Shown in pieces: positions 1 to 64,000 of a stretch of 64,000 nucleotides of DNA. The position numbers and the translations under genes were made by a program. The stretch covers positions 27,755 to 91,754 of the forward strand of contig NW_003202674.1 in the NCBI RefSeq assembly GCF_000006405.1, written 5' to 3'. The notes under the pieces were generated by a model. It made no database searches. It was not told where the DNA came from and saw only the letters and a list, made by a program, of their open reading frames with translations. The stretch comes from Perkinsus marinus ATCC 50983 (taxonomy: Eukaryota > Perkinsozoa > Perkinsida > Perkinsidae). Position 1 is the stretch's first letter, and every line of letters begins with the position of its first letter.

Positions 1-368
1 CGCTCGTCCGTGATCAATTCACATACGATATGTATGTCCCATCAGGTACACTATTTCAGATCTCTTCAGAGAACTTCTTTAGCTAGCACGTGGCAGAAAA
101 GCTTCTAATGAAGAATGTTCGCGGTATTTTAGTGAGAGGAGGAGGCGGTTTCCGCGAGCCATCCGGCTCAAACGAGAACTGCAATATGACGTGCAATTCA
201 ACAGTTGAATTTCAACTGCACAAGTGTCGAATGCGTTACGAGGAATGTATAACTCCGTTACGAGAATATTCAGTAACGATCTATCTCACTTTGTCAATGG
301 AGTGTGTGTGTGTAGCATATTATCATCCGTAAATCACTGGCCATATATTGCCAGTGGCATTTGCCCTT
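1..368. other. Unannotated left edge, outside the inverted repeat
   Basis: No supportable gene seen. It holds a chained odd palindrome at 195-216: an 8-bp stem around A203 overlapping a 7-bp stem around T210, each with a single-base spacer. Confidence 0.5.
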
Positions 369-615
369 GAAAGCGCTGGGGTTCGGGCCAACCCCGCCGC
401 GCTGGGCCGTTTGTCTCCGGCGGCTAACACGATTCATGTTCACGGAGTGATGTCACGAATGTTTCTGATTCGCCACTTCCGGCAACACTGATCTGATTTT
501 GAGTTTCTGTGAGTCGGAGAGCAATACGGACACGAATAGTAGAAGGAATGGATACTATCGATTTGATAATCAAATACCATCCGTAATAACAACGTCGAGG
601 TGGAACAGTCTTCAT

Positions 616-2142
616 AAAAGATCAGGGTGGCTGAAATATTTCATAGTGAAATATTTCAAGAATGTTTCAGTGAAATATTTCAAATATTTCACGGAAAAAA
701 ATTCAGTGAAATATTTCACTTTTGGCGGATTTTGCGCCTTTTTGAGAGGTTCACGTCAATAACTAGTGCTTGAGGACTCTCATCATGGATCACGGGCGTA
801 GTTTGCCCTATCCCGGTTGAAGTAGGAAATACTCCAGTCGAACCAACGGCATTGGTCTTTCTATTCGATAGGACCTATTGCGTGGTCCTCCAGCCTGATT
901 GTACTACTAGGGCGTATCTTCTGGCGGTGATATAGTCAACCCACCCGCAGGTATTGATCTCATCATAAGATTCTCATGAAGAACAAAATAGCCTCAGACA
1001 AAGTGTGCAAACTTTCGGCTAGGGAATACTGAAATTCAATGTAATGGAGTTTCAACGATCTTCGTCTCCATTGTCGACAGCGCCCTCCTTCTCGAGAAGT
1101 CGGCGGGTGCTCCATCTCAAGAAGTTATCCCTGAAAATCTTCTCCGTCTCGGGCGGTTGGCGATAGGCATGAAATGGATTTGTATCGTACTACATTCGAA
1201 TCAGATGATTTGATCACAACTTGTGATTCACAAGAGCTCATCCCAAACACCGAATCCAGTTCATCATTGAAAAGCTCGAATTTTGAGCTTCGAAATGGGG
1301 CCCCGTATTCCAAAATCGCTTTTATCTTACGGGATGTTTGATGATGCGTGAAAACACTCCGAGCGGCTTCCACTAAGAGATTTCCACGAGCCCATAAAGA
1401 TTGGCATCGCCAGCCTCTTCAGATCCGTCAATCTGGCGAATCTTAAGATTAAGACTCTAACCTCACAAACTTGAAAACTCAAAGAACGTTTCAGAAGTCT
1501 CTTAGTCTCAACTTGAGACTTCCAGACTCTCAAGTGTGAGGAGACTAATCTCGAAATGAGATCAAGCTAGAGCTACAGTATTGGTTCTGAACTAAGCGCC
1601 GTTTGGGAAACTTACAGCGAAGAACAGAAGTTGTACGTATTTTTTCCCAAAATCAAATTAAACACAAAGTGAGAAAAATGCTTTAGAACTTCATTAACCG
1701 GGGATCGTGCTCACAGGGTTTGTGGCACGCGATTATCTACTTCGGCGAAGAATTCTGATGTATTTATCCGCATTTCCGCGAATTAGGGAGGGGATAAACT
1801 GATTGGGCCTCACCGCAATCTCAAATAAGTCCTTGAGGACGTGGGTTAGTGGAACGAACTAACGCCCTTGCTCACCTTGCTCAAAAAAACTAACGTTAGA
1901 TCATAAATGTTCCCAAATTGAGGGCGAGTCCGAGGGCTTGAGTAAAGTTTACTCAGTAAACTAACCGGTTCTCATCCTTGAGTGAGACTATCTTATCTTA
2001 GGTTCTCGAGTTCTTTACCGTTTGAGGGTAGCCGCTGATAAAAGATTCGCACCGTCAATTACCAGTCGACATTCCCAGATTTTGTAAAATCCTTGAGAAA
2101 ATACATGCATACTGCGATGATCATAATATGATCTATGCGCTA
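616..2142. other. Left-arm-specific insert, no gene recognised
   Basis: This DNA has no counterpart in the right arm. It starts with a cluster of the palindrome TGAAATATTTCA (632-718) and contains odd palindromes at 1504-1520 and 1940-1962. No ORF with convincing coding character was seen. Its right end is hidden by the assembly gap. Confidence 0.6.
632..718. repeat. Cluster of the 12-bp palindrome TGAAATATTTCA
   Basis: Four exact copies at 632-643, 647-658, 671-682 and 707-718, plus a partial copy ending at 691. Spacing is irregular, so this is not a plain tandem repeat. It lies immediately inside the left-arm-specific insert. Confidence 0.85.
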
Positions 2143-2242
2143 NNNNNNNNNNNNNNNNNNNNNNNNNNNNNNNNNNNNNNNNNNNNNNNNNNNNNNNNNN
2201 NNNNNNNNNNNNNNNNNNNNNNNNNNNNNNNNNNNNNNNNNN
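2143..2242. other. 100-N scaffold gap
   Basis: A run of exactly 100 N, the usual placeholder for a gap of unknown size. It lies at the junction between the left-arm-specific insert (616-2142) and the resumption of inverted-repeat homology at 2243. Confidence 0.99.
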
Positions 2243-2687
2243 TGAGATCCAATGTAAGAAATGTAAGTATAATTGTGAGACCGGCGGCCAATCTTTCAGT
2301 GCACTTTCGAAGTGCAACAGTCACTGGGCTACACAACCACTTTGACTGGTTGACAGTGTTAAATTAGCGTCTTCAGGCACACTCTAACGAAATGATAAAG
2401 AGAGAAAGAGCAAAGAAAATTTAACAATATGTTGCTGTTTCGACAACACCTGCTTAGGTCTAGCCTTCTTGAGGCACCTTTTAGCCAAGATCGCAAGTTG
2501 CGAGTCGCAACGCAATATTTGTCTCTCACCGGTCTGGGTGAAAGTTCGCTACGAAGTTCAGGAAGACAGTCGTTTCGTGAACAGCACTCGCAAGTCAAGT
2601 TAAACGTCGCCAATGATCGGTTTTACCTTCGTTAACGTGTCAACTCGGAGAAAACACGAGCGGGGCCCGTCGCTACGCTCCGGAGTG

Positions 2688-2717
2688 ACTCCGGCGGAGT
2701 CGCTACGCTTTCAAGAT
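2688..2717. repeat. 30-nt hairpin-bearing insertion present only in the left arm
   Basis: Relative to the right arm (about 11095-11115) the left arm has 30 extra nt. They contain CCGGAGT-G-ACTCCGG (7-bp stem, 1-nt spacer) and a direct repeat of GTCGCTACGCT. Confidence 0.85.
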
Positions 2718-2874
2718 GCTGACGTGTACAATATCTCTTGAGAGTGATGTTCAACAACAAATTATCTCTAAGCTCGTAGGTGCTTCAATAGTCCAAGCAT
2801 CGTAAGAGAAAGCTTTTGGTATCTGGCAGATTGTTTTCTAGTGGACTCGTTGTAGGGTTCGAGACAGACGTGAA

Positions 2875-3186
2875 CTAAGTGGTGGTCGTAGCGCTCAGAT
2901 GAGGAGCCTTAGTATGAGTGGTTAGATGAAGTAGTGAGGTTGGAGTGACGGCGAGGAGCGCTAACTTCTGAATCTCAAAGGTACTCGTGTTATAAATCAC
3001 GCCATGTGACTCGGAGCATGTCCCAAGACGGAATTTACAAGTCCGAGTGTCGTTCCGAGTACTCCGACTCGGCACTCGGAGAGTAGGAGCACTTGAATGC
3101 ACGAAAATCTTTCGAGCCCGGGAAGTCTGCTTTTCCGACTTCTCGGACTCGGAGAGGTGAGCACTTTGATTGGCTTCCGAAGACAT
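2875..3186 (-). CDS. Conserved 103-aa ORF in the left arm (uncertain gene)
   Basis: An ATG-initiated ORF ending in a run of threonines, serine-rich at its N-terminus. Its counterpart in the other arm (10622-10933) is the same length with no frameshift, but several substitutions are non-synonymous and the opposite strand is also open, so coding status is doubtful. No domain recognised. Confidence 0.25.
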   Translation of the reverse strand: MSSEANQSAHLSESEKSEKQTSRARKIFVHSSAPTLRVPSRSTRNDTRTCKFRLGTCSESHGVIYNTSTFEIQKLALLAVTPTSLLHLTTHTKAPHLSATTTT

Positions 3187-4145
3187 ACGCGTGGATCAAA
3201 TCAAATCAGACCGACTCGGCGACTGAGACACTGCTTCCGTTAATATCAACGTGGCTCGTCTTGTGCTCTCCGCTACTCTCACCATGCAGTGAAATGGGTC
3301 AACCTTATGGTTGCTCAACACTCAACACCAATTAACCATCAACAGATCGGTATATCACGGTTCCCGCGTGTTTGAGTCTGAGGCGGGATCTCAAACATCG
3401 TCATAGTATGACGTTCATACAGCCCCCATTTGGTTTGCAGGATAATACGCGTACGGCCGTTATGATATGATGAATTGTCATCGGCAGATATAATACGCCC
3501 ATATGTCTCCACGCACTGCGTGTCACGCAGCGCTTACAATCGTGTATCAACTTCTATCGGTGTTTAAGCGCACTCCTATTTGCAGATTTGCTCCTAATTG
3601 ACTTCAAGGTGAACACGACAGCGTAATCACGTTTCGAAAGAATCTTGTTCCGCATACGATAGGCAGCATACTTGATTTAGAACCGACCTCAGAATCATTT
3701 TCTTAGACAGTTGACTCAGCACACTTGACTCAAATAAGCTGACGGCCAAGTGCGGTGCTCATGCGTGAAGTTAACGTCCTCGAACGAGCACCCTCAAGAA
3801 GAAACTGCCAACAAGTCGAACATCTCAAAGGGATTTTTAATGTGATAGGACGGAATATGTGACTAGGAACCACTGGTTACCACTTTGTGATAGATTGTTT
3901 TCATCCAGCTCAATGTTCTGTGAGGCACAGGCGGCATCAACCAGGCGCGTTTGGCGCTCTTATGATGCGGAAACATCAGATACTGGATCAAGGATAGAAG
4001 AGCTATCACACCCGCACGGAAGGACGGTGAGGTGGTGGCTCTCGAACGAACAGGGTCAAGACAGCAGAAATGAAGCCCCCATCAAGTTGCAATGAAAGGT
4101 TACATCATATCTCATAATGAGATTCTCATTCAACTCGATGTATCA

Positions 4146-4328
4146 TCAACAAGCACAATCCACGTCGGTCGGGACTAGACCGAAGAGACCGGATCCACAC
4201 TTCCCAGTTTCCAAGTTACAGCGGAATCCACCAGTGAATGCGAAACCGATACAGGCGTTGGGTCCACAAGATGAAGCAGACACGTAGGCTAGGGATAGGA
4301 AAGCTACTACGGCGGTACGGAAGAACAT
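4146..4328 (-). CDS. Small secreted cysteine-rich peptide (left-arm copy)
   Basis: A 60-aa ORF. Residues 1-18 form a typical signal peptide: MFFR, then a hydrophobic run ending in VSASS. The mature part of about 42 residues has six cysteines with spacing C-x4-C-x11-C-x6-C-x13-C-x-C, suggesting up to three disulphides. The start is the ATG directly before the signal peptide; the open frame runs on upstream without signal-peptide character. The partner at 9484-9666 keeps all six cysteines and differs at a few positions (for example Phe to Tyr and Leu to Trp in the mature part). Function is unknown. It could be an extracellular or effector-like peptide, but that is inference from secretion and cysteine content only. 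The spliced-leader-like 22-mer lies about 285 bp upstream on the opposite strand. Confidence 0.6.
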   Translation of the reverse strand: MFFRTAVVAFLSLAYVSASSCGPNACIGFAFTGGFRCNLETGKCGSGLFGLVPTDVDCAC

Positions 4329-4612
4329 CAATGATGGTGAAACAACTGGTAAGTAGTCCGATCCAACACCGAAAGGCTCACGGTCAAGCCCTCCCGAATG
4401 ATTGTAAAACGTCGTTACCTGCGAAGTCGAGGAATGACCGTTGTGGAGCGAACACGTTCGATGCTCGTTGTGGAGCTCGCTCTGTGAGGCAGAGAGCGTC
4501 ACCTTTTTGTACATGCGTACAGACATTCTGCTTGTGCTTGCGTGCCAGAGTATGAACAAAGGATACATTCCGTACTATTGATCTTGAGCAGTGACCGTTA
4601 CTAGCTCCGAAG

Positions 4613-4634
4613 TCCGTAGCCACCTTGGCTCAAG
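4613..4634 (+). other. Spliced-leader-like 22-mer (left arm)
   Basis: TCCGTAGCCACCTTGGCTCAAG, followed by GT. From general knowledge the dinoflagellate leader is DCCGUAGCCAUUUUGGCUCAAG and the Perkinsus form is DCCGUAGCCAUYUUGGCUCAAG; this copy differs from the latter only at position 11 (C for U). It lies about 310 bp upstream of the copied gag region on the same strand. It could be an SL RNA gene (donor GT follows) or a leader relict left by reverse transcription of a trans-spliced retroelement mRNA. No clear Sm site (AUUUUUGG) follows, which weakens the SL RNA reading. Confidence 0.75.
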
Positions 4635-4802
4635 GTCTTAGTGTGCATTTGGGTCGCATCTCTCCAGCTAATTTCGGGTCATGTTGACATAAGGGAACGA
4701 CAGGGGGCACCGGACATCAACAGCGCTGAGCGCGTGACATCTACAGAGTCTGCCACTCGAGCCTAGTGGTATTAACTATCGACACTACCGATTCGGCGGA
4801 GC

Positions 4803-4837
4803 TACTTTCAACATCACTACTAGTGATGTTGAAAGTA
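4803..4837. repeat. 17-bp perfect hairpin, 1-nt spacer
   Basis: Arms 4803-4819 and 4821-4837 are perfect reverse complements around C4820. The right arm carries the same structure (about 8963-8997) with one stem mismatch, so it predates the arm duplication. Confidence 0.95.
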
Positions 4838-5307
4838 ATTCCGCTGAGACGGCTCCATAGACCGTCACCAAATAACGTGTAATGTACACGTTAGTAGGGA
4901 CAGCGCTACTTGTATTCTCGCTCGCCTCCTATCTTGTTCTTTTGTTTTGTTCGGTCACTCGACCATTATAGCAACGCGATCCGACGGCTACGAAGAATAT
5001 GACCATATGCCTACTATTTTCCCTGATGACCCTCTCCCAAGAAGATCGGCCTCGCTTTCTTGGGCCTGTCCCCCCCGTTGGAATCGGCGATCAAGCGAAA
5101 GCATTCGTAAGAAGACGACCATCACTAAAGGCGTACCTGGGGGCGGAACTATGCCCGAAAAATCGGTTGGATCATGAAGGGAAGGGTAAAGATCGCGGTG
5201 GTTCTACTCGTAAGACTATCCATAAATCTGATACGGTGGCCCTTCGCTCCGGTAGGAACGTGGAACCCTAGGAAATTCTCAAACTGGTGTAGTTCCGTGT
5301 ACCACTC

Positions 5308-5370
5308 CGTGGCATAATGCCACGAGGGATCATATCTTGTCCCTTGACTCAAGGGACAAGATATGATCCC
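5308..5370. repeat. Two adjacent odd palindromes at the inverted-repeat breakpoint
   Basis: An 8-bp stem (5308-5315 / 5317-5324, spacer A5316) is followed at once by a 22-bp perfect stem (5326-5347 / 5349-5370, spacer C5348). Inverted-repeat homology ends exactly at 5315, and LINE sequence begins after about 5371. The hairpins therefore occupy the junction. Confidence 0.95.
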
Positions 5371-5389
5371 CGATGGTCCTAGGCAGGAG

Positions 5390-6412
5390 TGCCTGGCTTT
5401 TCGCCGGCTCATAAGACACTCCTGCTCTGGTAGCCAGCAGTAGAATGTGGTGTCTGCCACCGTTTCACCACAGACGGGCCAGCACCGCCAGACACCACAA
5501 CCGTTGTGTCATCCGCATAGAGGGTCAGGCTCACGCCTTCCACCTCCATATTTGCGAAGTCATCCACAAGCGGCAGGGTGGATAGAAGGAATAAAAAGCG
5601 GTCCAAGGCACTGCCTTGGGGGGCCCCCCGTTGGAGCTTCAGACTGGCTTCGTCAGCACCATAGACAGCTAAAACACTCTGATCCCTTAAATAGCCTTCT
5701 ACAAAGTCCAAGATATCGCGGAACATTGTATCGAACCAGGGTTGCCAGAATGTGGCTGTTGAACGCGTTGAACCGAGTTGAACGCGTTTTGCACGTCTAG
5801 TTAAACTAATGCAATATGCGCGCGCTTGCCCCTTTTTCCTCCTGCCCTGAACGCCTCGACTACGCGCAGGACAGCAGAGTCAACCGATTTTCCCTTGCAG
5901 AATCCATGGACAGTCGGAGGGTCCAATCGCTTCTGGATCTGCGGGCAAGATGCAAGCCGTTCTACTATGGGACATTCGAACAGCTTGCTACCTGAACCGA
6001 CCAGACAGACGGGCCTCCAGCCGTTAGGCTTGGTTGGGTCTCTTCCGGCCTTATGGATAAAGAATTTCTTTGGATGAATTCCATCCGTCAGGATATATAC
6101 CAAACTCAAAGATTTCAGTGAACTGCGCACACCAGTTGTCCTTCAGCACCTCGAGAATATCGAGAATGATGCCGTTAGTGATATCATCCACACCGGGAGC
6201 CGCGCCCCTCCGTAGTCCCTTGGCCGCTCCTCTGAGCTCCGAATGAGTGACCGCTGGAGCTGGGACGGTCCGCGGCGGTAGTACCAAGGCATCGAGCTCC
6301 GCAGCCCTGTCAGGATCACGGCAAGAGAGCCTGCGTAGGAGAAAGTCCGCCTGATTCGCACCCTACGGGCACATGGCCGCAGGAGGGATCTGAGGACAAC
6401 CTCTTTTAGCAC
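5390..6412 (-). pseudogene. LINE reverse transcriptase (broken, 3' truncated)
   Basis: The pieces fall in three frames: 6287-6051 (APGVDDITNG, an RT block with GxD), 6130-5801 (KPNGWRPVCLVGSGSKLFE), and 5726-5409 (GAPQGSALDRFLF, then LTLYADDTTVV with the catalytic YADD). The sequence continues in another frame for about 30 codons and stops at the 22-bp hairpin. The thumb and any RNase H are absent. Confidence 0.85.
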
Positions 6413-6613
6413 ACCGAGAGTAGTGCTGCAGATCCTTGAAGAATCTACGAACAGCTACCCTCTTAGCCTCTTTGATAGCTGTGCCGAATTTGCGTCGCGG
6501 CTTTCTCGATAATGCGCCGTTGAGGCTGCATCCGGGCCGTTCAGCCTCTTATGACGGTAGAACGTCCGCTGCTCCTTTTTGAACTGCGCCTTCAGCCTAG
6601 ATAGCTTGCTCGT

Positions 6614-7503
6614 TCACCAGGTGGTGTCAGAGGGAGCTGGGGCTTCAGGCGTGACCCGTTTCATCAGGGTGCTCGAGGAGCCCGTGATACCTTGCAAAGG
6701 AGTATCAGAGGGAATCCGAAAAGCACCATCAATAACCTTGGCTGCATCTACGAGGCGATGGGCCGATCGTCGCGGCACACGATTGCCATCCTGACTATCT
6801 ACCTCTGTGCAGAGCAACCTGTAGGCTGATCCGCAAAGATCGTCCACCACCTCCCATTGAGGCGAAGCGCCATCTCTGGGAGTACCGTACAATAGGGTGA
6901 GGTCAATCCAGGAGTGATACCTTTCGGACTCGAAGGTAGGAAAGGATTCATCGTCGTTGAGAATTCGAATCTCCTTCTCCGGACACCAGTCCACGAGTGC
7001 CTCACCACGCCACCAGGCCTGCTTATATAGGTTGTTGACAGTTAGCTTCGCGCCCCACGCTATGTGCCATGCATTAACATCGACACATATGAAGAGTGGA
7101 ACGGACACAGGCCATGTCGATATGACCTGGTCAAATTCAGAGAGCGTCATTTCCCTCCTTTGCATGTCAGTGCCGTGGAGGTACCATGATGCTACACCAT
7201 AGGCTATGGTCCATAGCTGCCTTCCTTGACCACGACAAGGTCTCGGGAAGCAAATATCGTGTGGCAAGGAATGCCACGTCTGGACAAAATACAGGCCTCG
7301 TCGTTCTTAGGTCAGCCGTGGTATTGATAACCAACAAGTTTAGGAGAACCGGAGCATGGCTCCTGAAGGCATCCCATGTCTACGAAAGAATTACGCAGCC
7401 GGGACTGGAGTGAATCCAAAGCCACTAGCCGATGCCCTTGGTTATGCTGTAGAACCCTAATCATTGAGATGAGGCAGCATTTCCGAAGTCCGTGCGGACC
7501 CAC
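6614..7503 (-). pseudogene. LINE APE-type endonuclease domain (broken)
   Basis: The main ORF is 6614-7267. Recognisable blocks are FICVDVNAWHIAWG (equivalent of the GDFNAHHxxWG motif) and SWIDLTLL (equivalent of S-x-IDLTL). An N-terminal piece in another frame lies at 7312-7503 and contains a typical LQSRLRNSFVD-like start. This domain nicks target DNA for target-primed reverse transcription. Frame changes at about 7270-7310 show it is inactive here. Confidence 0.7.
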
Positions 7504-7645
7504 TGGCGTCTAGCAGAAGCAGCTAGACTTTTGCAAACGCCGTCCGTGCACTCGTGATCCACCTTTCGGTGGACTCGGGCGTCCGGGTTGGACGCATCCA
7601 AGTCGAGACAGTTTGCGCATTTGCGCGCTGCGCCAGGACCAACAT

Positions 7646-8793
7646 TTAGTCACCAAATTGAGCCGGACAGGCTTGCCTTTCGTGACCGTAGGCTGCACAA
7701 CGCGTGCAGCATACCTTGGTCGCGTCCTGCCTGTGGGGACAGGACGGACCTATGTGTCCAATCTTAGTACATCTGTAGCACATCAATGGCATTCGTGAAG
7801 TCTGCCATCTGGAGCACAGATGATTCAGTACCAAGCGAGTCTTGCCCTCTCCACCAGCCGCAAGACGGTGATAGAGAGTTGGGAGACTGCCAAGACCATA
7901 CTTTGGCTCCTCCAAAACACGGAAGAGATCAACTCGCCATTGATGTCCTTGGTCCAGGTCGGATTACCTTCCTTAACCATGCGGCATACCTGGTCGATAG
8001 TGATACCACGGGCAAGCGCAGAGCTAAAGCAGATAACCCGCGGCCACAGACCCGAACAAATCTTAGCCATGTAACTCTGCATGCTGTTCAAGGAGTGAAC
8101 ACATATGAAACCATGAGCCTCGTCGCCGAGGACGAGTCCCATGCCTCCCTTGATCGGGAAGATGGAGCTGATGGCGCCCCATTTGCCCTGCGAGGGAAGG
8201 CCAGATCGGAGGATGGCGCCTCATTACTATCCCAAACCGTAGCAAAATTCCTTAACCAATAAGCCGGTGAGCTTGTCCAGGGCGTCGTCAAGACGCTCCA
8301 GGCCGTGGAAACAACCCTAGGGCGCTGTCATTTCTCCCAGTGCTAGTGCTGGCCATTGACCTCTCATAAGCTTCATTTCAATTTCCGAAATGTCACTATC
8401 GTGAACCGAGACACCGCCAAGAACGGAGTTTTCGAGCGAATGCACAGACACGTCCTCACACTCAGACTCGCCATCCGTCATCGAATGCCACGGAGTGGTA
8501 CACGGAACTACACCAGTTTGAGAATTTCCTAGGGTTCCACGTGCGCTACCGGAGCGAAGGGCCACCGTATCAGATTTATGGATAGTCTTACGAGTAGAAC
8601 CACCGCAATCTTTACCCTTCCCTTTATGATCCAACCGATTTTTCGGGCATAGTTCCGCCCCCAGGTACGCCTTTAGTGATGGTCGTCTTCTTACGAATGC
8701 TTTCGCTTGATCGCCGATTCCAACGGGGGGACAGGCCCCAGAAAACGAGGCCGATCTTCTTGGGAGAGGGTCATCAGGGAAAATAGTAGGCAT
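7646..8793 (-). pseudogene. LINE ORF1, gag-like with two CCHC zinc knuckles (broken)
   Basis: The first intact stretch starts at the in-frame ATG 8793 and ends at 8317; similarity continues in other frames (8142-7825, then 7915-7646), so frameshifts have split the ORF. Near the end are two knuckles of the form C-x2-C-x4-H-x4-C (CYRCTKIGHIGPSC and CTRCAAYGHERQAC), typical of nucleic-acid-binding gag proteins. In a live element this protein would coat the RNA. A copy of the first part is on the plus strand at about 5007-5315. Confidence 0.75.
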
Positions 8794-9174
8794 ATGATCA
8801 TATTCTTCGTAGTTGTCGGATCGCGTTGCTATAATGGTCGAGTGACTGAACAAAACAAAAGAACAAGATAGGAGGCGAGCGAGAATACAAGTAGCGCTGT
8901 CCCTACTAACGTGTACATTACACGTTATTTGGTGACGGTCAATGGAGCCGTCTCAGCGGAGTTACTTTCAACATCACTAGTAGTGAGGTTGAAAGTAGCT
9001 CCGCCGAATCGGTAGTGTCGATAGTTAATACCACTAGGCTCTCTCGACGGAGTGGCAGAACTCTGTAGATGTCACGCGCTCAGCGTTGTTGATGTCCGGT
9101 GCCCCCTGTCGTTCCCTTATGTCAACATGACCCAACATTAGCTGGAGAAATGCGACCCAGATGTACACTAAGAC

Positions 9175-9196
9175 CTTGAGCCAAGGTGGCTACGGA
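9175..9196 (-). other. Spliced-leader-like 22-mer (right arm)
   Basis: Identical 22-mer on the minus strand. It is followed downstream, in the direction of transcription, by the LINE gag ORF (best ATG at 8793). Perfect identity in arms that differ elsewhere suggests conservation or recent common origin. See 4613-4634 for alternatives. Confidence 0.75.
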
Positions 9197-9483
9197 CTTT
9201 GGAGCTAGTAACGGTCACTGCTCACGATCAATACTACGGAATGTATCCTATGCTCATACTCTGGCACGCAAGCACAACGAGAATGTCTGTACGCATGTAC
9301 AAAAAAGTGACGCTCTCTGCCTCACAGAGCGAGCTCCACAACGAGCATCGAAAGTGTTCGCTCCACCACGATCATTCCTCGACTTCGCAGATAACGACGT
9401 TTTCAAGCAATCATTTGGGAGGGCTTGACCGTGAGCCTTTCGGTGTTGGATCGGACTTCTTACCAGTTATTTCACCATCCTTG

Positions 9484-9666
9484 ATGTTCTTCCGTACCGC
9501 CGTAGTAGCTTTCCTATCCCTAGCCCACGTGTCTGCCTCATCATGTGGACCCAACGCCTGTATCGGTTTCGCATTCACTGGTGGATACCGCTGTAACTGG
9601 GAAACTGGGAAGTGTGGATCCGGTCCCTTCGGTCTAGTCCCGACCGACGTGGATTGTGCTTGTTGA
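9484..9666 (+). CDS. Small secreted cysteine-rich peptide (right-arm copy)
   Basis: A 60-aa partner of 4146-4328 on the other arm. It has the same signal peptide (starting MFFRTAV), the same six-cysteine framework and the same stop, with substitutions but no indel. Retention of frame, signal peptide and cysteines in both diverged arms supports real coding. The ORF opens further upstream (9199), but that extension lacks secretory character and overlaps the 5' leader region. No family recognised. Confidence 0.6.
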   Translation: MFFRTAVVAFLSLAHVSASSCGPNACIGFAFTGGYRCNWETGKCGSGPFGLVPTDVDCAC

Positions 9667-10357
9667 TGATACATCGAGTTGAATGAGATATGATGTAACC
9701 TTTCATTGCAACTTTCTCGATCGGTGCTTCATTTCTGCTGTCTTGACCCTGTTCGTTCAAGAGCCACCACCTCACCGTCCTCCCGTGTGGGTGTGATAGC
9801 TCTTCTATCCTTGATCCAGTATCTGATGTTTCCGCATCATAAGAACGCCAAACGCGCCTGGTTGATGCCGCCTGTGCCTCACAGAACATTGAGCTGGATG
9901 AAAACAATCTATCACAAAGTGGTAATCAGTGGTTACTAACCACATATTCCGTCCTATCACAATAAAAATCCCTTTGAGGTGTTCGACTTGTTGACAGTTT
10001 CTTCTTGAGGGTGCTCGTTCGAGGAAGTTAACTTCACGCATGAGCACCGCACTTAGTCGTCAGCTTATTTGAGTCAAGTGATCTGTCTAAGAAAATGATT
10101 CTGAGGTCGGTTCTAAATCAAGTATGCTGCCTATCGTATGCAGAACAATGATTCTTTCGAAGCGTGATTACGCTGTCGTGTTTACCTTGAAGTCAATTAG
10201 GAGCAAATCTGCAAATAGGTGTGCGCTTAAACACCGATAGAAGTTGATATACGATTGTAAGCGCTGCGTGGCACGCAGTGCGTGCAGACATATGGGCGTG
10301 TTATATCTGCCGATGACAATTCATCATATCATAACGGCCGTACGCGTATTATCCTGC

Positions 10358-10378
10358 AAACCATTGGTTTGAAACCAA
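10358..10378. repeat. S-S'-S chain present only in the right arm
   Basis: Two overlapping odd palindromes: AAACCA-T-TGGTTT (10358-10370) and TTGGTTT-G-AAACCAA (10364-10378). The left arm at about 3428-3440 has the simple sequence TTTGGTTTGCAGG, 14 nt shorter. The hairpin was therefore gained on the right (or precisely lost on the left) after the arms separated. Confidence 0.9.
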
Positions 10379-10621
10379 ATGGGGGCTGTATGAACGTCAT
10401 ACTATGACGATGTTTGAGATCCTGCCTCAGACTCAAACACGCGGGAACCGTGATATACCGATCTGTTGATGGTTAATTGGCGTTGAGTGTTGGGCAACCA
10501 TAAGGTTGACCCATTTCACTGCATGGTGAGAGTAGCGGAGAGCACAAGACGAGCCACGATGATATTAACGCAAGCAGTGTCTTAGTCGCCGAGTCGGTCT
10601 GATTTGATTTGATCCACGCGT

Positions 10622-10933
10622 ATGTCTTCGGAAGCCAATCAAAGTGCTCACCTCTCCGAGTCCGAGAAGTCGGAAAAGCAGACTTCCCGAGCTCGAAAAA
10701 GTTTCGTGCATTCAAGTGCTCCTACTCTCCGAGTGCCGAGTCGGAGTACTCGGAGCGCCACTCGAACTTGTAACTTCCGTCTTGGGACATGCTCCGAGTC
10801 ACATGGCGTGATTTATAACACGAGTACCTTTGAGGTTCAGAAGTTAGCGCTCCCCATCGTCACTCCAACCTCACTACTTCATCTAACCACTTATACTAAG
10901 GCCACTCACCTGAGCGCTACGACCACCACTTAG
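10622..10933 (+). CDS. Conserved 103-aa ORF in the right arm (uncertain gene)
   Basis: Right-arm partner of 2875-3186, starting at ATG TCT TCG. Length is identical and differences are substitutions only. An antisense ORF (10473-10715) is likewise conserved, so lack of indels alone does not prove coding. No domain recognised. Confidence 0.25.
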   Translation: MSSEANQSAHLSESEKSEKQTSRARKSFVHSSAPTLRVPSRSTRSATRTCNFRLGTCSESHGVIYNTSTFEVQKLALPIVTPTSLLHLTTYTKATHLSATTTT

Positions 10934-11731
10934 TTCACGTCTGTCTCGAACCCTACAACGAGTCCACTAGAAAACAATCTGCCAGATACCAAAAGCTTTC
11001 TCTTACGATGCTTGGACTATTGAAGCACCTACGAGCTTAGATAATTTGTTGTTGAACATCACTCTCAAGAGATATTGTACACGTCAGCATCTTGAAAGCG
11101 TAGCGACGGGCCCCGCTCGTGTTTCCTCCGAGTTGACTCGTTAACGAAGGTAAAACCGATCATTGGCGACGTTTAACTTGACTTGCGAGTGCTGTTCACG
11201 AAGCGACTGTCTTCCTGAACTTCGTAGCGAACTCCCACCCAGACCGGTGAGAGATAAATATTGCGTTGCGACTCGCAACTTGCGATCTTGGCTAAAAGGT
11301 GCCTCAAGAAGGCTAGACCTAAGCAGGTGTTGTCGAAACAGCAACATATTGTTAAATTTTCTTTGCTCTTTCTCTCTTCATCATTTCGTTAGAGTGTGCC
11401 TGAAGACGCTAACTTAACACTGTCAACCAGTCAAAGTGGCTGTTGTGTAGCCCAGTGACTGTTGCACTTCGAAAGTGCACTGAAAGATCGGCCGCCGGTC
11501 TCACACTTATACTTACATTTCTTACATTGGATCTCACAGGCTTTTCAAGTCCTGCAAGTCAAGCAGACTGCCAGTCTGAGACTGGGATGAAAGCACTGTC
11601 TGTGAAGTTGCCCGCATGCCTTGTCTGAGGGGAAATTGATCTCGGGGTTGTAGAGAATTACAACGTGTAGATTATCTCAAATCTCTTATCAATGAAGACT
11701 GTTCCACCTCGACGTTGTTATTACGGATGGT

Positions 11732-11760
11732 ATTTGATAATCAAATTTTGATTATCAAAT
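11732..11760. repeat. 14-bp odd palindrome present only in the right arm
   Basis: Stems 11732-11745 and 11747-11760 are perfect around T11746. The matching left-arm site (about 558-578) contains a single ATTTGATAATCAAAT, so one arm has an extra inverted copy. Confidence 0.9.
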
Positions 11761-11999
11761 TTCGATAGTATCCATTTCTTCTACTATTCGTGTCCGTATT
11801 GCTCTCCGACTCACACAAACTCAAAATCAGATCAGTGTTGCCGGAAGTGGCGAATCAGAAACATTCGTGACATCACTCCGTGAACATGAATCGTGCCTTA
11901 GCCGCCGGAGACAAACGGCCCAGCGCGGCGGGGTTGGCCCGAACCCCAGCGCTTTCGAGAGAAGATCGCCCCTGAGGAATTATCTCCAAGTGGAGAGTG

Positions 12000-14156
12000 C
12001 TTACAGGCGATGTTACATACCACATCGAAAACCTCTTCCGCTCCGTCGTGTAACACGGTATCCAATACGCGAACAATCGCGTTGGCGAACATCACAGCTT
12101 GACGTGAATTGCACCTGAAGAACAACAACAGACATGTCCAAGGGCTAAGGTGCTTTGCTTTACTCATCCAATGAGCCTTTGAAGGTTGATGCCAATGCAA
12201 GCCACCAAGTTGCATCACCTACACGGAAATGTCCCGCGCCGAACCTGATGAAATCGAGCTGCAGAGCAGTTGTCGGGAAATCCATCATACGCCGCCAGGC
12301 TCGCTTCCTGCAATCCCAAAGTGGAGTTGGAGGCGGCCTTAGCGATAAGTTGAAGGACATGTTGGATCAGATCATCTGCATGAATGTGCGCCTTCGCCCA
12401 CGAGTAGCTGCAAACAAATAGTCGCACTTATACAACGACAATGGTCAGTTTCCTACAGTATCATAGAGGCTTCACGAGGCGTTAAAACCTCCCTGGCTTC
12501 CGTTTGACGCTCCGCGTGAATGAGCCGAATCAGTATCGCTTCGCCGAACGCTGCAAATATCTGAGTAACTTTCCTTGATGCTGTGTAGCTTCAAGTAGAC
12601 CAACCTCCGGTTCCCTGATGTTAAGGAGAGCCATCGCATGCGTGCATGTAACAATTGATTGCATTCCACGGTCAATCTCAGCTTGTCGCGGTCGCCGGGC
12701 TGCGGCCAGTGATAGTGCCTATGTCGAAGTCTGCTGTGAACTGAGATCAATAAGCACTCCCTACAATGCGATTGAGGCCTGGTAACAGCGTTCGATCAAT
12801 CAACTTCACTCGATTATGCGACATCAAATGATGAGGAATTCTGCTCACACTTGATAACAGCAGCGATACGATACGCAGCGGTGCCTGACAGTCCAAGATA
12901 GGCGGGGCGGGTGAAGGGACCTACGTGACTAACAATGTACGTGTGCAGCTGCTCGCCTTCTTCAGTGATACCAGCGATCGCTATCTCAAGCATATCTTCC
13001 AGGGAACTCAGAGCTCCGGAAGCTCCTTGATGAGAAACTAGTTCACTGTGAATGCGTGTCGCCCCGGAGAGCATCTGATCCGCACGTAACGAGACAGAGA
13101 GATGAACGACTTGTAGTAGTAGTACGAGAGCTATCCCTTGTGGAGTGAGTGTTTGGACTACATCCGAGTCTGACAAATGAAGTTGTTCGCCAATATAAAT
13201 ATAATATTTCCATTACCAGCCATTCTACTGCAAAGCTTCGTTACGGCCTCACACCCCTCCGGACCAGACAAGGATATATTCTTTGCTAAGCAGTTGAACA
13301 GTATCGATACTCCCTGGCTCGTTAACGTGTCCGCGATCTCGACCTGAGAGATTTCCCATGATTAACGGAGGGAAGCATGAGATTGGTGAACGAGTTGCGC
13401 ATAACGGTTCGGGTGTAAAATTGGCGATCAGATATAGCATTGTTTCAAGTGAAATTCTCTCCTATGCTGAGGCGCGTTGCAGACAATGTGAAAAGAACAT
13501 ATCCACATCTGTTCATGACAATGAGAAAACTCCTAGCAAATCTTGGGACCTTCACGAGGTTTATTTTCCAAACATTTATACCGCAAGTAGTATGTGCAAG
13601 TAGTGAGAATACTTCCGAGCTCAGCTGATCAAAACAAGTAACATTCCCACATCGACCGCAGCCTAATTGCCATTGTTTACACATCGCGCTAGAACAGCTC
13701 TTTGGGCTCCTTCAAGTTCCGGGCTTATCGATTCTGTTCCACACACAGCTGGTGCTACCATCACTAGTTGCTGAGCGTTCATCCCGGGCAGAAGGCGGGT
13801 AAGATGCGTGGTGATCACCTGGAAGAAAAGTGCAGAGGCCCCTCTGAGAAACGAAACCTCACAGGGCATTCAGCAAGGTCGACTCCGAACTTGTTGATGC
13901 CGTGTACCACTAGGGAGATATTCTGCGCATTGTAATCCTCACATTTCAGCGGCCCGCCTTCCAAGTGTCGGTTGAGTAATTTCCGTATCTGCTATCAACC
14001 CAACGTCGTTATCGACTTCTCAGGATTCCCACCAACTCACGAAAATATTGCAGTGACCCTCGCTGTCTCTGCCCTCACTCATACGCCTCTGCAAAGCGTT
14101 AACAACGAGAGCGACATCCCTCGGAACCATACGAGAACAGACTATTGCGCCTCGTC
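12000..14156 (-). CDS. Multi-exon gene, heptatricopeptide/RAP-like repeat protein
   Basis: Phase-consistent exons were traced: 14156-14041, 13988-13863, 13818-13681, 13624-13499 and 13461 to about 13262, separated by 37-56 nt GT-AG introns. Further probable exons are 13200-12814 and 12408-12260; joins there are unresolved. The protein shows repeated blocks of about 35-40 residues such as RDVALVVNALQRR, NAQNISLVVHGINKFGV and MNAQQLVMVAPAVCG. These resemble helical repeats of FASTK/RAP-type and heptatricopeptide organellar RNA-binding proteins of apicomplexans and dinoflagellates. The likely role is mitochondrial RNA metabolism, but no RAP domain was seen. The 5' end is not fixed; a mitochondrial-type leader might lie at 14745 (MRRSLIFHQSMRGMSR). 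The gene begins right next to the end of the inverted repeat. Confidence 0.55.
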
Positions 14157-14286
14157 CTGAGAGCCCAAGTTTCAGACGTGCTCGAAAACTGTTTTAAACT
14201 CGTCTACTTGTGTTTAAACAAAGACTATGAGATTCCAATCAGCGCTCCCACAAAGTTCTCAGGGAAAGTAGGGATACCCAGTGTTA

Positions 14287-14470
14287 GAATATATATTCAC
14301 TTGCCTCAGCTGAGCTCAGGACTTCCCTCGCAAATCATAGGAGTTTACATACGAATTCGGCTATATGAATCGTAGGAGTGTACAGAAACCAATTACAATT
14401 TGTTGAATTTTCCTCAGAATCTTCACAAATCTCACTTACACATGTAGTTGACCATGTGCATATTTTCCCA
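14287..14470 (+). repeat. Dispersed repeat family B, copy 1
   Basis: Starts with ATATATTCACTTGCCTCAGCTGAGCTCAGG and ends with CATGTAGTTGACCATGTGCATATTTTCCCA. Both ends recur in other copies (16825, 18730, 23861, 32443, 34495, with fragments at 17590 and 21805). Confidence 0.8.
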
Positions 14471-14540
14471 CCCCATTCCTGCCCTCTTACCCAGGAGCTT
14501 CCGCCAAGTCACATCATCATGGGGACCATTCCGACTGCAT

Positions 14541-14745
14541 CTATACATCATAAACGACAGTGTGGCTGAAGGAAGACGTAATAACACTTGTTTTCGTCGC
14601 CTCAAACCATAGGGGCTTTCTACTGTGTGATGCCACTGGAATTCCTGCCAAGGTTTCATTGCCAACAGGCATCCCACAATCCGATACCGCTCGGGACATT
14701 CCCCGCATGCTTTGGTGGAAAATTAGTGACCGACGCATAGAGGAA
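14541..14745 (-). CDS. Possible 5' exon or unknown ORF
   Basis: An ATG at 14745 opens a frame starting MRRSLIFHQSMRGMSRAV, arginine-rich and hydroxylated like a mitochondrial presequence. It may belong to the gene ending at 12000 or be unrelated; a dispersed repeat (14287-14470) lies between. No domain seen. Confidence 0.25.
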
Positions 14746-15177
14746 AAAGAGAAACTCAGAACGTGGCCACTCGCATTCGGCTCCAGCAGGAGCCTCCACC
14801 TAAGGTAAACGGATTTCAAAGGTAAATAATAACGAGCCCGGCTCGTCGAGCCGGAGTGCTCACGCATCAGAAATTGTAGGTTTTACTCGAACTCAAATCT
14901 GAACGGTTATTCACACAAGTCGTATTATTCTCCCCTCTAACACTTATCCTACTTTCTACCAAATGTGTTCATCGTAGTGTTGTCCTAGCTAATACCACAG
15001 AGATGTCAGTAGCTAAGTGAGGTCACATCGCGGACCATACATCAAATCTGACCACCCTTATCGGCAATTATACTTGACGTTGTACTACGACTCTCAAAAA
15101 CATACCACAACTATAACGGTGAGGTCCTCAACGTTGTGCCTAGAACACGAACAACTATCCCTTACAATAACGCCCAG

Positions 15178-15390
15178 TCAGGCGCTTGCCTCGGACACAG
15201 CCTCTACACTTGGTGGGGTCCACTTAATGTTGCCGAATGAAGCTGCTCCCGAGATCCCAAAGGCTCCCTTCCCTCCTCGGCCCTTATATCCACCATAGTA
15301 ATATCCAGAATAACTCGGCTTATGATATGCACTAGAGTAGCCTCCAGCCCACGACGGGGAAAACGATCCCGTATAGTATCTATGAAGATT
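15178..15390 (-). CDS. Gly/Tyr-rich C-terminal exon of an unknown gene
   Basis: An exon probably begins after a CTTCATAG acceptor (about 15381) and ends with TGA at 15178. It encodes a Gly/Tyr/Lys-rich segment (YSGYYYGGYKGRGGKG) followed by a short acidic tail. The upstream flank is a MITE-like element (15412-15520). A similar Gly/Tyr-rich ORF, also next to a MITE copy, occurs at 33259-33483, and a Gly-Lys stretch lies at about 15890-15960. Such low-complexity tails occur in RNA-binding and secreted structural proteins; no function is assigned. Confidence 0.35.
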   Translation of the reverse strand, partial: NLHRYYTGSFSPSWAGGYSSAYHKPSYSGYYYGGYKGRGGKGAFGISGAASFGNIKWTPPSVEAVSEASA

Positions 15391-15411
15391 AAATCTGATA
15401 TAAATAATAAA

Positions 15412-15520
15412 ATGGAGTTTCACGTATGATATGAAAAACACTAGTGAAAAACATACTCCACAAACCACTGCATAGCGCGAATATCGGCTTTTCGCAGAAA
15501 ATTACGCCACGTATCCTCAT
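15412..15520 (+). mobile_element. MITE-like element, copy 1
   Basis: Begins TGGAGTTTCACGTATGATATG and contains the family core (GAAAAACACTAGTGAAAA, ACTGCATAGCGCGAATATCG, TTACGCCAC). The right terminal repeat is lost. Confidence 0.75.
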
Positions 15521-15529
15521 GTTAGTTCG

Positions 15530-16100
15530 TCTCATAATATCATATAATTAACCAATAGCTAACGCCTATACCTAGTGATATATCAAACGAAGGAGAACTC
15601 ACAACCCTATGCATAGGTTAATGATAACGTCACAACAATATTGATAATAAATACGATAACATATATCCATAAATATATAATACAGTGGAGTTTCACCCGT
15701 TTAACGTGAAGTGTTGTAATACTCCATGTAACTTCTAAGGCGTGTAGGTCCTCGCAACCGACAACACAATATCTCCCTAGTAAATATGTTATTCACTAGT
15801 GTTTTTATATCACGGCTGAGTTAACTCCAGTGAGTTGAATCACAAGAAACCGTTGTCGCATAAGTGAGGACAACATGTAGTCCCGACTGCTACCCGGAAA
15901 CCATCGCGCCTTTTCCTTTGCCCTTCCCTTTCCCTTTACCTCCCTTACCACCATATATACCAGATGTTGGCGAGTCATTGTACCGTACCTGATATCAAGT
16001 TTGTCGCGCGCCACAAAATACAGATATTCGCCCCTACAATTGAACGGTAAATCGCAAGGCTACAGGGTTCGATCTAAGGACGAAATCTCGCTCGCCCTCG
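15530..16100. other. AT-rich interval with no certain gene
   Basis: It contains the MITE fragment (15683-15727) and, on the minus strand at about 15960-15890, a Gly-Lys-rich reading frame ending at a stop near 15891. No complete gene could be built. Confidence 0.4.
15683..15727 (-). mobile_element. MITE-like element, terminal fragment
   Basis: CAGTGGAGTTTCACCCGTTTAACGTGAAGTG is the reverse complement of the right end of the family (compare 24236-24262). Confidence 0.6.
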
Positions 16101-16105
16101 GACAC

Positions 16106-16268
16106 TTTCTAAGGAAGTTTATGCCATTTTCTAAGGAACTTCAGCCTTATTCTAAGGAACTTCAGCCTTATTCTAAGGAACTTCAGCCTTATTCTAAGGA
16201 ATTTCAGCCTTATTCTAAGGAACTTCTGCCTTTTTCTAAGGACCTTCTGCCTTTTTCTAAGGAAGCCA
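16106..16268 (+). repeat. 21-bp tandem repeat, about seven units
   Basis: The unit is close to TATTCTAAGGAACTTCAGCCT. On the plus strand it lies in an open frame (16001-16321) and would encode repeating heptads (YSKELQP, PFSKDLL). Whether it is translated is unknown. Confidence 0.85.
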
Positions 16269-16329
16269 CCTCTCCACTAATAGGTCCTTCCGGCTTTGTT
16301 TTGCAGCTTAGCCTTGGATAACAACAGCC

Positions 16330-17490
16330 TTGCCTTGGATAACAGTTCGGGTTTCGGGTTGACCTGTCCGGCTTCGGGTGGGGTTTCGGGTTTCCCTTTC
16401 TCCGCTTTCACCTACAGTCCTTTCTTTTCTTTTTGGTTTTGCGGACCCCCTTCTACTACGCAATGCTTCTTAACCTTTCTCTGAAGGCTTATCAGTTGGT
16501 AGTTAATAATTGATACCTTTGCCGACTTCTTCAAATCTCGAAATCTTAGCTTTGATCGAACTTTAATAACGATAACTCAGCACTTTACGACCTTATATTA
16601 TCGTTACCCTCCGCCTAGCTGAAGCTCGAGACTTCGGAATTCAGTTCCATACGCTACTATACAGACAAGTACACTGAAGGGTACCAAGAAAAGCCAATCG
16701 GCGGCTACCGTGCTGCTAATACGGTAAAGTGATAAAAATGGGCGAGCGAGATTGTTCCATTGGGAATGGAGATCTTCCTTAGATTTTACCTTTGAACCTT
16801 CGCCCTACTGTCTCAATGTGGAAGTTTATGTTTGATTTCCTCAGAACGGAACTCGTAAGTTACCTCACCATATTATGAAAATCCACACGATTTTGGGTAG
16901 GGGTGTACAAAAACCAACGATGATTTCTCATAATTTCCTCCGAATTTCCATATTTTTACCAACACATGTAGTTGACCATGTGCATATACTCAAATATAAC
17001 TACCTTCTCGGGGCCCTTCTCAAAGTACCGGACACCCCCGGCAGGCTCCGCAGTGAGAGTAACCCAACCGAGCGGAGCCGGAAAACTCGGATGAGAGGGA
17101 TGGCGGATTTGTATGCGAATGATACCACTTTGAAGCACCTGCGCGTGACATAATGAAGATTTGATAGCAATCACATAAACCATCTAATATTCTTCACTAA
17201 TATAGTTGACGATAAATTGCCTCCGAATCATAACTAGAGACCACCAGAATTCTTACTATCCGTTGACCGCACTGTTCCACGATCTCGCCGTTGGTGATGG
17301 AGGCAACAGGAGCTGAGTCCGGCTCGCAAGTTGCCCGAACTAGAGCATCTCCTCGGATGGACCGCCACTTGTATCCATCCTCATTCCCTAAACAACATTG
17401 TTGCCCTTTAACGAATTTCAGTGTGAAAGAATATTCACATGCTCACCGACATGCGTTGGAGCCAATACGAAAATTCTGTAGAAATTTTGG
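16330..17490. other. Interval with no recognised gene
   Basis: Apart from family B copy 2 (16825-16990) no structure or ORF with coding character was identified. Confidence 0.4.
16825..16990 (+). repeat. Dispersed repeat family B, copy 2
   Basis: Starts TTTATGTTTGATTTCCTCAG and ends ACATGTAGTTGACCATGTGCATAT. The central CAGCTGAGCTCAGG block is degraded. Confidence 0.7.
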
Positions 17491-17499
17491 GTAATCCTT

Positions 17500-17556
17500 C
17501 TTGTTAGTTTTTGAGTATTTGAAATACTCAAAAACTAACAAGAAATACTGTATTTC
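17500..17556. repeat. 21-bp odd palindrome followed by a 7-bp one
   Basis: Stems 17500-17520 and 17522-17542 are perfect around G17521. GAAATAC-T-GTATTTC (17542-17556) follows directly, re-using the GAAATAC word. Confidence 0.95.
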
Positions 17557-17565
17557 TACCCGAAG

Positions 17566-17802
17566 TCATGTGCAAACTCCTATAATATTGGAGAATCTAC
17601 TGAGCTCAGGTGAGGGAAGCGAAAATATATTACAACACTTCTCGTTATTACTTTGCGGTGTCGTGACCGGCGGTACGTTGAAAGAATTCCGACGAGACTG
17701 CGGTTGTGTCGGAGGGGGTAACGGCGGAGGAGGAGGCTGCCGATTAGCGACCATCGAACTCCCATTTCGAGCCTGGGCCACATACCTGCGAGACCATGCC
17801 AT
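17566..17802 (-). CDS. Proline-rich ORF (uncertain exon)
   Basis: An ATG-initiated 78-aa frame with a proline tract (PPPPPLPPP) and no recognised domain. Part of a family B repeat fragment (17590-17633) lies inside it, which argues against it being an ordinary coding exon. Confidence 0.2.
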   Translation of the reverse strand: MAWSRRYVAQARNGSSMVANRQPPPPPLPPPTQPQSRRNSFNVPPVTTPQSNNEKCCNIFSLPSPELSRFSNIIGVCT

Positions 17803-17880
17803 GCCCTCAACATCATACGAATATTATCGCAATATTAAGTTGTTGATATCTATCTGGTTATTCTCATTTGTTAGTATATA

Positions 17881-18012
17881 ATGGAATTTCACGACCGTGA
17901 TATGAAAAACACTAGTGAAAAGCATATTTCACGACTACTGCATATCACCGCGAATATCGGGGTTTTCGCAGAGCATTACGCCACTTCACGTAAAACCGGT
18001 GGTGAAACTCCA
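17881..18012 (+). mobile_element. MITE-like element, copy 2
   Basis: TGGAATTTCAC at the left and GTGAAACTCCA at the right form terminal inverted repeats. The core is shared with copies at 15412, 24154 and 33145. AT-rich flanks (TATATAA / ATATATC) could be target-site remnants. Confidence 0.8.
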
Positions 18013-18461
18013 ATATATCACTAGATAATATGATATAAATATAATAAAATTCCTATAATATTGATTCCTACCCCCCTCCCAACTGTTGCTCAACTGGTGG
18101 CAGACCCCCAGGCTGGGGGGCGCGTGAAAGAGGGGGCCGATAAAGGGCTGGCGTCGGGGACCGAATCAAAGGACCAAGAGTGCCCTCTGCAGCGCTCTGA
18201 CCAGGACAAGGACGTCTGAAACAATCAGCATATCAGAAGCAATAAAACAGAAAAAAAACCATCGTCAATTCCCCACCCATTCAGTGGGGCCTCGCCAAGT
18301 GACCTCTTCACAATTGCAACAGCCCTTTGGTTTAGCTCTTCCCGTCCGACAAGTCGAATGGGATTTCTATTCTCATCCTGGGTCCCTACAGGTGTGCATA
18401 CTCTCTTGGCATTAACCGCATCAGCCCGCTGAGCGATGCCTCGCATTTCCCGACGCCTAAA

Positions 18462-18530
18462 TGTTAGAAATGCCCTCACCGGGGATCGAACCCGCGTGTA
18501 ACGCTTACGCTATCTTGCTCGGTCCATCTG
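18462..18530 (-). other. tRNA-like sequence (3' half with B box)
   Basis: On the minus strand CGCGGGTTCGATCCCCGG gives a T-arm-like block with a perfect B box (GGTTCGATCCC) followed by TGAGGGCA. No matching acceptor strand was found upstream, so this is more likely a tRNA-derived relic or SINE head than a functional tRNA. Confidence 0.3.
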
Positions 18531-18729
18531 AACTGCACGCATGCTCATCCTCCTCCACCCCTCTTTTCGTCCCGTTGGTGGTGACCTCGGGACACGACGA
18601 GCTCGCAGGGGCCTGCCCAGTGGCCGCTCGCAGCGCCTTTGAAAAAAGCCCACCACCTGAGACCAGCGGGAATCGCCAACAAGTCGCATTCCAAAAAACG
18701 AAATTCCTCATATGCGCTCACAGTGTTGG

Positions 18730-18857
18730 AGGAATATATGTTTGCTTTCCTCAGCTGAGCTCAGGAGTTTCCTCACTTATGAATTCGCATAGACGAAATT
18801 CCCAAAATTTCAATATTGTCATCGAAACATGTAGTCGACCATGTTCATAATTTCCCA
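18730..18857 (+). repeat. Dispersed repeat family B, copy 3
   Basis: Contains TATATGTTTGCTTTCCTCAGCTGAGCTCAGG at the left and CATGTAGTCGACCATGTTCATAATTTCCCA at the right. It abuts the 3' end of the minus-strand gene ending at 18866. Confidence 0.8.
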
Positions 18858-18865
18858 CACCGCCA

Positions 18866-19733
18866 TCAACACATTTTTAGGTCTAATGTGATTTTCGGTA
18901 TCCCCTGGTTCACACCTCGGGGCGGGGCTGCCTTCTTGGACCTTTTCACAGGGTGGGCCACGCCATGCTCCTCACAGTACTCGATCAGCCACTCCACCTG
19001 AATATCAACTCCGCAGACGAAGATTAGAAACACTCACAAAGCTCTCCGCGTTCTCCTGCAAGAACTGCTCCATCTCAGCCACCATCTCGCTCACTGTAGC
19101 CTGTGTTTGCAACACGCACGCTGCGTACCTGCACTCAGAACTTCTCCATAGGTTCGGGTCGCTCTCGAGGAAGGGAGTACGGGTACCCTACGCAGTGTAC
19201 CGATACGAATATGTAAAACATTATCGACAACTTCAAGTGGTCCAGCGTGACAAGCAAAAGGGAGATAAGATGATGGCTGGAATAGCTGTAATACGGATCC
19301 TATACATATGGAGGATGAACAGTGGGTGACCTACTACTCCAATACGCCTGGCAGGACTTTCCTCGCCACATAGTACAAACTCATTAACGGTAGAATGAGT
19401 GTTCCCTATTCTCCCATATCGCATTTGAACAACAATCCATAAACACATTCTTCCTTACTCTGCCAGCGTCGCCCTATGCTCCTTAGAGGCCATCCCTTCT
19501 CCGTAGCTCATAAGCTGCTCCGTAACTGCTTCCTGAACCGCAGCCTCTTCTTCAGGGGTCAGGGCTGCTGATGACGACGACGAGGCCGACGCGGAGGTGG
19601 TGATGGCGTTAACGCGACGTGACGGTGCCGCCGATGCCCTAAGGCTTTCCTCAGCCGTCGGTCGCATCGTCATTAGCGTCGAAGCTGCAGCACCCCCCGA
19701 GTCACGTATCAAGTCACAACGCTGAAAACTCAT
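18866..19733 (-). CDS. Multi-exon gene, unknown small protein
   Basis: The first exon runs from ATG 19733 to about 19459 and is Ser/Ala-rich with an acidic helix (TPEEEAAVQEAVTEQL). An internal exon 19100-19038 (21 codons, SEMVAEMEQFLQ) joins in phase to the last exon 18997-18866 through a 40-nt intron. The last exon contains VEWLIEYCEEHGVAHPV and a basic tail (KRSKKAAPP). At least one exon between 19101 and 19458 is missing from this model because the phases do not match directly. No domain is recognised; the helical acidic segments suggest a coiled or adaptor protein. Confidence 0.5.
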
Positions 19734-19762
19734 GTAGTGGAATTGAAACCTTCCCTTTATGC

Positions 19763-20980
19763 TCAGAGCAGTGACTTACAGAACTCCCACTCGTGACAAC
19801 TACTATAGGGAAAATAACAATATTGACGATTGACCTCACCTGGGACCACACAAGTGGCGTTTAAGAAGAGCGTAGGGAGTTCCCGATCCTTCTTCTTCCT
19901 CCTCAGCAGCAACAACGACAATCCTACTCTAATATAGAGCACCACGAGAGGGCTCATCGACTTGCCAGAATGTTTGAAAGAGACAGCGAGCGAAAAATAA
20001 TAAAACATCACCAGTCGGCATACGGCGACAACAGGGCAAATATGTGGACGGATTGACGACGATAACAACAACAGCAGTAACCTCAGCTTCACGCGCCACG
20101 AAATTCGTTCATTACGAATTCACTGCACATATCCCATCGACCATGATGATGATGATCAACCATCGGCGCACTCTTCAACTCGTGATCAGGGCCTCGGGCG
20201 TCGAGGAGAGAGAAAGGGCACCACCAACATTCTATGTAAGAAGGGCCCTCTACACCATACCATACTGTAAACAGAAGTGATTTCAGCGGCGCGCGGTACG
20301 GCCCAGTTTCCCTTTCAGAATTAGCATCAAATGGCATCATCAAAAGGAGGATGAGTCGTGCAGTAAACCAACGTGAATGGTACTACTCCAAGTCGCTCAC
20401 TTCTACAGTGGACGAGCGCTTGCAGAGATAAGAAGAACATACGTGTTGTTCAGAAATCAAAAACGGAGCTTCCCATAGGAGAGAACCACCAGAGTAGCCA
20501 TCGTACTTGCAGTCGGTGAAACCATCAAACTCTCACATAGGAAGCACTGTTCGGCCAGAATACTATCAGCACATTTACAAAATATTTTCACAACGTAGAC
20601 CCATGAGCCAACACCACCCCAGAGGGCACCAGCGCTCTTGACGAGCTGTCTTCAAAGAGACGGCGCGCGAGGGGGAAACTAGGGGGAATAGGACCCGCTT
20701 GCAATGATACACGCGTTCATAATAATAACAACCATGCTTGCCCTATTGACCTCTCGGGCGCCGAGGCTGAGTGCTGGTACAATGGCAAGTCTACAGCGTT
20801 TTCGAATATATAATGCTGTTAGTCATAATAAGGCAATTCATGAGTGGCCAAACCAGGTGCGCCCATTAATACAGCAAAACTAGATTTCACAATGTGATGA
20901 TGATGATCATGGACCATACACTACTTATAGAATTAAGATCTGAACATGGAGTGGTATAGATTCGTGTCTCCACAGAGGAG
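19763..20980. other. Interval with no recognised gene
   Basis: Short ORFs only, none with family resemblance or clean splice sites that I could join. Contains a GAT/ATC-rich run near 20142-20155. Confidence 0.35.
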
Positions 20981-20985
20981 TGATC

Positions 20986-21660
20986 CTACTTAGCCTTGAC
21001 CACCACAGGGGTGCGACACCTTCCACACTGCCTTAGGGATCCAGCTGGGACGAAGTAAGCCTGAGCAACATAGGCTGTGAAACTTGAATGCCGAGTGATG
21101 TTTGCCACTACCGACAAGCCAAGAACCATCGGTCCTATTTTCGGGTCGACACCTATGATGTCCACAAGACTACTGCACTTCGACGATGACGCGGCAGCTG
21201 CGGCACAGGACGGCGTTGAGGACGGGAAGGAATTCACTAAAGTGATAACTCACTGATAAGACTACCACCAACTACCGATAATAATTGCAAGAATCCGTAC
21301 AACAGATGTGTCACCAATTCGACGCGTTGTGTCACCAGAATCTCTCCTAGGAGCCTCCTTGGCAGCCGGTTGCTGCTGTTGCTGCCTATTCCGTCTCAGA
21401 GTGAAGTCACTCTGAGGTAGAGTGTCATCAACCAACAGCCGATCGAGCGTGTCGCCCTTCAACAGCCACTCAAGCTCCCGACGCTGACAAAAAATCATAT
21501 ATTCCCATACCACTCCTTCTCGAAATCATACTGGTGACTACCAGTTCAGTCGGTGTCGGTGCCGATGCGAATAGGCAGGTCCTGGCTTCCACGCCTCCTC
21601 GACGCAGCGCCTGGGCAACCGCGACATCTTCATATTGGTCGCCTATGAGCACCTGAGAGA
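20986..21660 (-). CDS. Multi-exon gene, unknown (glutamine-rich segment)
   Basis: An upstream exon encodes VLIGDQYEDVAVAQALRRGG and ends in PTPTEL; a 56-nt GT-AG intron joins in phase to RRELEWLLKGDTLDRLL, then a polyglutamine run and a basic segment. The last part ends at 20986 (AAAAASSSKCSS, then CGRC). The join between 21262 and 21237 and the true start were not settled. No known domain. A 10-bp hairpin with a 2-nt loop (21395-21416) lies inside the coding segment. Confidence 0.45.
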
Positions 21661-21804
21661 GACCGCCATGAACACAATTCTCTTTCTCCTATTATGTGAC
21701 ACAGCGCGGTAAAACATGCGATTTTTGCGGAAATTTTTTGGGGAAAAAATTATTTTTCGCTGCTGTCGACCTCTATCCGAGTTAGCCTATATACTCCTAT
21801 TATT

Positions 21805-21856
21805 AGTGAGGAAACTTTCCCTCGCTCAGCTGAGGAAAACGAACATATATTCCTCC
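21805..21856 (-). repeat. Dispersed repeat family B, fragment
   Basis: CCTCGCTCAGCTGAGGAAAACGAACATATATTCCTCC is the reverse complement of the left end of the family. Confidence 0.6.
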
Positions 21857-22723
21857 AATAGTCATACCACTCTTCGGGGAACTGGTTTCAAAGTCGGCAC
21901 TATCGAGAGCACTGTCGCGAGCTTGGTCGACTTCAAGCCCTTGTCCTCAGAAAAATACAGTCTGCGGAACTTCCTACTAATTACCGACAGTTCTCGACAA
22001 TATCTGCCAAAGATTCCTCCTCCACCACCGCACGCGGAAGATTTTCTTCCTACTCTTTAGAATGCAATATAGTGACCTTAGCGAGCAAGGGCACGACCCT
22101 GGGCATGTACAGTTGACACGATTCGTGCACCCACCCCGGAGAACTGCTTGTGAGTATGAATACATACGGGCTTGCCAACACTATCGCGCGCGACTAACAC
22201 CAACGTGTGCACGCCGAGAGGGCAGGCGGGGTTAGTCTACTAGGACTTCAATGACGATGTTCTGTAACTGTCCTAGGGACTCTTCTGAGCCTGTCGAATC
22301 CAGATTGCCCTCAGCCAAGAACGTTGATGGTAGAATGGTGTCGTCCCAGTCGCAAATCTGAGGTATATAATCGTTTCACTATCCCTCACCGTTTTACGAC
22401 CAATCGACACACAGGGGCGAAAACGTCACAGACTCCCCCCACCCGGGACGTACAATCACAGGTGGGCCGCAAGACTCCGCCTGGCTATCTCGAATTGTGA
22501 TGTTTGCAGTAGGCAAAGACCCACAAATTGCCATTTTGAATTCTACTATTTGAGATTTGCGCAATCGGTGCAAAAATGGTAAAGCCGAATCGCTTCGCTC
22601 CGCTGTGACACGTGCAAGGAAGATGATGGGTACGACGTATCTTAGTGGTCGCCATTGAAGATTCAAAACAGGTCCGTCTATGTACCACTGGTTTGTCTCT
22701 GTAACAGTCATTCACATTCTGTC

Positions 22724-23541
22724 ATGTCGAAGGAAGAGCGACCATCTGAAGAAGTAGCGCCACTCGACGGCTCCTTTTCATCAGCTTCAACGGACGTTGG
22801 TCAACGACACACTTTACAGGTGATTTCATATCCCCTACCGAAGATGGCTGAAAAGGATGCCCAACTCGCTGATGAGTTCTTGAGGTACGCTAATTCTCCG
22901 ACTAGGTAGTGCTCCGCATGCTGGTGCTCTCAGGCAACTAGATGCTAAGGCCTCTAGTACCGTTTTCGACAGTCCCCATCGGTGCTCTAGGACTGCCGAC
23001 CGGAAGAGGAATCATGGGAGAAAACGGTGACACACATGATGAATTGAATCCGATGAAGTCATATAACTGCTCAGATCATCGACCACTCGGCCGAGTAGTT
23101 TACAATCCCTCACCTTGGAAGTGGAGACCATCGATGAGAAAATCTCGGAGGCTCGGAAGATGGGCCTCCTGAGCGATCCAAATGTTGGGAAAGCCACCGC
23201 TGTAAGGTCAATGACAATTCTCTCTCTTTACTCAGCGTTGGAAAAAATGAGATTTCCTCGTTTCATCTCAGGCTGGTCCTCCCGACGTGTTAGTGAATCT
23301 GACTAGGGACAGAAGCTTGACCACGCCCAACAGCGCCAACTACCTTATGACGCCTCCAAGCCTTATGGACTCTCCTACACCGGTAGTATACCGCATTCTC
23401 ATCGAATCACTACTGACCGGTCCCCCAGGTCCTCCTTCATGCCAAGGTCATTCGTTTCCTATGGGCATGGATTCCCCTGGGGAGTTACAGACTCACTTAC
23501 TACCCCGCTGGGAAATTTCTCCCGTAATAAGGACGAAGTGA
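22724..23541 (+). CDS. Multi-exon gene, unknown
   Basis: Starts at ATG 22724 (MSKEERPSEEVAPLDG). Later coding segments include 23100-23188 (VETIDEKISEARKMGLLSDPN), a short exon after a TTTACTCAG acceptor near 23241, and a segment from 23270 (VLVNLTRDRSLTTPNSANYL). Introns appear to be about 28-40 nt; the first is unusually short in this model and may be wrong. No domain recognised. The acidic, Ser/Pro-rich character suggests a cytosolic regulatory or cytoskeletal protein, which is inference only. Confidence 0.4.
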
Positions 23542-23860
23542 CGCACATTGTGTTATGAATTCTGTCAGATCCTCTCAGTTGACTCCTGTGCGGTTCAGTC
23601 CGCTCTGGGGACAGCAAAATGATGCTGCCTCCGAAGGCGTCATGGTAGCAATACGCCTATGACATGTGCATAGACTTGATGTTATCCCGATCAGCCCAAT
23701 AGCGCCTTCAGCAGGAACACTTCTACTGGTCGGCAGGGTAGTCGGAGCGTATGGAGTCGCCATGCTGACCGCTTGCTCCTAGCTGTACGTTTATGATCCT
23801 ATTCCGTCGTTTGAGACTGTTCTTGGTGGCTCGGTTCGCCGGAGTAGGCAGTGTTGTGAA

Positions 23861-23998
23861 ATATGTCTATGGTCAACCACATGTGTTGGTGAAATTTTCG
23901 TAAATTCTTGTGCACTTCCACCCGAATTTTTTGGTGAATTCTTGCACTTTAGGAAATTCCTGAGCTCAGCTGAGGAAAGCGAACATACTTTCTCCGGT
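23861..23998 (-). repeat. Dispersed repeat family B, copy 4
   Basis: Reverse orientation: ATGGTCAACCACATGTG at the left and CCTGAGCTCAGCTGAGGAAAGCGAACATA at the right. Confidence 0.8.
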
Positions 23999-24153
23999 AG
24001 TTCGTAATGTGAAAGTGTCTTTCAATTCGAATGGAAAAATGAACTCTCTCACGCTCTCCGGAGACGCACTTGTACATTCGTGGGTGGAAAATTTGGTCAA
24101 CTCTGTTATCTCTGAGGCCTTCCTTAGTAACACCTGATATCAATGTGTTGATT

Positions 24154-24262
24154 ACAGTTCTACCCGTGGTATGAAAAACATATTTTTCGACTACTGCATA
24201 GCGCGAATATCGCGTTTTACACCGAGTTTCACGTCACTTCGCGTAAAACGGGTGAAACTCCG
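24154..24262 (+). mobile_element. MITE-like element, copy 3
   Basis: Family core GTATGAAAAACATATTT, ACTGCATAGCGCGAATATCGCG and ACGTCACTTCGCGTAAAAC, ending GGGTGAAACTCCG. The left terminal repeat is degraded. Confidence 0.75.
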
Positions 24263-24825
24263 TCATTGATATTAGGAGAGCGTTTATATATACACAGTCT
24301 GCATTAGTAATAAAGATATTCAGGTTGATAATTTTGTATGGTGGTTTAGGTCACAGAAAGCTACCCGTCGTTTGGCATCGACAGGTTGACATCTTCTGGC
24401 GCGCCCTCAGAATTCTACCGAGGGGAACATACGACATTCGTGGCTCGGCGGCGTCCCTTGTCACTCTCCGCTCAAACAGTTCTGGGTGTTCCCCTCGTCT
24501 CAGCAGTGTGGGCAGTAGCGGTGTAGGAGGTCGTCGGAAGTGACCGAGTTGGGCTCATCTGGTCAAAACTCAGGACTTTCACGTGGCCGCAATTCTTATC
24601 GATCCCTCGAGCGTTCAGCGGATCCGAAACGGTACTTATAATATGGCTAGTCGCCCTAGTCTTATGGATAATAATATGCACCATTCACATCTTCTTGCTG
24701 AGACCAGTAGTGACCCTACTGCTTCTGCTTGTCTATTGTCATTTCCAATCCTTTAGTGGCAAGTTACCTGTTGCCGCGGTCGTCGGATAGTTATCGAGAC
24801 TCGCTGGAAATCGATAGCTACCAGG

Positions 24826-25280
24826 TTGGTGGAGCTCCTCAATTCTCCTCCACCAATGCCGATGCCCGGGAAGTCTCCTTCACCATTGAACCCCCTACCT
24901 CGAGATGACTTCAGACAAGTAAAGGCCGGTCTGCTGTGGCCCGTCCAGTATTCTTTTCAGTGGAAGTCATTGATCTCGACGATCTTCGTTACAGTGGGCT
25001 TCATATGTCTATTGGTCACCTGTATCATGACACTAGTCATGTACGTGTTCCTTTACTTCTTATTATCAACTGCTCAGCTCTCAGGTACAAACAATGTGTT
25101 GAATGTGGAGGTTGTAACCCGTCTAATCCTGATGGACGATTAGTCTATCCTGATCCAGCGTGCTATGACTACTATATCGATTGGATACCAGGTGCCACAA
25201 CAGACGGCAGTGGTCATCTACCGACCCCTCAAACTCGTCCATGGTTTCCAGTAATGAGCGACGGCATATGCCGACTATGA
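24826..25280 (+). CDS. Unknown gene, cysteine-rich C-terminal part
   Basis: A proline-rich opening (PPPMPMPGKSPSPLNPLPRDD) is followed, probably after a frame change by splicing near 24940, by an open frame to 25280. That frame has a hydrophobic stretch (VPLLLIINCSALR), a C-x2-C-x2-C cluster (QCVECGGC) and several aromatics. Neither the start nor the splice is certain. No family recognised. Confidence 0.3.
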
Positions 25281-25299
25281 TAACTCTCCAGTTAGCTTC

Positions 25300-26440
25300 T
25301 CGTTTAGGTCCCAACCTCGCCGCCGGCTCAGCTGGCAACTTGACCTTGTAACCTTTCAAGTGTACATTGATAACGCTGTGTTCATATTTCGTCAAGCAAC
25401 TACAATCTACATTGCCAGTGCTTGTTTCTCTGAGCATCAATTTTCACTATTTGCATAGTCGCCTTGAATGACTATCACCCCACAGTTGCTTCTCTTGCTG
25501 CCCCCCAGTGTTGTGCACACAGTGATCATTCAGGAAGTGAAATAGTCTGATGGAAGAAGTGACATCTTCGTTTCTTGCCGCCAGTAGCTTTCCGTTTGGG
25601 AATACCCTAGGATTCGGCAGTAGGAGCCATACTAACTCCATTGCGTTTTCCGTCTCGTTTTTCTCCTCCTGAGCTCATCCCCATCTCGTACACAGACCCT
25701 CGTCTAGATAACAGACATACTTCATATACCGTCATGGTGGTCATACATCCAGTCCGCTTCAACATAAGAGCTCTTCACAAGATTCGAACCAACGACCGTC
25801 AGCATAGGAACTATGCGCTCTACCATTAGACCACTCTAGTTACATGCAATCCAAATGTCGCCATTCTCGACCACCGACTCCTTGGTGTATTTGCTTCTTC
25901 TGCGAGCATTTCGGCAACCTCATCCTCTTCTCGGCAATTTCATCCGATGGAAATGAGTTCAACTCGTCATCTGAGCGCTCGATTTCAAAATGCACGGGCA
26001 CGACATAGATTCCATCAGGCACTTCGCTTCGCCTCGTTACTCATTCGTATCCGTCTGCACTACATTTAACGAGACTCACTGCCCACGGTCCCTCTTCAAT
26101 CACTTGTGATGGGTTTAATGCGAATGGTCTACCACTTCAACCCAGCAACTCCCATCGCAGGCCCCAATCGCATCATCATCATCATCATCATCATCCAACT
26201 CTACTGAGTTATTCAAGGCCAGCTAGTGCTCTCTGTCCAATTTGGGCACTTGTCGTCTGTTATCATTTAATCATTCAGGGGGCCAGCGAGGGCGCTTGGG
26301 GTAATACCACCAAGTCTTCATCCATCTCAGCTCGAAGGCCACACCCTCTCCCCCCGACTTGGAACTTAACACGAGTATCCCATACTGTAATGCTGGCTCT
26401 AATATAATTGTAAGTGTAGGTCGTTCTAATGGTCATGTAG
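25300..26440. other. Interval with tRNA-like sequence and a short ATC microsatellite
   Basis: Apart from the tRNA-like element (25778-25850) and a (CAT/ATC)n run at about 26170-26195, nothing supportable was seen. Confidence 0.4.
25778..25850 (-). tRNA. tRNA-like sequence (degenerate; pseudo-tRNA or SINE head)
   Basis: On the minus strand TGGTCTAATGGTAGAGC matches an A box/D-arm and GGTTCGAATCT a B box at normal spacing. A 4-bp stem with a 7-nt loop could present UUC, but position 33 is not U, the T stem is weak, and the acceptor strands do not pair. A functional tRNA is unlikely. Confidence 0.3.
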
Positions 26441-26446
26441 ACGTGC

Positions 26447-29262
26447 TCACTGAGGAGGTCGACTTGTCGCCGCTTGCTGTCTATGCAAAGATGCGTAGTA
26501 CTGCTGCCACGCTGCGGCCAGACCATAGGCACTACCATAAGCAGACGAAGATTCCTGAAGAGACATGTAGTCCTCAAAGGCAAAACTGAATCATACCCCT
26601 GACGCTCCCTGACCACGTGCTGCTTGTGCAGGAGGTGAAGGGCCCCCAGCTGGTACAGGGGACTGCTGAGGAGTCATGTATCCCTGGGCTGGCTGCTGTC
26701 GCTGGAGTAAACATCCACCATATTGCTGCGAGTAATAGCCACCACAAGGACCTACGATATCAACAATACCAATCACAAGGTATTCGGGTGCACAGACCTC
26801 CAGCGTATGGAGGTGGCTGTTGCTGGTACTGGGGCATCATACTATTCCCAGCGCTGTAGCCTTCTATCTGGGGTTGCTGCCAAGGCTGGCCAGGAGGTGT
26901 CGAATGAGCCTCTGGTGGTCCACCTTGCATACCATAGGACCGAGCCGTGGAAGGAGGACCTTGCTGCTGCATATAGGGCTGTGGGCCTCCACTCCCCATC
27001 CGTCCACGTGGAGCACCATCACCACTCCCAAACAGGTAAGGTGGGAGACCATTGGCCGGTGCTGCCTTCACTACGTGAGCGCCCTGACACAACTACCTTC
27101 CGAGACCATCGACTCCATAAACCTTACCGCCAGTCTCTCGTTGATGAATCCAACCACAGTTATGATCCCATCGTGTGGCCCCTGAAGGGACACTTCTCGG
27201 TACGGGCCAGCGCCACTCTTGGAAATCTGTATATCGCAGCGACTGTCTTCCTTCAACCGATTGATGACCTCCCCACCACGACCGATGATGGCTCCAACAC
27301 CATTGAATGGAACCTGATAGTAATAATACACGCCAATCACACTCCTCACGATAAAACGATGGGACGATTCGCGCCTGTTACGGTATGGCTGAAGCCACTG
27401 TAGATGTGGATATAGCTGGCATATAAAATCGGTTGAAAAACGGATATCGCTGAAACCGAAATTATTCTGCGAGATCGTAGCTGTAAACAGTTCCATCGGA
27501 TTCACGCGAGACCTGACGAGCCTCGAAGCCAACGTGCAATACACATCAGCACTCGTTCGCCTCTTATCACCTCGAGTATGCAGAAATCAGCAGCAGCAGC
27601 AGCAGAGTTGTCGTTCCAGGCACCCTCTCCCCCACCCTTAATAGGGCCTCCGACTCTGCTACCACCAAAACCACCCCCACGTTGGTAACCCGCATTATAA
27701 GAGTTATCAAAACCTCCTCCCTGGTGATCGTCGTAGTCCATCCTACGCCGTTTGGTCTCATCGTAGGATGGAGTCGAGCTGAGCCTCTTCTGAGATCGGA
27801 CCTCCGGGTGGTCAACTTCATATTCAGAAATCAAGTCCGCGCAGGTAACCGTGCCAGCCACAACCTAGAACCAGAATATCAATACCCTCCCTATGGTTTC
27901 CGCACCCACCTTGTTAACCAACTCCTCACATTTATTCACAGCCCCCTCAGTGCCAACACAATTTACAGTTCGGGGCATGCCCCTAGTAGACCCGTGGTAC
28001 TCAGCTGGTGGTACGGCCTGCTACAACATTTTAGTTTAACCTGACACGCTTCGCTCCGCCTGCTATATTACCTTAATTTCGAGTCGAGCTCCGGAGCGCT
28101 CTTTGATCCTGGTCAAGGCGACGCCCTGTGGTCCGAGCACTTCCGAGACCTTGCTGTCTGGAATTTCAAAGAATCGTTGAGTTTCACCATCCTTGGGCTC
28201 CAGCGGAGATATTTTCTCACGAATGGCGTCAACTGCAGCCTAAATTTAGGGAGCCAAACCGAATAGAAATACCCCCCAGTGAAGTAAGTGACCGACTTGC
28301 AGCTGCTCCTCACTCTGGGCATCAACATAGAAAATGGTATAGCCCTGCTCACGCGTCGACTGGTCGCCCTAAGAGCCAAACGAATGACCCCAATTGAAAA
28401 TTTGCGGGAAAATTGGTACGACAGCGTGCATGAGCACTGAGAACCGCTGGAAATAACGCAGCTCATTTCCCATGAAACGTAAAATATCCTCTGGCCGCCG
28501 ACGGTGACATTCCAGGCCAATAGAGATTGCCAACACTAAATGCCCAGCAGCATAACTTCTTCACATAGCGTCACTAACCACAACAGGTGACCTCGTTGAG
28601 TTCATATCATTAACCCCAGTTCAAAAGCGTTCGCCATTCAGATCCCCCATATTCATCCGCTTGCTTTGTTTTGGCGCACCCTTCAGTGGCCCTGTCCAAC
28701 TCCTTGAGCCATCTCAGACCCTGTTTGCCGTCCTTGGGAAGATTCTCAGACCTCCGGAGCTGCTGCTGCTGCAAACCTCTGATATGATCACTGCATAAGG
28801 GACCAGCACTCATCGACCAGCAGAGACCCCATGTAATCCGAGGCCGCCTTCTGAGCCATCACTGTGAGTTCCTATATCCATATTTCTTGTTGCTCATTTC
28901 CGCGTAGGTGACGCAAGGCTAATGATATAGAAATACGGCGTGTCAACAATCGTTACTTTGGAGAATATCTCGACACCCAAAACACCCCCCTGGCACTACG
29001 TGAATATTGGCTCCAGTGAGCTGCTTCAAGTCACTTATAGTAGCGCCTCGTTTGCCAATAACCATCGAGACCAACTCCTGAGAGACCTCTACTTGCTCAC
29101 GATACGGACCAGCATCAGGACCGAACTCAAACGCCTTGCTGGGGTTACCTACGAGAAGGGTATACTGCATTCAGCTTGTTAAGTAGTAGTACCCCTAGGA
29201 GCGGTACGGGGCCCTGCAGGCTTCTGCTGGACGCCACTGACGGCCGGTCCTTCCTGCTGCAT
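26447..29262 (-). CDS. FUBP/KSRP-like KH-domain RNA-binding protein, multi-exon
   Basis: Starts at ATG 29262 (MQQEGPAVSGVQQKP); exon 1 ends near 29193 and a 44-nt intron leads to 29148. KH1 has VIGKRGATISDLKQLTGANI with the GxxG loop GKRG. A central KH-like domain (VSEVLGPQGVALTRIKERSG) continues across a 51-nt intron into MPRTVNCVGTEGAVNKCEEL. A Gly/Tyr/Arg linker follows, then a third, classic KH (VGAIIGRGGEVINRLKEDSR). The C-terminus is Pro/Gln/Tyr-rich and ends with a WQQYYAS motif resembling the tyrosine motifs of FUBP/KSRP C-termini; stop at 26447. Introns of 51-57 nt near 28100-28460 join in phase. Likely a nuclear or cytoplasmic regulator of splicing, mRNA decay or transcription through single-stranded nucleic acid binding. 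Exon joins between 28600 and 28950 are tentative. Confidence 0.8.
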
Positions 29263-29578
29263 AGTTGCAACAAGGGAAATATAAAACTTCGCGGTCAAGA
29301 TCGAAAATTGAGGAAATGCAAGTAAGAGCAAGATTGCAAGATGACTAAAACTCAACGCCTTTTCTCGGTGAACACCATCAACAGCAGCAGGAAGGACAGT
29401 GCTTACAGGGCGCTGAAATATGACAATAGGCGGACGCTTAACAAGAACAGGCGATGACTACCAAAAACCTTTACCGTAAAAACCCGAACTATTCAGAATA
29501 CGTCGTTGCCGAGCGGTCGATGGAGTCGTTCGTTGAATTCTCCACAACATGGAGTCTACATATGCCTTGGAAACCTCC

Positions 29579-32194
29579 TTACTGTCGAAGGGGGCTATCG
29601 TAGTCACTATCACAGTGCTGGGGTGTGCCCGTGGCCAGAGGTGCGCCCACAGAGGTCTTATTAGAATGCGCATTCTTCCTACTACTACTCGCCCCGATAC
29701 GTGATGCCCTAGCATTGACCATTGGGACCACTCCACTGAGCGATTTGGAAATTATATGGGAACCGCCTTGGGAGGGAGCGTTGAGAGTAGCCATGCTAAA
29801 GTTGTCGCTCTTCGTCGAAAGGCTATCCCTCTTGGGCTCGGCTCCAGGCGGTTCGGTAGCTCTCATGTCCACCGTGGACTCAGCGAGCCCCACGGGGTCC
29901 TCATACTTACTGTCCAACCGCATCCCTTTCTCGTGAGGAACACCATCTCTAATTTCCTTCTGACCGCAACTATCATTCTGGGGTGGGTTTATCAAGCAGT
30001 CTGGAGTCGTCGAGTAGTTGCTCGATTGCATCGCCTCACGCGCAGCGGTGACACTCGCGGGGATTTGCGAAACCAGAACGGAATCTCCTTGGTCGCCTCC
30101 TGAGCCCTGGCTGCCTGCCTGTGTCGGGGCGCGTGTTTCTCCTCTATGAAGACTTTCCGAAATTGCCACGCTTTCCATGAAGTTGCTCGCCAAGGCGGCC
30201 ATGCTAGACCCGAAATTCGAGAAAACACTTTCCGGCTTTTTCGACGTAGCGTTGCCCGGTTGTCCCCCGAGGTGGCCCGTGTCACCAGGGCCCTCTTCGC
30301 TTGAGAATTCTCCAGAAGATGATGACACCGGAGTTGCAACAACATCACTTTCGAGGTGATTGCTGAGTGCCGATCTCAGGTTGACTTTCGAGGCACTGAA
30401 AATATGGTTTTCGCTGTCACTTGTGGTTTCACAACTGTAGTCATCAGCCTGGACCGAACAGACAGGGGGAGACTTTCGCCTCATTTCAAGACTCCCACGC
30501 GGATTGTGGTCTGCCTCCAGAGACTCCTTAAGGAAGGGTCTCGCTGCTGGCCCCCGGGGAGAAAACTCAACGGCTCTATTGCCGAATTTCTTCCCTCTAC
30601 TGCTGCGTTTTAGTGACTTCGACAGAGAGTCGATGAAGAAGCGAGACGCATAATGGCAATATACCGAGTTTAGAGTCTTGCGGGCCACGTGGGATCGTCT
30701 CGGCCCTGCCTTATGGGTCGGCCCCTTCGGGTGAACCGATTTGGGAACCTGCCGGTTGTTCGAGACTTGTCGCTCATCGGCAGCACCAATGGCATCCACG
30801 TTGGATTGGGGCAGTCGACTCAGACCAACAACCAGCGGCATACTGACTAACTGTGGCGGAGTATGGACCCCTTCGGTGACTGCTAGGCCGCCCGAGGGTA
30901 GCTGCTCTGATTGGCTCATCACTGGAGAGCCCTCTCTAGGAGACGATGGTCTCGAATTCTCTACTGGCATCCCTACTGACGTACCCCCTTCCTCCAGCAT
31001 CCCCAATGACGTGTCCCCTTCCTGCGGCATCCCCAACGACGTGTCCCCTTCCTCCGGCATCGCTACTGACGTGCCCTCTTCCTCCGGAATCCCCAATGAC
31101 GTGCCCCCTTCCTGTGTCCTCCCCAACGACGTGCCCTCTTCCTCCAGCCTCCCCAACGACGTGCCCTCTTCCTCCGGAATCCCCAACGACGTGCCCTCTT
31201 CCTCCGGAATCCCCAATGACGTGCCCTCTTCCTCCAGCCTCCCCAACGACGTGCCCTCTTCCTCCGGAATCCCCAATGACGTGCCCTCTTCCTCCAGCCT
31301 CCCCAACGACGTGCCCTCTTCCTCCGGAATCCCCAATGACGTGCCCCCTTCCTCCGGCATCCCTAACGACGTGCCCCCTTCCTCCGGCATCCCCAATGAC
31401 GTGCCCCCTTCCTGCGCCCTTGTTATCATCGTAGAGGACACCGAGGGAGTCCTTTCCGTTGTAATGCCCCCGACCACTGCGGTCGTCTGAGGCGAGGCGA
31501 TACGGTCCTTAACACGCTGGTGATGCTGTATTCGAACCGTATTCTCCCTCTCTGCCGTAGCGCACGCCCTCCGCACCTCCTGAACCCTCAATTCTCTATA
31601 TTGGACATAATGAGCTGCCCAGACATGAGCTTTAGGTTGGTCGCCATGAACATCACCGCTCCTGCGTGGTCGACTGTGACTACCCAGAGGCCGTCCGCGA
31701 CCAGTCGAGGTAGCACTCTTGCCTTCACTCGATGCACGCGACTTGCGACGAGGCTTATGGACCACTAACCTCGGCACAGCTAAAGGCTTATCATAGCAAT
31801 CCCGGCCTCGCTTCGGCATCGTCAATGGGGCCATCTCGGTCTTTACTCCTGGCCGTTGTGATGGCGTCGGAGGAGGTGTTATTGAAGCCTTCTCGCGCGC
31901 CTTTAGAAGACGGCACGTTAAAGCATTCAGGTAGCGGTCGATGACGTCATCCAACCCCCTGAAATTGAATATTCTTGAGTAGACCGATACGAGGGAGAAA
32001 GAAAGAGCCCACCTGGCGTGCTGACATGTGGAGATTATTTCAGGGATTTTACTCTCCTCCAGCCTCCCCATCGACACTCTACTATTGAGGGCCCTCAGGA
32101 TCGACCTCAGGGCAACTCGGAAGGTGGCCTCTGCCTGATGTGGGTGAGAAGTCGCGGTGATTGCCGATTCAGAAATGGCGTCCTTCCTAAACAT
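29579..32194 (-). CDS. 871-aa AT-hook protein with a 10-residue coding minisatellite
   Basis: A single open frame from ATG 32194 to TAA 29579. Residues 1-100 are helical and contain several basic segments (VALRSILRALNSRV). Residues 165-169 are GRGRP, an AT-hook core, in a basic region with further KPRRK and RPRR clusters. About residues 258-412 are 15 copies of a decamer such as EEGTSLGIPE. The C-terminal half is Ser/Gly/acidic and looks disordered. DNA binding in the nucleus is inferred from the AT-hook only. A short alternative C-terminal exon (29458-29560) may be used if a cryptic intron near 29590 is spliced. It follows the KH gene's strand and lies just upstream of it. No family recognised. 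Confidence 0.7.
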   Translation of the reverse strand: MFRKDAISESAITATSHPHQAEATFRVALRSILRALNSRVSMGRLEESKIPEIISTCQHARWALSFSLVSVYSRIFNFRGLDDVIDRYLNALTCRLLKAREKASITPPPTPSQRPGVKTEMAPLTMPKRGRDCYDKPLAVPRLVVHKPRRKSRASSEGKSATSTGRGRPLGSHSRPRRSGDVHGDQPKAHVWAAHYVQYRELRVQEVRRACATAERENTVRIQHHQRVKDRIASPQTTAVVGGITTERTPSVSSTMITRAQEGGTSLGMPEEGGTSLGMPEEGGTSLGIPEEEGTSLGRLEEEGTSLGIPEEEGTSLGRLEEEGTSLGIPEEEGTSLGIPEEEGTSLGRLEEEGTSLGRTQEGGTSLGIPEEEGTSVAMPEEGDTSLGMPQEGDTSLGMLEEGGTSVGMPVENSRPSSPREGSPVMSQSEQLPSGGLAVTEGVHTPPQLVSMPLVVGLSRLPQSNVDAIGAADERQVSNNRQVPKSVHPKGPTHKAGPRRSHVARKTLNSVYCHYASRFFIDSLSKSLKRSSRGKKFGNRAVEFSPRGPAARPFLKESLEADHNPRGSLEMRRKSPPVCSVQADDYSCETTSDSENHIFSASKVNLRSALSNHLESDVVATPVSSSSGEFSSEEGPGDTGHLGGQPGNATSKKPESVFSNFGSSMAALASNFMESVAISESLHRGETRAPTQAGSQGSGGDQGDSVLVSQIPASVTAAREAMQSSNYSTTPDCLINPPQNDSCGQKEIRDGVPHEKGMRLDSKYEDPVGLAESTVDMRATEPPGAEPKRDSLSTKSDNFSMATLNAPSQGGSHIISKSLSGVVPMVNARASRIGASSSRKNAHSNKTSVGAPLATGTPQHCDSDYDSPLRQ
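30957..31421 (-). repeat. 30-bp tandem repeat inside the 871-aa ORF
   Basis: Fifteen in-frame 30-bp units encoding variants of (E/G)GTSLG(M/I/R)(P/L)EE. Units alternate IPE and RLE types in the middle, suggesting expansion by two-unit blocks. Confidence 0.95.
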
Positions 32195-32223
32195 AAATGA
32201 GCTCTCTGGCTAGATAGACTGTG

Positions 32224-33140
32224 TTAGGACGAATACTCGCATGAGCTCTCATGAGTTTTCCGAAGCATCTCGTTGAGTTTCATAAGTATCGTCTCCCGCT
32301 CAACTACCCCTCCAGCGAGGAGGATATGAGCGCCGACTTCCTTCGCCAGCTCTCGGGCAAGCATAGATCGATCTCGACGAGGCGGAGCGAAGGACATCAG
32401 AAGACACACAAACAACTTTGAGAGGCTCCGAGTATTTCTAGAGCTTTATGTTTGGTTTCCTCAGCTGAGCTCAGCAAATTTCTCGTTATAGAGGCTTACA
32501 TGAAAATTTTGGTATAAGTGTATAGCAACCAATTTAATAAACAAGAGCTCCTCCTGCCCATCACGATAACCGTGTTATGTTCTTCCATGATTAAAAACAA
32601 CGCATACCATGCCAACCACAAAGATCCCATGATTGAATTCCACGAGCAAACAGATTCGACAACGTGGTTTACCGCCTCGTAAGTGACCCCCAACATTCAA
32701 GACGATACTCCTCTTATTACAAAGTTGAATAACTCACAGCCTACTAAGATTGAGCTTATCGAAAATTTGCTAGCATACCCCCTTCATCACAAAATCATAC
32801 ACTTGGCGTTTTCTGCACCCGTCTGGTAGCTGTGGAGCGATAACCATATTGAGTACGTTGATGAAACTATGCTGTACATAGTAGTAGCGCTATAGTATAA
32901 AACGCGACTCTCTTCTGTGAGTCATAACAACAAGCAATGCATATGAAGACCACAGGCATCCGGAATTATCAAAATACTGCTGAAGCAACTATCCGGTGGG
33001 CGTCGAGTCTCAAGACGGTATCATCAGCAACACATACCACTCCTTTTGCATTTTCTCGCTCCAGCTCTATAACGATTCTTGGCCTCCTTTTCGGCTTCGG
33101 TTTCGATACCAGAAATGCCTGGACCAAAAATTACAAATTT
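32224..33140. other. Interval with a possible exon only
   Basis: A minus-strand frame (32415-32224) with ARELAKEVGAHILLAGGVVER has coding flavour but no start or neighbours I could connect. The rest is AT-rich with repeat copy 5. Confidence 0.3.
32443..32535 (+). repeat. Dispersed repeat family B, copy 5 (right end lost)
   Basis: TTATGTTTGGTTTCCTCAGCTGAGCTCAGCAAATTTCTC, followed by the AT-rich middle, then unrelated sequence. Confidence 0.7.
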
Positions 33141-33144
33141 TACT

Positions 33145-33257
33145 CAGTGGAGTTTCACGACCGTAATATGAAAATTTTCCGACCTCTGCATAGTGCGAAT
33201 ATCGCGTTTTTCACAGAGTTTTACGCCACTTCACGTACATTAGATGAAACTCCACTG
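33145..33257 (+). mobile_element. MITE-like element, copy 4 (best-preserved ends)
   Basis: A 113-bp element with perfect 13-bp terminal inverted repeats, CAGTGGAGTTTCA and TGAAACTCCACTG, and the family core (TGCATAGTGCGAATATCGCG, TTTTACGCCACTTCACGTA). It has no coding capacity. Confidence 0.85.
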
Positions 33258-33258
33258 T

Positions 33259-33483
33259 TTAGAGAGAGACGCAAGACAACTCGAAAGTTCTTAGGAGCTC
33301 ATATAAGCCTAAACCCGAGCCTCTACTACCGTAAGGATTCCCAAGTCCTCCTCCATCATAGTAGTTGCCATACGGAGTGCCCCCATTGCCAACAGTCGCA
33401 TACGTAGGATAGGCCCTTTTCGTAATAGTGTTCCTCCCACTGCACGTCAAACACTCACCCGTATATCGCTGGAGCGTGCTCAA
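33259..33483 (-). CDS. Gly/Tyr-rich ORF (uncertain exon)
   Basis: The minus-strand frame contains AYPTYATVGNGGTPYGNYYD and GSRGSGLGL. It resembles the Gly/Tyr-rich exon at 15178-15390 and likewise sits next to a MITE copy. No start or full gene could be defined. Confidence 0.25.
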   Translation of the reverse strand: MSTLQRYTGECLTCSGRNTITKRAYPTYATVGNGGTPYGNYYDGGGLGNPYGSRGSGLGLYELLRTFELSCVSL

Positions 33484-33489
33484 TCTGTC

Positions 33490-34480
33490 GCTGGTCTAAT
33501 GCATGTACAGACCCAGCCTGCTCGACGTACACGTATTGGGCGCTGAGACGGAGTTGCATTGATCACAGACATCGAAGAAAACTACCGATATTGATCATCG
33601 GAGCGTGGCGGTTTCGATGGGTCATGCCTTTTACTAAACACATGTAGGAATTCTACTCTTTACTCAATAACAATACTACCTCGCACCGATCGTCCGATCC
33701 GCAGCAGCAGCACTAGCAGAATTTTTCATGGGGGGAAAATTCAACTAACTAAGAGTGACTTCAATATGCGCTGATTGGGAATGTGAAGGGAATAAGAGCA
33801 GTAGAATTGCATGTACTATCCAGCCCACGAGCCCCCAGCTGCACACTCTAGGCATTCTCAGCCAGACTTAAGGAGCGTATTTTTTTCTTAGGCAAATTAA
33901 AAAAATCTGTGTTTCTCGTTAACGAATCAGAGTTTTGAGCTGAAACTTCAACAGGATATACTCATTATCATGGTACATCACATGTTGAGTCGAAACGGTC
34001 ATGTTCGGAACGGTTACTGATATATCATGGCGAGCGAAATAATCACCCCCGCGAACCGTGCAGATTCCTTAGGCAACACAACAGAACCTTAGTCCTAATT
34101 ACATGATTGCCTCTATGGATTATATCATTGATAAGATATTGTTATGTCCCTTTTCATGCGATCGCCCTGAGATATGTAATCCACTCAAACTGTGATAAGC
34201 TAAGCTAGATATTTCCGTGTTTGCAATCATAGATGGATTATTATTAAATCTCTTATCAACTCCTTCATTGCTATGTCAAGTTCCCCTTCCCTAGGGTCAC
34301 AGCAATATAAATATACAATAGACTAACCTGATATTTATTACACATTATTACAAGTCGATTTTTAGTGGAGATAGTGGAAATTTCAAGCGCGCCAAGTTGC
34401 CAACCTTGCCAAGCCCAGGTCTACCACCAATAACGAGTTTCGATTGCCAAAATCGAGATGATGTCGTCCACTCCCCCGTG
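33490..34480. other. Interval with no recognised gene
   Basis: AT-rich, short ORFs only, no repeat family member recognised. Confidence 0.4.
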
Positions 34481-34494
34481 AATAGACACTGAAT

Positions 34495-34565
34495 TCCCCA
34501 AAATTTTCACCAAATTTTCATTTTGTATACCACACATGTGGTTGATCATGTGCATATTTTCCCAC
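34495..34565 (+). repeat. Dispersed repeat family B, right-end fragment
   Basis: CACACATGTGGTTGATCATGTGCATATTTTCCCAC matches the right end of the family. Confidence 0.65.
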
Positions 34566-34873
34566 TCAGCCACCCGAAATAGTAACCGTACCTGATGGCG
34601 AAGACTCAATCGCCATTCTCAATATCGTAAAGCCTTTCCGAAGAGAGTCTCTTCAAGAGACGTAAAATAAAAAATATATTTTTCATATATTAACCAACGC
34701 AACAAACCCTGTTGTAGTCGACACATACTGCTCAGCAGTTCACTTCGATGAAGTAGTACTCGCCAATTCTCAACCACACTAGACCCGTACAGAATTGGCG
34801 TACAATATCATCACAACAGTAATCGTATAAAGGGAATAGAACCAGCAGATTCAACTCGAATCGCTCTTCAACA

Positions 34874-34900
34874 CAGTCACCACCCTTAGGGCGGTGACTG
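34874..34900. promoter_or_regulatory. Hairpin in the 3' region of the V-ATPase c gene
   Basis: CAGTCACCACCC-TTA-GGGCGGTGACTG forms a 12-bp stem with one mismatch, 28 bp after the stop codon of the minus-strand gene. It may influence 3' end processing; this is inference. Confidence 0.35.
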
Positions 34901-34927
34901 ATGTGGTGACAGGATGAGAAAGACGAC

Positions 34928-35553
34928 CTATTGAGGAGCGAACGAGCTGCAGAGGCCAGCGCCCTTCTCAGTAGCAGTGGAGGCAACAACAAGACCAACA
35001 ATGAGACCGTAAAGGCCCAAAGCTTCAGCGAAGATCAAAATCAATATCATCCCCACGAAGAGCTTGGGCTGCTGGGCATTAGCACGAACACCAGAGTCAC
35101 CGACAATACCAATTGCCAACCCGGCGGCTAGGGATGAGAGACCAACAGTAAGACCCGCACCTACCATTGAAAAATCAAAATACTTATACTCTCAGATTTA
35201 CCACTTACCAAGATGGGCATAGCCAGAATACTGGGAATAGGTAGCGGGAGTATCCATTTTACCGTTAATGATAACGGAGGTGATAAGACCGTAGATTCCC
35301 AACACACCTGCCATAACCACAGGGATGATGGAACGCATCACCAGGTCGGGCCTCATCACGCCCATGGAGCAAATACCAACACCAGATTTGGCAGTACCTG
35401 GACAGCAGAGTTGAATCAGACCGACTAAAGATAGGGAAACTCACCGTAGGCAGCGCCGAGGTTGGCGAAACTGATGGCAGCGGTGATACCCATGAAGCCG
35501 AAGAAGGCCGAGCTGGGCTCGCAAGCGGCGAGAGCGGTGGATGCGGCGAACAT
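34928..35553 (-). CDS. ATP6V0C (ortholog-like): V-type H+-ATPase 16-kDa proteolipid subunit c
   Basis: Three exons, 35553-35445, 35397-35209 and 35160-34928, joined in phase through 47- and 48-nt GT-AG introns, give 176 aa (family usually 155-165). Four hydrophobic segments are arranged as two hairpin repeats. The N-terminus ends [13 protein letters not shown], then [20 protein letters not shown], which is characteristic of subunit c. The proton-carrying glutamate is Glu145 in [18 protein letters not shown]. Subunit c forms the rotating membrane ring of the V0 sector, carrying protons across vacuolar and other endomembranes. The extra length is at the C-terminus ([17 protein letters not shown]). 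The neighbour at 35830-36227 is on the same strand, 277 bp upstream. Identification is firm. Confidence 0.95.
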
Positions 35554-35829
35554 GTTAACAATAGCAAGAAAAAACTTCTACTAAAAAGAGACTATTTTCC
35601 GAGGAAATACAAGCCCAACACAAAACTGAATTTTCACAAGAACCATGCATCTATGCAGGTGCTTCTGCAGTTGAGCTCCCGGCTTGCTGAGTATCACTCT
35701 GATGAAAATCTATTGAGACTCAATACCAAAAAACCTACCCCTTCTGAAGAGACTGGTTGAGGTGGTTGAGAATTACGTTCATCATAATCGAGATGGAACG
35801 ACCTGGCAAAAAGGTAAAAACTCCCCGGG

Positions 35830-36227
35830 TTAGCACTGATTCCACCGGCCTTGCTGCCAGTCCTCCTCCACAACGGGAATAGTGTGCATCAGACCTCTCC
35901 ATAGATCTTCACGAGCCGCTGCTGGAGCCAAGCCAACCCCTTCAGAATCTCGCAACGCGACGACAAGACACGAAAAAAGGCGAACGCATCCACCCCTTAC
36001 AGAGGTAGGCCCTATCGGGGAGGCGCAAGAACTTGACGATCTGAATAGTAAAAAATAGACTAAAATGCTCGACAGTCGCGAACCTTTTCTTGCAGGTCCC
36101 TAGTGTTGACATCAGGCACAGGCGTCTCGAGAGAGTGACGACCACGGCGGGAAGGGGCAGCTCCCTGCTGAGTGGTCGAGGAGAAGAAGAACGACTGAGG
36201 GAATTGTGAAGGAACGGCTTGGGACAT
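35830..36227 (-). CDS. 100-aa protein of unknown function, three exons
   Basis: Exons 36227-36084, 36040-36001 and 35948-35830 join in phase across 43- and 52-nt GT-AG introns. The start ATG begins MSQAVPSQFPQSFFF. The N-terminal half is Ser/Gln-rich and probably disordered (TTQQGAAPSRRGRHS). The C-terminal half contains IVKFLRLPDRAYLYSEGVGL and EDLWRGLMHTIPVVEEDW, compact and likely folded. Clean exon phases make this a confident gene although the family is not recognised. Confidence 0.65.
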
Positions 36228-36329
36228 GCCTTGGCGAGCTACGGCTAAAGTGATAAGCTGAATAGTGGAAACGGGATGAACTAATTGAGGAAATGCAAGT
36301 GGTCAAGATTTTCAAGTTAGACACTCACG

Positions 36330-37715
36330 TGGCCCGCAAGACTCTAGACTCGTCGGTCGAATGAGAGCGACGTTAATTAAGGGCAGTAGCCTTAGAGCAG
36401 AAGAACGTGATTGCTGTATCATGTATTGCTCGTTATTAAGGACCGTTTCAATCGACTGGTCGCAATGTTGGTGCAGAGCTCTTCCTCGATCGGTAGAGTT
36501 AGACGGCAAGAGTCTACTGCAGTACCTCGAGGCTGGCGCTCTCCCTCCCCTTTTTCTGTTGACTGGATAAGAGCTGATAAACGTTTCACCTATGGCTCGT
36601 ACAATCTACCATGTCAAACGTGTATAATTTAGTTTCCACTAAAAAAGTTGCAACGACGAAGCTCTTGGAACAGGGGTCGTTTGAAGAAGAAGAGGTCGAT
36701 CGAAGGCCTCTGCCACCTCCTTAAGAGCAGAGAAACGTGATGATCTAATCATGTATTGCTCGTATGATAAGGAACGTTCCGATCGAAAATCAACACGGGT
36801 TCGAAAGGCATTTCAGACTTCTTGGGATTAGGGAACTTGCGGATGAGCCAGACTTCATAAGGCTTAGGCAAGTTAGTCATATCAGTTGATGGGGGTGTCG
36901 GAGTTTAGCAGGAGCCGGTCGATAAATAGTTGGTAACTGGGGGGAAATCCAAGGCTGATAAAAAATATATTTTGAGTCTCGGCTCCAGAATCGATATTGA
37001 AAAATCATCTTCAGAGAATCGGTTCTGGAAATGCCCCCGGAAAAGTTTCCAGAGTCACTTCTGAGCGTGTTGAAAAATGCGTCTGCGCGTTTTTGAAATC
37101 GTTTTTCACATTTCAAAATCGTCTCCATTGATTGCGAGGTGGGACACGATTTTTAAATCCTTTTTCGGAAACGCTTCCAGAATCACTCGTCCATTCGGCA
37201 ACCTGACCAAGGCGTTGTTCTGTAGACCGATTTCGAAACTCAGAGTCTTTTCTAAAATCGCTCCTCACACGTATAATACGATGAACGGCAGAAGTGATTC
37301 AATGAACATGGGGTAAACAAAGGTATCATCACTCACTCTAACTCCGATTGAATCTGCTATGTTCCCGCCCGTTCCTCGGCGGTTTTTTGACTATTTGTCC
37401 AACTGGTTTAAGTAAATGCTCAAGGACTCGTATAACCTACCATGTTAAACGTTGGGCTGATCATCGCATGCCATGATGAATGAGAACGCAGTTCCACAAG
37501 GGAGATGATTCAAAGTATAATCTTACTTTTATATCACATTCCATGTTCTACTACACTGCAACGGTTTCACGCTTAGGCGAGCGAGTATATATACGGATCT
37601 TTGCAGTGTGAAATGGCGAGGACAACGTATACAATTGTTCTTCCACGACTAGTTCCATTTTAGATCGAGTTAACTATGTCCACTCTCTAGGGAGAGTATG
37701 TTCACACAGCGAGGT
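36330..37715. other. Interval with a diverged local duplication, no gene recognised
   Basis: About 36380-36460 and 36715-36795 are similar (GAGCAGA-GAACGTGAT, ATCATGTATTGCTCGT, GATCGA), a degenerate direct repeat about 335 bp apart. No supportable gene. Confidence 0.4.
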
Positions 37716-38036
37716 CAAGCTCATCATTCAACTTATTGCTGCAATACCCGTTAGGGACGCAACAAGCTGCTCCAAACCAAGCTCCTCATAAGCCTAGTCA
37801 AGGAGAGCTCCTGCTGGGTGTCACATTGTCTACTACCGGGTTCTATGTTTATGTATATCTGGGGCCTGGTCAATTCGTGCGAGTTCCTGATCGCCCTACT
37901 CTGTTGTTGGCTGTGAATGATGATGCAAGGCTTGTTAAAGGTATGGAGAGCCATAAGATCTACGAGGTGCTCGCTGCTCTCTTGGAGGAGGCTCGACAAC
38001 CATGGAGTGTCCAAACTCAAGGCTCTCCCTCGATGC
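37716..38036 (+). pseudogene. Partial duplicate of the J-domain gene (exon 1 fragment)
   Basis: About 320 bp nearly identical to 43694-44015 inside exon 1 of the J-domain gene. It encodes the same block (ELLLGVTLSTTGFYVYVYLG) with a few substitutions. It lacks the J domain and diverges after CCCTCGATGCTTC, so it is an unprocessed fragment with no start of its own. Confidence 0.85.
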
Positions 38037-38139
38037 TTCAAAGCTTGTGGTTGGACGGAGTTGAAAGTTTAAAGTCAATCAGTTTTGGTAAATGCCGAGA
38101 AATGCTGTTCTCTCTCATCACTGCATCGTGTTGATGTGA

Positions 38140-39035
38140 AACGCTTCTCGAACGTTGGGTAAACGCTCATCAGCTCATACAATCTCCACGCTGACATACA
38201 AATTGAAATATCCTATAACCGAGCTACTCCTATGCTATTCCAGCTTGAATACGTTCAAACAAGTCAGCTTTCCACAAGTGCCAATCGGTTGTGTTTGGAG
38301 TATGAGAGTCTATCGCCTGTACGACTCTTTATCAACTAGAGAATTTGTGTTTGCCTACAAGCTTTGGTTTCTGTAGTGAGCCTTAGGACGACGACCGCAG
38401 GAGAGAGGGAGACGCGCCAGTGAGGAACCGAAGCCTCAGGTGACGGCTTCTCACCTCGAAAATTTCAAATATCCAATGTCATCGTTCGTCCTAATAGTCG
38501 ATGGACCAGTTCCTATTCTGAACGCTGCCGTTCTAGCTGACCTCATGAGGAGTTTCAACGCCCGATAAGTGATAGAGAGATTAAATCGCGGGGAGCAGGT
38601 GAGCACCATCGCAAGAGCAGGGAAGAGGTAGTTGCGGCATACACGACATTGAGCAGCTGTGTAGTGATGGCACTACTGTCCAGAATGCTGCCGATACAGC
38701 TACTATGTTCAGGGGAAGCCCGAGATCGCGACCTCTTCCTATAGTGGAGCATGGGGGACCATCCACTTCGTTTAGTAGGGAAAGGGAGATACCTCATAAT
38801 TCTATTATAGGGGATTCCTCTTGGTCCTTTAGTGCTTGGGTTAAGTAGAGACTAATGTAGCAATTGTCCTCAGGGAAATGCCATGTTGCCCTGACGATAC
38901 TCTCTACCGGTTATAGGTGCAGGGATGGGGCCTTCTGTGAAGGTGAAGGGGAAAGAATTCGACGGTTGGAGCTGGCATAGTTTGGAAGCATGTCAAGTTC
39001 GAATACGCCGTTGTAGTGGTAGTAATAGAGGAGAA
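38140..39035. other. Interval with no recognised gene
   Basis: Several short ORFs on both strands (for example 38555-38797) but none with recognisable motifs or joinable splice sites. Confidence 0.35.
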
Positions 39036-39039
39036 ATAT

Positions 39040-39108
<69 letters not shown>

Positions 39109-39136
39109 CAGTAGTAGTAGTAGTAGTAGTAGTAGT
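39040..39136. repeat. (TAG)n trinucleotide microsatellite
   Basis: About 97 bp of TAG/GTA repeats with one CAG interruption. It is open in several frames (polyvaline on plus, polythreonine on minus), so the apparent ORFs here are products of the repeat. Confidence 0.97.
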
Positions 39137-39139
39137 ACT

Positions 39140-40300
39140 ACGGCTATCGAGAGTTCTCAAGGGATCGAAGTTTCCATTGCAATTGTGTCCGGCTGACGTC
39201 GTCATGTTCTCGTTGAGCCACGCTTATTCTGAGTATTGTTTTCGTTTTCAAGGGAGTTTCCGCGGCCTGACCGCTGGACCACTCGGGTCGATTGATCCCC
39301 ACAAGCCCTGCTCAGTCGAGTTCTACTACTACTGTTGCTACTACTGATAGATGGTATAACAGGGGCGTATTGATAATACAGTGGTGGATTGTGTCTTATG
39401 AGAAGAGCACATCAGAGCGACGAGAACCCGACAGTAGCAGAGAGAGGCGATCGCCTTAGAGAAGTGGAATTCAGCGCCCTAGGAAATGCAGTGATTACGG
39501 TAAAGTTATTGGACGTTGAGGTTCACGTTATAATCGAACCAGACCATTATTCGTGTAGCAGAAGGAGTCTATGCGGGTGAGGAGGCAGGGCCAGTCACCA
39601 ACACAGAAGGGAACGTCACGGCCCAGGTTCAGATAGACGGGTTCGAGGCTTGCGAATACAAACATTTATGCTTCTGATGCATCGTAACGCTGAACTTATT
39701 ATTATTATGAGGCGTTTACCATTTCTGAGATGGGCGGTATAATATTAGCGTGACGCCTTGGACACGCGCCACGTGGAGCACGTGTTGAGGCTAATCTATT
39801 CGTGTCGCGCATCACGCCGTCACGCCACCTCGCTGGGCTGCACGCAAGTTGCGTGAAAATACAGTTCATACTCCCATGCCACGTGTGACAGGGCACCTCT
39901 CGTCTGTTTCCGAGTCTTCCCATCATCATCATCATCGATTCCCCAGTGCTACGTCCCAATAATTGCGCTGAAGGTGCACCTCCTTTTTTCAACGCACAAG
40001 AAGCAGAGCCTCGGCGAGAGCCATTGCCCCACTGAACTGTCGTTCGCCCTCTCTGATCAGGTTGGGAGCAAATCTCTTCACACATCCAGTAGACGACGGC
40101 CAGCTTGTAGGTCACGGATAGCACGATGAGTGGCGTAGCACACGCTGACGGTGGAGTTTGGTAAGTCTTGCTGTGGCTACTCGTCCCGCTACCTCTGAGT
40201 ATCTTTGATAGTATGAGTCTTCATACCTTGACTAAAATGTGCATTACTGGTACACAGGTTGGTGGTCGTAAGGGATAATGCTGGCAGTATTTTCTCCAAG
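39140..40300. other. Interval with no recognised gene
   Basis: Short ORFs and small triplet runs (CAT at about 39921-39936). The minus frame 40124-39705 is open but shows no recognisable motif. Confidence 0.35.
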
Positions 40301-40402
40301 GTTTGGCTTGCTACCGCTCCACCTCGAATTTATGGTTGTCCTCGTATGATGGTGTGCATGCGTTCAAAAATCCTATAAGCTATACGTGCGTTCGTGAAAC
40401 GC

Positions 40403-40424
40403 CCTGTCTGAGACAGGCTGTCTC
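40403..40424. repeat. S-S'-S odd palindrome chain
   Basis: CCTGTCT-G-AGACAGG overlaps GAGACAG-G-CTGTCTC: two 7-bp perfect stems, each with a 1-nt spacer. Confidence 0.9.
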
Positions 40425-40623
40425 CCACCGGTTCACGCTCCCGTTCGTTTCCTGTAACCGTGATTTGTCCACGAAGCTCAACACGGTGCTTTTATCACTG
40501 GGGACACCTATAGTATTGGCATACAGTGTGTTGTCTGCTTGTCGGAGGGGGCACCATGTAAATTTCGCTCAACCATTTGTGCGCCATGGACCGCCCCTCG
40601 CAATTCCCCTCTTGTAGGAATCT

Positions 40624-40980
40624 ATGTGTTTCGGAACAGCTACACTCTCAAGGTGCACATTTCTGGTTGGTCGTATTGGTGCTGGTCACACGCGGAATGC
40701 TCATTGGAGTCGCAATGCTACCTACCAACGAGTTGATCATGAGATTTGTGGACCAGCAGTAGCGTCCCTGGCGTCACTTCTCCTTCGCGTCGTCATTCAT
40801 GCTGGGTTCATCTGTCTTCCTAAATGTTTGCACGTGCACGCACTTGGAGTAGCTTTGTGGGCGTGTGTGCTACTTGTTGCATTGCTCCATTTCCTACAAC
40901 TGTTCTGCTTTTCCCTACTGAACGGCGGTACATCGGACTCCACGGCTAGAGGGCTCGACTTGTACGAGTTTAGGAGGTAA
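40624..40980 (+). CDS. Possible membrane-protein exon, unknown
   Basis: The open plus-strand frame ends at 40980 with one strong transmembrane-like segment (LGVALWACVLLVALLHFLQL). A second plus frame (40577-40762) also has a hydrophobic run (WLVVLVLVTRGMLIGVAML). They may be exons of one membrane protein, but no splice model fits cleanly. Confidence 0.25.
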   Translation: MCFGTATLSRCTFLVGRIGAGHTRNAHWSRNATYQRVDHEICGPAVASLASLLLRVVIHAGFICLPKCLHVHALGVALWACVLLVALLHFLQLFCFSLLNGGTSDSTARGLDLYEFRR

Positions 40981-41288
40981 CTCATGGCTTTGAAATTCAG
41001 GTTACTCAGGACGAGGTGGACTTACCCTTGCTGTTGTTTTTGTTGAGCCTGTCGTCTACCCTATGACGTCTATGACGATCGCTCAGTATGCAGGGCTGGG
41101 TGAGCTCTCGCGGATGCGTTTGATTCACTCACCATTTCATCCCTCACTGTGTGAATTCGTCAAACTGTCCCCAATCGTTTATCTACGCCTTTACGGCCTG
41201 TAGGGCGTCAGTGCTAGGGCGGTGTTTCTCCTCGAGGTAAGTGAGCACTAGGAGGCAGCTCCATACTGTTCGACGGTTCCTAACGGTG

Positions 41289-41329
41289 GCTGTCTCTCAG
41301 CTCCGTCGACGGCCGAGCTGAGAGACAGC
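41289..41329. repeat. 15-bp inverted repeat with an 11-nt loop
   Basis: GCTGTCTCTCAGCTC (41289-41303) and its perfect reverse complement (41315-41329) flank CGTCGACGGCC. Its longer loop sets it apart from the 1-nt class. Confidence 0.95.
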
Positions 41330-41785
41330 GGTCTGACGGTCGTTCTTGGAGCATTTGCAAGGTCCTGTGACAGGACTCCTATCAGTTTCCACAGCTTATA
41401 TAGGATTCGTCCATCCTCTCCCCCTGCGCCCTCTGCCGAAGACTGTAAGGAAAGCTTCAGTGGCGCCTGATGAGACAACGAGGAATAGGCTGGTGTGGAG
41501 GAGGTACGTGTAGTTGTGCGCTGCCGTATGCCGCAGAGTTCGGCAAGGCACATGTGAGGGGAGAAGGCTCAGAGCTTTCTCTCTATTCTACTGGCGGCCA
41601 CTCGTTCCTGCTGTCCTAGTGGTAGGTCCTTATTTGGTTCATAATTCCTACAAGTGGTCGTGACATGCTTCTTCCTGTCCTCTCACTCCGTTGTGTTGTC
41701 CGATTGTGTGGCGTATTGCTCTTGTGCGCAGATTGCCGTTGTAGCTCGACTATCCCGTGACGCTCAGGTGAACAACCGCTCGAGG

Positions 41786-42499
41786 ATGATATTCCATCAG
41801 CAGCTACCACAAATGAGCAGTTGGGATCCTCTTCTTACATTCCTATCTTCCGAGAAGCCCCGTCCTGGTCGTCTGACGGCCTTTTTGTGTAGCACTGACC
41901 GATGGCCCTATCACGGTGCAAGCGACTGGTGCTTCATTGACCCCTCGGGCTCCTGTTATAGCGCTGAAGGCGCTATTGATGACTCGTCCGGAGCGCACGA
42001 GGCGGGATGGATCAGACGTCTCAGTAGCGAGCATCGACTCTATTGGTTCGGAGGAGGCTACAGCTGCTATGATGGTCAGAAGGACCTCTTCTCATCTACC
42101 TTGACATCACCGAGCTACAACGTTGAAGATATCATAGGGCGAATCCAACTTGGTGCCTTACGAAAATGGATTGAGCTGGTCAGACGAGGCCGCGTGGATA
42201 AGGTCGTTTCTACTCAGGTATGGTCGGCAGTCGAGATCTGAGGAGATACAGTGCTCGCTAACCATGGGGAGCCCCTTCATATTTCTCTGTGCCGAGAACC
42301 CCCGCGCAAAATCTGTGTTTCCCTTGTGCATTATTTCGTCTCCCACTCCGAACTGATTGTTTGTCAGGTTATACACCGTGTTGGCAGCTCGGCCGAAGTG
42401 ATCAAAAGGGCCAGAGAACCGTATGAACAACGGGAAGGAGGCTTCAGTAGCTATCTCGACAAGCAGTGTACATTTTTGAAAGCGTGTGGGTACGCGTGA
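41786..42499 (+). CDS. Unknown gene, at least two exons
   Basis: The first segment starts at ATG 41786 (MIFHQQLPQMSSWDPLLTFL) and is open to about 42218. It contains SDWCFIDPSGSCYSAEGA and GGGYSCYDGQKDLFSS, plus a helical basic end (KWIELVRRGRVDKVV) before a plausible GT donor. A second coding segment ends at 42499 (GSSAEVIKRAREPYEQREGG). The splice between 42218 and 42270 could not be fixed. No family recognised, though codon use and the small intron pattern look like a real gene. Confidence 0.45.
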
Positions 42500-43205
42500 A
42501 CGCACTCAAAGCAGTGTGCTAGTTGGTGTCACATTGTGCGGACACTTGCTTTTCACGTGACCATGTCGCGTGAAACTTATTTTAGCAGTATCAGTTCCGG
42601 ATTGTGGGATTGGTCAAACGAGGAGGTTTGAGCTTGGAAAATGGTCGTCGAGTTTCCGCCACACTTGGTGTGGCTGCCCACGCTTCTACTTGTGGAAAAT
42701 CGCGACGCGGCCCAGAAGTCTATCAGCCGCGTCTCAAGTCTGATCATCCCTAGCGGGAGTTCTACTCCCGCACAATCCCGGGAAGCGAGAGCATTGTGAG
42801 CAGGCTTTAGTATGCGAACCTCTCTGAGGGCATTGTGCGCCTCTTGGAAAGGGTCAGCACTGTCTTTGGCCGAGACGGCTCCTTGTTGATCATGAGGAGA
42901 GTCCTGCTCACTAAGAGGACGTTTGCATCTTCTGGCTGCGGGGTACCACCAAGACCTTTGATGCGATTGGGCCTCCCGCAAATGTGCAGTGTGTGTTGCA
43001 TGCGAATTTGTGCTTTTCCTTTCCGGGTTTTATGAGACTAAAGACTCGGTGTTGAAGAAGTTCCAAGGACCTCGCTCGGATGTTGTTTTATCACCTGGAG
43101 AGAAGAACACGTTATTGACGTCGTTAGTCTTCACCTCACCTCCGCATTGTGTTGATTGATCTCATCCCCAATTACTTTTCCCGTAGTTCACTTCCTGACC
43201 CGCTC

Positions 43206-45233
43206 ATGGATGCTAAACTGCAGCAGCCGCCTACCTTATTCGAAGTCCTAGGCGTCCCGCCTTCGGCTAATGATGCGCGTATAAGGAGGGCGTATCTCGA
43301 CCTGTCCCTGAGGTTTCATCCTAACTCTACTACTGGAGCTGCGTCTCCCAAGGCTGGTCAAGCTTGTGGAGAATTCTTCAAGACTATCAAGAACGCCTAC
43401 GACATCCTGTCCGATCCTGCTCTACACTCCTGCTATCTCGAAAACATGCGCTTCGGTTCGAGCGCCGCTCTTGTGGCTGTAGAGCGACTGCGACAAGGTC
43501 GTGCTGTTAACAGAAGAGCGGATACGCTTCAACTCTATGCTGACGCACTCAATTTATTTCCCAATCTCAGCAAGAACTCCGACCCGCCTACTGGGGAGTC
43601 ACTACCTGGCAACCTGGAAGTGGATTCTCGTCCTTCTAACTCCATGCGAGGATCTTATGCCCATCCGTATGCTCGAGCTCGACCTTCTCCCGGAAGCTCA
43701 TCATTTAACTTATTGCCGCAATACCCGTTAGGGACGCAACAAGCTGCTTCAAACCAAGCACCTCATAAGCCTATTCAAGGAGAGCTCCTGCTGGGTGTCA
43801 CATTGTCTACTACCGGGTTCTATGTTTATGTATATCTGGGGCCTGGTCAATTCGTACGAGGTCCTGATCGCCCTACCCTGTTGTTGGCTGTGAATGATGG
43901 TGCAAGGCTTGTTAAAGGTATGGAGAGCCATAAGATCTACGAGGTGCTCGCTGCTCTCTTGGAAGAGGCCCGACAACCATGGAGTGTCCAAACTCAAGGT
44001 TCTCCCTCGATGCTTCCGTTGGGCCGGGTTATGCCCAGTAATTTCCGAGAAGGCGAAGCGTTGTCCAGGCACCTTCAGAATGGCATTCCTCAAAGAGAGT
44101 CTCCTTTGAACGTAGCCACATCGGAGCCGAACCGGGAAGCATGGAATCAGGCTGCGATGAATGCTGGTCGACCTATGGTGTATCCATCTCCAGGAGGGGT
44201 ACGTAGGACTTCTGCATCAATGCACTTGTCGTTATCCTCCTTTGTCAGATGAGTATTACTCACAATATGGCTTATGGACAGCGAATGGCGAGCAACACTG
44301 GTGTCTCGTCGTCATCATCATCACCATACGGTGTTAATGGTGATTCCGTATCAATTGCAAGAGTACCTGCATCATGGGAGTCATTAAGCGTGAAGGAGCT
44401 CATCGAAATTCATGGGAAGTGAGAACATTGCCTTGATGTCGTGTGGGAAACTGTTCTTCAGGGAGGTATGGGAATTCTTCCCGCTGGAAGCTCGACGGAA
44501 ATTCTTCAATTTTGCTATGAGGTTCTACATCCCTAGAGAGCAACCACATGCAGCACAGTTACGCTCTCCTCCTGAATTCCGAGGGTTGTCCCATCACGTC
44601 TTTGACGCTTACGTAGTTATGTTCTTCCGTTATCTCAAGGTGAGCTCTTCAGCGTATATGAAAAGTTGGGAGCGAAACGATTCTTTTTTAGACTATCAAT
44701 GACATTGAAACAAGTATCGCTAGAAGTGAGGGCAACCATGGGAGATTCCCTTCACATTTTCCTGATGGTGCCGCTATTGACGATTATCTGGTGGGTGAAG
44801 GCATGAACTTCATGCGCCGATATGGTCAACTGTATCTAATAAGACTCACTATCGAAAGGCTAAGGTACCGTCTTGGCGGATGCATGTTATGGATTTACTT
44901 GTTGTTTTCAGTACAAGTGATCCCGTATATTTAGCAGGAGTATCTCAAAGAATAGTAGCTCAAACTCGTCGTCCTCCGCCTATGTGGAAGGAGGATCCCA
45001 CATGGGCTTGGTCGGAAGCTGATGACTTGAAGTTGCTCTATTCGCTTGAAGAAAATGGCCTTGGTGAGCTCGTCGAGAGCGCGGCTCTGGTGGCAGGAGA
45101 TGCCCTACGCTGGCCCTCGTCTAGTATCGCAAATCCGAAATTTCAATCATTTATTTACGCTCGACTGCAGTGGTTGATGAACGGCTTAGTTAGTATCAGT
45201 AGAATATCTGGAGGAGTGGTAAATCATACGTAA
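43206..45233 (+). CDS. J-domain-containing protein, five exons, 611 aa
   Basis: Exons 43206-44198, 44249-44418, 44462-44639, 44692-44864 and 44912-45233 join in phase; introns are 43-52 nt, all GT-AG. Residues about 9-80 form a J domain (TLFEVLGVPPSANDARIRRA, then FKTIKNAYDILSD). The signature HPD is HPN here (RFHPNS), so Hsp70 stimulation may be lost or altered. A central region (ELLLGVTLSTTGFYVYVYLG) is unrecognised, and an exon 1 fragment is duplicated at 37716. The C-terminal part is rich in aromatic and charged residues (EVWEFFPLEARRKFFNFAMR; WKEDPTWAWSEADDLKLLYS) and resembles a SANT-like or helical domain only loosely. It may be a co-chaperone-derived adaptor rather than a canonical Hsp40. 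Confidence 0.85.
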
Positions 45234-45459
45234 AATTATTGCTGATAATTTTGAATCTTCTACCAACACACAAGAGGCGGTTTTGTGTTTAGTGATAGTA
45301 TGAACAAGAAAGAAAGGCTAGCAAAAACAACGGAAGCTGACGTCATGTGGTTCAAGCAAAGTCATTGAGAGACAAATATATAGATTGTTCATCTCTGATG
45401 ACACATGCTTCTAGAGGTACAGTCAGAGCTGGAGTGGGTACCTTTTTCATAGAGCATTG

Positions 45460-45494
45460 CACCATGCAACAGTCACTGACTGCTGTATGGTGCC
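45460..45494. repeat. Decayed 17-bp odd palindrome
   Basis: 45460-45476 and 45478-45494 are inverted copies around C45477 with two mismatches, as expected for an old member of the 1-nt-spacer class. Confidence 0.85.
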
Positions 45495-47143
45495 AGTCTG
45501 AGCTGGCTGCGAGTCAGCTTGCCCCAGACGCAAGGTTCCATGCGTTGCTAGAGCACATCCATAATCACTCTGTCCCCCCAACCCGGTTGACTAATGACGA
45601 CCATTTTCCGAGGCATGAGCAACACTAGAGACTTCGGCCAAAACGATCGATATAGGAAGCCTAGCTGTAAACACTGCTCCAGATCCTCACCAAAAGTTTC
45701 ATTCACAAAAGCATCGACGCTCTTGACTAACCCAAGGCTTGTTGAGCGAAGCGATCAGTTGACGCATGACCCAAATCAACAAATACGTGAAATGCCACGC
45801 ACCACAGTTCTCATGGCTGCAACATAACCCTCTACTGCCCTCACGAGCGCAAACTGACAGCCCGAACATCGTCGCGAGAGGGAAGAAAACGGCAATTTAT
45901 CAGCTACTTGCTGACGTTAATCGGGAGCATGGAGTTCAGCGTTAGTCTCCGCCATCAGGGTTCGCAGCCCTGATTGAAATTTCACATTTCACACATTCCA
46001 ATTTCTTAAATTTCATGCAATTTCGGCGGGCAGCCGAAATTTAAAAAAAAATGAAATTTCGTCTTTTCCACCCAAAAAAAGGTTTTTTCTCCATCTTTTC
46101 ATCGGTGTAATACAATCCGGCAATCGCAACTTTTTGCTAATATTGCCGATTTGCCAAATGCTATAATTTCTGACAGTCTCACTTTTTTGCTCTTTCGTAT
46201 GTGCTGCTTTCTCAGTTACAAAGTAGCAACCACATTTACAACCTAGCAATTTCTGGTATAGGTTTTAGCAACCAAATGTTGAAAGTAGCAAATTCAAAAG
46301 TGTTTTCCAGCAAGTCGCTCTTTTTTGCTCTTTCTTTGCTGCATTGTATATTTCCCCGGAATGTTTCACACGCTGGCACTTTTGCCCAAGTGTGCTTCGC
46401 CCGCACGTTTTCGTTATTCTGGCAAGTTGTGCTCATTTGCTGTTTGGTATATTTTGCGTTGTAATTATATAGTCTGGCATTTTTCAAGGTTTGCCCTTGT
46501 GTGATGTTCCTGCATGAAATATACAAATTGGCAGTTGCCGGTATGTGACAACGCTGCGCTACTTTTATGTTTCGGCTATTTGCTCTCTTGTAACTTACGC
46601 CCTGCGGGAATATATACTAGCGTTTCGCTCACTCGCTCAAACTGCGTCTCTGTTAGCGTTATTAGCAAACTTGTCATTTTGAATTATTCGTACGAGTAAT
46701 ATACAATCGAGCAAACATAGTTATGGGGTAGAGTTTCTCGTTCGATTACAGTATTGCGCCTAATATACAATCTAATGCATGCTGCAACATGGAGCCGCAG
46801 GTAATCACGAGCTTGCAGTCAGAAACTATCTATGGCGATCAGTTTTCTAGAAAAAGGAAACATTCATGAGAGGACATCAATTTCAGACTGCAAGTGATTA
46901 AGATTTACACTGTATAGTTATTGCATAGCTGCATGAAACCAGGAACCGATGTCTTTATACGAGTAATTCTTGTCAAGAATCTGATTCCGCTACTTGCCGA
47001 ATTGGTGGCCTACACGAAGGCATCTCAGTCGCAACCCAGATTTTTGAAAGATATAGTATGCTAAGATATCTTCAACCTCTCAGTATATCAACGCAGCATC
47101 CAATTCTCGGGGAAGCTGGGCTGTTTCGTCGAATTCCATTCAG

Positions 47144-47202
47144 ACTCCGTCATCGGCTAAGCGCAGCTCCACAGTGGAGCTGCGCTTGACCGATGATGAG
47201 TC
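47144..47202. repeat. Long imperfect odd palindrome
   Basis: A perfect 14-bp core (47159-47172 / 47174-47187, spacer A47173) extends outward to about 30 bp with a few mismatches. Confidence 0.9.
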
Positions 47203-47280
47203 TGTGGAGCCTCCACTCAACTTGACATGGAACGTGGAAGTAAGGAGTGCAGATTAGAAGTGCTGATTACGAGCTGCGCA

Positions 47281-47302
47281 CGCCTTAGTAAGGCGGCCTT
47301 AC
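47281..47302. repeat. S-S'-S odd palindrome chain
   Basis: CGCCTTA-G-TAAGGCG overlaps GTAAGGC-G-GCCTTAC, both with perfect 7-bp stems. Confidence 0.9.
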
Positions 47303-47701
47303 TACGACGCTTTAGTACACACCATTAGTGGTAATTCGAGTCACTCGAGTCGAGTATGTGGATTGCATCTCGAGCGCGCAATGAAGACCTGCAAACACTC
47401 GAGTGCTCGAGGAAGACGCCCAACCACCATGCGTTATGATACTTGACGTATCGCAACATGACACACTCAAAACCTCAGACAATAACAGCCCAAGTCGACT
47501 GAACTTCTCACTATAATAGTGGAAACTCTAACTTGAGAGTCGCAAGTTGAGACTCATTCTAGCGTGCTGCACAACTTTGCGCCACACGGGATAATAATGG
47601 GTTCCCCATTATGGGTGTTGGTTCGCTTACGCTACGCTCACAGGTTACACCTGTGGTTCCCACTGCGCCCTAGTTTCCTCTCTGTAGCTTTTCCATCCAT
47701 A

Positions 47702-47724
47702 GGCACCACTGGTGCCGCACCAGT
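47702..47724. repeat. S-S'-S odd palindrome chain
   Basis: GGCACCA-C-TGGTGCC overlaps ACTGGTGC-C-GCACCAGT (7- and 8-bp stems). Confidence 0.9.
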
Positions 47725-48384
47725 AGACTGCCTTTTAGATCAATTATTATGGACTGTGTAGGAGTGTCGAGGAACTATACACGCAAAAAACCAACACGGA
47801 GAAAATTCCCAAGTATGAACTTTAGCGTCCCACACGCAATATTCGCCCAGCTCGAATTCCCGCGTGACAATTTGCTTCATCTCTTCCGCAAGCCTCTAGT
47901 GCCAATTGCGGGGTTGCTCATTCCTAAAGCGGCAAATTGCTGCTCTGGAAAGTAGCAATTTGCTCAATAGTAGAAGGAGCAATTTATTGGTTTGTCCCTT
48001 TTTTTGAGCAAAATTGCTCAAATTGTCACATAATAGCACTTCACATAGCGGCAGCTTTCATGTATTGTAGCAATTCTCTGAAATATAAACAAGCAAACGA
48101 TATTCATTCGAGCAGTTCCTGTTATACAATACGGCAAATTTGCGTATTTGTGAAGTGAATTTTGCTACTTTGCTGCTTTGTATATCAGCCATACCTTTCT
48201 TACACACTAGCACAACAGCAAAAGCCGCAGGAAATATACATTCCAGCTAATAGGCACTTTTTTGCCATTTGCTCCTTTGCTATTTTATAACTGAGCCCTT
48301 CTCATGGTCTTGCCAGAGCGAATGCTGCTATAGGCATCGTAAAATATTCCATTACAGGTCAGACATTGCGTAGTTGGTGTTAAC

Positions 48385-48455
48385 CTACAAGCGGATGTCG
48401 TGGGATCCGAACCTGCGACATACCTTACTTTATCATCTATCAGTTGCTGGTGAGC
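48385..48455 (-). other. tRNA-like sequence with B box
   Basis: Minus strand GCAGGTTCGGATCCC looks like a T-arm/B box. No convincing A box or cloverleaf upstream. Possibly a SINE head. Confidence 0.2.
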
Positions 48456-49388
48456 GTGCTGGCTCTTTTTGCCCACCCTCTGCCACCCGGTAGTTTCTGG
48501 TTGTCTGCATCTTGACGTGCGATCCGCAACTGTGTGAGGATGGCCGCCCGATGGCCACAGATGAAGTCGGCAGGGCGGGACGAGTTGAGTTGACGAGTTT
48601 TTGGGTGGGAAGCTGCGATCGGGCCTGTATTTGCATGCGCACTGCACGAAGATCGCCAAGTGAAGGGGGCTGGAAGCCATGATGGTAATGAGTGACCATC
48701 TCTATGCGTCATCATCGCGTGGGAGTGACCAGGGTCCTCCCGATGCCAAATAGAGATCGATTCTAGTACTCTAGCACGTCCCCTGAGCAGTGACCAAGAA
48801 GTGGCGAGATTAACTACGAATCACCCCTCACCTGGTGGCTCGTGTGATAATGAAGAACATGAATGCACGTTCTGCTGTGTATTAATGCAACTATTATAGG
48901 CGCGAGCCTACTGTTTCTTTTTTCTGCTGCGCGGTCTGGTCAGCCCTATACTTGACCTCATAAACTCCGTTGCTGCACTAGGTGTAGCTCGGAGTCGCCT
49001 AGCCGTGCGGCGGCTGCGAGCGAGAGAGAGACCATTGAGAAAATTTGCCAGATGACTCCTCTTTACGGTGGCAATGGACTCCTGAGAAGAAACTGTTCCC
49101 AAGTTATATTTCGTCGCAACACTGGATCCCGAATCGCCGGACGCTCCGTGAAAGCGTTAGATTTATTTCCAGGAAGAGCAGGGCGGGAGGCAGTATCCCC
49201 GCTTTTTCATGGTCTGAGCTGATAACACTCGACAACGAGCTTTCTCAGCTCATCGGGAGACGTAAAATTCCCTTGGTATCCGTGATGGGGGCGCGTCACG
49301 TGGCACGTCACGTGGCGTCACGTCACGCCTGGGTAGCAAGACGTGCACACATGCACGACGAGTCGTTCGTTGCAGGAAGAGCCTTTGA

Positions 49389-49411
49389 AGTCGGGGGCCC
49401 CGACTCGGGGC
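49389..49411. repeat. S-S'-S odd palindrome chain
   Basis: AGTCGGGG-G-CCCCGACT overlaps GCCCCGA-C-TCGGGGC. Confidence 0.9.
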
Positions 49412-49750
49412 TCGAAAGGGACGGCCGGAGCTTACTTTGACCACCTTTTTTGGACCCTCCCAAACTCCCTTGAACGGGGAAGCAGGAAGGTTACGCAGCT
49501 CCACGCTCCGTCGCACAGGTGTGCGACGCGGGAATTTTATAATACGATACACATCTGTGTCTCGGTGTAAAACTCTAGACAGAATTCTGCAGATGATAGG
49601 GGAGCAGACTAGGCATTTCGACCGCCCCCCTTCACGAAGTCTCTGCAGGGCCTGTCGTTTTTGGCTGTCGATTGGCTTCGTCGTTCCTCATCGACTTCAG
49701 AACCGGTAGAACTCTCGAGAGCTGCTGTACGGGTGTATGGTCCTTCCCTC

Positions 49751-49773
49751 CCGTGCTCAGAGCACGGTGCTCT
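49751..49773. repeat. S-S'-S odd palindrome chain
   Basis: CCGTGCTC-A-GAGCACGG overlaps AGAGCAC-G-GTGCTCT. Confidence 0.9.
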
Positions 49774-49977
49774 TGGAAGAGGCCCCTCATGAAGTGGTTC
49801 TTGCTTCGTCGTTCTCGCCCCCCGGGGGCGCGATGTAGCGGTGGGGCGCGGCGCACGCTCAGCTCTTCCAATTCTTCGTCTCTCGGTTCAATAATCGGGG
49901 AAAATTGAACTGTCGATGATGCCAACGACATGGTTCTTATACTCTCATGTCAGTTATATCCACTTCTGAGTGATACT

Positions 49978-50439
49978 ATGAACATCTACTTCATTCACTC
50001 CTTCATAGCTACTTCTTTCTTGGTGCTATGCGGACCTAAAACACCCGGAGGAACCTGCCAACCTGAAATACCCGAAGGAGACTACAACGCAATGGTCACC
50101 CCAGAAACCTGTGCCCAGTTAACCTGGCGGTCGATGATTACACAAGGATTATATTCGGTGAACTTTCGTTTAAGGTGCGAAGTAGAAGTTAGATCGCTAA
50201 CCGTGCTATTATATACAGCTGGCGCTGGATTCTTCAAGGTCACGCGGGCCACCATGGCCGAGCTCGAGCGATTCGTCAAAGACGTTGCCTCGAAATGCCC
50301 CGGTATGATAAAACTTGACGCCGAGTACGACTTGGCGAGATACGCTTACATCGGATCCCAGAATGTTCTAGTAACTACGGTTGGCGGTGTCACAGCTCTC
50401 ACCGATTTCAAGCAGGGGAAGTGCCCGCAGGATCTATGA
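49978..50439 (+). CDS. Secreted protein of unknown family (153 aa)
   Basis: The frame opens at 49930, but ATG 49978 directly precedes a signal peptide (MNIYFIHSFIATSFLVLCGP), so it is preferred. The mature protein of about 135 residues has several cysteines and alternating hydrophobic strands (RCEVEVRSLTVLLYTAGAGF; NVLVTTVGGVTALTDF), like a small extracellular beta-rich domain. It is intronless as read and ends TGA 50439. It looks like a lineage-specific secreted protein. Its position beside transposon remnants is typical of variable secreted gene families but proves nothing about function. Confidence 0.65.
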   Translation: MNIYFIHSFIATSFLVLCGPKTPGGTCQPEIPEGDYNAMVTPETCAQLTWRSMITQGLYSVNFRLRCEVEVRSLTVLLYTAGAGFFKVTRATMAELERFVKDVASKCPGMIKLDAEYDLARYAYIGSQNVLVTTVGGVTALTDFKQGKCPQDL

Positions 50440-50584
50440 AGCATCATACTGTATCATTTTTTTATTCTTGATCACTTAATAAGCCCGTACGGAGTCCACA
50501 AGAGAGTAAAGTGTTTCACAGTCAGGGGTCACAAGGGTCACAGCCGGAGCTACCGGAATCCTTACACTCATAAATCACGGCTCA

Positions 50585-51040
50585 TTAGTTGAATTGGCTC
50601 GCACTGTACTCGCAGTGCCTGGCCGAGCTTCTGGGGGAACCGAGGGTTCGACTGTTGCAGATGCCCGTAAAACTGTGCTTAACACAACAGCACAGTTGAG
50701 CCGAGAGTCGTAGAGCTCTATTCCCAAGTCTTAGAGCTGATGAAATGCCCATTAAAATAGCATCCTTGGTTTGTTCAAGTTCCGCTCTTAAAACACCAAC
50801 CGGTAATTTGAACAAACTTTTCGCTACTTTTCCGGTATCGACGGAGCTTTTCGTTCGCCTCTTTTTCATCTGAGGTTTCATCTTACGCGGCGATTGCAAC
50901 GTCCGAGCTACCAGCTTTTTATCCGATGTCGAAATATCACCAAAACCATGTAATTGGTTGAGTGTCTTCAATCCCGATGTGTATTTCGATATCGTTGTGT
51001 ACTGCAAATTTGTTGATTCCACTAAACCCCTCACAAACAT
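50585..51040 (-). pseudogene. Tyrosine recombinase fragment (DIRS/Crypton-like)
   Basis: The minus frame reads STNLQYTTISKYTSGLKTLN (core-binding-like helix), a basic linker (KKRRTK), then ELEQTKDAILMGISSALRLG, which resembles the first catalytic-domain block of tyrosine recombinases with its arginine. The downstream H-x-x-R and Tyr blocks are not seen, so it is truncated or frame-broken. DIRS retroelements and Crypton transposons use such enzymes for integration. Family choice is open. Confidence 0.45.
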
Positions 51041-51523
51041 AACTTCAAACCAGACAGTGGAAATTCCATTCTCATGGACTTATAATATTTATACGCAGAT
51101 TCATAACCTTCCCTTGTTTCTACTGATGTAGTATGCTCTAGGAAATCAAGGAGATTCTTTCTCCCTCTTCCGTTTTAGCCCTAGCTTGATGAGAAGCCCA
51201 CTCAGCAGACTTGGAGACCATCTACTTTGACCCAAAGTACTTCGACACTTATTCAACACAACAAACTACTGATGAGGTGAAATCCGTTTTCCATGCGACA
51301 CACACCGAGTATCAAACTGCCAATATCGGATTATATCCTAGTTAAAAGAACACTCACAGAAACAAACTCCCAACCTCACATGAGATACCAGTATTGAGTA
51401 TCGGGCCGGCTATCGTTTAGCTGCCTTATTATCTCTCGGCCCCTGCCCCTGATTATCAATATCTCTTTTACCCATAACAGCATTTCCTAGCTGAGTAGTA
51501 GGCGGTGAGTGCTCAGCAAACTT

Positions 51524-51958
51524 TCAGTCTTCATATGGGCAGTCTTGAAGATTGCCCAAAGAAGACTGAGTCTTCTTTAGTAAACCTGCATGTACCTTCC
51601 CACTCCACTTTTGACATATTTCTCGCTCCAGGTGCATTCGGTTTCCCCAACATAATGTTGGCAACATTGGGGAAGCATTCGCACACACCTCTGCAAGAAG
51701 CTCTGCCTCTAGATTCTTAGCCAGAAAGGTAGAGAATGCCTGATGATCTTCCATCTTGACCTCATCATGAGTAGGAGAAGATTGTAACAGTCTCATGCAT
51801 AACAGCATTCGCTGACGATAACGTCGATCAAACAACTGTGCTTTACCAAAACCGTGTTTATTTGATATTGAGGCAATCCCCGCAGCATACTCACAGACAT
51901 GCATCAAGTCACCCTTACCCTCAAAGACATATATAGCGAAGGCCCACCGCAACATCAA
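51524..51958 (-). pseudogene. Retroelement gag-like ORF, second part
   Basis: A 144-codon frame with MHVCEYAAGIASISNKHGFG and AQLFDRRYRQRMLLCMRLLQ, a pattern common in gag proteins of DIRS/Ty3-type elements. It probably continues the ORF at 52014-52487; an S-S'-S chain (52012-52034) lies exactly between them. Two more odd palindromes (51558-51578 and 51647-51668) lie inside it. Confidence 0.4.
51647..51668. repeat. S-S'-S odd palindrome chain
   Basis: CCAACAT-A-ATGTTGG overlaps AATGTTG-G-CAACATT inside the gag-like ORF. A separate 10-bp stem with a G spacer is at 51558-51578. Confidence 0.9.
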
Positions 51959-52011
51959 TAGAAGTCATTGCTCAAAGTATTAGGAAGTTTCCCCGTAGGA
52001 AGTTTCACAGT

Positions 52012-52034
52012 CTCTACGCCGTAGAGTCTACGGC
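52012..52034. repeat. S-S'-S odd palindrome chain at an ORF break
   Basis: CTCTACG-C-CGTAGAG overlaps GCCGTAGA-G-TCTACGGC. The stop codon of the minus ORF 52014-52487 is made by this sequence. Confidence 0.9.
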
Positions 52035-52487
52035 TTGACCATCTGGAGTGAACTGTATAACAGACTTGCAGGCCGACGCGGTGATCTCAGGATTAGCTTC
52101 AAATTCAATAAATGCATATCTTTCTCGAGACAAGACCACCGCAACAAGCGGAATAGGAACCAGTTCATTATGAGGTGAACAACAAAAAAACTGTGCCGCT
52201 GACGCGAGTATCTTACCCACGAAAAACTTCGCCTTCACAATATCCTCTTTTTGAGAAGCAGAAGCAATCAATGCAGCACTGAGTCTTGCTCTTCTCAGTC
52301 TCACAGCGATAACATCAGCCCGAGGCGGTTCAGCATCATTGTCCAATACGGCACCCATAGCGACAGCACAAGCATCTACCATTTCCCCCAACAATTCGGC
52401 ATCATCAAACGCTGCCTTCAACGTTCTCCAAGAGTCGGCCGAAAAGGGTGGTTGAGTTGATGACTCAACTATGGTCTCTGAGACCAT
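52014..52487 (-). pseudogene. Retroelement gag-like ORF, first part
   Basis: A 157-codon frame with ADSWRTLKAAFDDAELLGEM and VRLRRARLSAALIASASQ, helical like retroelement capsid proteins. Its apparent start lies inside a 19-bp hairpin (52460-52498) and its stop inside a chained palindrome, so both ends may be secondary. No zinc knuckle seen. Confidence 0.4.
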
Positions 52488-52563
52488 AGTTGAGTCATTT
52501 AATGACTGAGTTAATAACTAAATAATTTAGTTAATGACCTGAGTTAATGACTGTCATTAACTC
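52460..52563. repeat. Cluster of odd palindromes
   Basis: A 19-bp perfect stem (52460-52478 / 52480-52498, spacer T52479), then TAACTAAA-TAA-TTTAGTTA (52514-52532), then an 11-bp stem (52541-52551 / 52553-52563, spacer T52552). All share the word ATGACT/AGTCAT/AGTTA. Confidence 0.95.
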
Positions 52564-53082
52564 GTCTGAGTCAGGCAGATCTGGAGCAGTTGAAAATGTC
52601 GACGCCAACAACGGTGCGTCCATATTTCAAGACAGAGTATCGAGAAAAGGAACTAAATGAAAGAGATAAACAAAATACCAGGGCAATTCAAGCACAACGC
52701 CACTCAAAGGCAGCTGGAACACGAAACGCCATGAAGGTCAATCAAACAAAATAAATGAACAGTAGTGCGAAAAGAATTATGACAATCATGATAAACATGT
52801 ATGTGATTAGAAAATCATCGCGACTACTTAGTACGCGAAGCTAGTAATTTGCACAAATCTAGCTTCGCACTACCCGAATCGACCGACTTGAAAATGGTAC
52901 CCTGAATCCAACACACAACAAATTTACCTTTAATCAACCAAAAGGTACCAATCAACCTTTACCCATTATCCGTCGGATAAAACATCCAACAATACATGGA
53001 TTCCGACAACTATCGACCACATACTCGTCCAACAACTCCCCCAACACGGGGACACATCCATTGATGAGTAGACTAAACAGGT

Positions 53083-53129
53083 GACTAACCAACCACTATC
53101 ACAACTGTTGTGGTAGTGGTTGGTTAGTC
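53083..53129. repeat. 23-bp odd palindrome
   Basis: 53083-53105 and 53107-53129 pair around T53106 with a single mismatch. Confidence 0.95.
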
Positions 53130-53704
53130 GTCGTGTGGTACAACACAAGACAAATCCAAATAAACAGTGAAAAGAACATACACAAGTGCATATCTCAACA
53201 TACATATATATGTCCGACCAATAGCATAATCGGAACCATTCATCTGGACTGACTAACAAGGATATACAGACGTAACAAAACGAGAAGCAATCCGACAAAG
53301 CAACAATAACAGAATGTACAAGGAAACAGAAAGGGAAGAAACAGTCGAATGCTTAGATGTTAGCCTCAACAATAAGCATTATAGTTGAGTTTCCAGGAAC
53401 ACCACGAGGAGGTCTCTGAGCTCGTTCCCATCTAACAGTAAATCACAATGCATTCGTTGGACCTTCATAGATCTTCAACATCAACTTTAGCCGGGAAGCA
53501 ACGGACAAGCCGTGAGACATGAACAACTTTCACAGAATCTCTCCCACAGAATTTTTGCTTTCCGGAAAAGGCCATAATCGGGAGAATCTTTGTTAGTTAC
53601 AAGTCCTTTCTTAGAAAGAAACCCTATGATACGCCAACTTTTCTCAGCATAAGGGGGCTGATCAGCTTTATGCAAGTCCATAGTATGGTCTCCATACGAA
53701 CATC

Positions 53705-53726
53705 ACGTAAAGTTTACGTCGTAAAC
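53705..53726. repeat. S-S'-S odd palindrome chain
   Basis: ACGTAAA-G-TTTACGT overlaps GTTTACG-T-CGTAAAC. Confidence 0.9.
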
Positions 53727-53795
53727 GGACTATAGCACCAGGGTATAAGTCGTGTTTCGTGGAACACTGCAACTTCTCGTCAGCTAACTTAATGG

Positions 53796-53820
53796 CACTG
53801 TTCAGTGAACAGTGTTCACT
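53796..53820. repeat. S-S'-S odd palindrome chain
   Basis: CACTGTTCA-G-TGAACAGTG (9 bp) overlaps AGTGAACA-G-TGTTCACT (8 bp). Confidence 0.9.
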
Positions 53821-54480
53821 AATCGGTCCCATTCCACACGATCAGAGGCATGGGCATTGAGATCCACGTTGAACATCTCAACTGGGATACGATGCGTGAG
53901 TCACGCCGCGTGACAGAGTGTACCGTACCGTTGTAAGCTTTCATCACTCGGCCAACAACATCATCAGGCGACAGACTTGGATCATCAGCCATTGAAGAAC
54001 GCATCCACAGCCGTACCGTACGATGTAGGGACTCGATCATGCCATTCGACGGACATATGGCGCAGTGAACAGTCAGATAACGTCCGGTGAATCACAGTTC
54101 AAGAATGATACGCCATTATCCGTCAGAAGAGATTGCAGACGTTTACCGATGGCACGCCAGACTTCTTCAAAGGCATTAGTGACAGAAGTAACATCTTCAC
54201 CATCGATTCTGCACAAGCAGGCGAATTTAGATAAAACGCACTGCTGTGTTAAGTAAGGTACTCCAGGTAGTAGGTAGACAACGTCACGTTGTCAACGTGT
54301 GCACATACAATCGACCAAGGTGTCGCACTTCCGGGCAAGCCCGGAGATAAGAGACCAATATCGTGCTTTACCAACAGACGTTTGGTCTTGCGCGCACAAG
54401 TATCACAACTATACCTGCATGGCATAATGGTCCATGCACTGAATGGACCAGCTCGGCGATCAACTAGCCAGGTAGGACGG
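53819..54480 (-). pseudogene. LTR-retroelement integrase (broken)
   Basis: On the minus strand: a Cys-x2-Cys zinc-binding remnant (CRYSCDTCARKTKRLL) with GLLSPGLPGSATPWSIV, then IGKRLQSLLTDNGVSFLNC, the second catalytic aspartate motif (TDNGxxF), then MIESLHRTVRLWMRSS, equivalent of the NGxxE-R/H block. Stops and frame changes show it is dead. The upstream RNase H of the same orientation lies at 59020-59803, beyond an inserted LINE. The class is consistent with Ty3/Gypsy-type order RT-RH-IN. Confidence 0.7.
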
Positions 54481-54893
54481 GTACCACAACCTCCTTCCCT
54501 TGATAGTCAGCATAGTATCGCCGTACCAAGACGGCGATGTAGTCGATCTCGAAGCTTATGGCGACTTGTTGTAGATCAACTGGAATGACTTCAGGAAACG
54601 ATCGTTCGTGTCTCAGTGAACGTCGTACTCTGAAAAGGACCTCATCGTCATGCTGAGCTTCAACTACCACCCCAAGGTCGAGGACAAGCTCGTCACCGAG
54701 AAGTCTAGTAGTCGCACCAGCACATCCCACTCCCGTCCACAAGTTCATCTCCGAAGTCTTCTAAGTGGGCGGCTGGGATTAGTAGCTGTATACAGTCACA
54801 TGGCCAGCCAGTGGTGTACAGTGAAGCTAATTGATATTGTCCTGGCCAGACGGTATCATCTACCGGAGAATGGCACCCCCTTAGGCATAACTT

Positions 54894-56213
54894 ATGCCGC
54901 ATAAGGTCATGAGCGCTTGTAATGAGAATGAACAAGATAGGGTGCAGCCCCGTTATACGGCTGCGGTTAGGAAGGACCCCGTTTACGTGATCCAAAAGCC
55001 GTACTATAAAAGTACTGCTGAGGAGATGGAGTTGAAGGTGGTTCACTTCAACGCTGATGGTGCAAAACCAAAGCTACGGGAGACTCATCAGCTTATGTTG
55101 AAGTCGACTTGTGATGTTCTATGCATTCAAGAAGCAAAGCTTGGTGGTGGGGTAACTGATGGTAATCTCAAGCTAACAGGCTACGATCATGAACGGCGCG
55201 ATAGGTCTGGTAGTGCAAGCCGGGGTGGGGGACTCCTGACATATGTGTAAGACAAGATCAAGTATGATAGGCTATTGCTGGATGAGGATGACGGGAGTGG
55301 TGTAGGTGAAGGTTTAGATACAGAACTGTTGGTGGTGATGGTTTGGAAGGCGGGTAGGAGTTTTGTTGTGCCGAATATCTATCATTCCCCCTCGATAGCT
55401 CGCATCAATGTAGACTCATTGGACACTGTCCAGTGTGAGCTTCAGGAGTCTGAAAGTGTTATCTGGTGTGGTGATCTTAATGCAAAGTCACTACCTTGAA
55501 GTGGTGGTAGAAATGAGAATAGTTGTCGTGGGTTGCAGCTGGAAGAATGGATGAGTGATAGGTGCCATGTTTGTGTGAATAATGGAGATGTGACATATGT
55601 CTGTCGCCGTCTCGGTGCCAGTCATGGAGTCATTGATCTATGTATTGTAGACTGAGAGCTAGCCGCATGCTGCGAATGGTCGGTTTTCTGGGATGTGGGT
55701 GGCAGTGATCATCGTCCTTGCTTCTTGACAGTATCTGGTCTCAATAAGCTTGTATCTGAGCCGAAGCCTCGTTGGAATGTTGATAAGGACGATTGGGATC
55801 TCTTTGCGGAGGTGTTCGAGTCAAAAATTGGGGATTCTAAACCCACGGGGAATGTTGATAGAGATTTTGTTACGTATCGCAGGGCTATGACATTGAGAGC
55901 GATCCCGCGTGGCAAGGTTTTCAATTACTCCGCCTCCTATAAGGACCCTGAAGTTCGTGAGGCTGTCTCTAAGAGACAGAGCGCCAGTGAAGCTTATAGA
56001 TTAAATCCTACAGTAGAAAATCATGCTGCCGATAAGAAGGCTAGGGAAAGGGCAGAGAGGCTAACATGCAAGGCTCAGACATGTGAGTGGAGGACGTTTC
56101 TGCTTGATGTTGGCCCAACTACCCCTACCACTGAACTGTGGCATGCGCTGAAGGGTATACAGGCAAAGAGAGACTACAAGTGCCCGGGAAGAAATATCTT
56201 TTGCGTGGTGAGA
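54894..56213 (+). pseudogene. LINE APE-type endonuclease (broken)
   Basis: Pieces: 54894-55250 (ELKVVHFNADGAKPKL, CIQEAKLGGG: the N and QE metal-binding blocks), 55275-55499 (VIWCGDLNAKS, the GDxNA block), and 55500-56213 (ASHGVIDLCIVD, then GGSDHRPC, the catalytic SDH). Stops at 55250, 55499 and about 55651 interrupt it. The segment after SDHRP is the linker to the RT. Confidence 0.8.
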
Positions 56214-56649
56214 AGACTGTGGTGAATGAGAAAGATATAGCTGACACATTAGCCAGTCATTATGAGAGAGTATCGACTGTAAGGTTTGAGTCTAGTGATG
56301 CTGCAGTTAGGAAAGAATCTATCCGGTGCCTGAGGCGTGAGAGGATGTGGTTGAGGGGAGGGAAATTGTGTAATTTACCGACTGAGTGGTGTGAATGGCA
56401 ACAAGCGGTTAGTGAATTGGAAAAGGGGAAGACTCCAGGTGAAGATGGAATTGGGGTGTCGTGGTTGCAAAAAGGGAGAGAAGCTCAACTACGTTGGCTG
56501 TGGCACATTGTCAACACCTCTTTCATAGTGGGTAGGTTGCCTAAGGAGTGGAAAAGAGCTGAAATTAGAGGCACTCCAAAGAAGGCGGGTATTGTGTTGA
56601 GGCGGTTTTAGACCTATATCCTTGACATCAGTGTGCTGCAAAGCTGCTG

Positions 56650-56713
56650 AGCGGACTCTTCAAGGCTTGAAGAGTCCGCTTGACGAGTCTTGCTTGAAGT
56701 TCAAGCAAGACTC
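56650..56713. repeat. Two adjacent odd palindromes inside the RT ORF
   Basis: A 15-bp stem (56650-56664 / 56666-56680, spacer G56665) and a 14-bp stem (56685-56698 / 56700-56713, spacer G56699), only 4 nt apart. RT similarity breaks here. Confidence 0.95.
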
Positions 56714-57672
56714 ACCTTTCGTTCAGAAAACGCGAACCCTCCTATCCTTGGTAGTCGAGCGGCATACAGGCCTTGTCACAACACTGAAGATCTACTCATG
56801 AGAGGCCTTCATTTCGTTCATGAATGTTATCAAGGCTCTGCATGTGAAGCGATTGTTGGAGTAGCAGTTGATATGTCCAAGGTCTTTGACACTGCCTGGG
56901 TCCAGAAATTGACGCTGATACTCAGAGGGGTTGGTATACGTGGCAGGCTCTTGGTATGGTTGAATGACTTCTTGAAACATAGGAGGTTTCGTGTACACTG
57001 TGGGAACTCTGTGAGCGAGACTATGCGGCCGAATTGTGGTACACCTCAAGGAAGTGTGGTTTTACCATGGTTATTTGCTGTATTGGTCTCTCTGAGAGAC
57101 TCTCTCAGCTCCAAGATATTCTGGGTGAAAACTGTCTAGTGCTGCAATTTGCGGATGATATCTTGCTGTTGGTTAAATCTGAATCAAGAACCGGACCAGA
57201 GAGTCTGATGCAGACAGCTTTGAATCGTCTGCAAAGTCTTCGGAACAATCGTCTGCGGAGCTGGGCAGACGGCTTGAAGCTTACTATTAACGCTCTTAAG
57301 ACCCAGTGCATCGCTTTCACGCTTGGAAATGCCAAGTTCTTACCGAAGTTGTCTTTGTATGGTCAGCAGCTGAAATGTAAACCGACGCTAAGGTATCTGG
57401 GTATAATCCTAGATTCAGGCCTGAGCTGTCGGGCAAACGTTTATGCCCCGGTGGGTAATCTCAAGGCTAGGTTGAATCTCGTGCGTGCGGTCGCGGGGGC
57501 GAATTTTGGTCGCTCGGCAGCTGTGATTAGGTCTACGTATCAAGCAGTAGTGGAGTCTAGGATGAGATATACGTTATGCACTCAAGTTGCTGCTAGCGTG
57601 AGAGTGCTAGTTAAATTTCTGGTGCGAGACTTATTACTGGGTTGCCGAAACAAACTCCTGCTGAGTCAGCAC

Positions 57673-57699
57673 AACCAAGTCAGCAGTGCTGACTTGGTT
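57673..57699. repeat. 13-bp odd palindrome in the RT C-terminal region
   Basis: AACCAAGTCAGCA-G-TGCTGACTTGGTT, perfect. It does not break the reading frame here. Confidence 0.95.
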
Positions 57700-57870
57700 C
57701 TGCGTGAGTCTGGACTGAAACCAATCAACTATCTGCTAGATCTGGCCATTATAGGGTGGACTCTCCGGGCTCAGGCCTTGCCTTTCACTCATTTAGCGCA
57801 GTTCACCTTGGATGATTGGACGGGTTCCCGAAGACTGAAGAAATGAGCCCCACTGCACAGATTCGATGAT

Positions 57871-58974
57871 ATGATGGTCGAACTATCAGGTCTACTACCA
57901 GATGCTCTTCCTCAATGTTCAACTACTAGAGTAGTACCATATAGAGACCCCATATATAGACACTGCGCTGTTTTTGGCTCGGTTCGGTTAGACATCGGTC
58001 AAGGTGTTATGAAGAAAGATGGCAATGAAAAGGAGTTCAAGAGATGTGCTGAAGATATGCTCTCTGAACTTGGAGATGGGATCCTTGCAGTTTTCTCTGA
58101 TGGATCGAAGGCTGATGGTAGAGTGGGATGTGGCTATAGATGTGTGCTTGATGGGGAAGTTCTATGTGAGAAGGCAGTGCCGCTCAGTCCCTATGGTTCG
58201 ATCTATTATGCTGAGTTGCCTGGTGTCTTTTATGCTATACGGTGGTTACTGAGTATGGCTGGTAGACTGGTGAGTAATGGTATCTGTTTTCGCGTGGATA
58301 ATCAGTCGGTGGCCTATGCTCTGGGTGGTGGCTTCAATACCAGGGATCCAACGGTAACTACTGTTGTGGCCGAGGCCGAAGAACTCAAGGGACAATTGGG
58401 TGTTGGTCTTTTTCCCCAATGGATACCTTCGCACTGTGGCTTGGTTCATAATGACGCTGTGGATGCGCTTGCTACTCAAGTAACCATGGATGATCAAGTA
58501 GGTGGTAGGACTCTTGTCATCAATGATGACCTACCGATTCCGCTGTCTGATATTATATCCACTACTAAGGTGGTACTCAAAGATCGCCATCAAATCGTAC
58601 CGGAGCGGGCTGCGTACTTGGTGCGTGGATGTGCTCCTGGGCTGGCGGTATATCCTGGCCTGAGCAGGGAACATCAACCTTTGCTCTGTCGACTTAGGTG
58701 TGACTCTTTGAGAAGTATGAAATATGTTAAAGGGAGTCGAAGAGTAATACAGTGTTGTGTATGTGGAAAAGACTTGACTGCCAGTCATGCAGTCACTTGT
58801 GGCACTAATGTAGAGACAATTGAGCTGCTTCATCGAGGCATGGCTGGGAAGTGGATGACAACAGTTTGGCATCATTATCTAAAGCCCTCGATGATATTAT
58901 TCGAAGATTTGGTTTCGACTGCTAAGGCCTCACCACTCCTGATGTTATACTTGGTCCACTGTCTGGCCTTATGA
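57871..58974 (+). pseudogene. LINE RNase H domain and C-terminal Cys/His motif
   Basis: A 367-codon frame, still open, with all RNase H catalytic blocks: LAVFSDGSKADGRVG (Asp), IYYAELPGVFYAIRW (Glu), FRVDNQSVAYALGGG (Asp), and WIPSHCGLVHNDAVDALA (His/Asp). Near the end CCVCGKDLTASHAVTCG is the C-x2-C-x7-H-x4-C type motif common after LINE RNase H. It would remove RNA from the RNA:DNA hybrid. It is separated from the RT by a stop at 57846. Classed as a pseudogene because the element is broken upstream. Confidence 0.85.
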
Positions 58975-59019
58975 CTTGAAGATGTCAGTTTTCATCAGCT
59001 GTACCATTGCTCTTGTTGA

Positions 59020-59803
59020 TTACTGCTCGTGCTCATGATATGTCATTGGAAAAAAAACACATCCCACTACGTGGGTCGCTGTGGGGCTGCTGAGCAATTC
59101 GGCATCCACATGGATCTGTTCATCTCCATCTACCTCACAGTAGGTCAGAAGCTCTCCGAATGGAGCATCGACCCTGCTCAGTGGATCAGCTAAATTTGCC
59201 GCACTATCAACACGATGAACAGCGGAGCTTTCGTAGGTCTCAGCAATGTCATATGTAGACTGGAGCCTCCGACCGACCATTGTAGCTGACAGACCGCCCT
59301 TCTTAACGGCTTCACCTTGCATAAATTTCCGATCCACGCCCTCACACACGCATTGTCAACATAGAGGTGGACATGTCCCCCTATGAAAGGCGTCGCCCAT
59401 GCGAGAGCACGAGCCGCACCACACAGCTCATTGATATTGACATGTCGAAGAAGGGCTCGACGATCGAGCATCCAAGATGCATCACGCAAAACAATGAGCG
59501 GGCAATCGGTAAGGGTATAGCCCAGTACAGCACCTATGGTCGCGTTCGCTCAATATTATCATAGAACTGCAAAAGAGAACATTCGACGCCTAGCCGCTTC
59601 AGCCGTTTCAACAAGGCTGCCTAAAGGAGCGAAGCGATCGCTACACACATCTTTGCGGTCCCGCCTGAAAACAGTGAATCCTGAAAAGGCTGAAGGGCGA
59701 GTGAATCCGTTGTAGGGACTTTTTCTCCCACTAAAGCGGGTGAAAGCCTGACAATAGTGAACAACAAACTCGCCCGCACCGGTATCCTAAATATCAGTAC
59801 CAC
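59020..59803 (-). pseudogene. LTR/DIRS-type retroelement RNase H (broken)
   Basis: On the minus strand: ASWMLDRRALLRHVNINELC (catalytic Glu block N-x-x-E-L), GGHVHLYVDNACVRAWIGN (DN block), and HRVDSAANLADPLSRVDAPF (the ADxLSR end block typical of Ty3, BEL and DIRS RNase H). The upstream part (59803-59500) is the RT connection, frame-broken. It pairs in orientation and order with the integrase at 53819-54480. Confidence 0.75.
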
Positions 59804-59825
59804 AGTGGTACTGATATTTAGGATA
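59783..59825. repeat. 21-bp odd palindrome
   Basis: Stems 59783-59803 and 59805-59825 are perfect around A59804. It lies at the N-terminal edge of the RNase H/RT remnant. Confidence 0.97.
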
Positions 59826-59829
59826 TCAT

Positions 59830-61076
59830 AGTGGTGAGAGTTCTACCACTCTTTCCCGAACCGATTCAACTTTCAATGATCACTCTCTCTCCGGTTGCTT
59901 AATGTTTGAGTAGTCAGCTTGCTCACAGCAACCGCAGCGCTATGGACTACTGAGAACCGGGGCGCATATTATACAGATTGTCATCTTTTTCACGCATAGT
60001 TCTTCGTTGCGCGTCTTGAAGCGACTTTTCAAAAGTCGGAGCAACACGAACGGTCTAGTAATAGCTTTCGAGTCACCCTAAGCCATGGTTGTGGACAGGA
60101 AGTAGTACTCCCGAAGTACTGAATGGTGCACTTTCTTCGGGATTCGGGATTCGGAAGTCCGTGTCGTCTCCAGTCCACTTTTGATCAAATATTTTGTCTT
60201 CTGTTCCACTGTTCCATTACGAGGGAGTGAGTTTTCAGTCCGTTACCAACTAGCTGAAATACGCGATTGCCATAAGCAAAGCGTTTGAGTCCATAGTAGC
60301 GACTATAGAAGAAGTATGGGAACCTTGAAAATGAATAATTCTGGCAGTACCACAAGGATAAACAGCAATGCATGAGGCCACAGGCCCTAATGCTTGTTCC
60401 TCTTGAACATGAACAAATACAACTTCTATACTGAGCTCCTGGATAGCATTGTATTGCAACTCGTGGACCTGTAGTAACTGCTAAGGCGGCGTGCCAGCTG
60501 ATTTAGGCAAGCTTATTGGCCCTAGCTGGTCAATACCTCAAGTTGAGGTCCTCAACTGCCGCGGTTGAACCGCGTCTCAATTACAAAATTACCATGATGA
60601 TCACAGGATCTGATTCAAATCATTTGAACCCTGGACAGTCGGTTACTAACTCTAACTCCTGACGACTAGACCAACCGGTCGATTACAACACATATGACGT
60701 AAGGGGATCTCGGCTTGAATTTTGTTGGCGCGCCCTCGTGGGGCGCGCTAGTTCCTTCACTGTTATCAGGTTTCGCCGGAAATTTTTTCCGATTCACCAT
60801 TTCCAGGATTCACTGTTTCAAAGCCTGACTAAATTCATCGTCAGTAAGGCGGAGCGCTCGCTTCGTTGAGCAGATTAGTAAATTCCTTGTTAAAATTCCA
60901 GGTACTCGTAGATAGGTTATGTGAAAATACTACAACATAGGGGCTCAGATCACTTCTGTTACACCCAGTTTTCCCTCTTCTGTTACACCCGATCCCTCTC
61001 CGCCCGTTTCACTTTGCCTCTTCGCCCGTTTCGTCATTATATTACTGCTCTCTTGAAACGCTTCCTTCCTCTATCT
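59830..61076. other. Interval without a recognised gene
   Basis: It contains an odd palindrome chain at 60535-60575 (ACCTCAA-G-TTGAGGT, GTTGAGG-T-CCTCAAC, CGCGGTT-G-AACCGCG), a tRNA-like block at 60605-60685, and an 8-bp GC-rich hairpin at 60728-60748. Confidence 0.5.
60605..60690 (-). other. tRNA-like sequence (pseudo-tRNA or SINE head)
   Basis: On the minus strand TTGGTCTAGTCGTCAGGA matches a D-arm/A box and AGGGTTCAAATG a B box at about the right distance. The T stem does not pair and no acceptor helix is visible. Confidence 0.3.
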
Positions 61077-61105
61077 ATTCTCACAGTAAATTTTACTGTG
61101 AGAAT
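61077..61105. repeat. 14-bp odd palindrome
   Basis: ATTCTCACAGTAAA-T-TTTACTGTGAGAAT, perfect. Confidence 0.97.
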
Positions 61106-61191
61106 TACATGATCTATAATTACTTTACAGAGTTTTAAACTCGGTGTCTGAGCTCATCATTACATCGATTCCCTCCTTTCACAGCCCTCTC

Positions 61192-61725
61192 ATGTCCTCA
61201 TCAAATCATGCCACTCCTCCTCCTTCTCCGCACCGAAGGCCTCCATGTCTCTCCCCTGCCACCCGTCGCGAACTGCGCTTTCAACGACGCGCTGGAGAGT
61301 TCTTACCCCCAGCCTCGTGGTTCGAAGACCTCGCTCGCCGGAGACTCTTACATAAGTCCAACTTGACTACTTCACCACGTTTCATCTTAATCTCTCTATG
61401 TCAGATTCGTTCACGACTTTGCTGGAATGACAACTCCCCAGAGGCGCCGCCTTGCCCAGCTATGGCCTCACAATCGAGCTCCTATACCCTCTCACCTATC
61501 AAGAGAGGACAGGTTTCGCGTGACTTCTCCACTTATACGTATGCATGGTGGGAGAAAAGAACAAGGTTGAATTTACGGGTTGTATATTCGAGCTATACAT
61601 CGATACCCCATATGGTGTTTAGTATGGAAGCGGAATGTCCTCCATGTGTTATTCAGAGGCTCTTACACTCCGAAAAGAGGCGGCCCTTGTGCAGTTGTCA
61701 ATATCTTGTTCGTTCAGTTCCTTAG
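61192..61725 (+). CDS. Unknown ORF, Ser/Pro-rich N-terminus
   Basis: From ATG 61192 (MSSSNHATPPPSPHRRPP) the frame is open for 177 codons. After a Ser/Pro/Arg-rich start it has SWFEDLARRRLLHKSNL, then YAWWEKRTRLNLRVVYSSYT, and ends with several cysteines. It may be the 5' part of the gene whose exons are at 62138-62654, but no joining introns were established. No domain recognised. Confidence 0.35.
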   Translation: MSSSNHATPPPSPHRRPPCLSPATRRELRFQRRAGEFLPPASWFEDLARRRLLHKSNLTTSPRFILISLCQIRSRLCWNDNSPEAPPCPAMASQSSSYTLSPIKRGQVSRDFSTYTYAWWEKRTRLNLRVVYSSYTSIPHMVFSMEAECPPCVIQRLLHSEKRRPLCSCQYLVRSVP

Positions 61726-61875
61726 GAAATTTTCAACGAGTTAAATCAGCGGCGTGTTAGAGGCAGTAACGCCTACAGGGACCCCACGTATCACGTAAAT
61801 GTGTGTGACATGCTATGTGAATGCTTGTTAGAGATCAGCTCCTCCTGATGTTTATGACAAGTATAATTTCCGCCT

Positions 61876-61892
61876 AATTTGTCGGACAAATT
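61876..61892. repeat. 8-bp odd palindrome
   Basis: AATTTGTC-G-GACAAATT, perfect. Confidence 0.85.
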
Positions 61893-62137
61893 GGTCCATG
61901 CAGTTTTATCTCGCTGTGCTTGTCTTGAATAACACCAGCATGCTCGTCACCAGCAGACAGGCTCAACATCACATCAATGCGAACTCGAGAGTTGGGAAGT
62001 CCCATCTGGGTGCCGATCCCAGAAATATTGAGGATATTGACGGAAGTGGGAGTACCTAGCATACCATTCGCTCAGTACATCGTGAAATGGCATACCAAAT
62101 GCTCTTTGAATTGCCGAAACGTGTATATGGCTTATAG

Positions 62138-62654
62138 AGTTCTATCATAGAAACGTATCACACACTGGGTACAACCACAAGCTCCGCGTCTTGGACTAAT
62201 CACATCAACAACTTTGGTCTGCCGCCTCCGTCGAAGATCGAGCATTCAGGATGCGAATGGGATCATGGTACTGTTGAGCGTATGAAGCATTCGGACGCAA
62301 TTTTCTTAGTAGGGGCATTTGGTCCCACCAGTTTGCCGGAAACTTCTGATGTTGTGGTTGACATCAACGCGAAATGCGCCCCGAAATCTGCCGATTCGGT
62401 GAGTCTCAACTCTCGTCTATGATCGAGCTTGCTCCAAATAGATGTCACTGAAGGACCTTCGTGCTGCACTTCAAGCTTCGCACAAGCGTATGATGGCCAT
62501 CGTTGAGGAGGAGAGAGAATTAGATATGAACGGGAGTGCCTTTACTGGCGCAACCACGACCAATGGTCCCTGTCAAGAGCTCGAAAGCTCTGAAGGATAT
62601 GTCAGGCTGAGAGAATGGGCGGAGCGAAGCGGGTTCGGAATAAGCGGAAATTAA
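62138..62654 (+). CDS. Unknown gene, two 3' exons
   Basis: Exon 62138-62398 (87 codons) follows a GCTTATAG acceptor and joins in phase, across a 43-nt GT-AG intron, to exon 62442-62654, which ends TAA. The protein has NHINNFGLPPPSKIEHSG, DAIFLVGAFGPTSLPE, and a charged helical end (KDLRAALQASHKRMMAIVEE). Its 5' exons are not located; 61192-61725 is a candidate. No family recognised. Confidence 0.5.
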
Positions 62655-62776
62655 TACTATGGTGTTTGATTCGATTACTATTCAATGCACGTTGGTGTTG
62701 TCATGTATTAGAGGATAATTAGTAAGTCATGTTTCATCGAAGCCAGTCTTAATCCGGGGCTGATGCTTACAGGTGT

Positions 62777-63296
62777 CGAAATAGGATACATCATTCTTCG
62801 AATAGTAGTCATTATCGATGCCATTTCTGTCTACGTGGTGAGATTTGTGTTAGTCTGCATGCGGTGACTACAGAAGAGCACAAACGTGAGTTTCATCATC
62901 TATGGTAAGTGTCCTTGCTCAACCATGGAATCATTGATAACAAAACATTGGCCGAATGGATTTGGACTTCTCCGCTTCTTTGAGCTCTTGTTCAACAAAC
63001 CTACTAGTTTATCTCTATACTGTGACCAACACGAAGCGTCAAGAATAAGTAGAAATCTGTGTGTTGAAGGATCGAAAGATCCGCGTGAAGATCTTGCCAG
63101 AAAAACAATAGTGCACTCCTTGACTACCACCCGACAAGCGGGGGTATCCATCTCGTTTTTCGAGCGGAAACCACAAACAGTACCCACAGGGTTGACAAAG
63201 AACAAAATGGGAACAACTGACGACACTGTTTTATCCCGGCTGCTTTCCGCGTCTTTATTCAATCTATTCAAGCGGAGCCTTCCCCCAGAGGTGTAG
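62777..63296 (+). CDS. Possible gene with a zinc-finger-like exon
   Basis: After a CTTACAG acceptor, a frame with YRCHFCLRGEICVSLHAV and HKREFHHLW (Cys/His-rich) is open to a GTAAG donor at about 62906. A second open frame ends TAG at 63296 (YCDQHEASRISRNLC and SFFERKPQTVPTGLTKNK). The splice linking them is uncertain. The 3' end would overlap the end of the CSC1-like gene by 29 nt, tail to tail. Minus-strand frame 63271-62900 is the alternative. Confidence 0.35.
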
Positions 63297-64000
63297 ACAT
63301 ATCTTCAAGGCAGTCAGCAGCAGTTCTTACTTCCTGAGGTACATCAGGTTGTAAGTTCCTCTGTCGCATAGCAACGGGTTCGTAACACCCAGTATACGAA
63401 ACACCCACGAACCCTTCACCTCGCTCACGATCGATGGGGACGAAGACTTTGGCCGGTAAAGATGATGCCACTTTGAAATGGCGCTCCTCGAGATAACACC
63501 AGAATAGGATGGTACCAATGAACAAAGGCAACATCAATGGTGCCACTACTGCAGCTTCTTTGATTGCCAAAACGCCCATAACAGTGAACTCTGCAGAAAT
63601 CAGACAAGCCAAGATGAATCGGATCGCTCGAGTCCACAATTCACCCTTAGTGTCGCAACTTGGGGCGTAAACCACCGCAAACTGGTTCTTATATACCAGG
63701 GAAAAGAACGAGAAAGCGATAGCCATCACAAAGCTCGATATTGGTGACATCACAGAATACACGAATAATATCATGAAAAACAACATAATGGTAGAAAGCA
63801 CCCTGGGATGGTTCAGCTCGACAGGTGAGCTCAGAGGATCCAGAAACAACCACGGTCTGCTGCGCTCCTTCTCCGACAGGTTAGGTCCCAAGCATCTTCT
63901 GAACAGAGCTAGAAGCGCTGGTACCAGGCGTGTGAGTTCAATGCCCAAGCCAAGACCGATCTGGACGAAGACTAAACGACATGAAGTAGTAGGACTGTTG
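63268..64000 (-). CDS. CSC1/OSCA/TMEM63-like membrane protein, C-terminal part
   Basis: The minus-strand frame runs in from the right edge without a start; in-frame coding continues upstream of the TTG at 63948 (FVQIGLGLGIELTRLVPAL). It shows part of the family's 7-TM channel region: SPVELNHPRVLSTIMLFFMI, then YSVMSPISSFVMAIAFSFFS, LVYKNQFAVVYAP, RAIRFILACLISAEFTVMG, and VVAPLMLPLFIGTILFWCYL. A soluble tail follows, ending at TGA 63268. The family forms osmo- or mechanosensitive cation channels or lipid scramblases in plasma or endomembranes. No intron is seen in this last exon. Assignment rests on the characteristic YS-x-x-x-P and Y-x-x-Q-x-x-x-VY spacing. Confidence 0.8.
   Translation of the reverse strand, partial: NSPTTSCRLVFVQIGLGLGIELTRLVPALLALFRRCLGPNLSEKERSRPWLFLDPLSSPVELNHPRVLSTIMLFFMILFVYSVMSPISSFVMAIAFSFFSLVYKNQFAVVYAPSCDTKGELWTRAIRFILACLISAEFTVMGVLAIKEAAVVAPLMLPLFIGTILFWCYLEERHFKVASSLPAKVFVPIDRERGEGFVGVSYTGCYEPVAMRQRNLQPDVPQEVRTAADCLEDMSTPLGEGSA

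Follow-up and report, generated by a model that had tools for sequence, protein, structure and literature searches.

The window, that is, the whole 64,000-nt stretch analysed and the frame for all coordinates given here, carries a class of perfect inverted repeats whose arms are separated by exactly one base, many of them chained as stem, inverted stem, stem (Table 1). When maximal stems of at least 13 bp are counted in the window, eleven have a spacer of 1 nt, none has a spacer of 0 or of 2-10 nt, and one case each occurs at spacers 11 and 15. Set against 20 dinucleotide shuffles of the window, perfect stems with a 1-nt spacer number 92 versus 4.65 expected at 7 bp or more, 37 versus 0.95 at 8 bp or more, and 11 versus 0.0 at 13 bp or more; the excess at spacer 0 is mild (25 versus 13.25 expected for stems of at least 6 bp, 1 versus 0.7 for stems of at least 8 bp), and inner parts of spacer-1 stems swell the shuffle-comparison figures for spacers 3 and 5, a bias that the maximal-stem count avoids. 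The single-base-spacer excess proposed in the original prediction is therefore real, sharper than claimed, and extends beyond the window. All eleven long stems that it listed are present, as is the 47-nt near-palindrome at 53083, although the stem at 17500 spans 23 bp (17498-17544) rather than 21 bp and that at 11732 is a chained triplet rather than a lone stem. Likewise, its 13 chained sites were all recovered, 11 as exact triplets and two (2490-2511 and 3509-3530) in slightly decayed form, and the described sparsity at 12-46 kb holds, with 3 of the 25 exact triplets lying there.

Table 1. Palindromic features of the window; T is the 8-mer unit, C228 the allelic contig
Feature	Position	T	Remark
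Exact triplet, T1-7/rc(T)/T2-8	196..217	ATTCAACT	no allelic C228 sequence
Exact triplet	1213..1234	ATCACAAG	no allelic C228 sequence
Possible longer footprint	1504..1534	GTCTCAAG	centres 1512/1527, P 8 and 3, filler 3; weak, could be chance
Exact triplet	1940..1961	GAGTAAAC	common to C228
Decayed triplet	2490..2511		paralogue 11265..11286
Exact triplet	2680..2701	CCGGAGTC	within 16-bp tandem repeat
Decayed triplet	3509..3530		paralogue of 10264
Exact triplet	4109..4130	ATCTCATT	inverted paralogue 9682-9689 with single T
17-bp stem, 1-nt loop	4803..4837		T partner not found; palindrome also in paralogue near 8953-9004
Two adjoining 1-nt-loop palindromes	5308..5370		stems 8 and 22, differing T; centre at 5316 is complement of next base in paralogue
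Exact triplet	7196..7217	ACCATAGC	formula scan
Exact triplet	10264..10285	CTGCGTGC	formula scan
Exact triplet	10357..10378	CAAACCAA	paralogue 3430-3437 with single T
Decayed triplet	11265..11286		paralogue of 2490
Exact triplet	11564..11585	CAGACTGG	formula scan
Exact triplet	11732..11760	ATTTGATT	palindromic site, alternatively 14-bp stem; paralogue 568-575 with single T
Exact triplet	14832..14853	ACGAGCCG	formula scan
Long footprint	17498..17557	AGTATTTC	P 23 nt on left and 8 nt on right, joined through 4-nt microhomology; C228 lacks 46 bp, and its allele is not a plain single T
Exact triplet	34640..34661	GAAGAGAC	C228 allele shorter by 14 bp, with single GAAGAAAC
Exact triplet	40403..40424	CCTGTCTC	formula scan
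Long footprint	47159..47217	GCTCCACT	P 14 and 6, filler 16
Exact triplet	47281..47302	CGCCTTAC	formula scan
Decayed triplet	47335..47356		
Exact triplet	47702..47723	GGCACCAG	formula scan
Exact triplet	49390..49411	GTCGGGGC	formula scan
Exact triplet	49752..49773	CGTGCTCT	formula scan
Long footprint	51540..51578	CAGTCTTC	P 4 and 10, filler 6
Exact triplet	51647..51668	CCAACATT	formula scan
Exact triplet	52012..52033	CTCTACGG	formula scan
19-bp stem, 1-nt loop	52460..52498		T partner not found
Long footprint	52493..52563	AGTCATTA	P 7 and 11, filler 33 with further 9-bp odd palindrome
Near-perfect 1-nt-loop palindrome	53083..53129		93.6% self-complementary
Exact triplet	53705..53726	ACGTAAAC	formula scan
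Exact triplet	53798..53819	CTGTTCAC	formula scan
Triplet one base off in window	53893..53914	TGCGTGAC	exact in C228
Exact triplet	54278..54299	ACAACGTG	formula scan
Empty site	54839..54846	GTCCTGGC	triplet in C228 at same place
Exact triplet	54884..54905	GGCATAAG	formula scan
Long footprint	56650..56713	CTTCAAGC	P 15 and 14, filler TGAC
Exact triplet	57086..57107	GTCTCTCA	inside ORF with sub-threshold reverse-transcriptase match
Long footprint	57658..57699	CTGCTGAC	P 6 and 13, filler 1
Long footprint	59783..59850	GTACCACT	P 21 and 0, filler 17
Exact triplet	60535..60556	ACCTCAAC	formula scan
14-bp stem, 1-nt loop	61077..61105		T partner not found

The chained sites have the form of an inverted triplication, as predicted, and obey one formula: bases 1-7 of an 8-mer T, the reverse complement of bases 1-8, and bases 2-8 again. 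Exact triplets are composed wholly of flank-derived sequence, with no remnant of transposon ends in them. In the window, 25 of 31 chained pairs match the formula exactly at T=8 and none does so with a T of 7 or 9-15 nt. For stems of at least 6 bp, the centres of 31 odd-palindrome pairs lie exactly 7 nt from each other versus 0.0 in shuffles, with none at offsets 1-6 and 8-13 and one or two each at 14, 18, 21, 24 and 25; relaxing the stem to at least 5 bp brings in a few chained pairs (1-3 each) at offsets 1, 5, 6 and 9-14. Across the 139 kb scanned there are 40 exact triplets, and near-formula triplets with one, two or three mismatches number 17, 13 and 18 versus 0.0, 0.4 and 4.7 in shuffles. 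A centre distance of 7 with both terminal bases complemented gives 48 cases versus 23, 9 and 10 for the other complementation modes at that distance, and each other distance gives 0-9. Beyond the window, other readable stretches, about 75 kb in all, contain 15 exact triplets, eight of them from six contigs taken arbitrarily (55.4 kb) and seven from two stretches picked for hAT matches; the density in this small sample is about one per 7 kb. Contig C228 yields 29 matches at T=8 and also one at T=9. In the partial-footprint scan, from which N runs were excluded, short-P footprints at centre distances 1-6 and 8-19 are near background (peaking at 9 cases for distances 5 and 18), and matches to uncomplemented versions, mostly simple repeats, were set aside. 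Among the matches listed for the transposon-end sequence TATAGATGGGCR, none falls inside the window.

Long single stems belong to the same class as the triplets: in 15 of 24, the two flanks carry an identical 8-mer whose terminal bases are both complemented. A shared T of 6, 7 or 9-13 nt is found at 0-1 of the 24 and a shared T without terminal complementation at one, and random positions give 105 of 19,374. The arms of the long footprints reach 23-26 nt; of the 21 long-footprint rows, one repeats a window row in its C228 allele, and chance may account for some of those whose P length is 0 or 1. A T partner was not found for 6 of the 17 window palindromes with stems of at least 9 bp, and 21 unpaired palindromes of stem 7-8 occur in the window, chance providing about 4.65 of stem 7 or more.

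Homologous copies differ in the presence or absence of the triplet, as had been anticipated. Where both flanks align, 53 comparisons retain the triplet, 14 (seven distinct loci) have exactly one T, and five (two distinct loci) have some other sequence, two low-complexity L015 rows being left out of the empty-locus count. Of nine loci with a triplet-less homologue, seven thus show exactly one T there, which amounts to a 14-bp insertion in an 8-bp site; the remaining two are 2680, whose paralogue at 11097-11107 lacks both triplet and tandem repeat, and L015:627, neither homologous place being a clean empty site. Additional single-T cases with a SNP in T are found at 34640 and C228:53769. In the fetched sequence, no site was found with an element in one copy and a scar in another. 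Amplification artefacts can include short perfect hairpins, and a snap-back origin during assembly or library preparation might be considered on that ground; it is scarcely credible, however, as C228, where it has allelic sequence, repeats the triplet in 24 of 25 rows and the long stem in 9 of 10, some of these shared scars carry SNPs beside or inside them, related triplets (2490/11265 and 3509/10264) occupy inverted paralogues that are about 94% identical, and a fixed unit of 8 nt is not what an artefact would produce.

The cause originally proposed was replicative strand switching. Template-switch mutations have no fixed unit and no target duplication, although they resemble the present sites in their short inverted copies. 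Template switching or polymerase-theta snap-back, in which a strand folds back to copy itself and then reverses once more, yields inverted copies and is reported as a source of hairpins (PMC8794818), but is very unlikely here: a variable copied length and offset was not found, the offset being fixed at 7, and such events would not fix the 8-nt unit or exactly complement two outer bases, nor would they predict the shared 8-mer flanking two different long stems at 56650-56713. Because the 8-nt unit, the complemented ends, the 8-mer shared at most long stems and the single-T empty sites fit excision instead, the one-base-spacer palindromes are interpreted, with a probability of roughly 0.88, as excision footprints of hAT-type cut-and-paste transposons for which the donor family is a candidate only.

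Under the hAT interpretation, insertion would duplicate an 8-bp target T, a duplication observed at the resident MITEs. On excision the transposase would cut one base into each flank and seal the chromosomal ends as hairpins in which the outermost TSD base, complemented, forms the turn, hence the 1-nt spacer; the centre rule is seen here, and the chemistry is modelled on Ac/Ds and Hermes. The host would then nick each hairpin on the 5' strand, a polarity suggested by the complemented centres, well away from the tip, so that 3' tails run through the turn. Since both flanks carry T, the two tails would be complementary over 8 nt, and their annealing, followed by trimming and filling, is the presumed route to the observed product, T1-7/rc(T)/T2-8 with a gain of 14 bp. 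Tails joined elsewhere, by short microhomology or filler, would leave a long single or double palindrome.

Evidence for the type of donor comes from target preference and from resident elements. T at position 2 or A at position 7 occurs at 61 of 140 footprint ends (p=1e-5), a weak preference resembling the 8-bp nTnnnnAn reported for Hermes (PMC10368747). The genome has 14 matches to the hAT dimerisation domain PF05699, and its resident MITEs with 11-bp TIRs have exact 8-bp TSDs in 10 of 17 cases; one insertion is confirmed by an empty paralogue, the only close paralogue retrieved with one flank each of 3 of the 17 loci. P, Merlin and KDZ are also superfamilies with 8-bp TSDs, and footprints of one of these could follow the same hairpin logic. 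T occupies TSD position 1 at 9 of 28 ends of the resident TIR family versus 12 of 140 footprint ends (p=0.002), and because of this difference the family may not be the donor of the scars. Another superfamily is nevertheless improbable in light of the target preference, the hAT domains and 8-bp-TSD MITEs, and the documentation of hairpins turning on the element-adjacent base for hAT (PMC5873905, PMC1978519). A scan for TIRs with 8-bp TSDs over the window, C228 and the fetched loci led to acceptance of the L005 element only, other rows being mostly palindromic 8-mers, and the 871-aa ORF had no homologue at E<=0.001 among 8000 candidates scored.

The scars seem far more numerous than the resident elements, for which a single TIR family with 99 end matches was counted. 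This, together with the background level of the short-P scars usual for Ac/Ds, would suit a transposase acting on unoccupied nTnnnnAn targets, where abortive cuts are hairpin-sealed and repaired and no element ever inserts; an 8-nt staggered cut without an element, however, is no evident route to hairpins one base inside a duplicated T, and such an origin is very unlikely. For hAT excision itself, the odds are about even that it is channelled mainly into one repair outcome, in which opening takes place more than 8 nt away from the hairpin tip, long 3' tails result, the TSD strands anneal and a fixed TSD/anti-TSD/TSD insert of 14 bp remains, with thousands of scars (a rough extrapolation from 8 per 55.4 kb) and perhaps a distinct hairpin-opening pathway. 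A search for repair genes gave two Ku-like pieces, one of which exceeded the cut-off and was interrupted by stops within the matching region, along with three loci for DNA polymerase A and single domains of the Pso2/Artemis type and of Mre11, a set that is no discriminator between pathways.

The footprint interpretation accounts for a class of recurrent 14-bp insertions, and has broader implications. These natural scars, in an alveolate lineage far from plants, animals and fungi, show at single-base resolution where the hairpin turned, the minimum distance at which it was opened and the rule by which the ends were joined. If channelled hAT excision is true, it would contribute greatly to the genome's small insertions, and its scars would document hairpin opening in vivo across the whole genome. 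Further, so simple a formula allows the scars to be counted in any genome, and excision history and the host's hairpin-opening habits can then be compared across species.

Several known systems invite comparison. In V(D)J coding joints, hairpin-sealed ends made by RAG/Transib and opened off-centre leave P nucleotides, but there the hairpin turns without an extra base and the TSD is 5 bp; the corresponding even palindromes are only mildly enriched here, and the RAG/Transib pattern was not found. Unlike introners, which are intron-length inserts with terminal inverted repeats and short direct repeats (compared in the Amoebophrya set of PMC7789003), the insert here is 14 bp without an interior. 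Similarly to mPing/Tourist, two TSD copies would guide rejoining, although mPing restores the site via 3-nt overhangs (PMC4561436) whereas hairpin-derived tails would anneal here and add 14 bp. The P-nucleotide excision footprints that Ac/Ds leaves in plants, S. cerevisiae and C. albicans share the flanking palindromes, complemented centre and microhomology joins (PMC5873905, PMC1978519). The original prediction knew of no named element class with this geometry, but hairpin-flank excision footprints of 8-bp-TSD (hAT) transposons are already described (PMC5873905), and in the accounts of PMC5873905 and PMC1978519 such hairpin-sealed flanks were studied mainly with a few reporters. Ac/Ds footprints, as reported in PMC5873905, are palindromes about a centre that complements the element-adjacent base; they are varied and mostly short, with a longest P of 3 nt in Candida and, in yeast, arms of at least 3 nt in 66 of 140 footprints and a maximum of 20 nt. 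Here, by contrast, one 14-bp product dominates the detectable scars, arms reach 23-26 nt, and short-P forms stay at background. This kind of footprint is already known from Ac/Ds; what looks new is the density of the scars and the dominance of a single TSD-annealed product.

In the Perkinsus marinus window, the chained palindromes and long single stems most probably represent one class of scar, the excision footprints of hAT-type cut-and-paste transposons. The original prediction held that perfect inverted repeats with arms exactly one base apart form a class here, well above chance, and this is borne out. Of the maximal stems of at least 13 bp, 11 have a spacer of 1, and every other spacer from 0 to 10 has none; against shuffled sequence there are 92 stems of at least 7 bp versus 4.65, and 11 of at least 13 bp versus 0.0. 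Nor is the effect local, given that some 75 kb of readable sequence elsewhere (of eleven stretches sampled, three are all N) holds 15 exact triplets. The chained sites obey a single formula, in which the first seven bases of an 8-mer target T (T1-7) are followed by the reverse complement of the whole of T and then by T2-8. A scan of the window with this formula returns 25 exact cases at a T of 8, none at 7 or 9-15, and one at 6 that lies inside a triplet; the other readable stretches give 0 at 6, 7 or 9-13, and in C228, the counterpart contig, the counts are 29 for a T of 8, seven for 5, and one each for 6 and 9. Likewise, a scan requiring no more than an 8-mer common to the two sides, both of its outer bases being complemented, finds 48 cases with centres 7 apart, all other distances from 1 to 59 having 0-9 cases each. 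Decayed, older copies also exist: the mismatch spectrum at a T of 8 (40, 17, 13 and 18 sites at 0-3 mismatches in 139 kb) exceeds that of shuffles (0.0, 0.0, 0.4 and 4.7).

The window is C247:27755-91754 of an assembly of 54.46 Mb in 347 contigs. C228 (66,754 bases) is colinear with window positions 1426-59498, most blocks being 94-99% identical and some stretches, such as 45.9-49.0 kb, unaligned, and is read as the putative other haplotype. Where an allele could be compared, the two have 24 of 25 triplet rows and 9 of 10 long-stem rows in common, with one exception in each group; the rows lacking a usable allele (6 triplet, 4 long) are left out, and triplet row 11739 overlaps 11732. Empty sites were sought for 91 exact triplets (both haplotypes counted) at homologous places with both flanks aligned, within the fetched sequence. 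The 72 resulting comparisons comprise 53 with the triplet, 14 with exactly one T, which represent 7 distinct loci, and 5 others, which come from just two loci (a tandem-repeat site and a low-complexity repeat); two further single-copy cases, outside this count, each carry a SNP within T. Judged by these single-T copies, the triplet is an insert of 14 bp into an 8-bp target. One scar departs from the 8-bp rule: a 63-bp segment at C228:60857 that window 53668 lacks contains two palindromes with a 1-nt loop, and, read by eye, the 8-mers they imply have just 4 nt in common in the empty allele.

Features located in the window, in C228 and elsewhere in the assembly (L014 and L016 are other stretches taken from the genome)
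Feature	Position	Strand	Detail
Single-T empty counterpart	window 4109, 10357, 11732; C228:62090; L014:90; L014:1771; L016:2314		
Empty allele with SNP in T	window 34640 vs C228		C228 allele GAAGAAAC, T=GAAGAGAC
Empty counterpart with SNP in T	C228:53769 vs window 61755		
Long footprint, clearest case	window 56650-56713		two different stems, 15 and 14 bp, TGAC between, common T=CTTCAAGC
Long footprint	window 17498		left arm 23 nt, right arm 8 nt, overlap 4 nt
hAT-like MITE family	C8, C18, C52, C74, C99, C142, C218, C251 and others		mostly ~485 bp, TIR TATAGATGGGC
Endonuclease/reverse-transcriptase-type ORF	window 6614-7267	-	in scar-rich DNA
ORF with sub-threshold reverse-transcriptase match	window 57034-57846	+	in scar-rich DNA

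For the long single stems, each was treated as a hairpin-sealed left flank, and T was built from its last 7 bases and the complement of the base at the turn, a mirrored T being expected at the start of the right flank. Among 24 stems of at least 9 bp outside triplets, from the window and stretches L024-L034, 15 have such a partner (T of 8, ends complemented) and nine have none within the 100 nt searched. Other lengths give 0-1 (6, 7 and 9-13) or 5 (T of 5), the uncomplemented version at a T of 8 gives 1/24, and random positions give 105/19,374 at a T of 8. By this comparison of flanks, the long single stems fall into one class with the triplets. Across 21 rows of candidate long footprints the arms, or palindromic copies of flank, are at most 26 nt long and in some rows 0; the two arms either overlap, by 4 nt at most, or have a filler between them, of 66 nt at most, and the weakest rows may be chance. 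The odd palindromes at window 4803, 5326, 52460, 61077, 670 and 52515 (stems 9-22 bp) have no common 8-mer at the other flank. A 100-N gap occupies 2143-2242, and 2243-5315 and 8485-11536 form a long inverted repeat whose arms are 94.6-97% identical and about 3.2 kb apart; one end of it lies where the 1-nt-loop palindrome at 5316 turns, which suggests that a rearrangement here was closed at a hairpin end.

Because the centres are complemented at both sides, the strand copied into the product would be the 3' tail passing through the hairpin turn. Both tails would bear T and therefore be complementary over 8 nt, and their annealing would yield the 7-8-7 product with no further assumption. Mre11 complexes with Sae2/CtIP nick the 5' strand distally. 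A distal 5'-strand nick of that kind would suit the scars better than a break at the tip. The genome contains sequences of the Mre11, Pso2/Artemis, polymerase-A and, weakly, Ku types, so that the gene list favours no one pathway.

Hermes is described as generating 8-bp TSDs with the target preference nTnnnnAn (PMC10368747). In 70 distinct triplets, both ends of each site pooled, T at position 2 or A at 7 occurs at 61/140 ends (p=1e-5), and T at position 1 (A at position 8) is strongly depleted (12/140, p=2e-7), a shortage that perhaps represents a donor-family or hairpin-formation preference. Candidate donors include 14 genomic matches to the hAT dimerisation domain and an element on C108 (L005) with an 11-bp terminal inverted repeat and the TSD GTGTTGAA, whose end motif TATAGATGGGCR occurs 99 times versus 8 for the reversed control. 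Facing-end pairs from these 99 matches gave 17 short MITE copies, with exact 8-bp TSDs in 10 and at least 7 of 8 bases matching in 14; two copies (L035 and L036) have common flanks and so represent one site or its duplicate, and one of the 17 has a paralogue whose left flank is 93% identical and which shows the empty target in single copy, GCGTAATA. Copies of the family are mostly 80-94% identical. Their TSDs have the position 2/7 preference of the scars (13/28 ends), and T at position 1 occurs at 9/28 ends versus the 12/140 of the scars (p=0.002); because the MITE TSDs are without this shortage, most scars may have been made by another hAT family. For none of the scarred sites did an occupied counterpart turn up, the genome-wide search covering three MITE flanks.

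Among the window's genes, a DnaJ-domain ORF (43149-44252) has just two named relatives found besides the window's own protein, one at 65% in Perkinsus olseni and one at 61% in P. chesapeaki, which points to a eukaryotic host in Perkinsus or near it. Within this ORF sits the second copy (43694-44016) of a directly repeated segment of about 320 bp, the first copy of which (37717-38039) is 96% identical. An 871-aa ORF (29579-32194, minus strand), for which neither a Pfam match nor a homologue was found, contains a tandem repeat of 30-nt period (30966-31413).

In the 55.4 kb that could be read from six contigs picked arbitrarily there are 8 exact triplets, 6 of them within one stretch, L031, a small and uneven sample; scaled to 54.46 Mb, the genome total would be about 8,000, with wide error (Poisson interval on 8 roughly 3.5-16). 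The dominance of the 14-bp product is subject to detection bias, as trimmed or perfect excisions are invisible to the scan. In the open-access literature searched we found no genome with such scars at this density, no report of one fully TSD-annealed 14-bp product dominating with short-P forms undetected, and no report of such scars in Perkinsus. The kind of scar is nonetheless already known, and the yeast papers of Lazarow (2012) and Yu (2004), where such products would be expected, may already contain them. In Ac/Ds footprints, P-nucleotide arms are given as up to 20 nt in S. cerevisiae and at longest 3 nt in C. albicans (PMC5873905), and another paper puts the cut at the nucleotide that adjoins the insertion and offers a hairpin model for Ds in Arabidopsis (PMC1978519).
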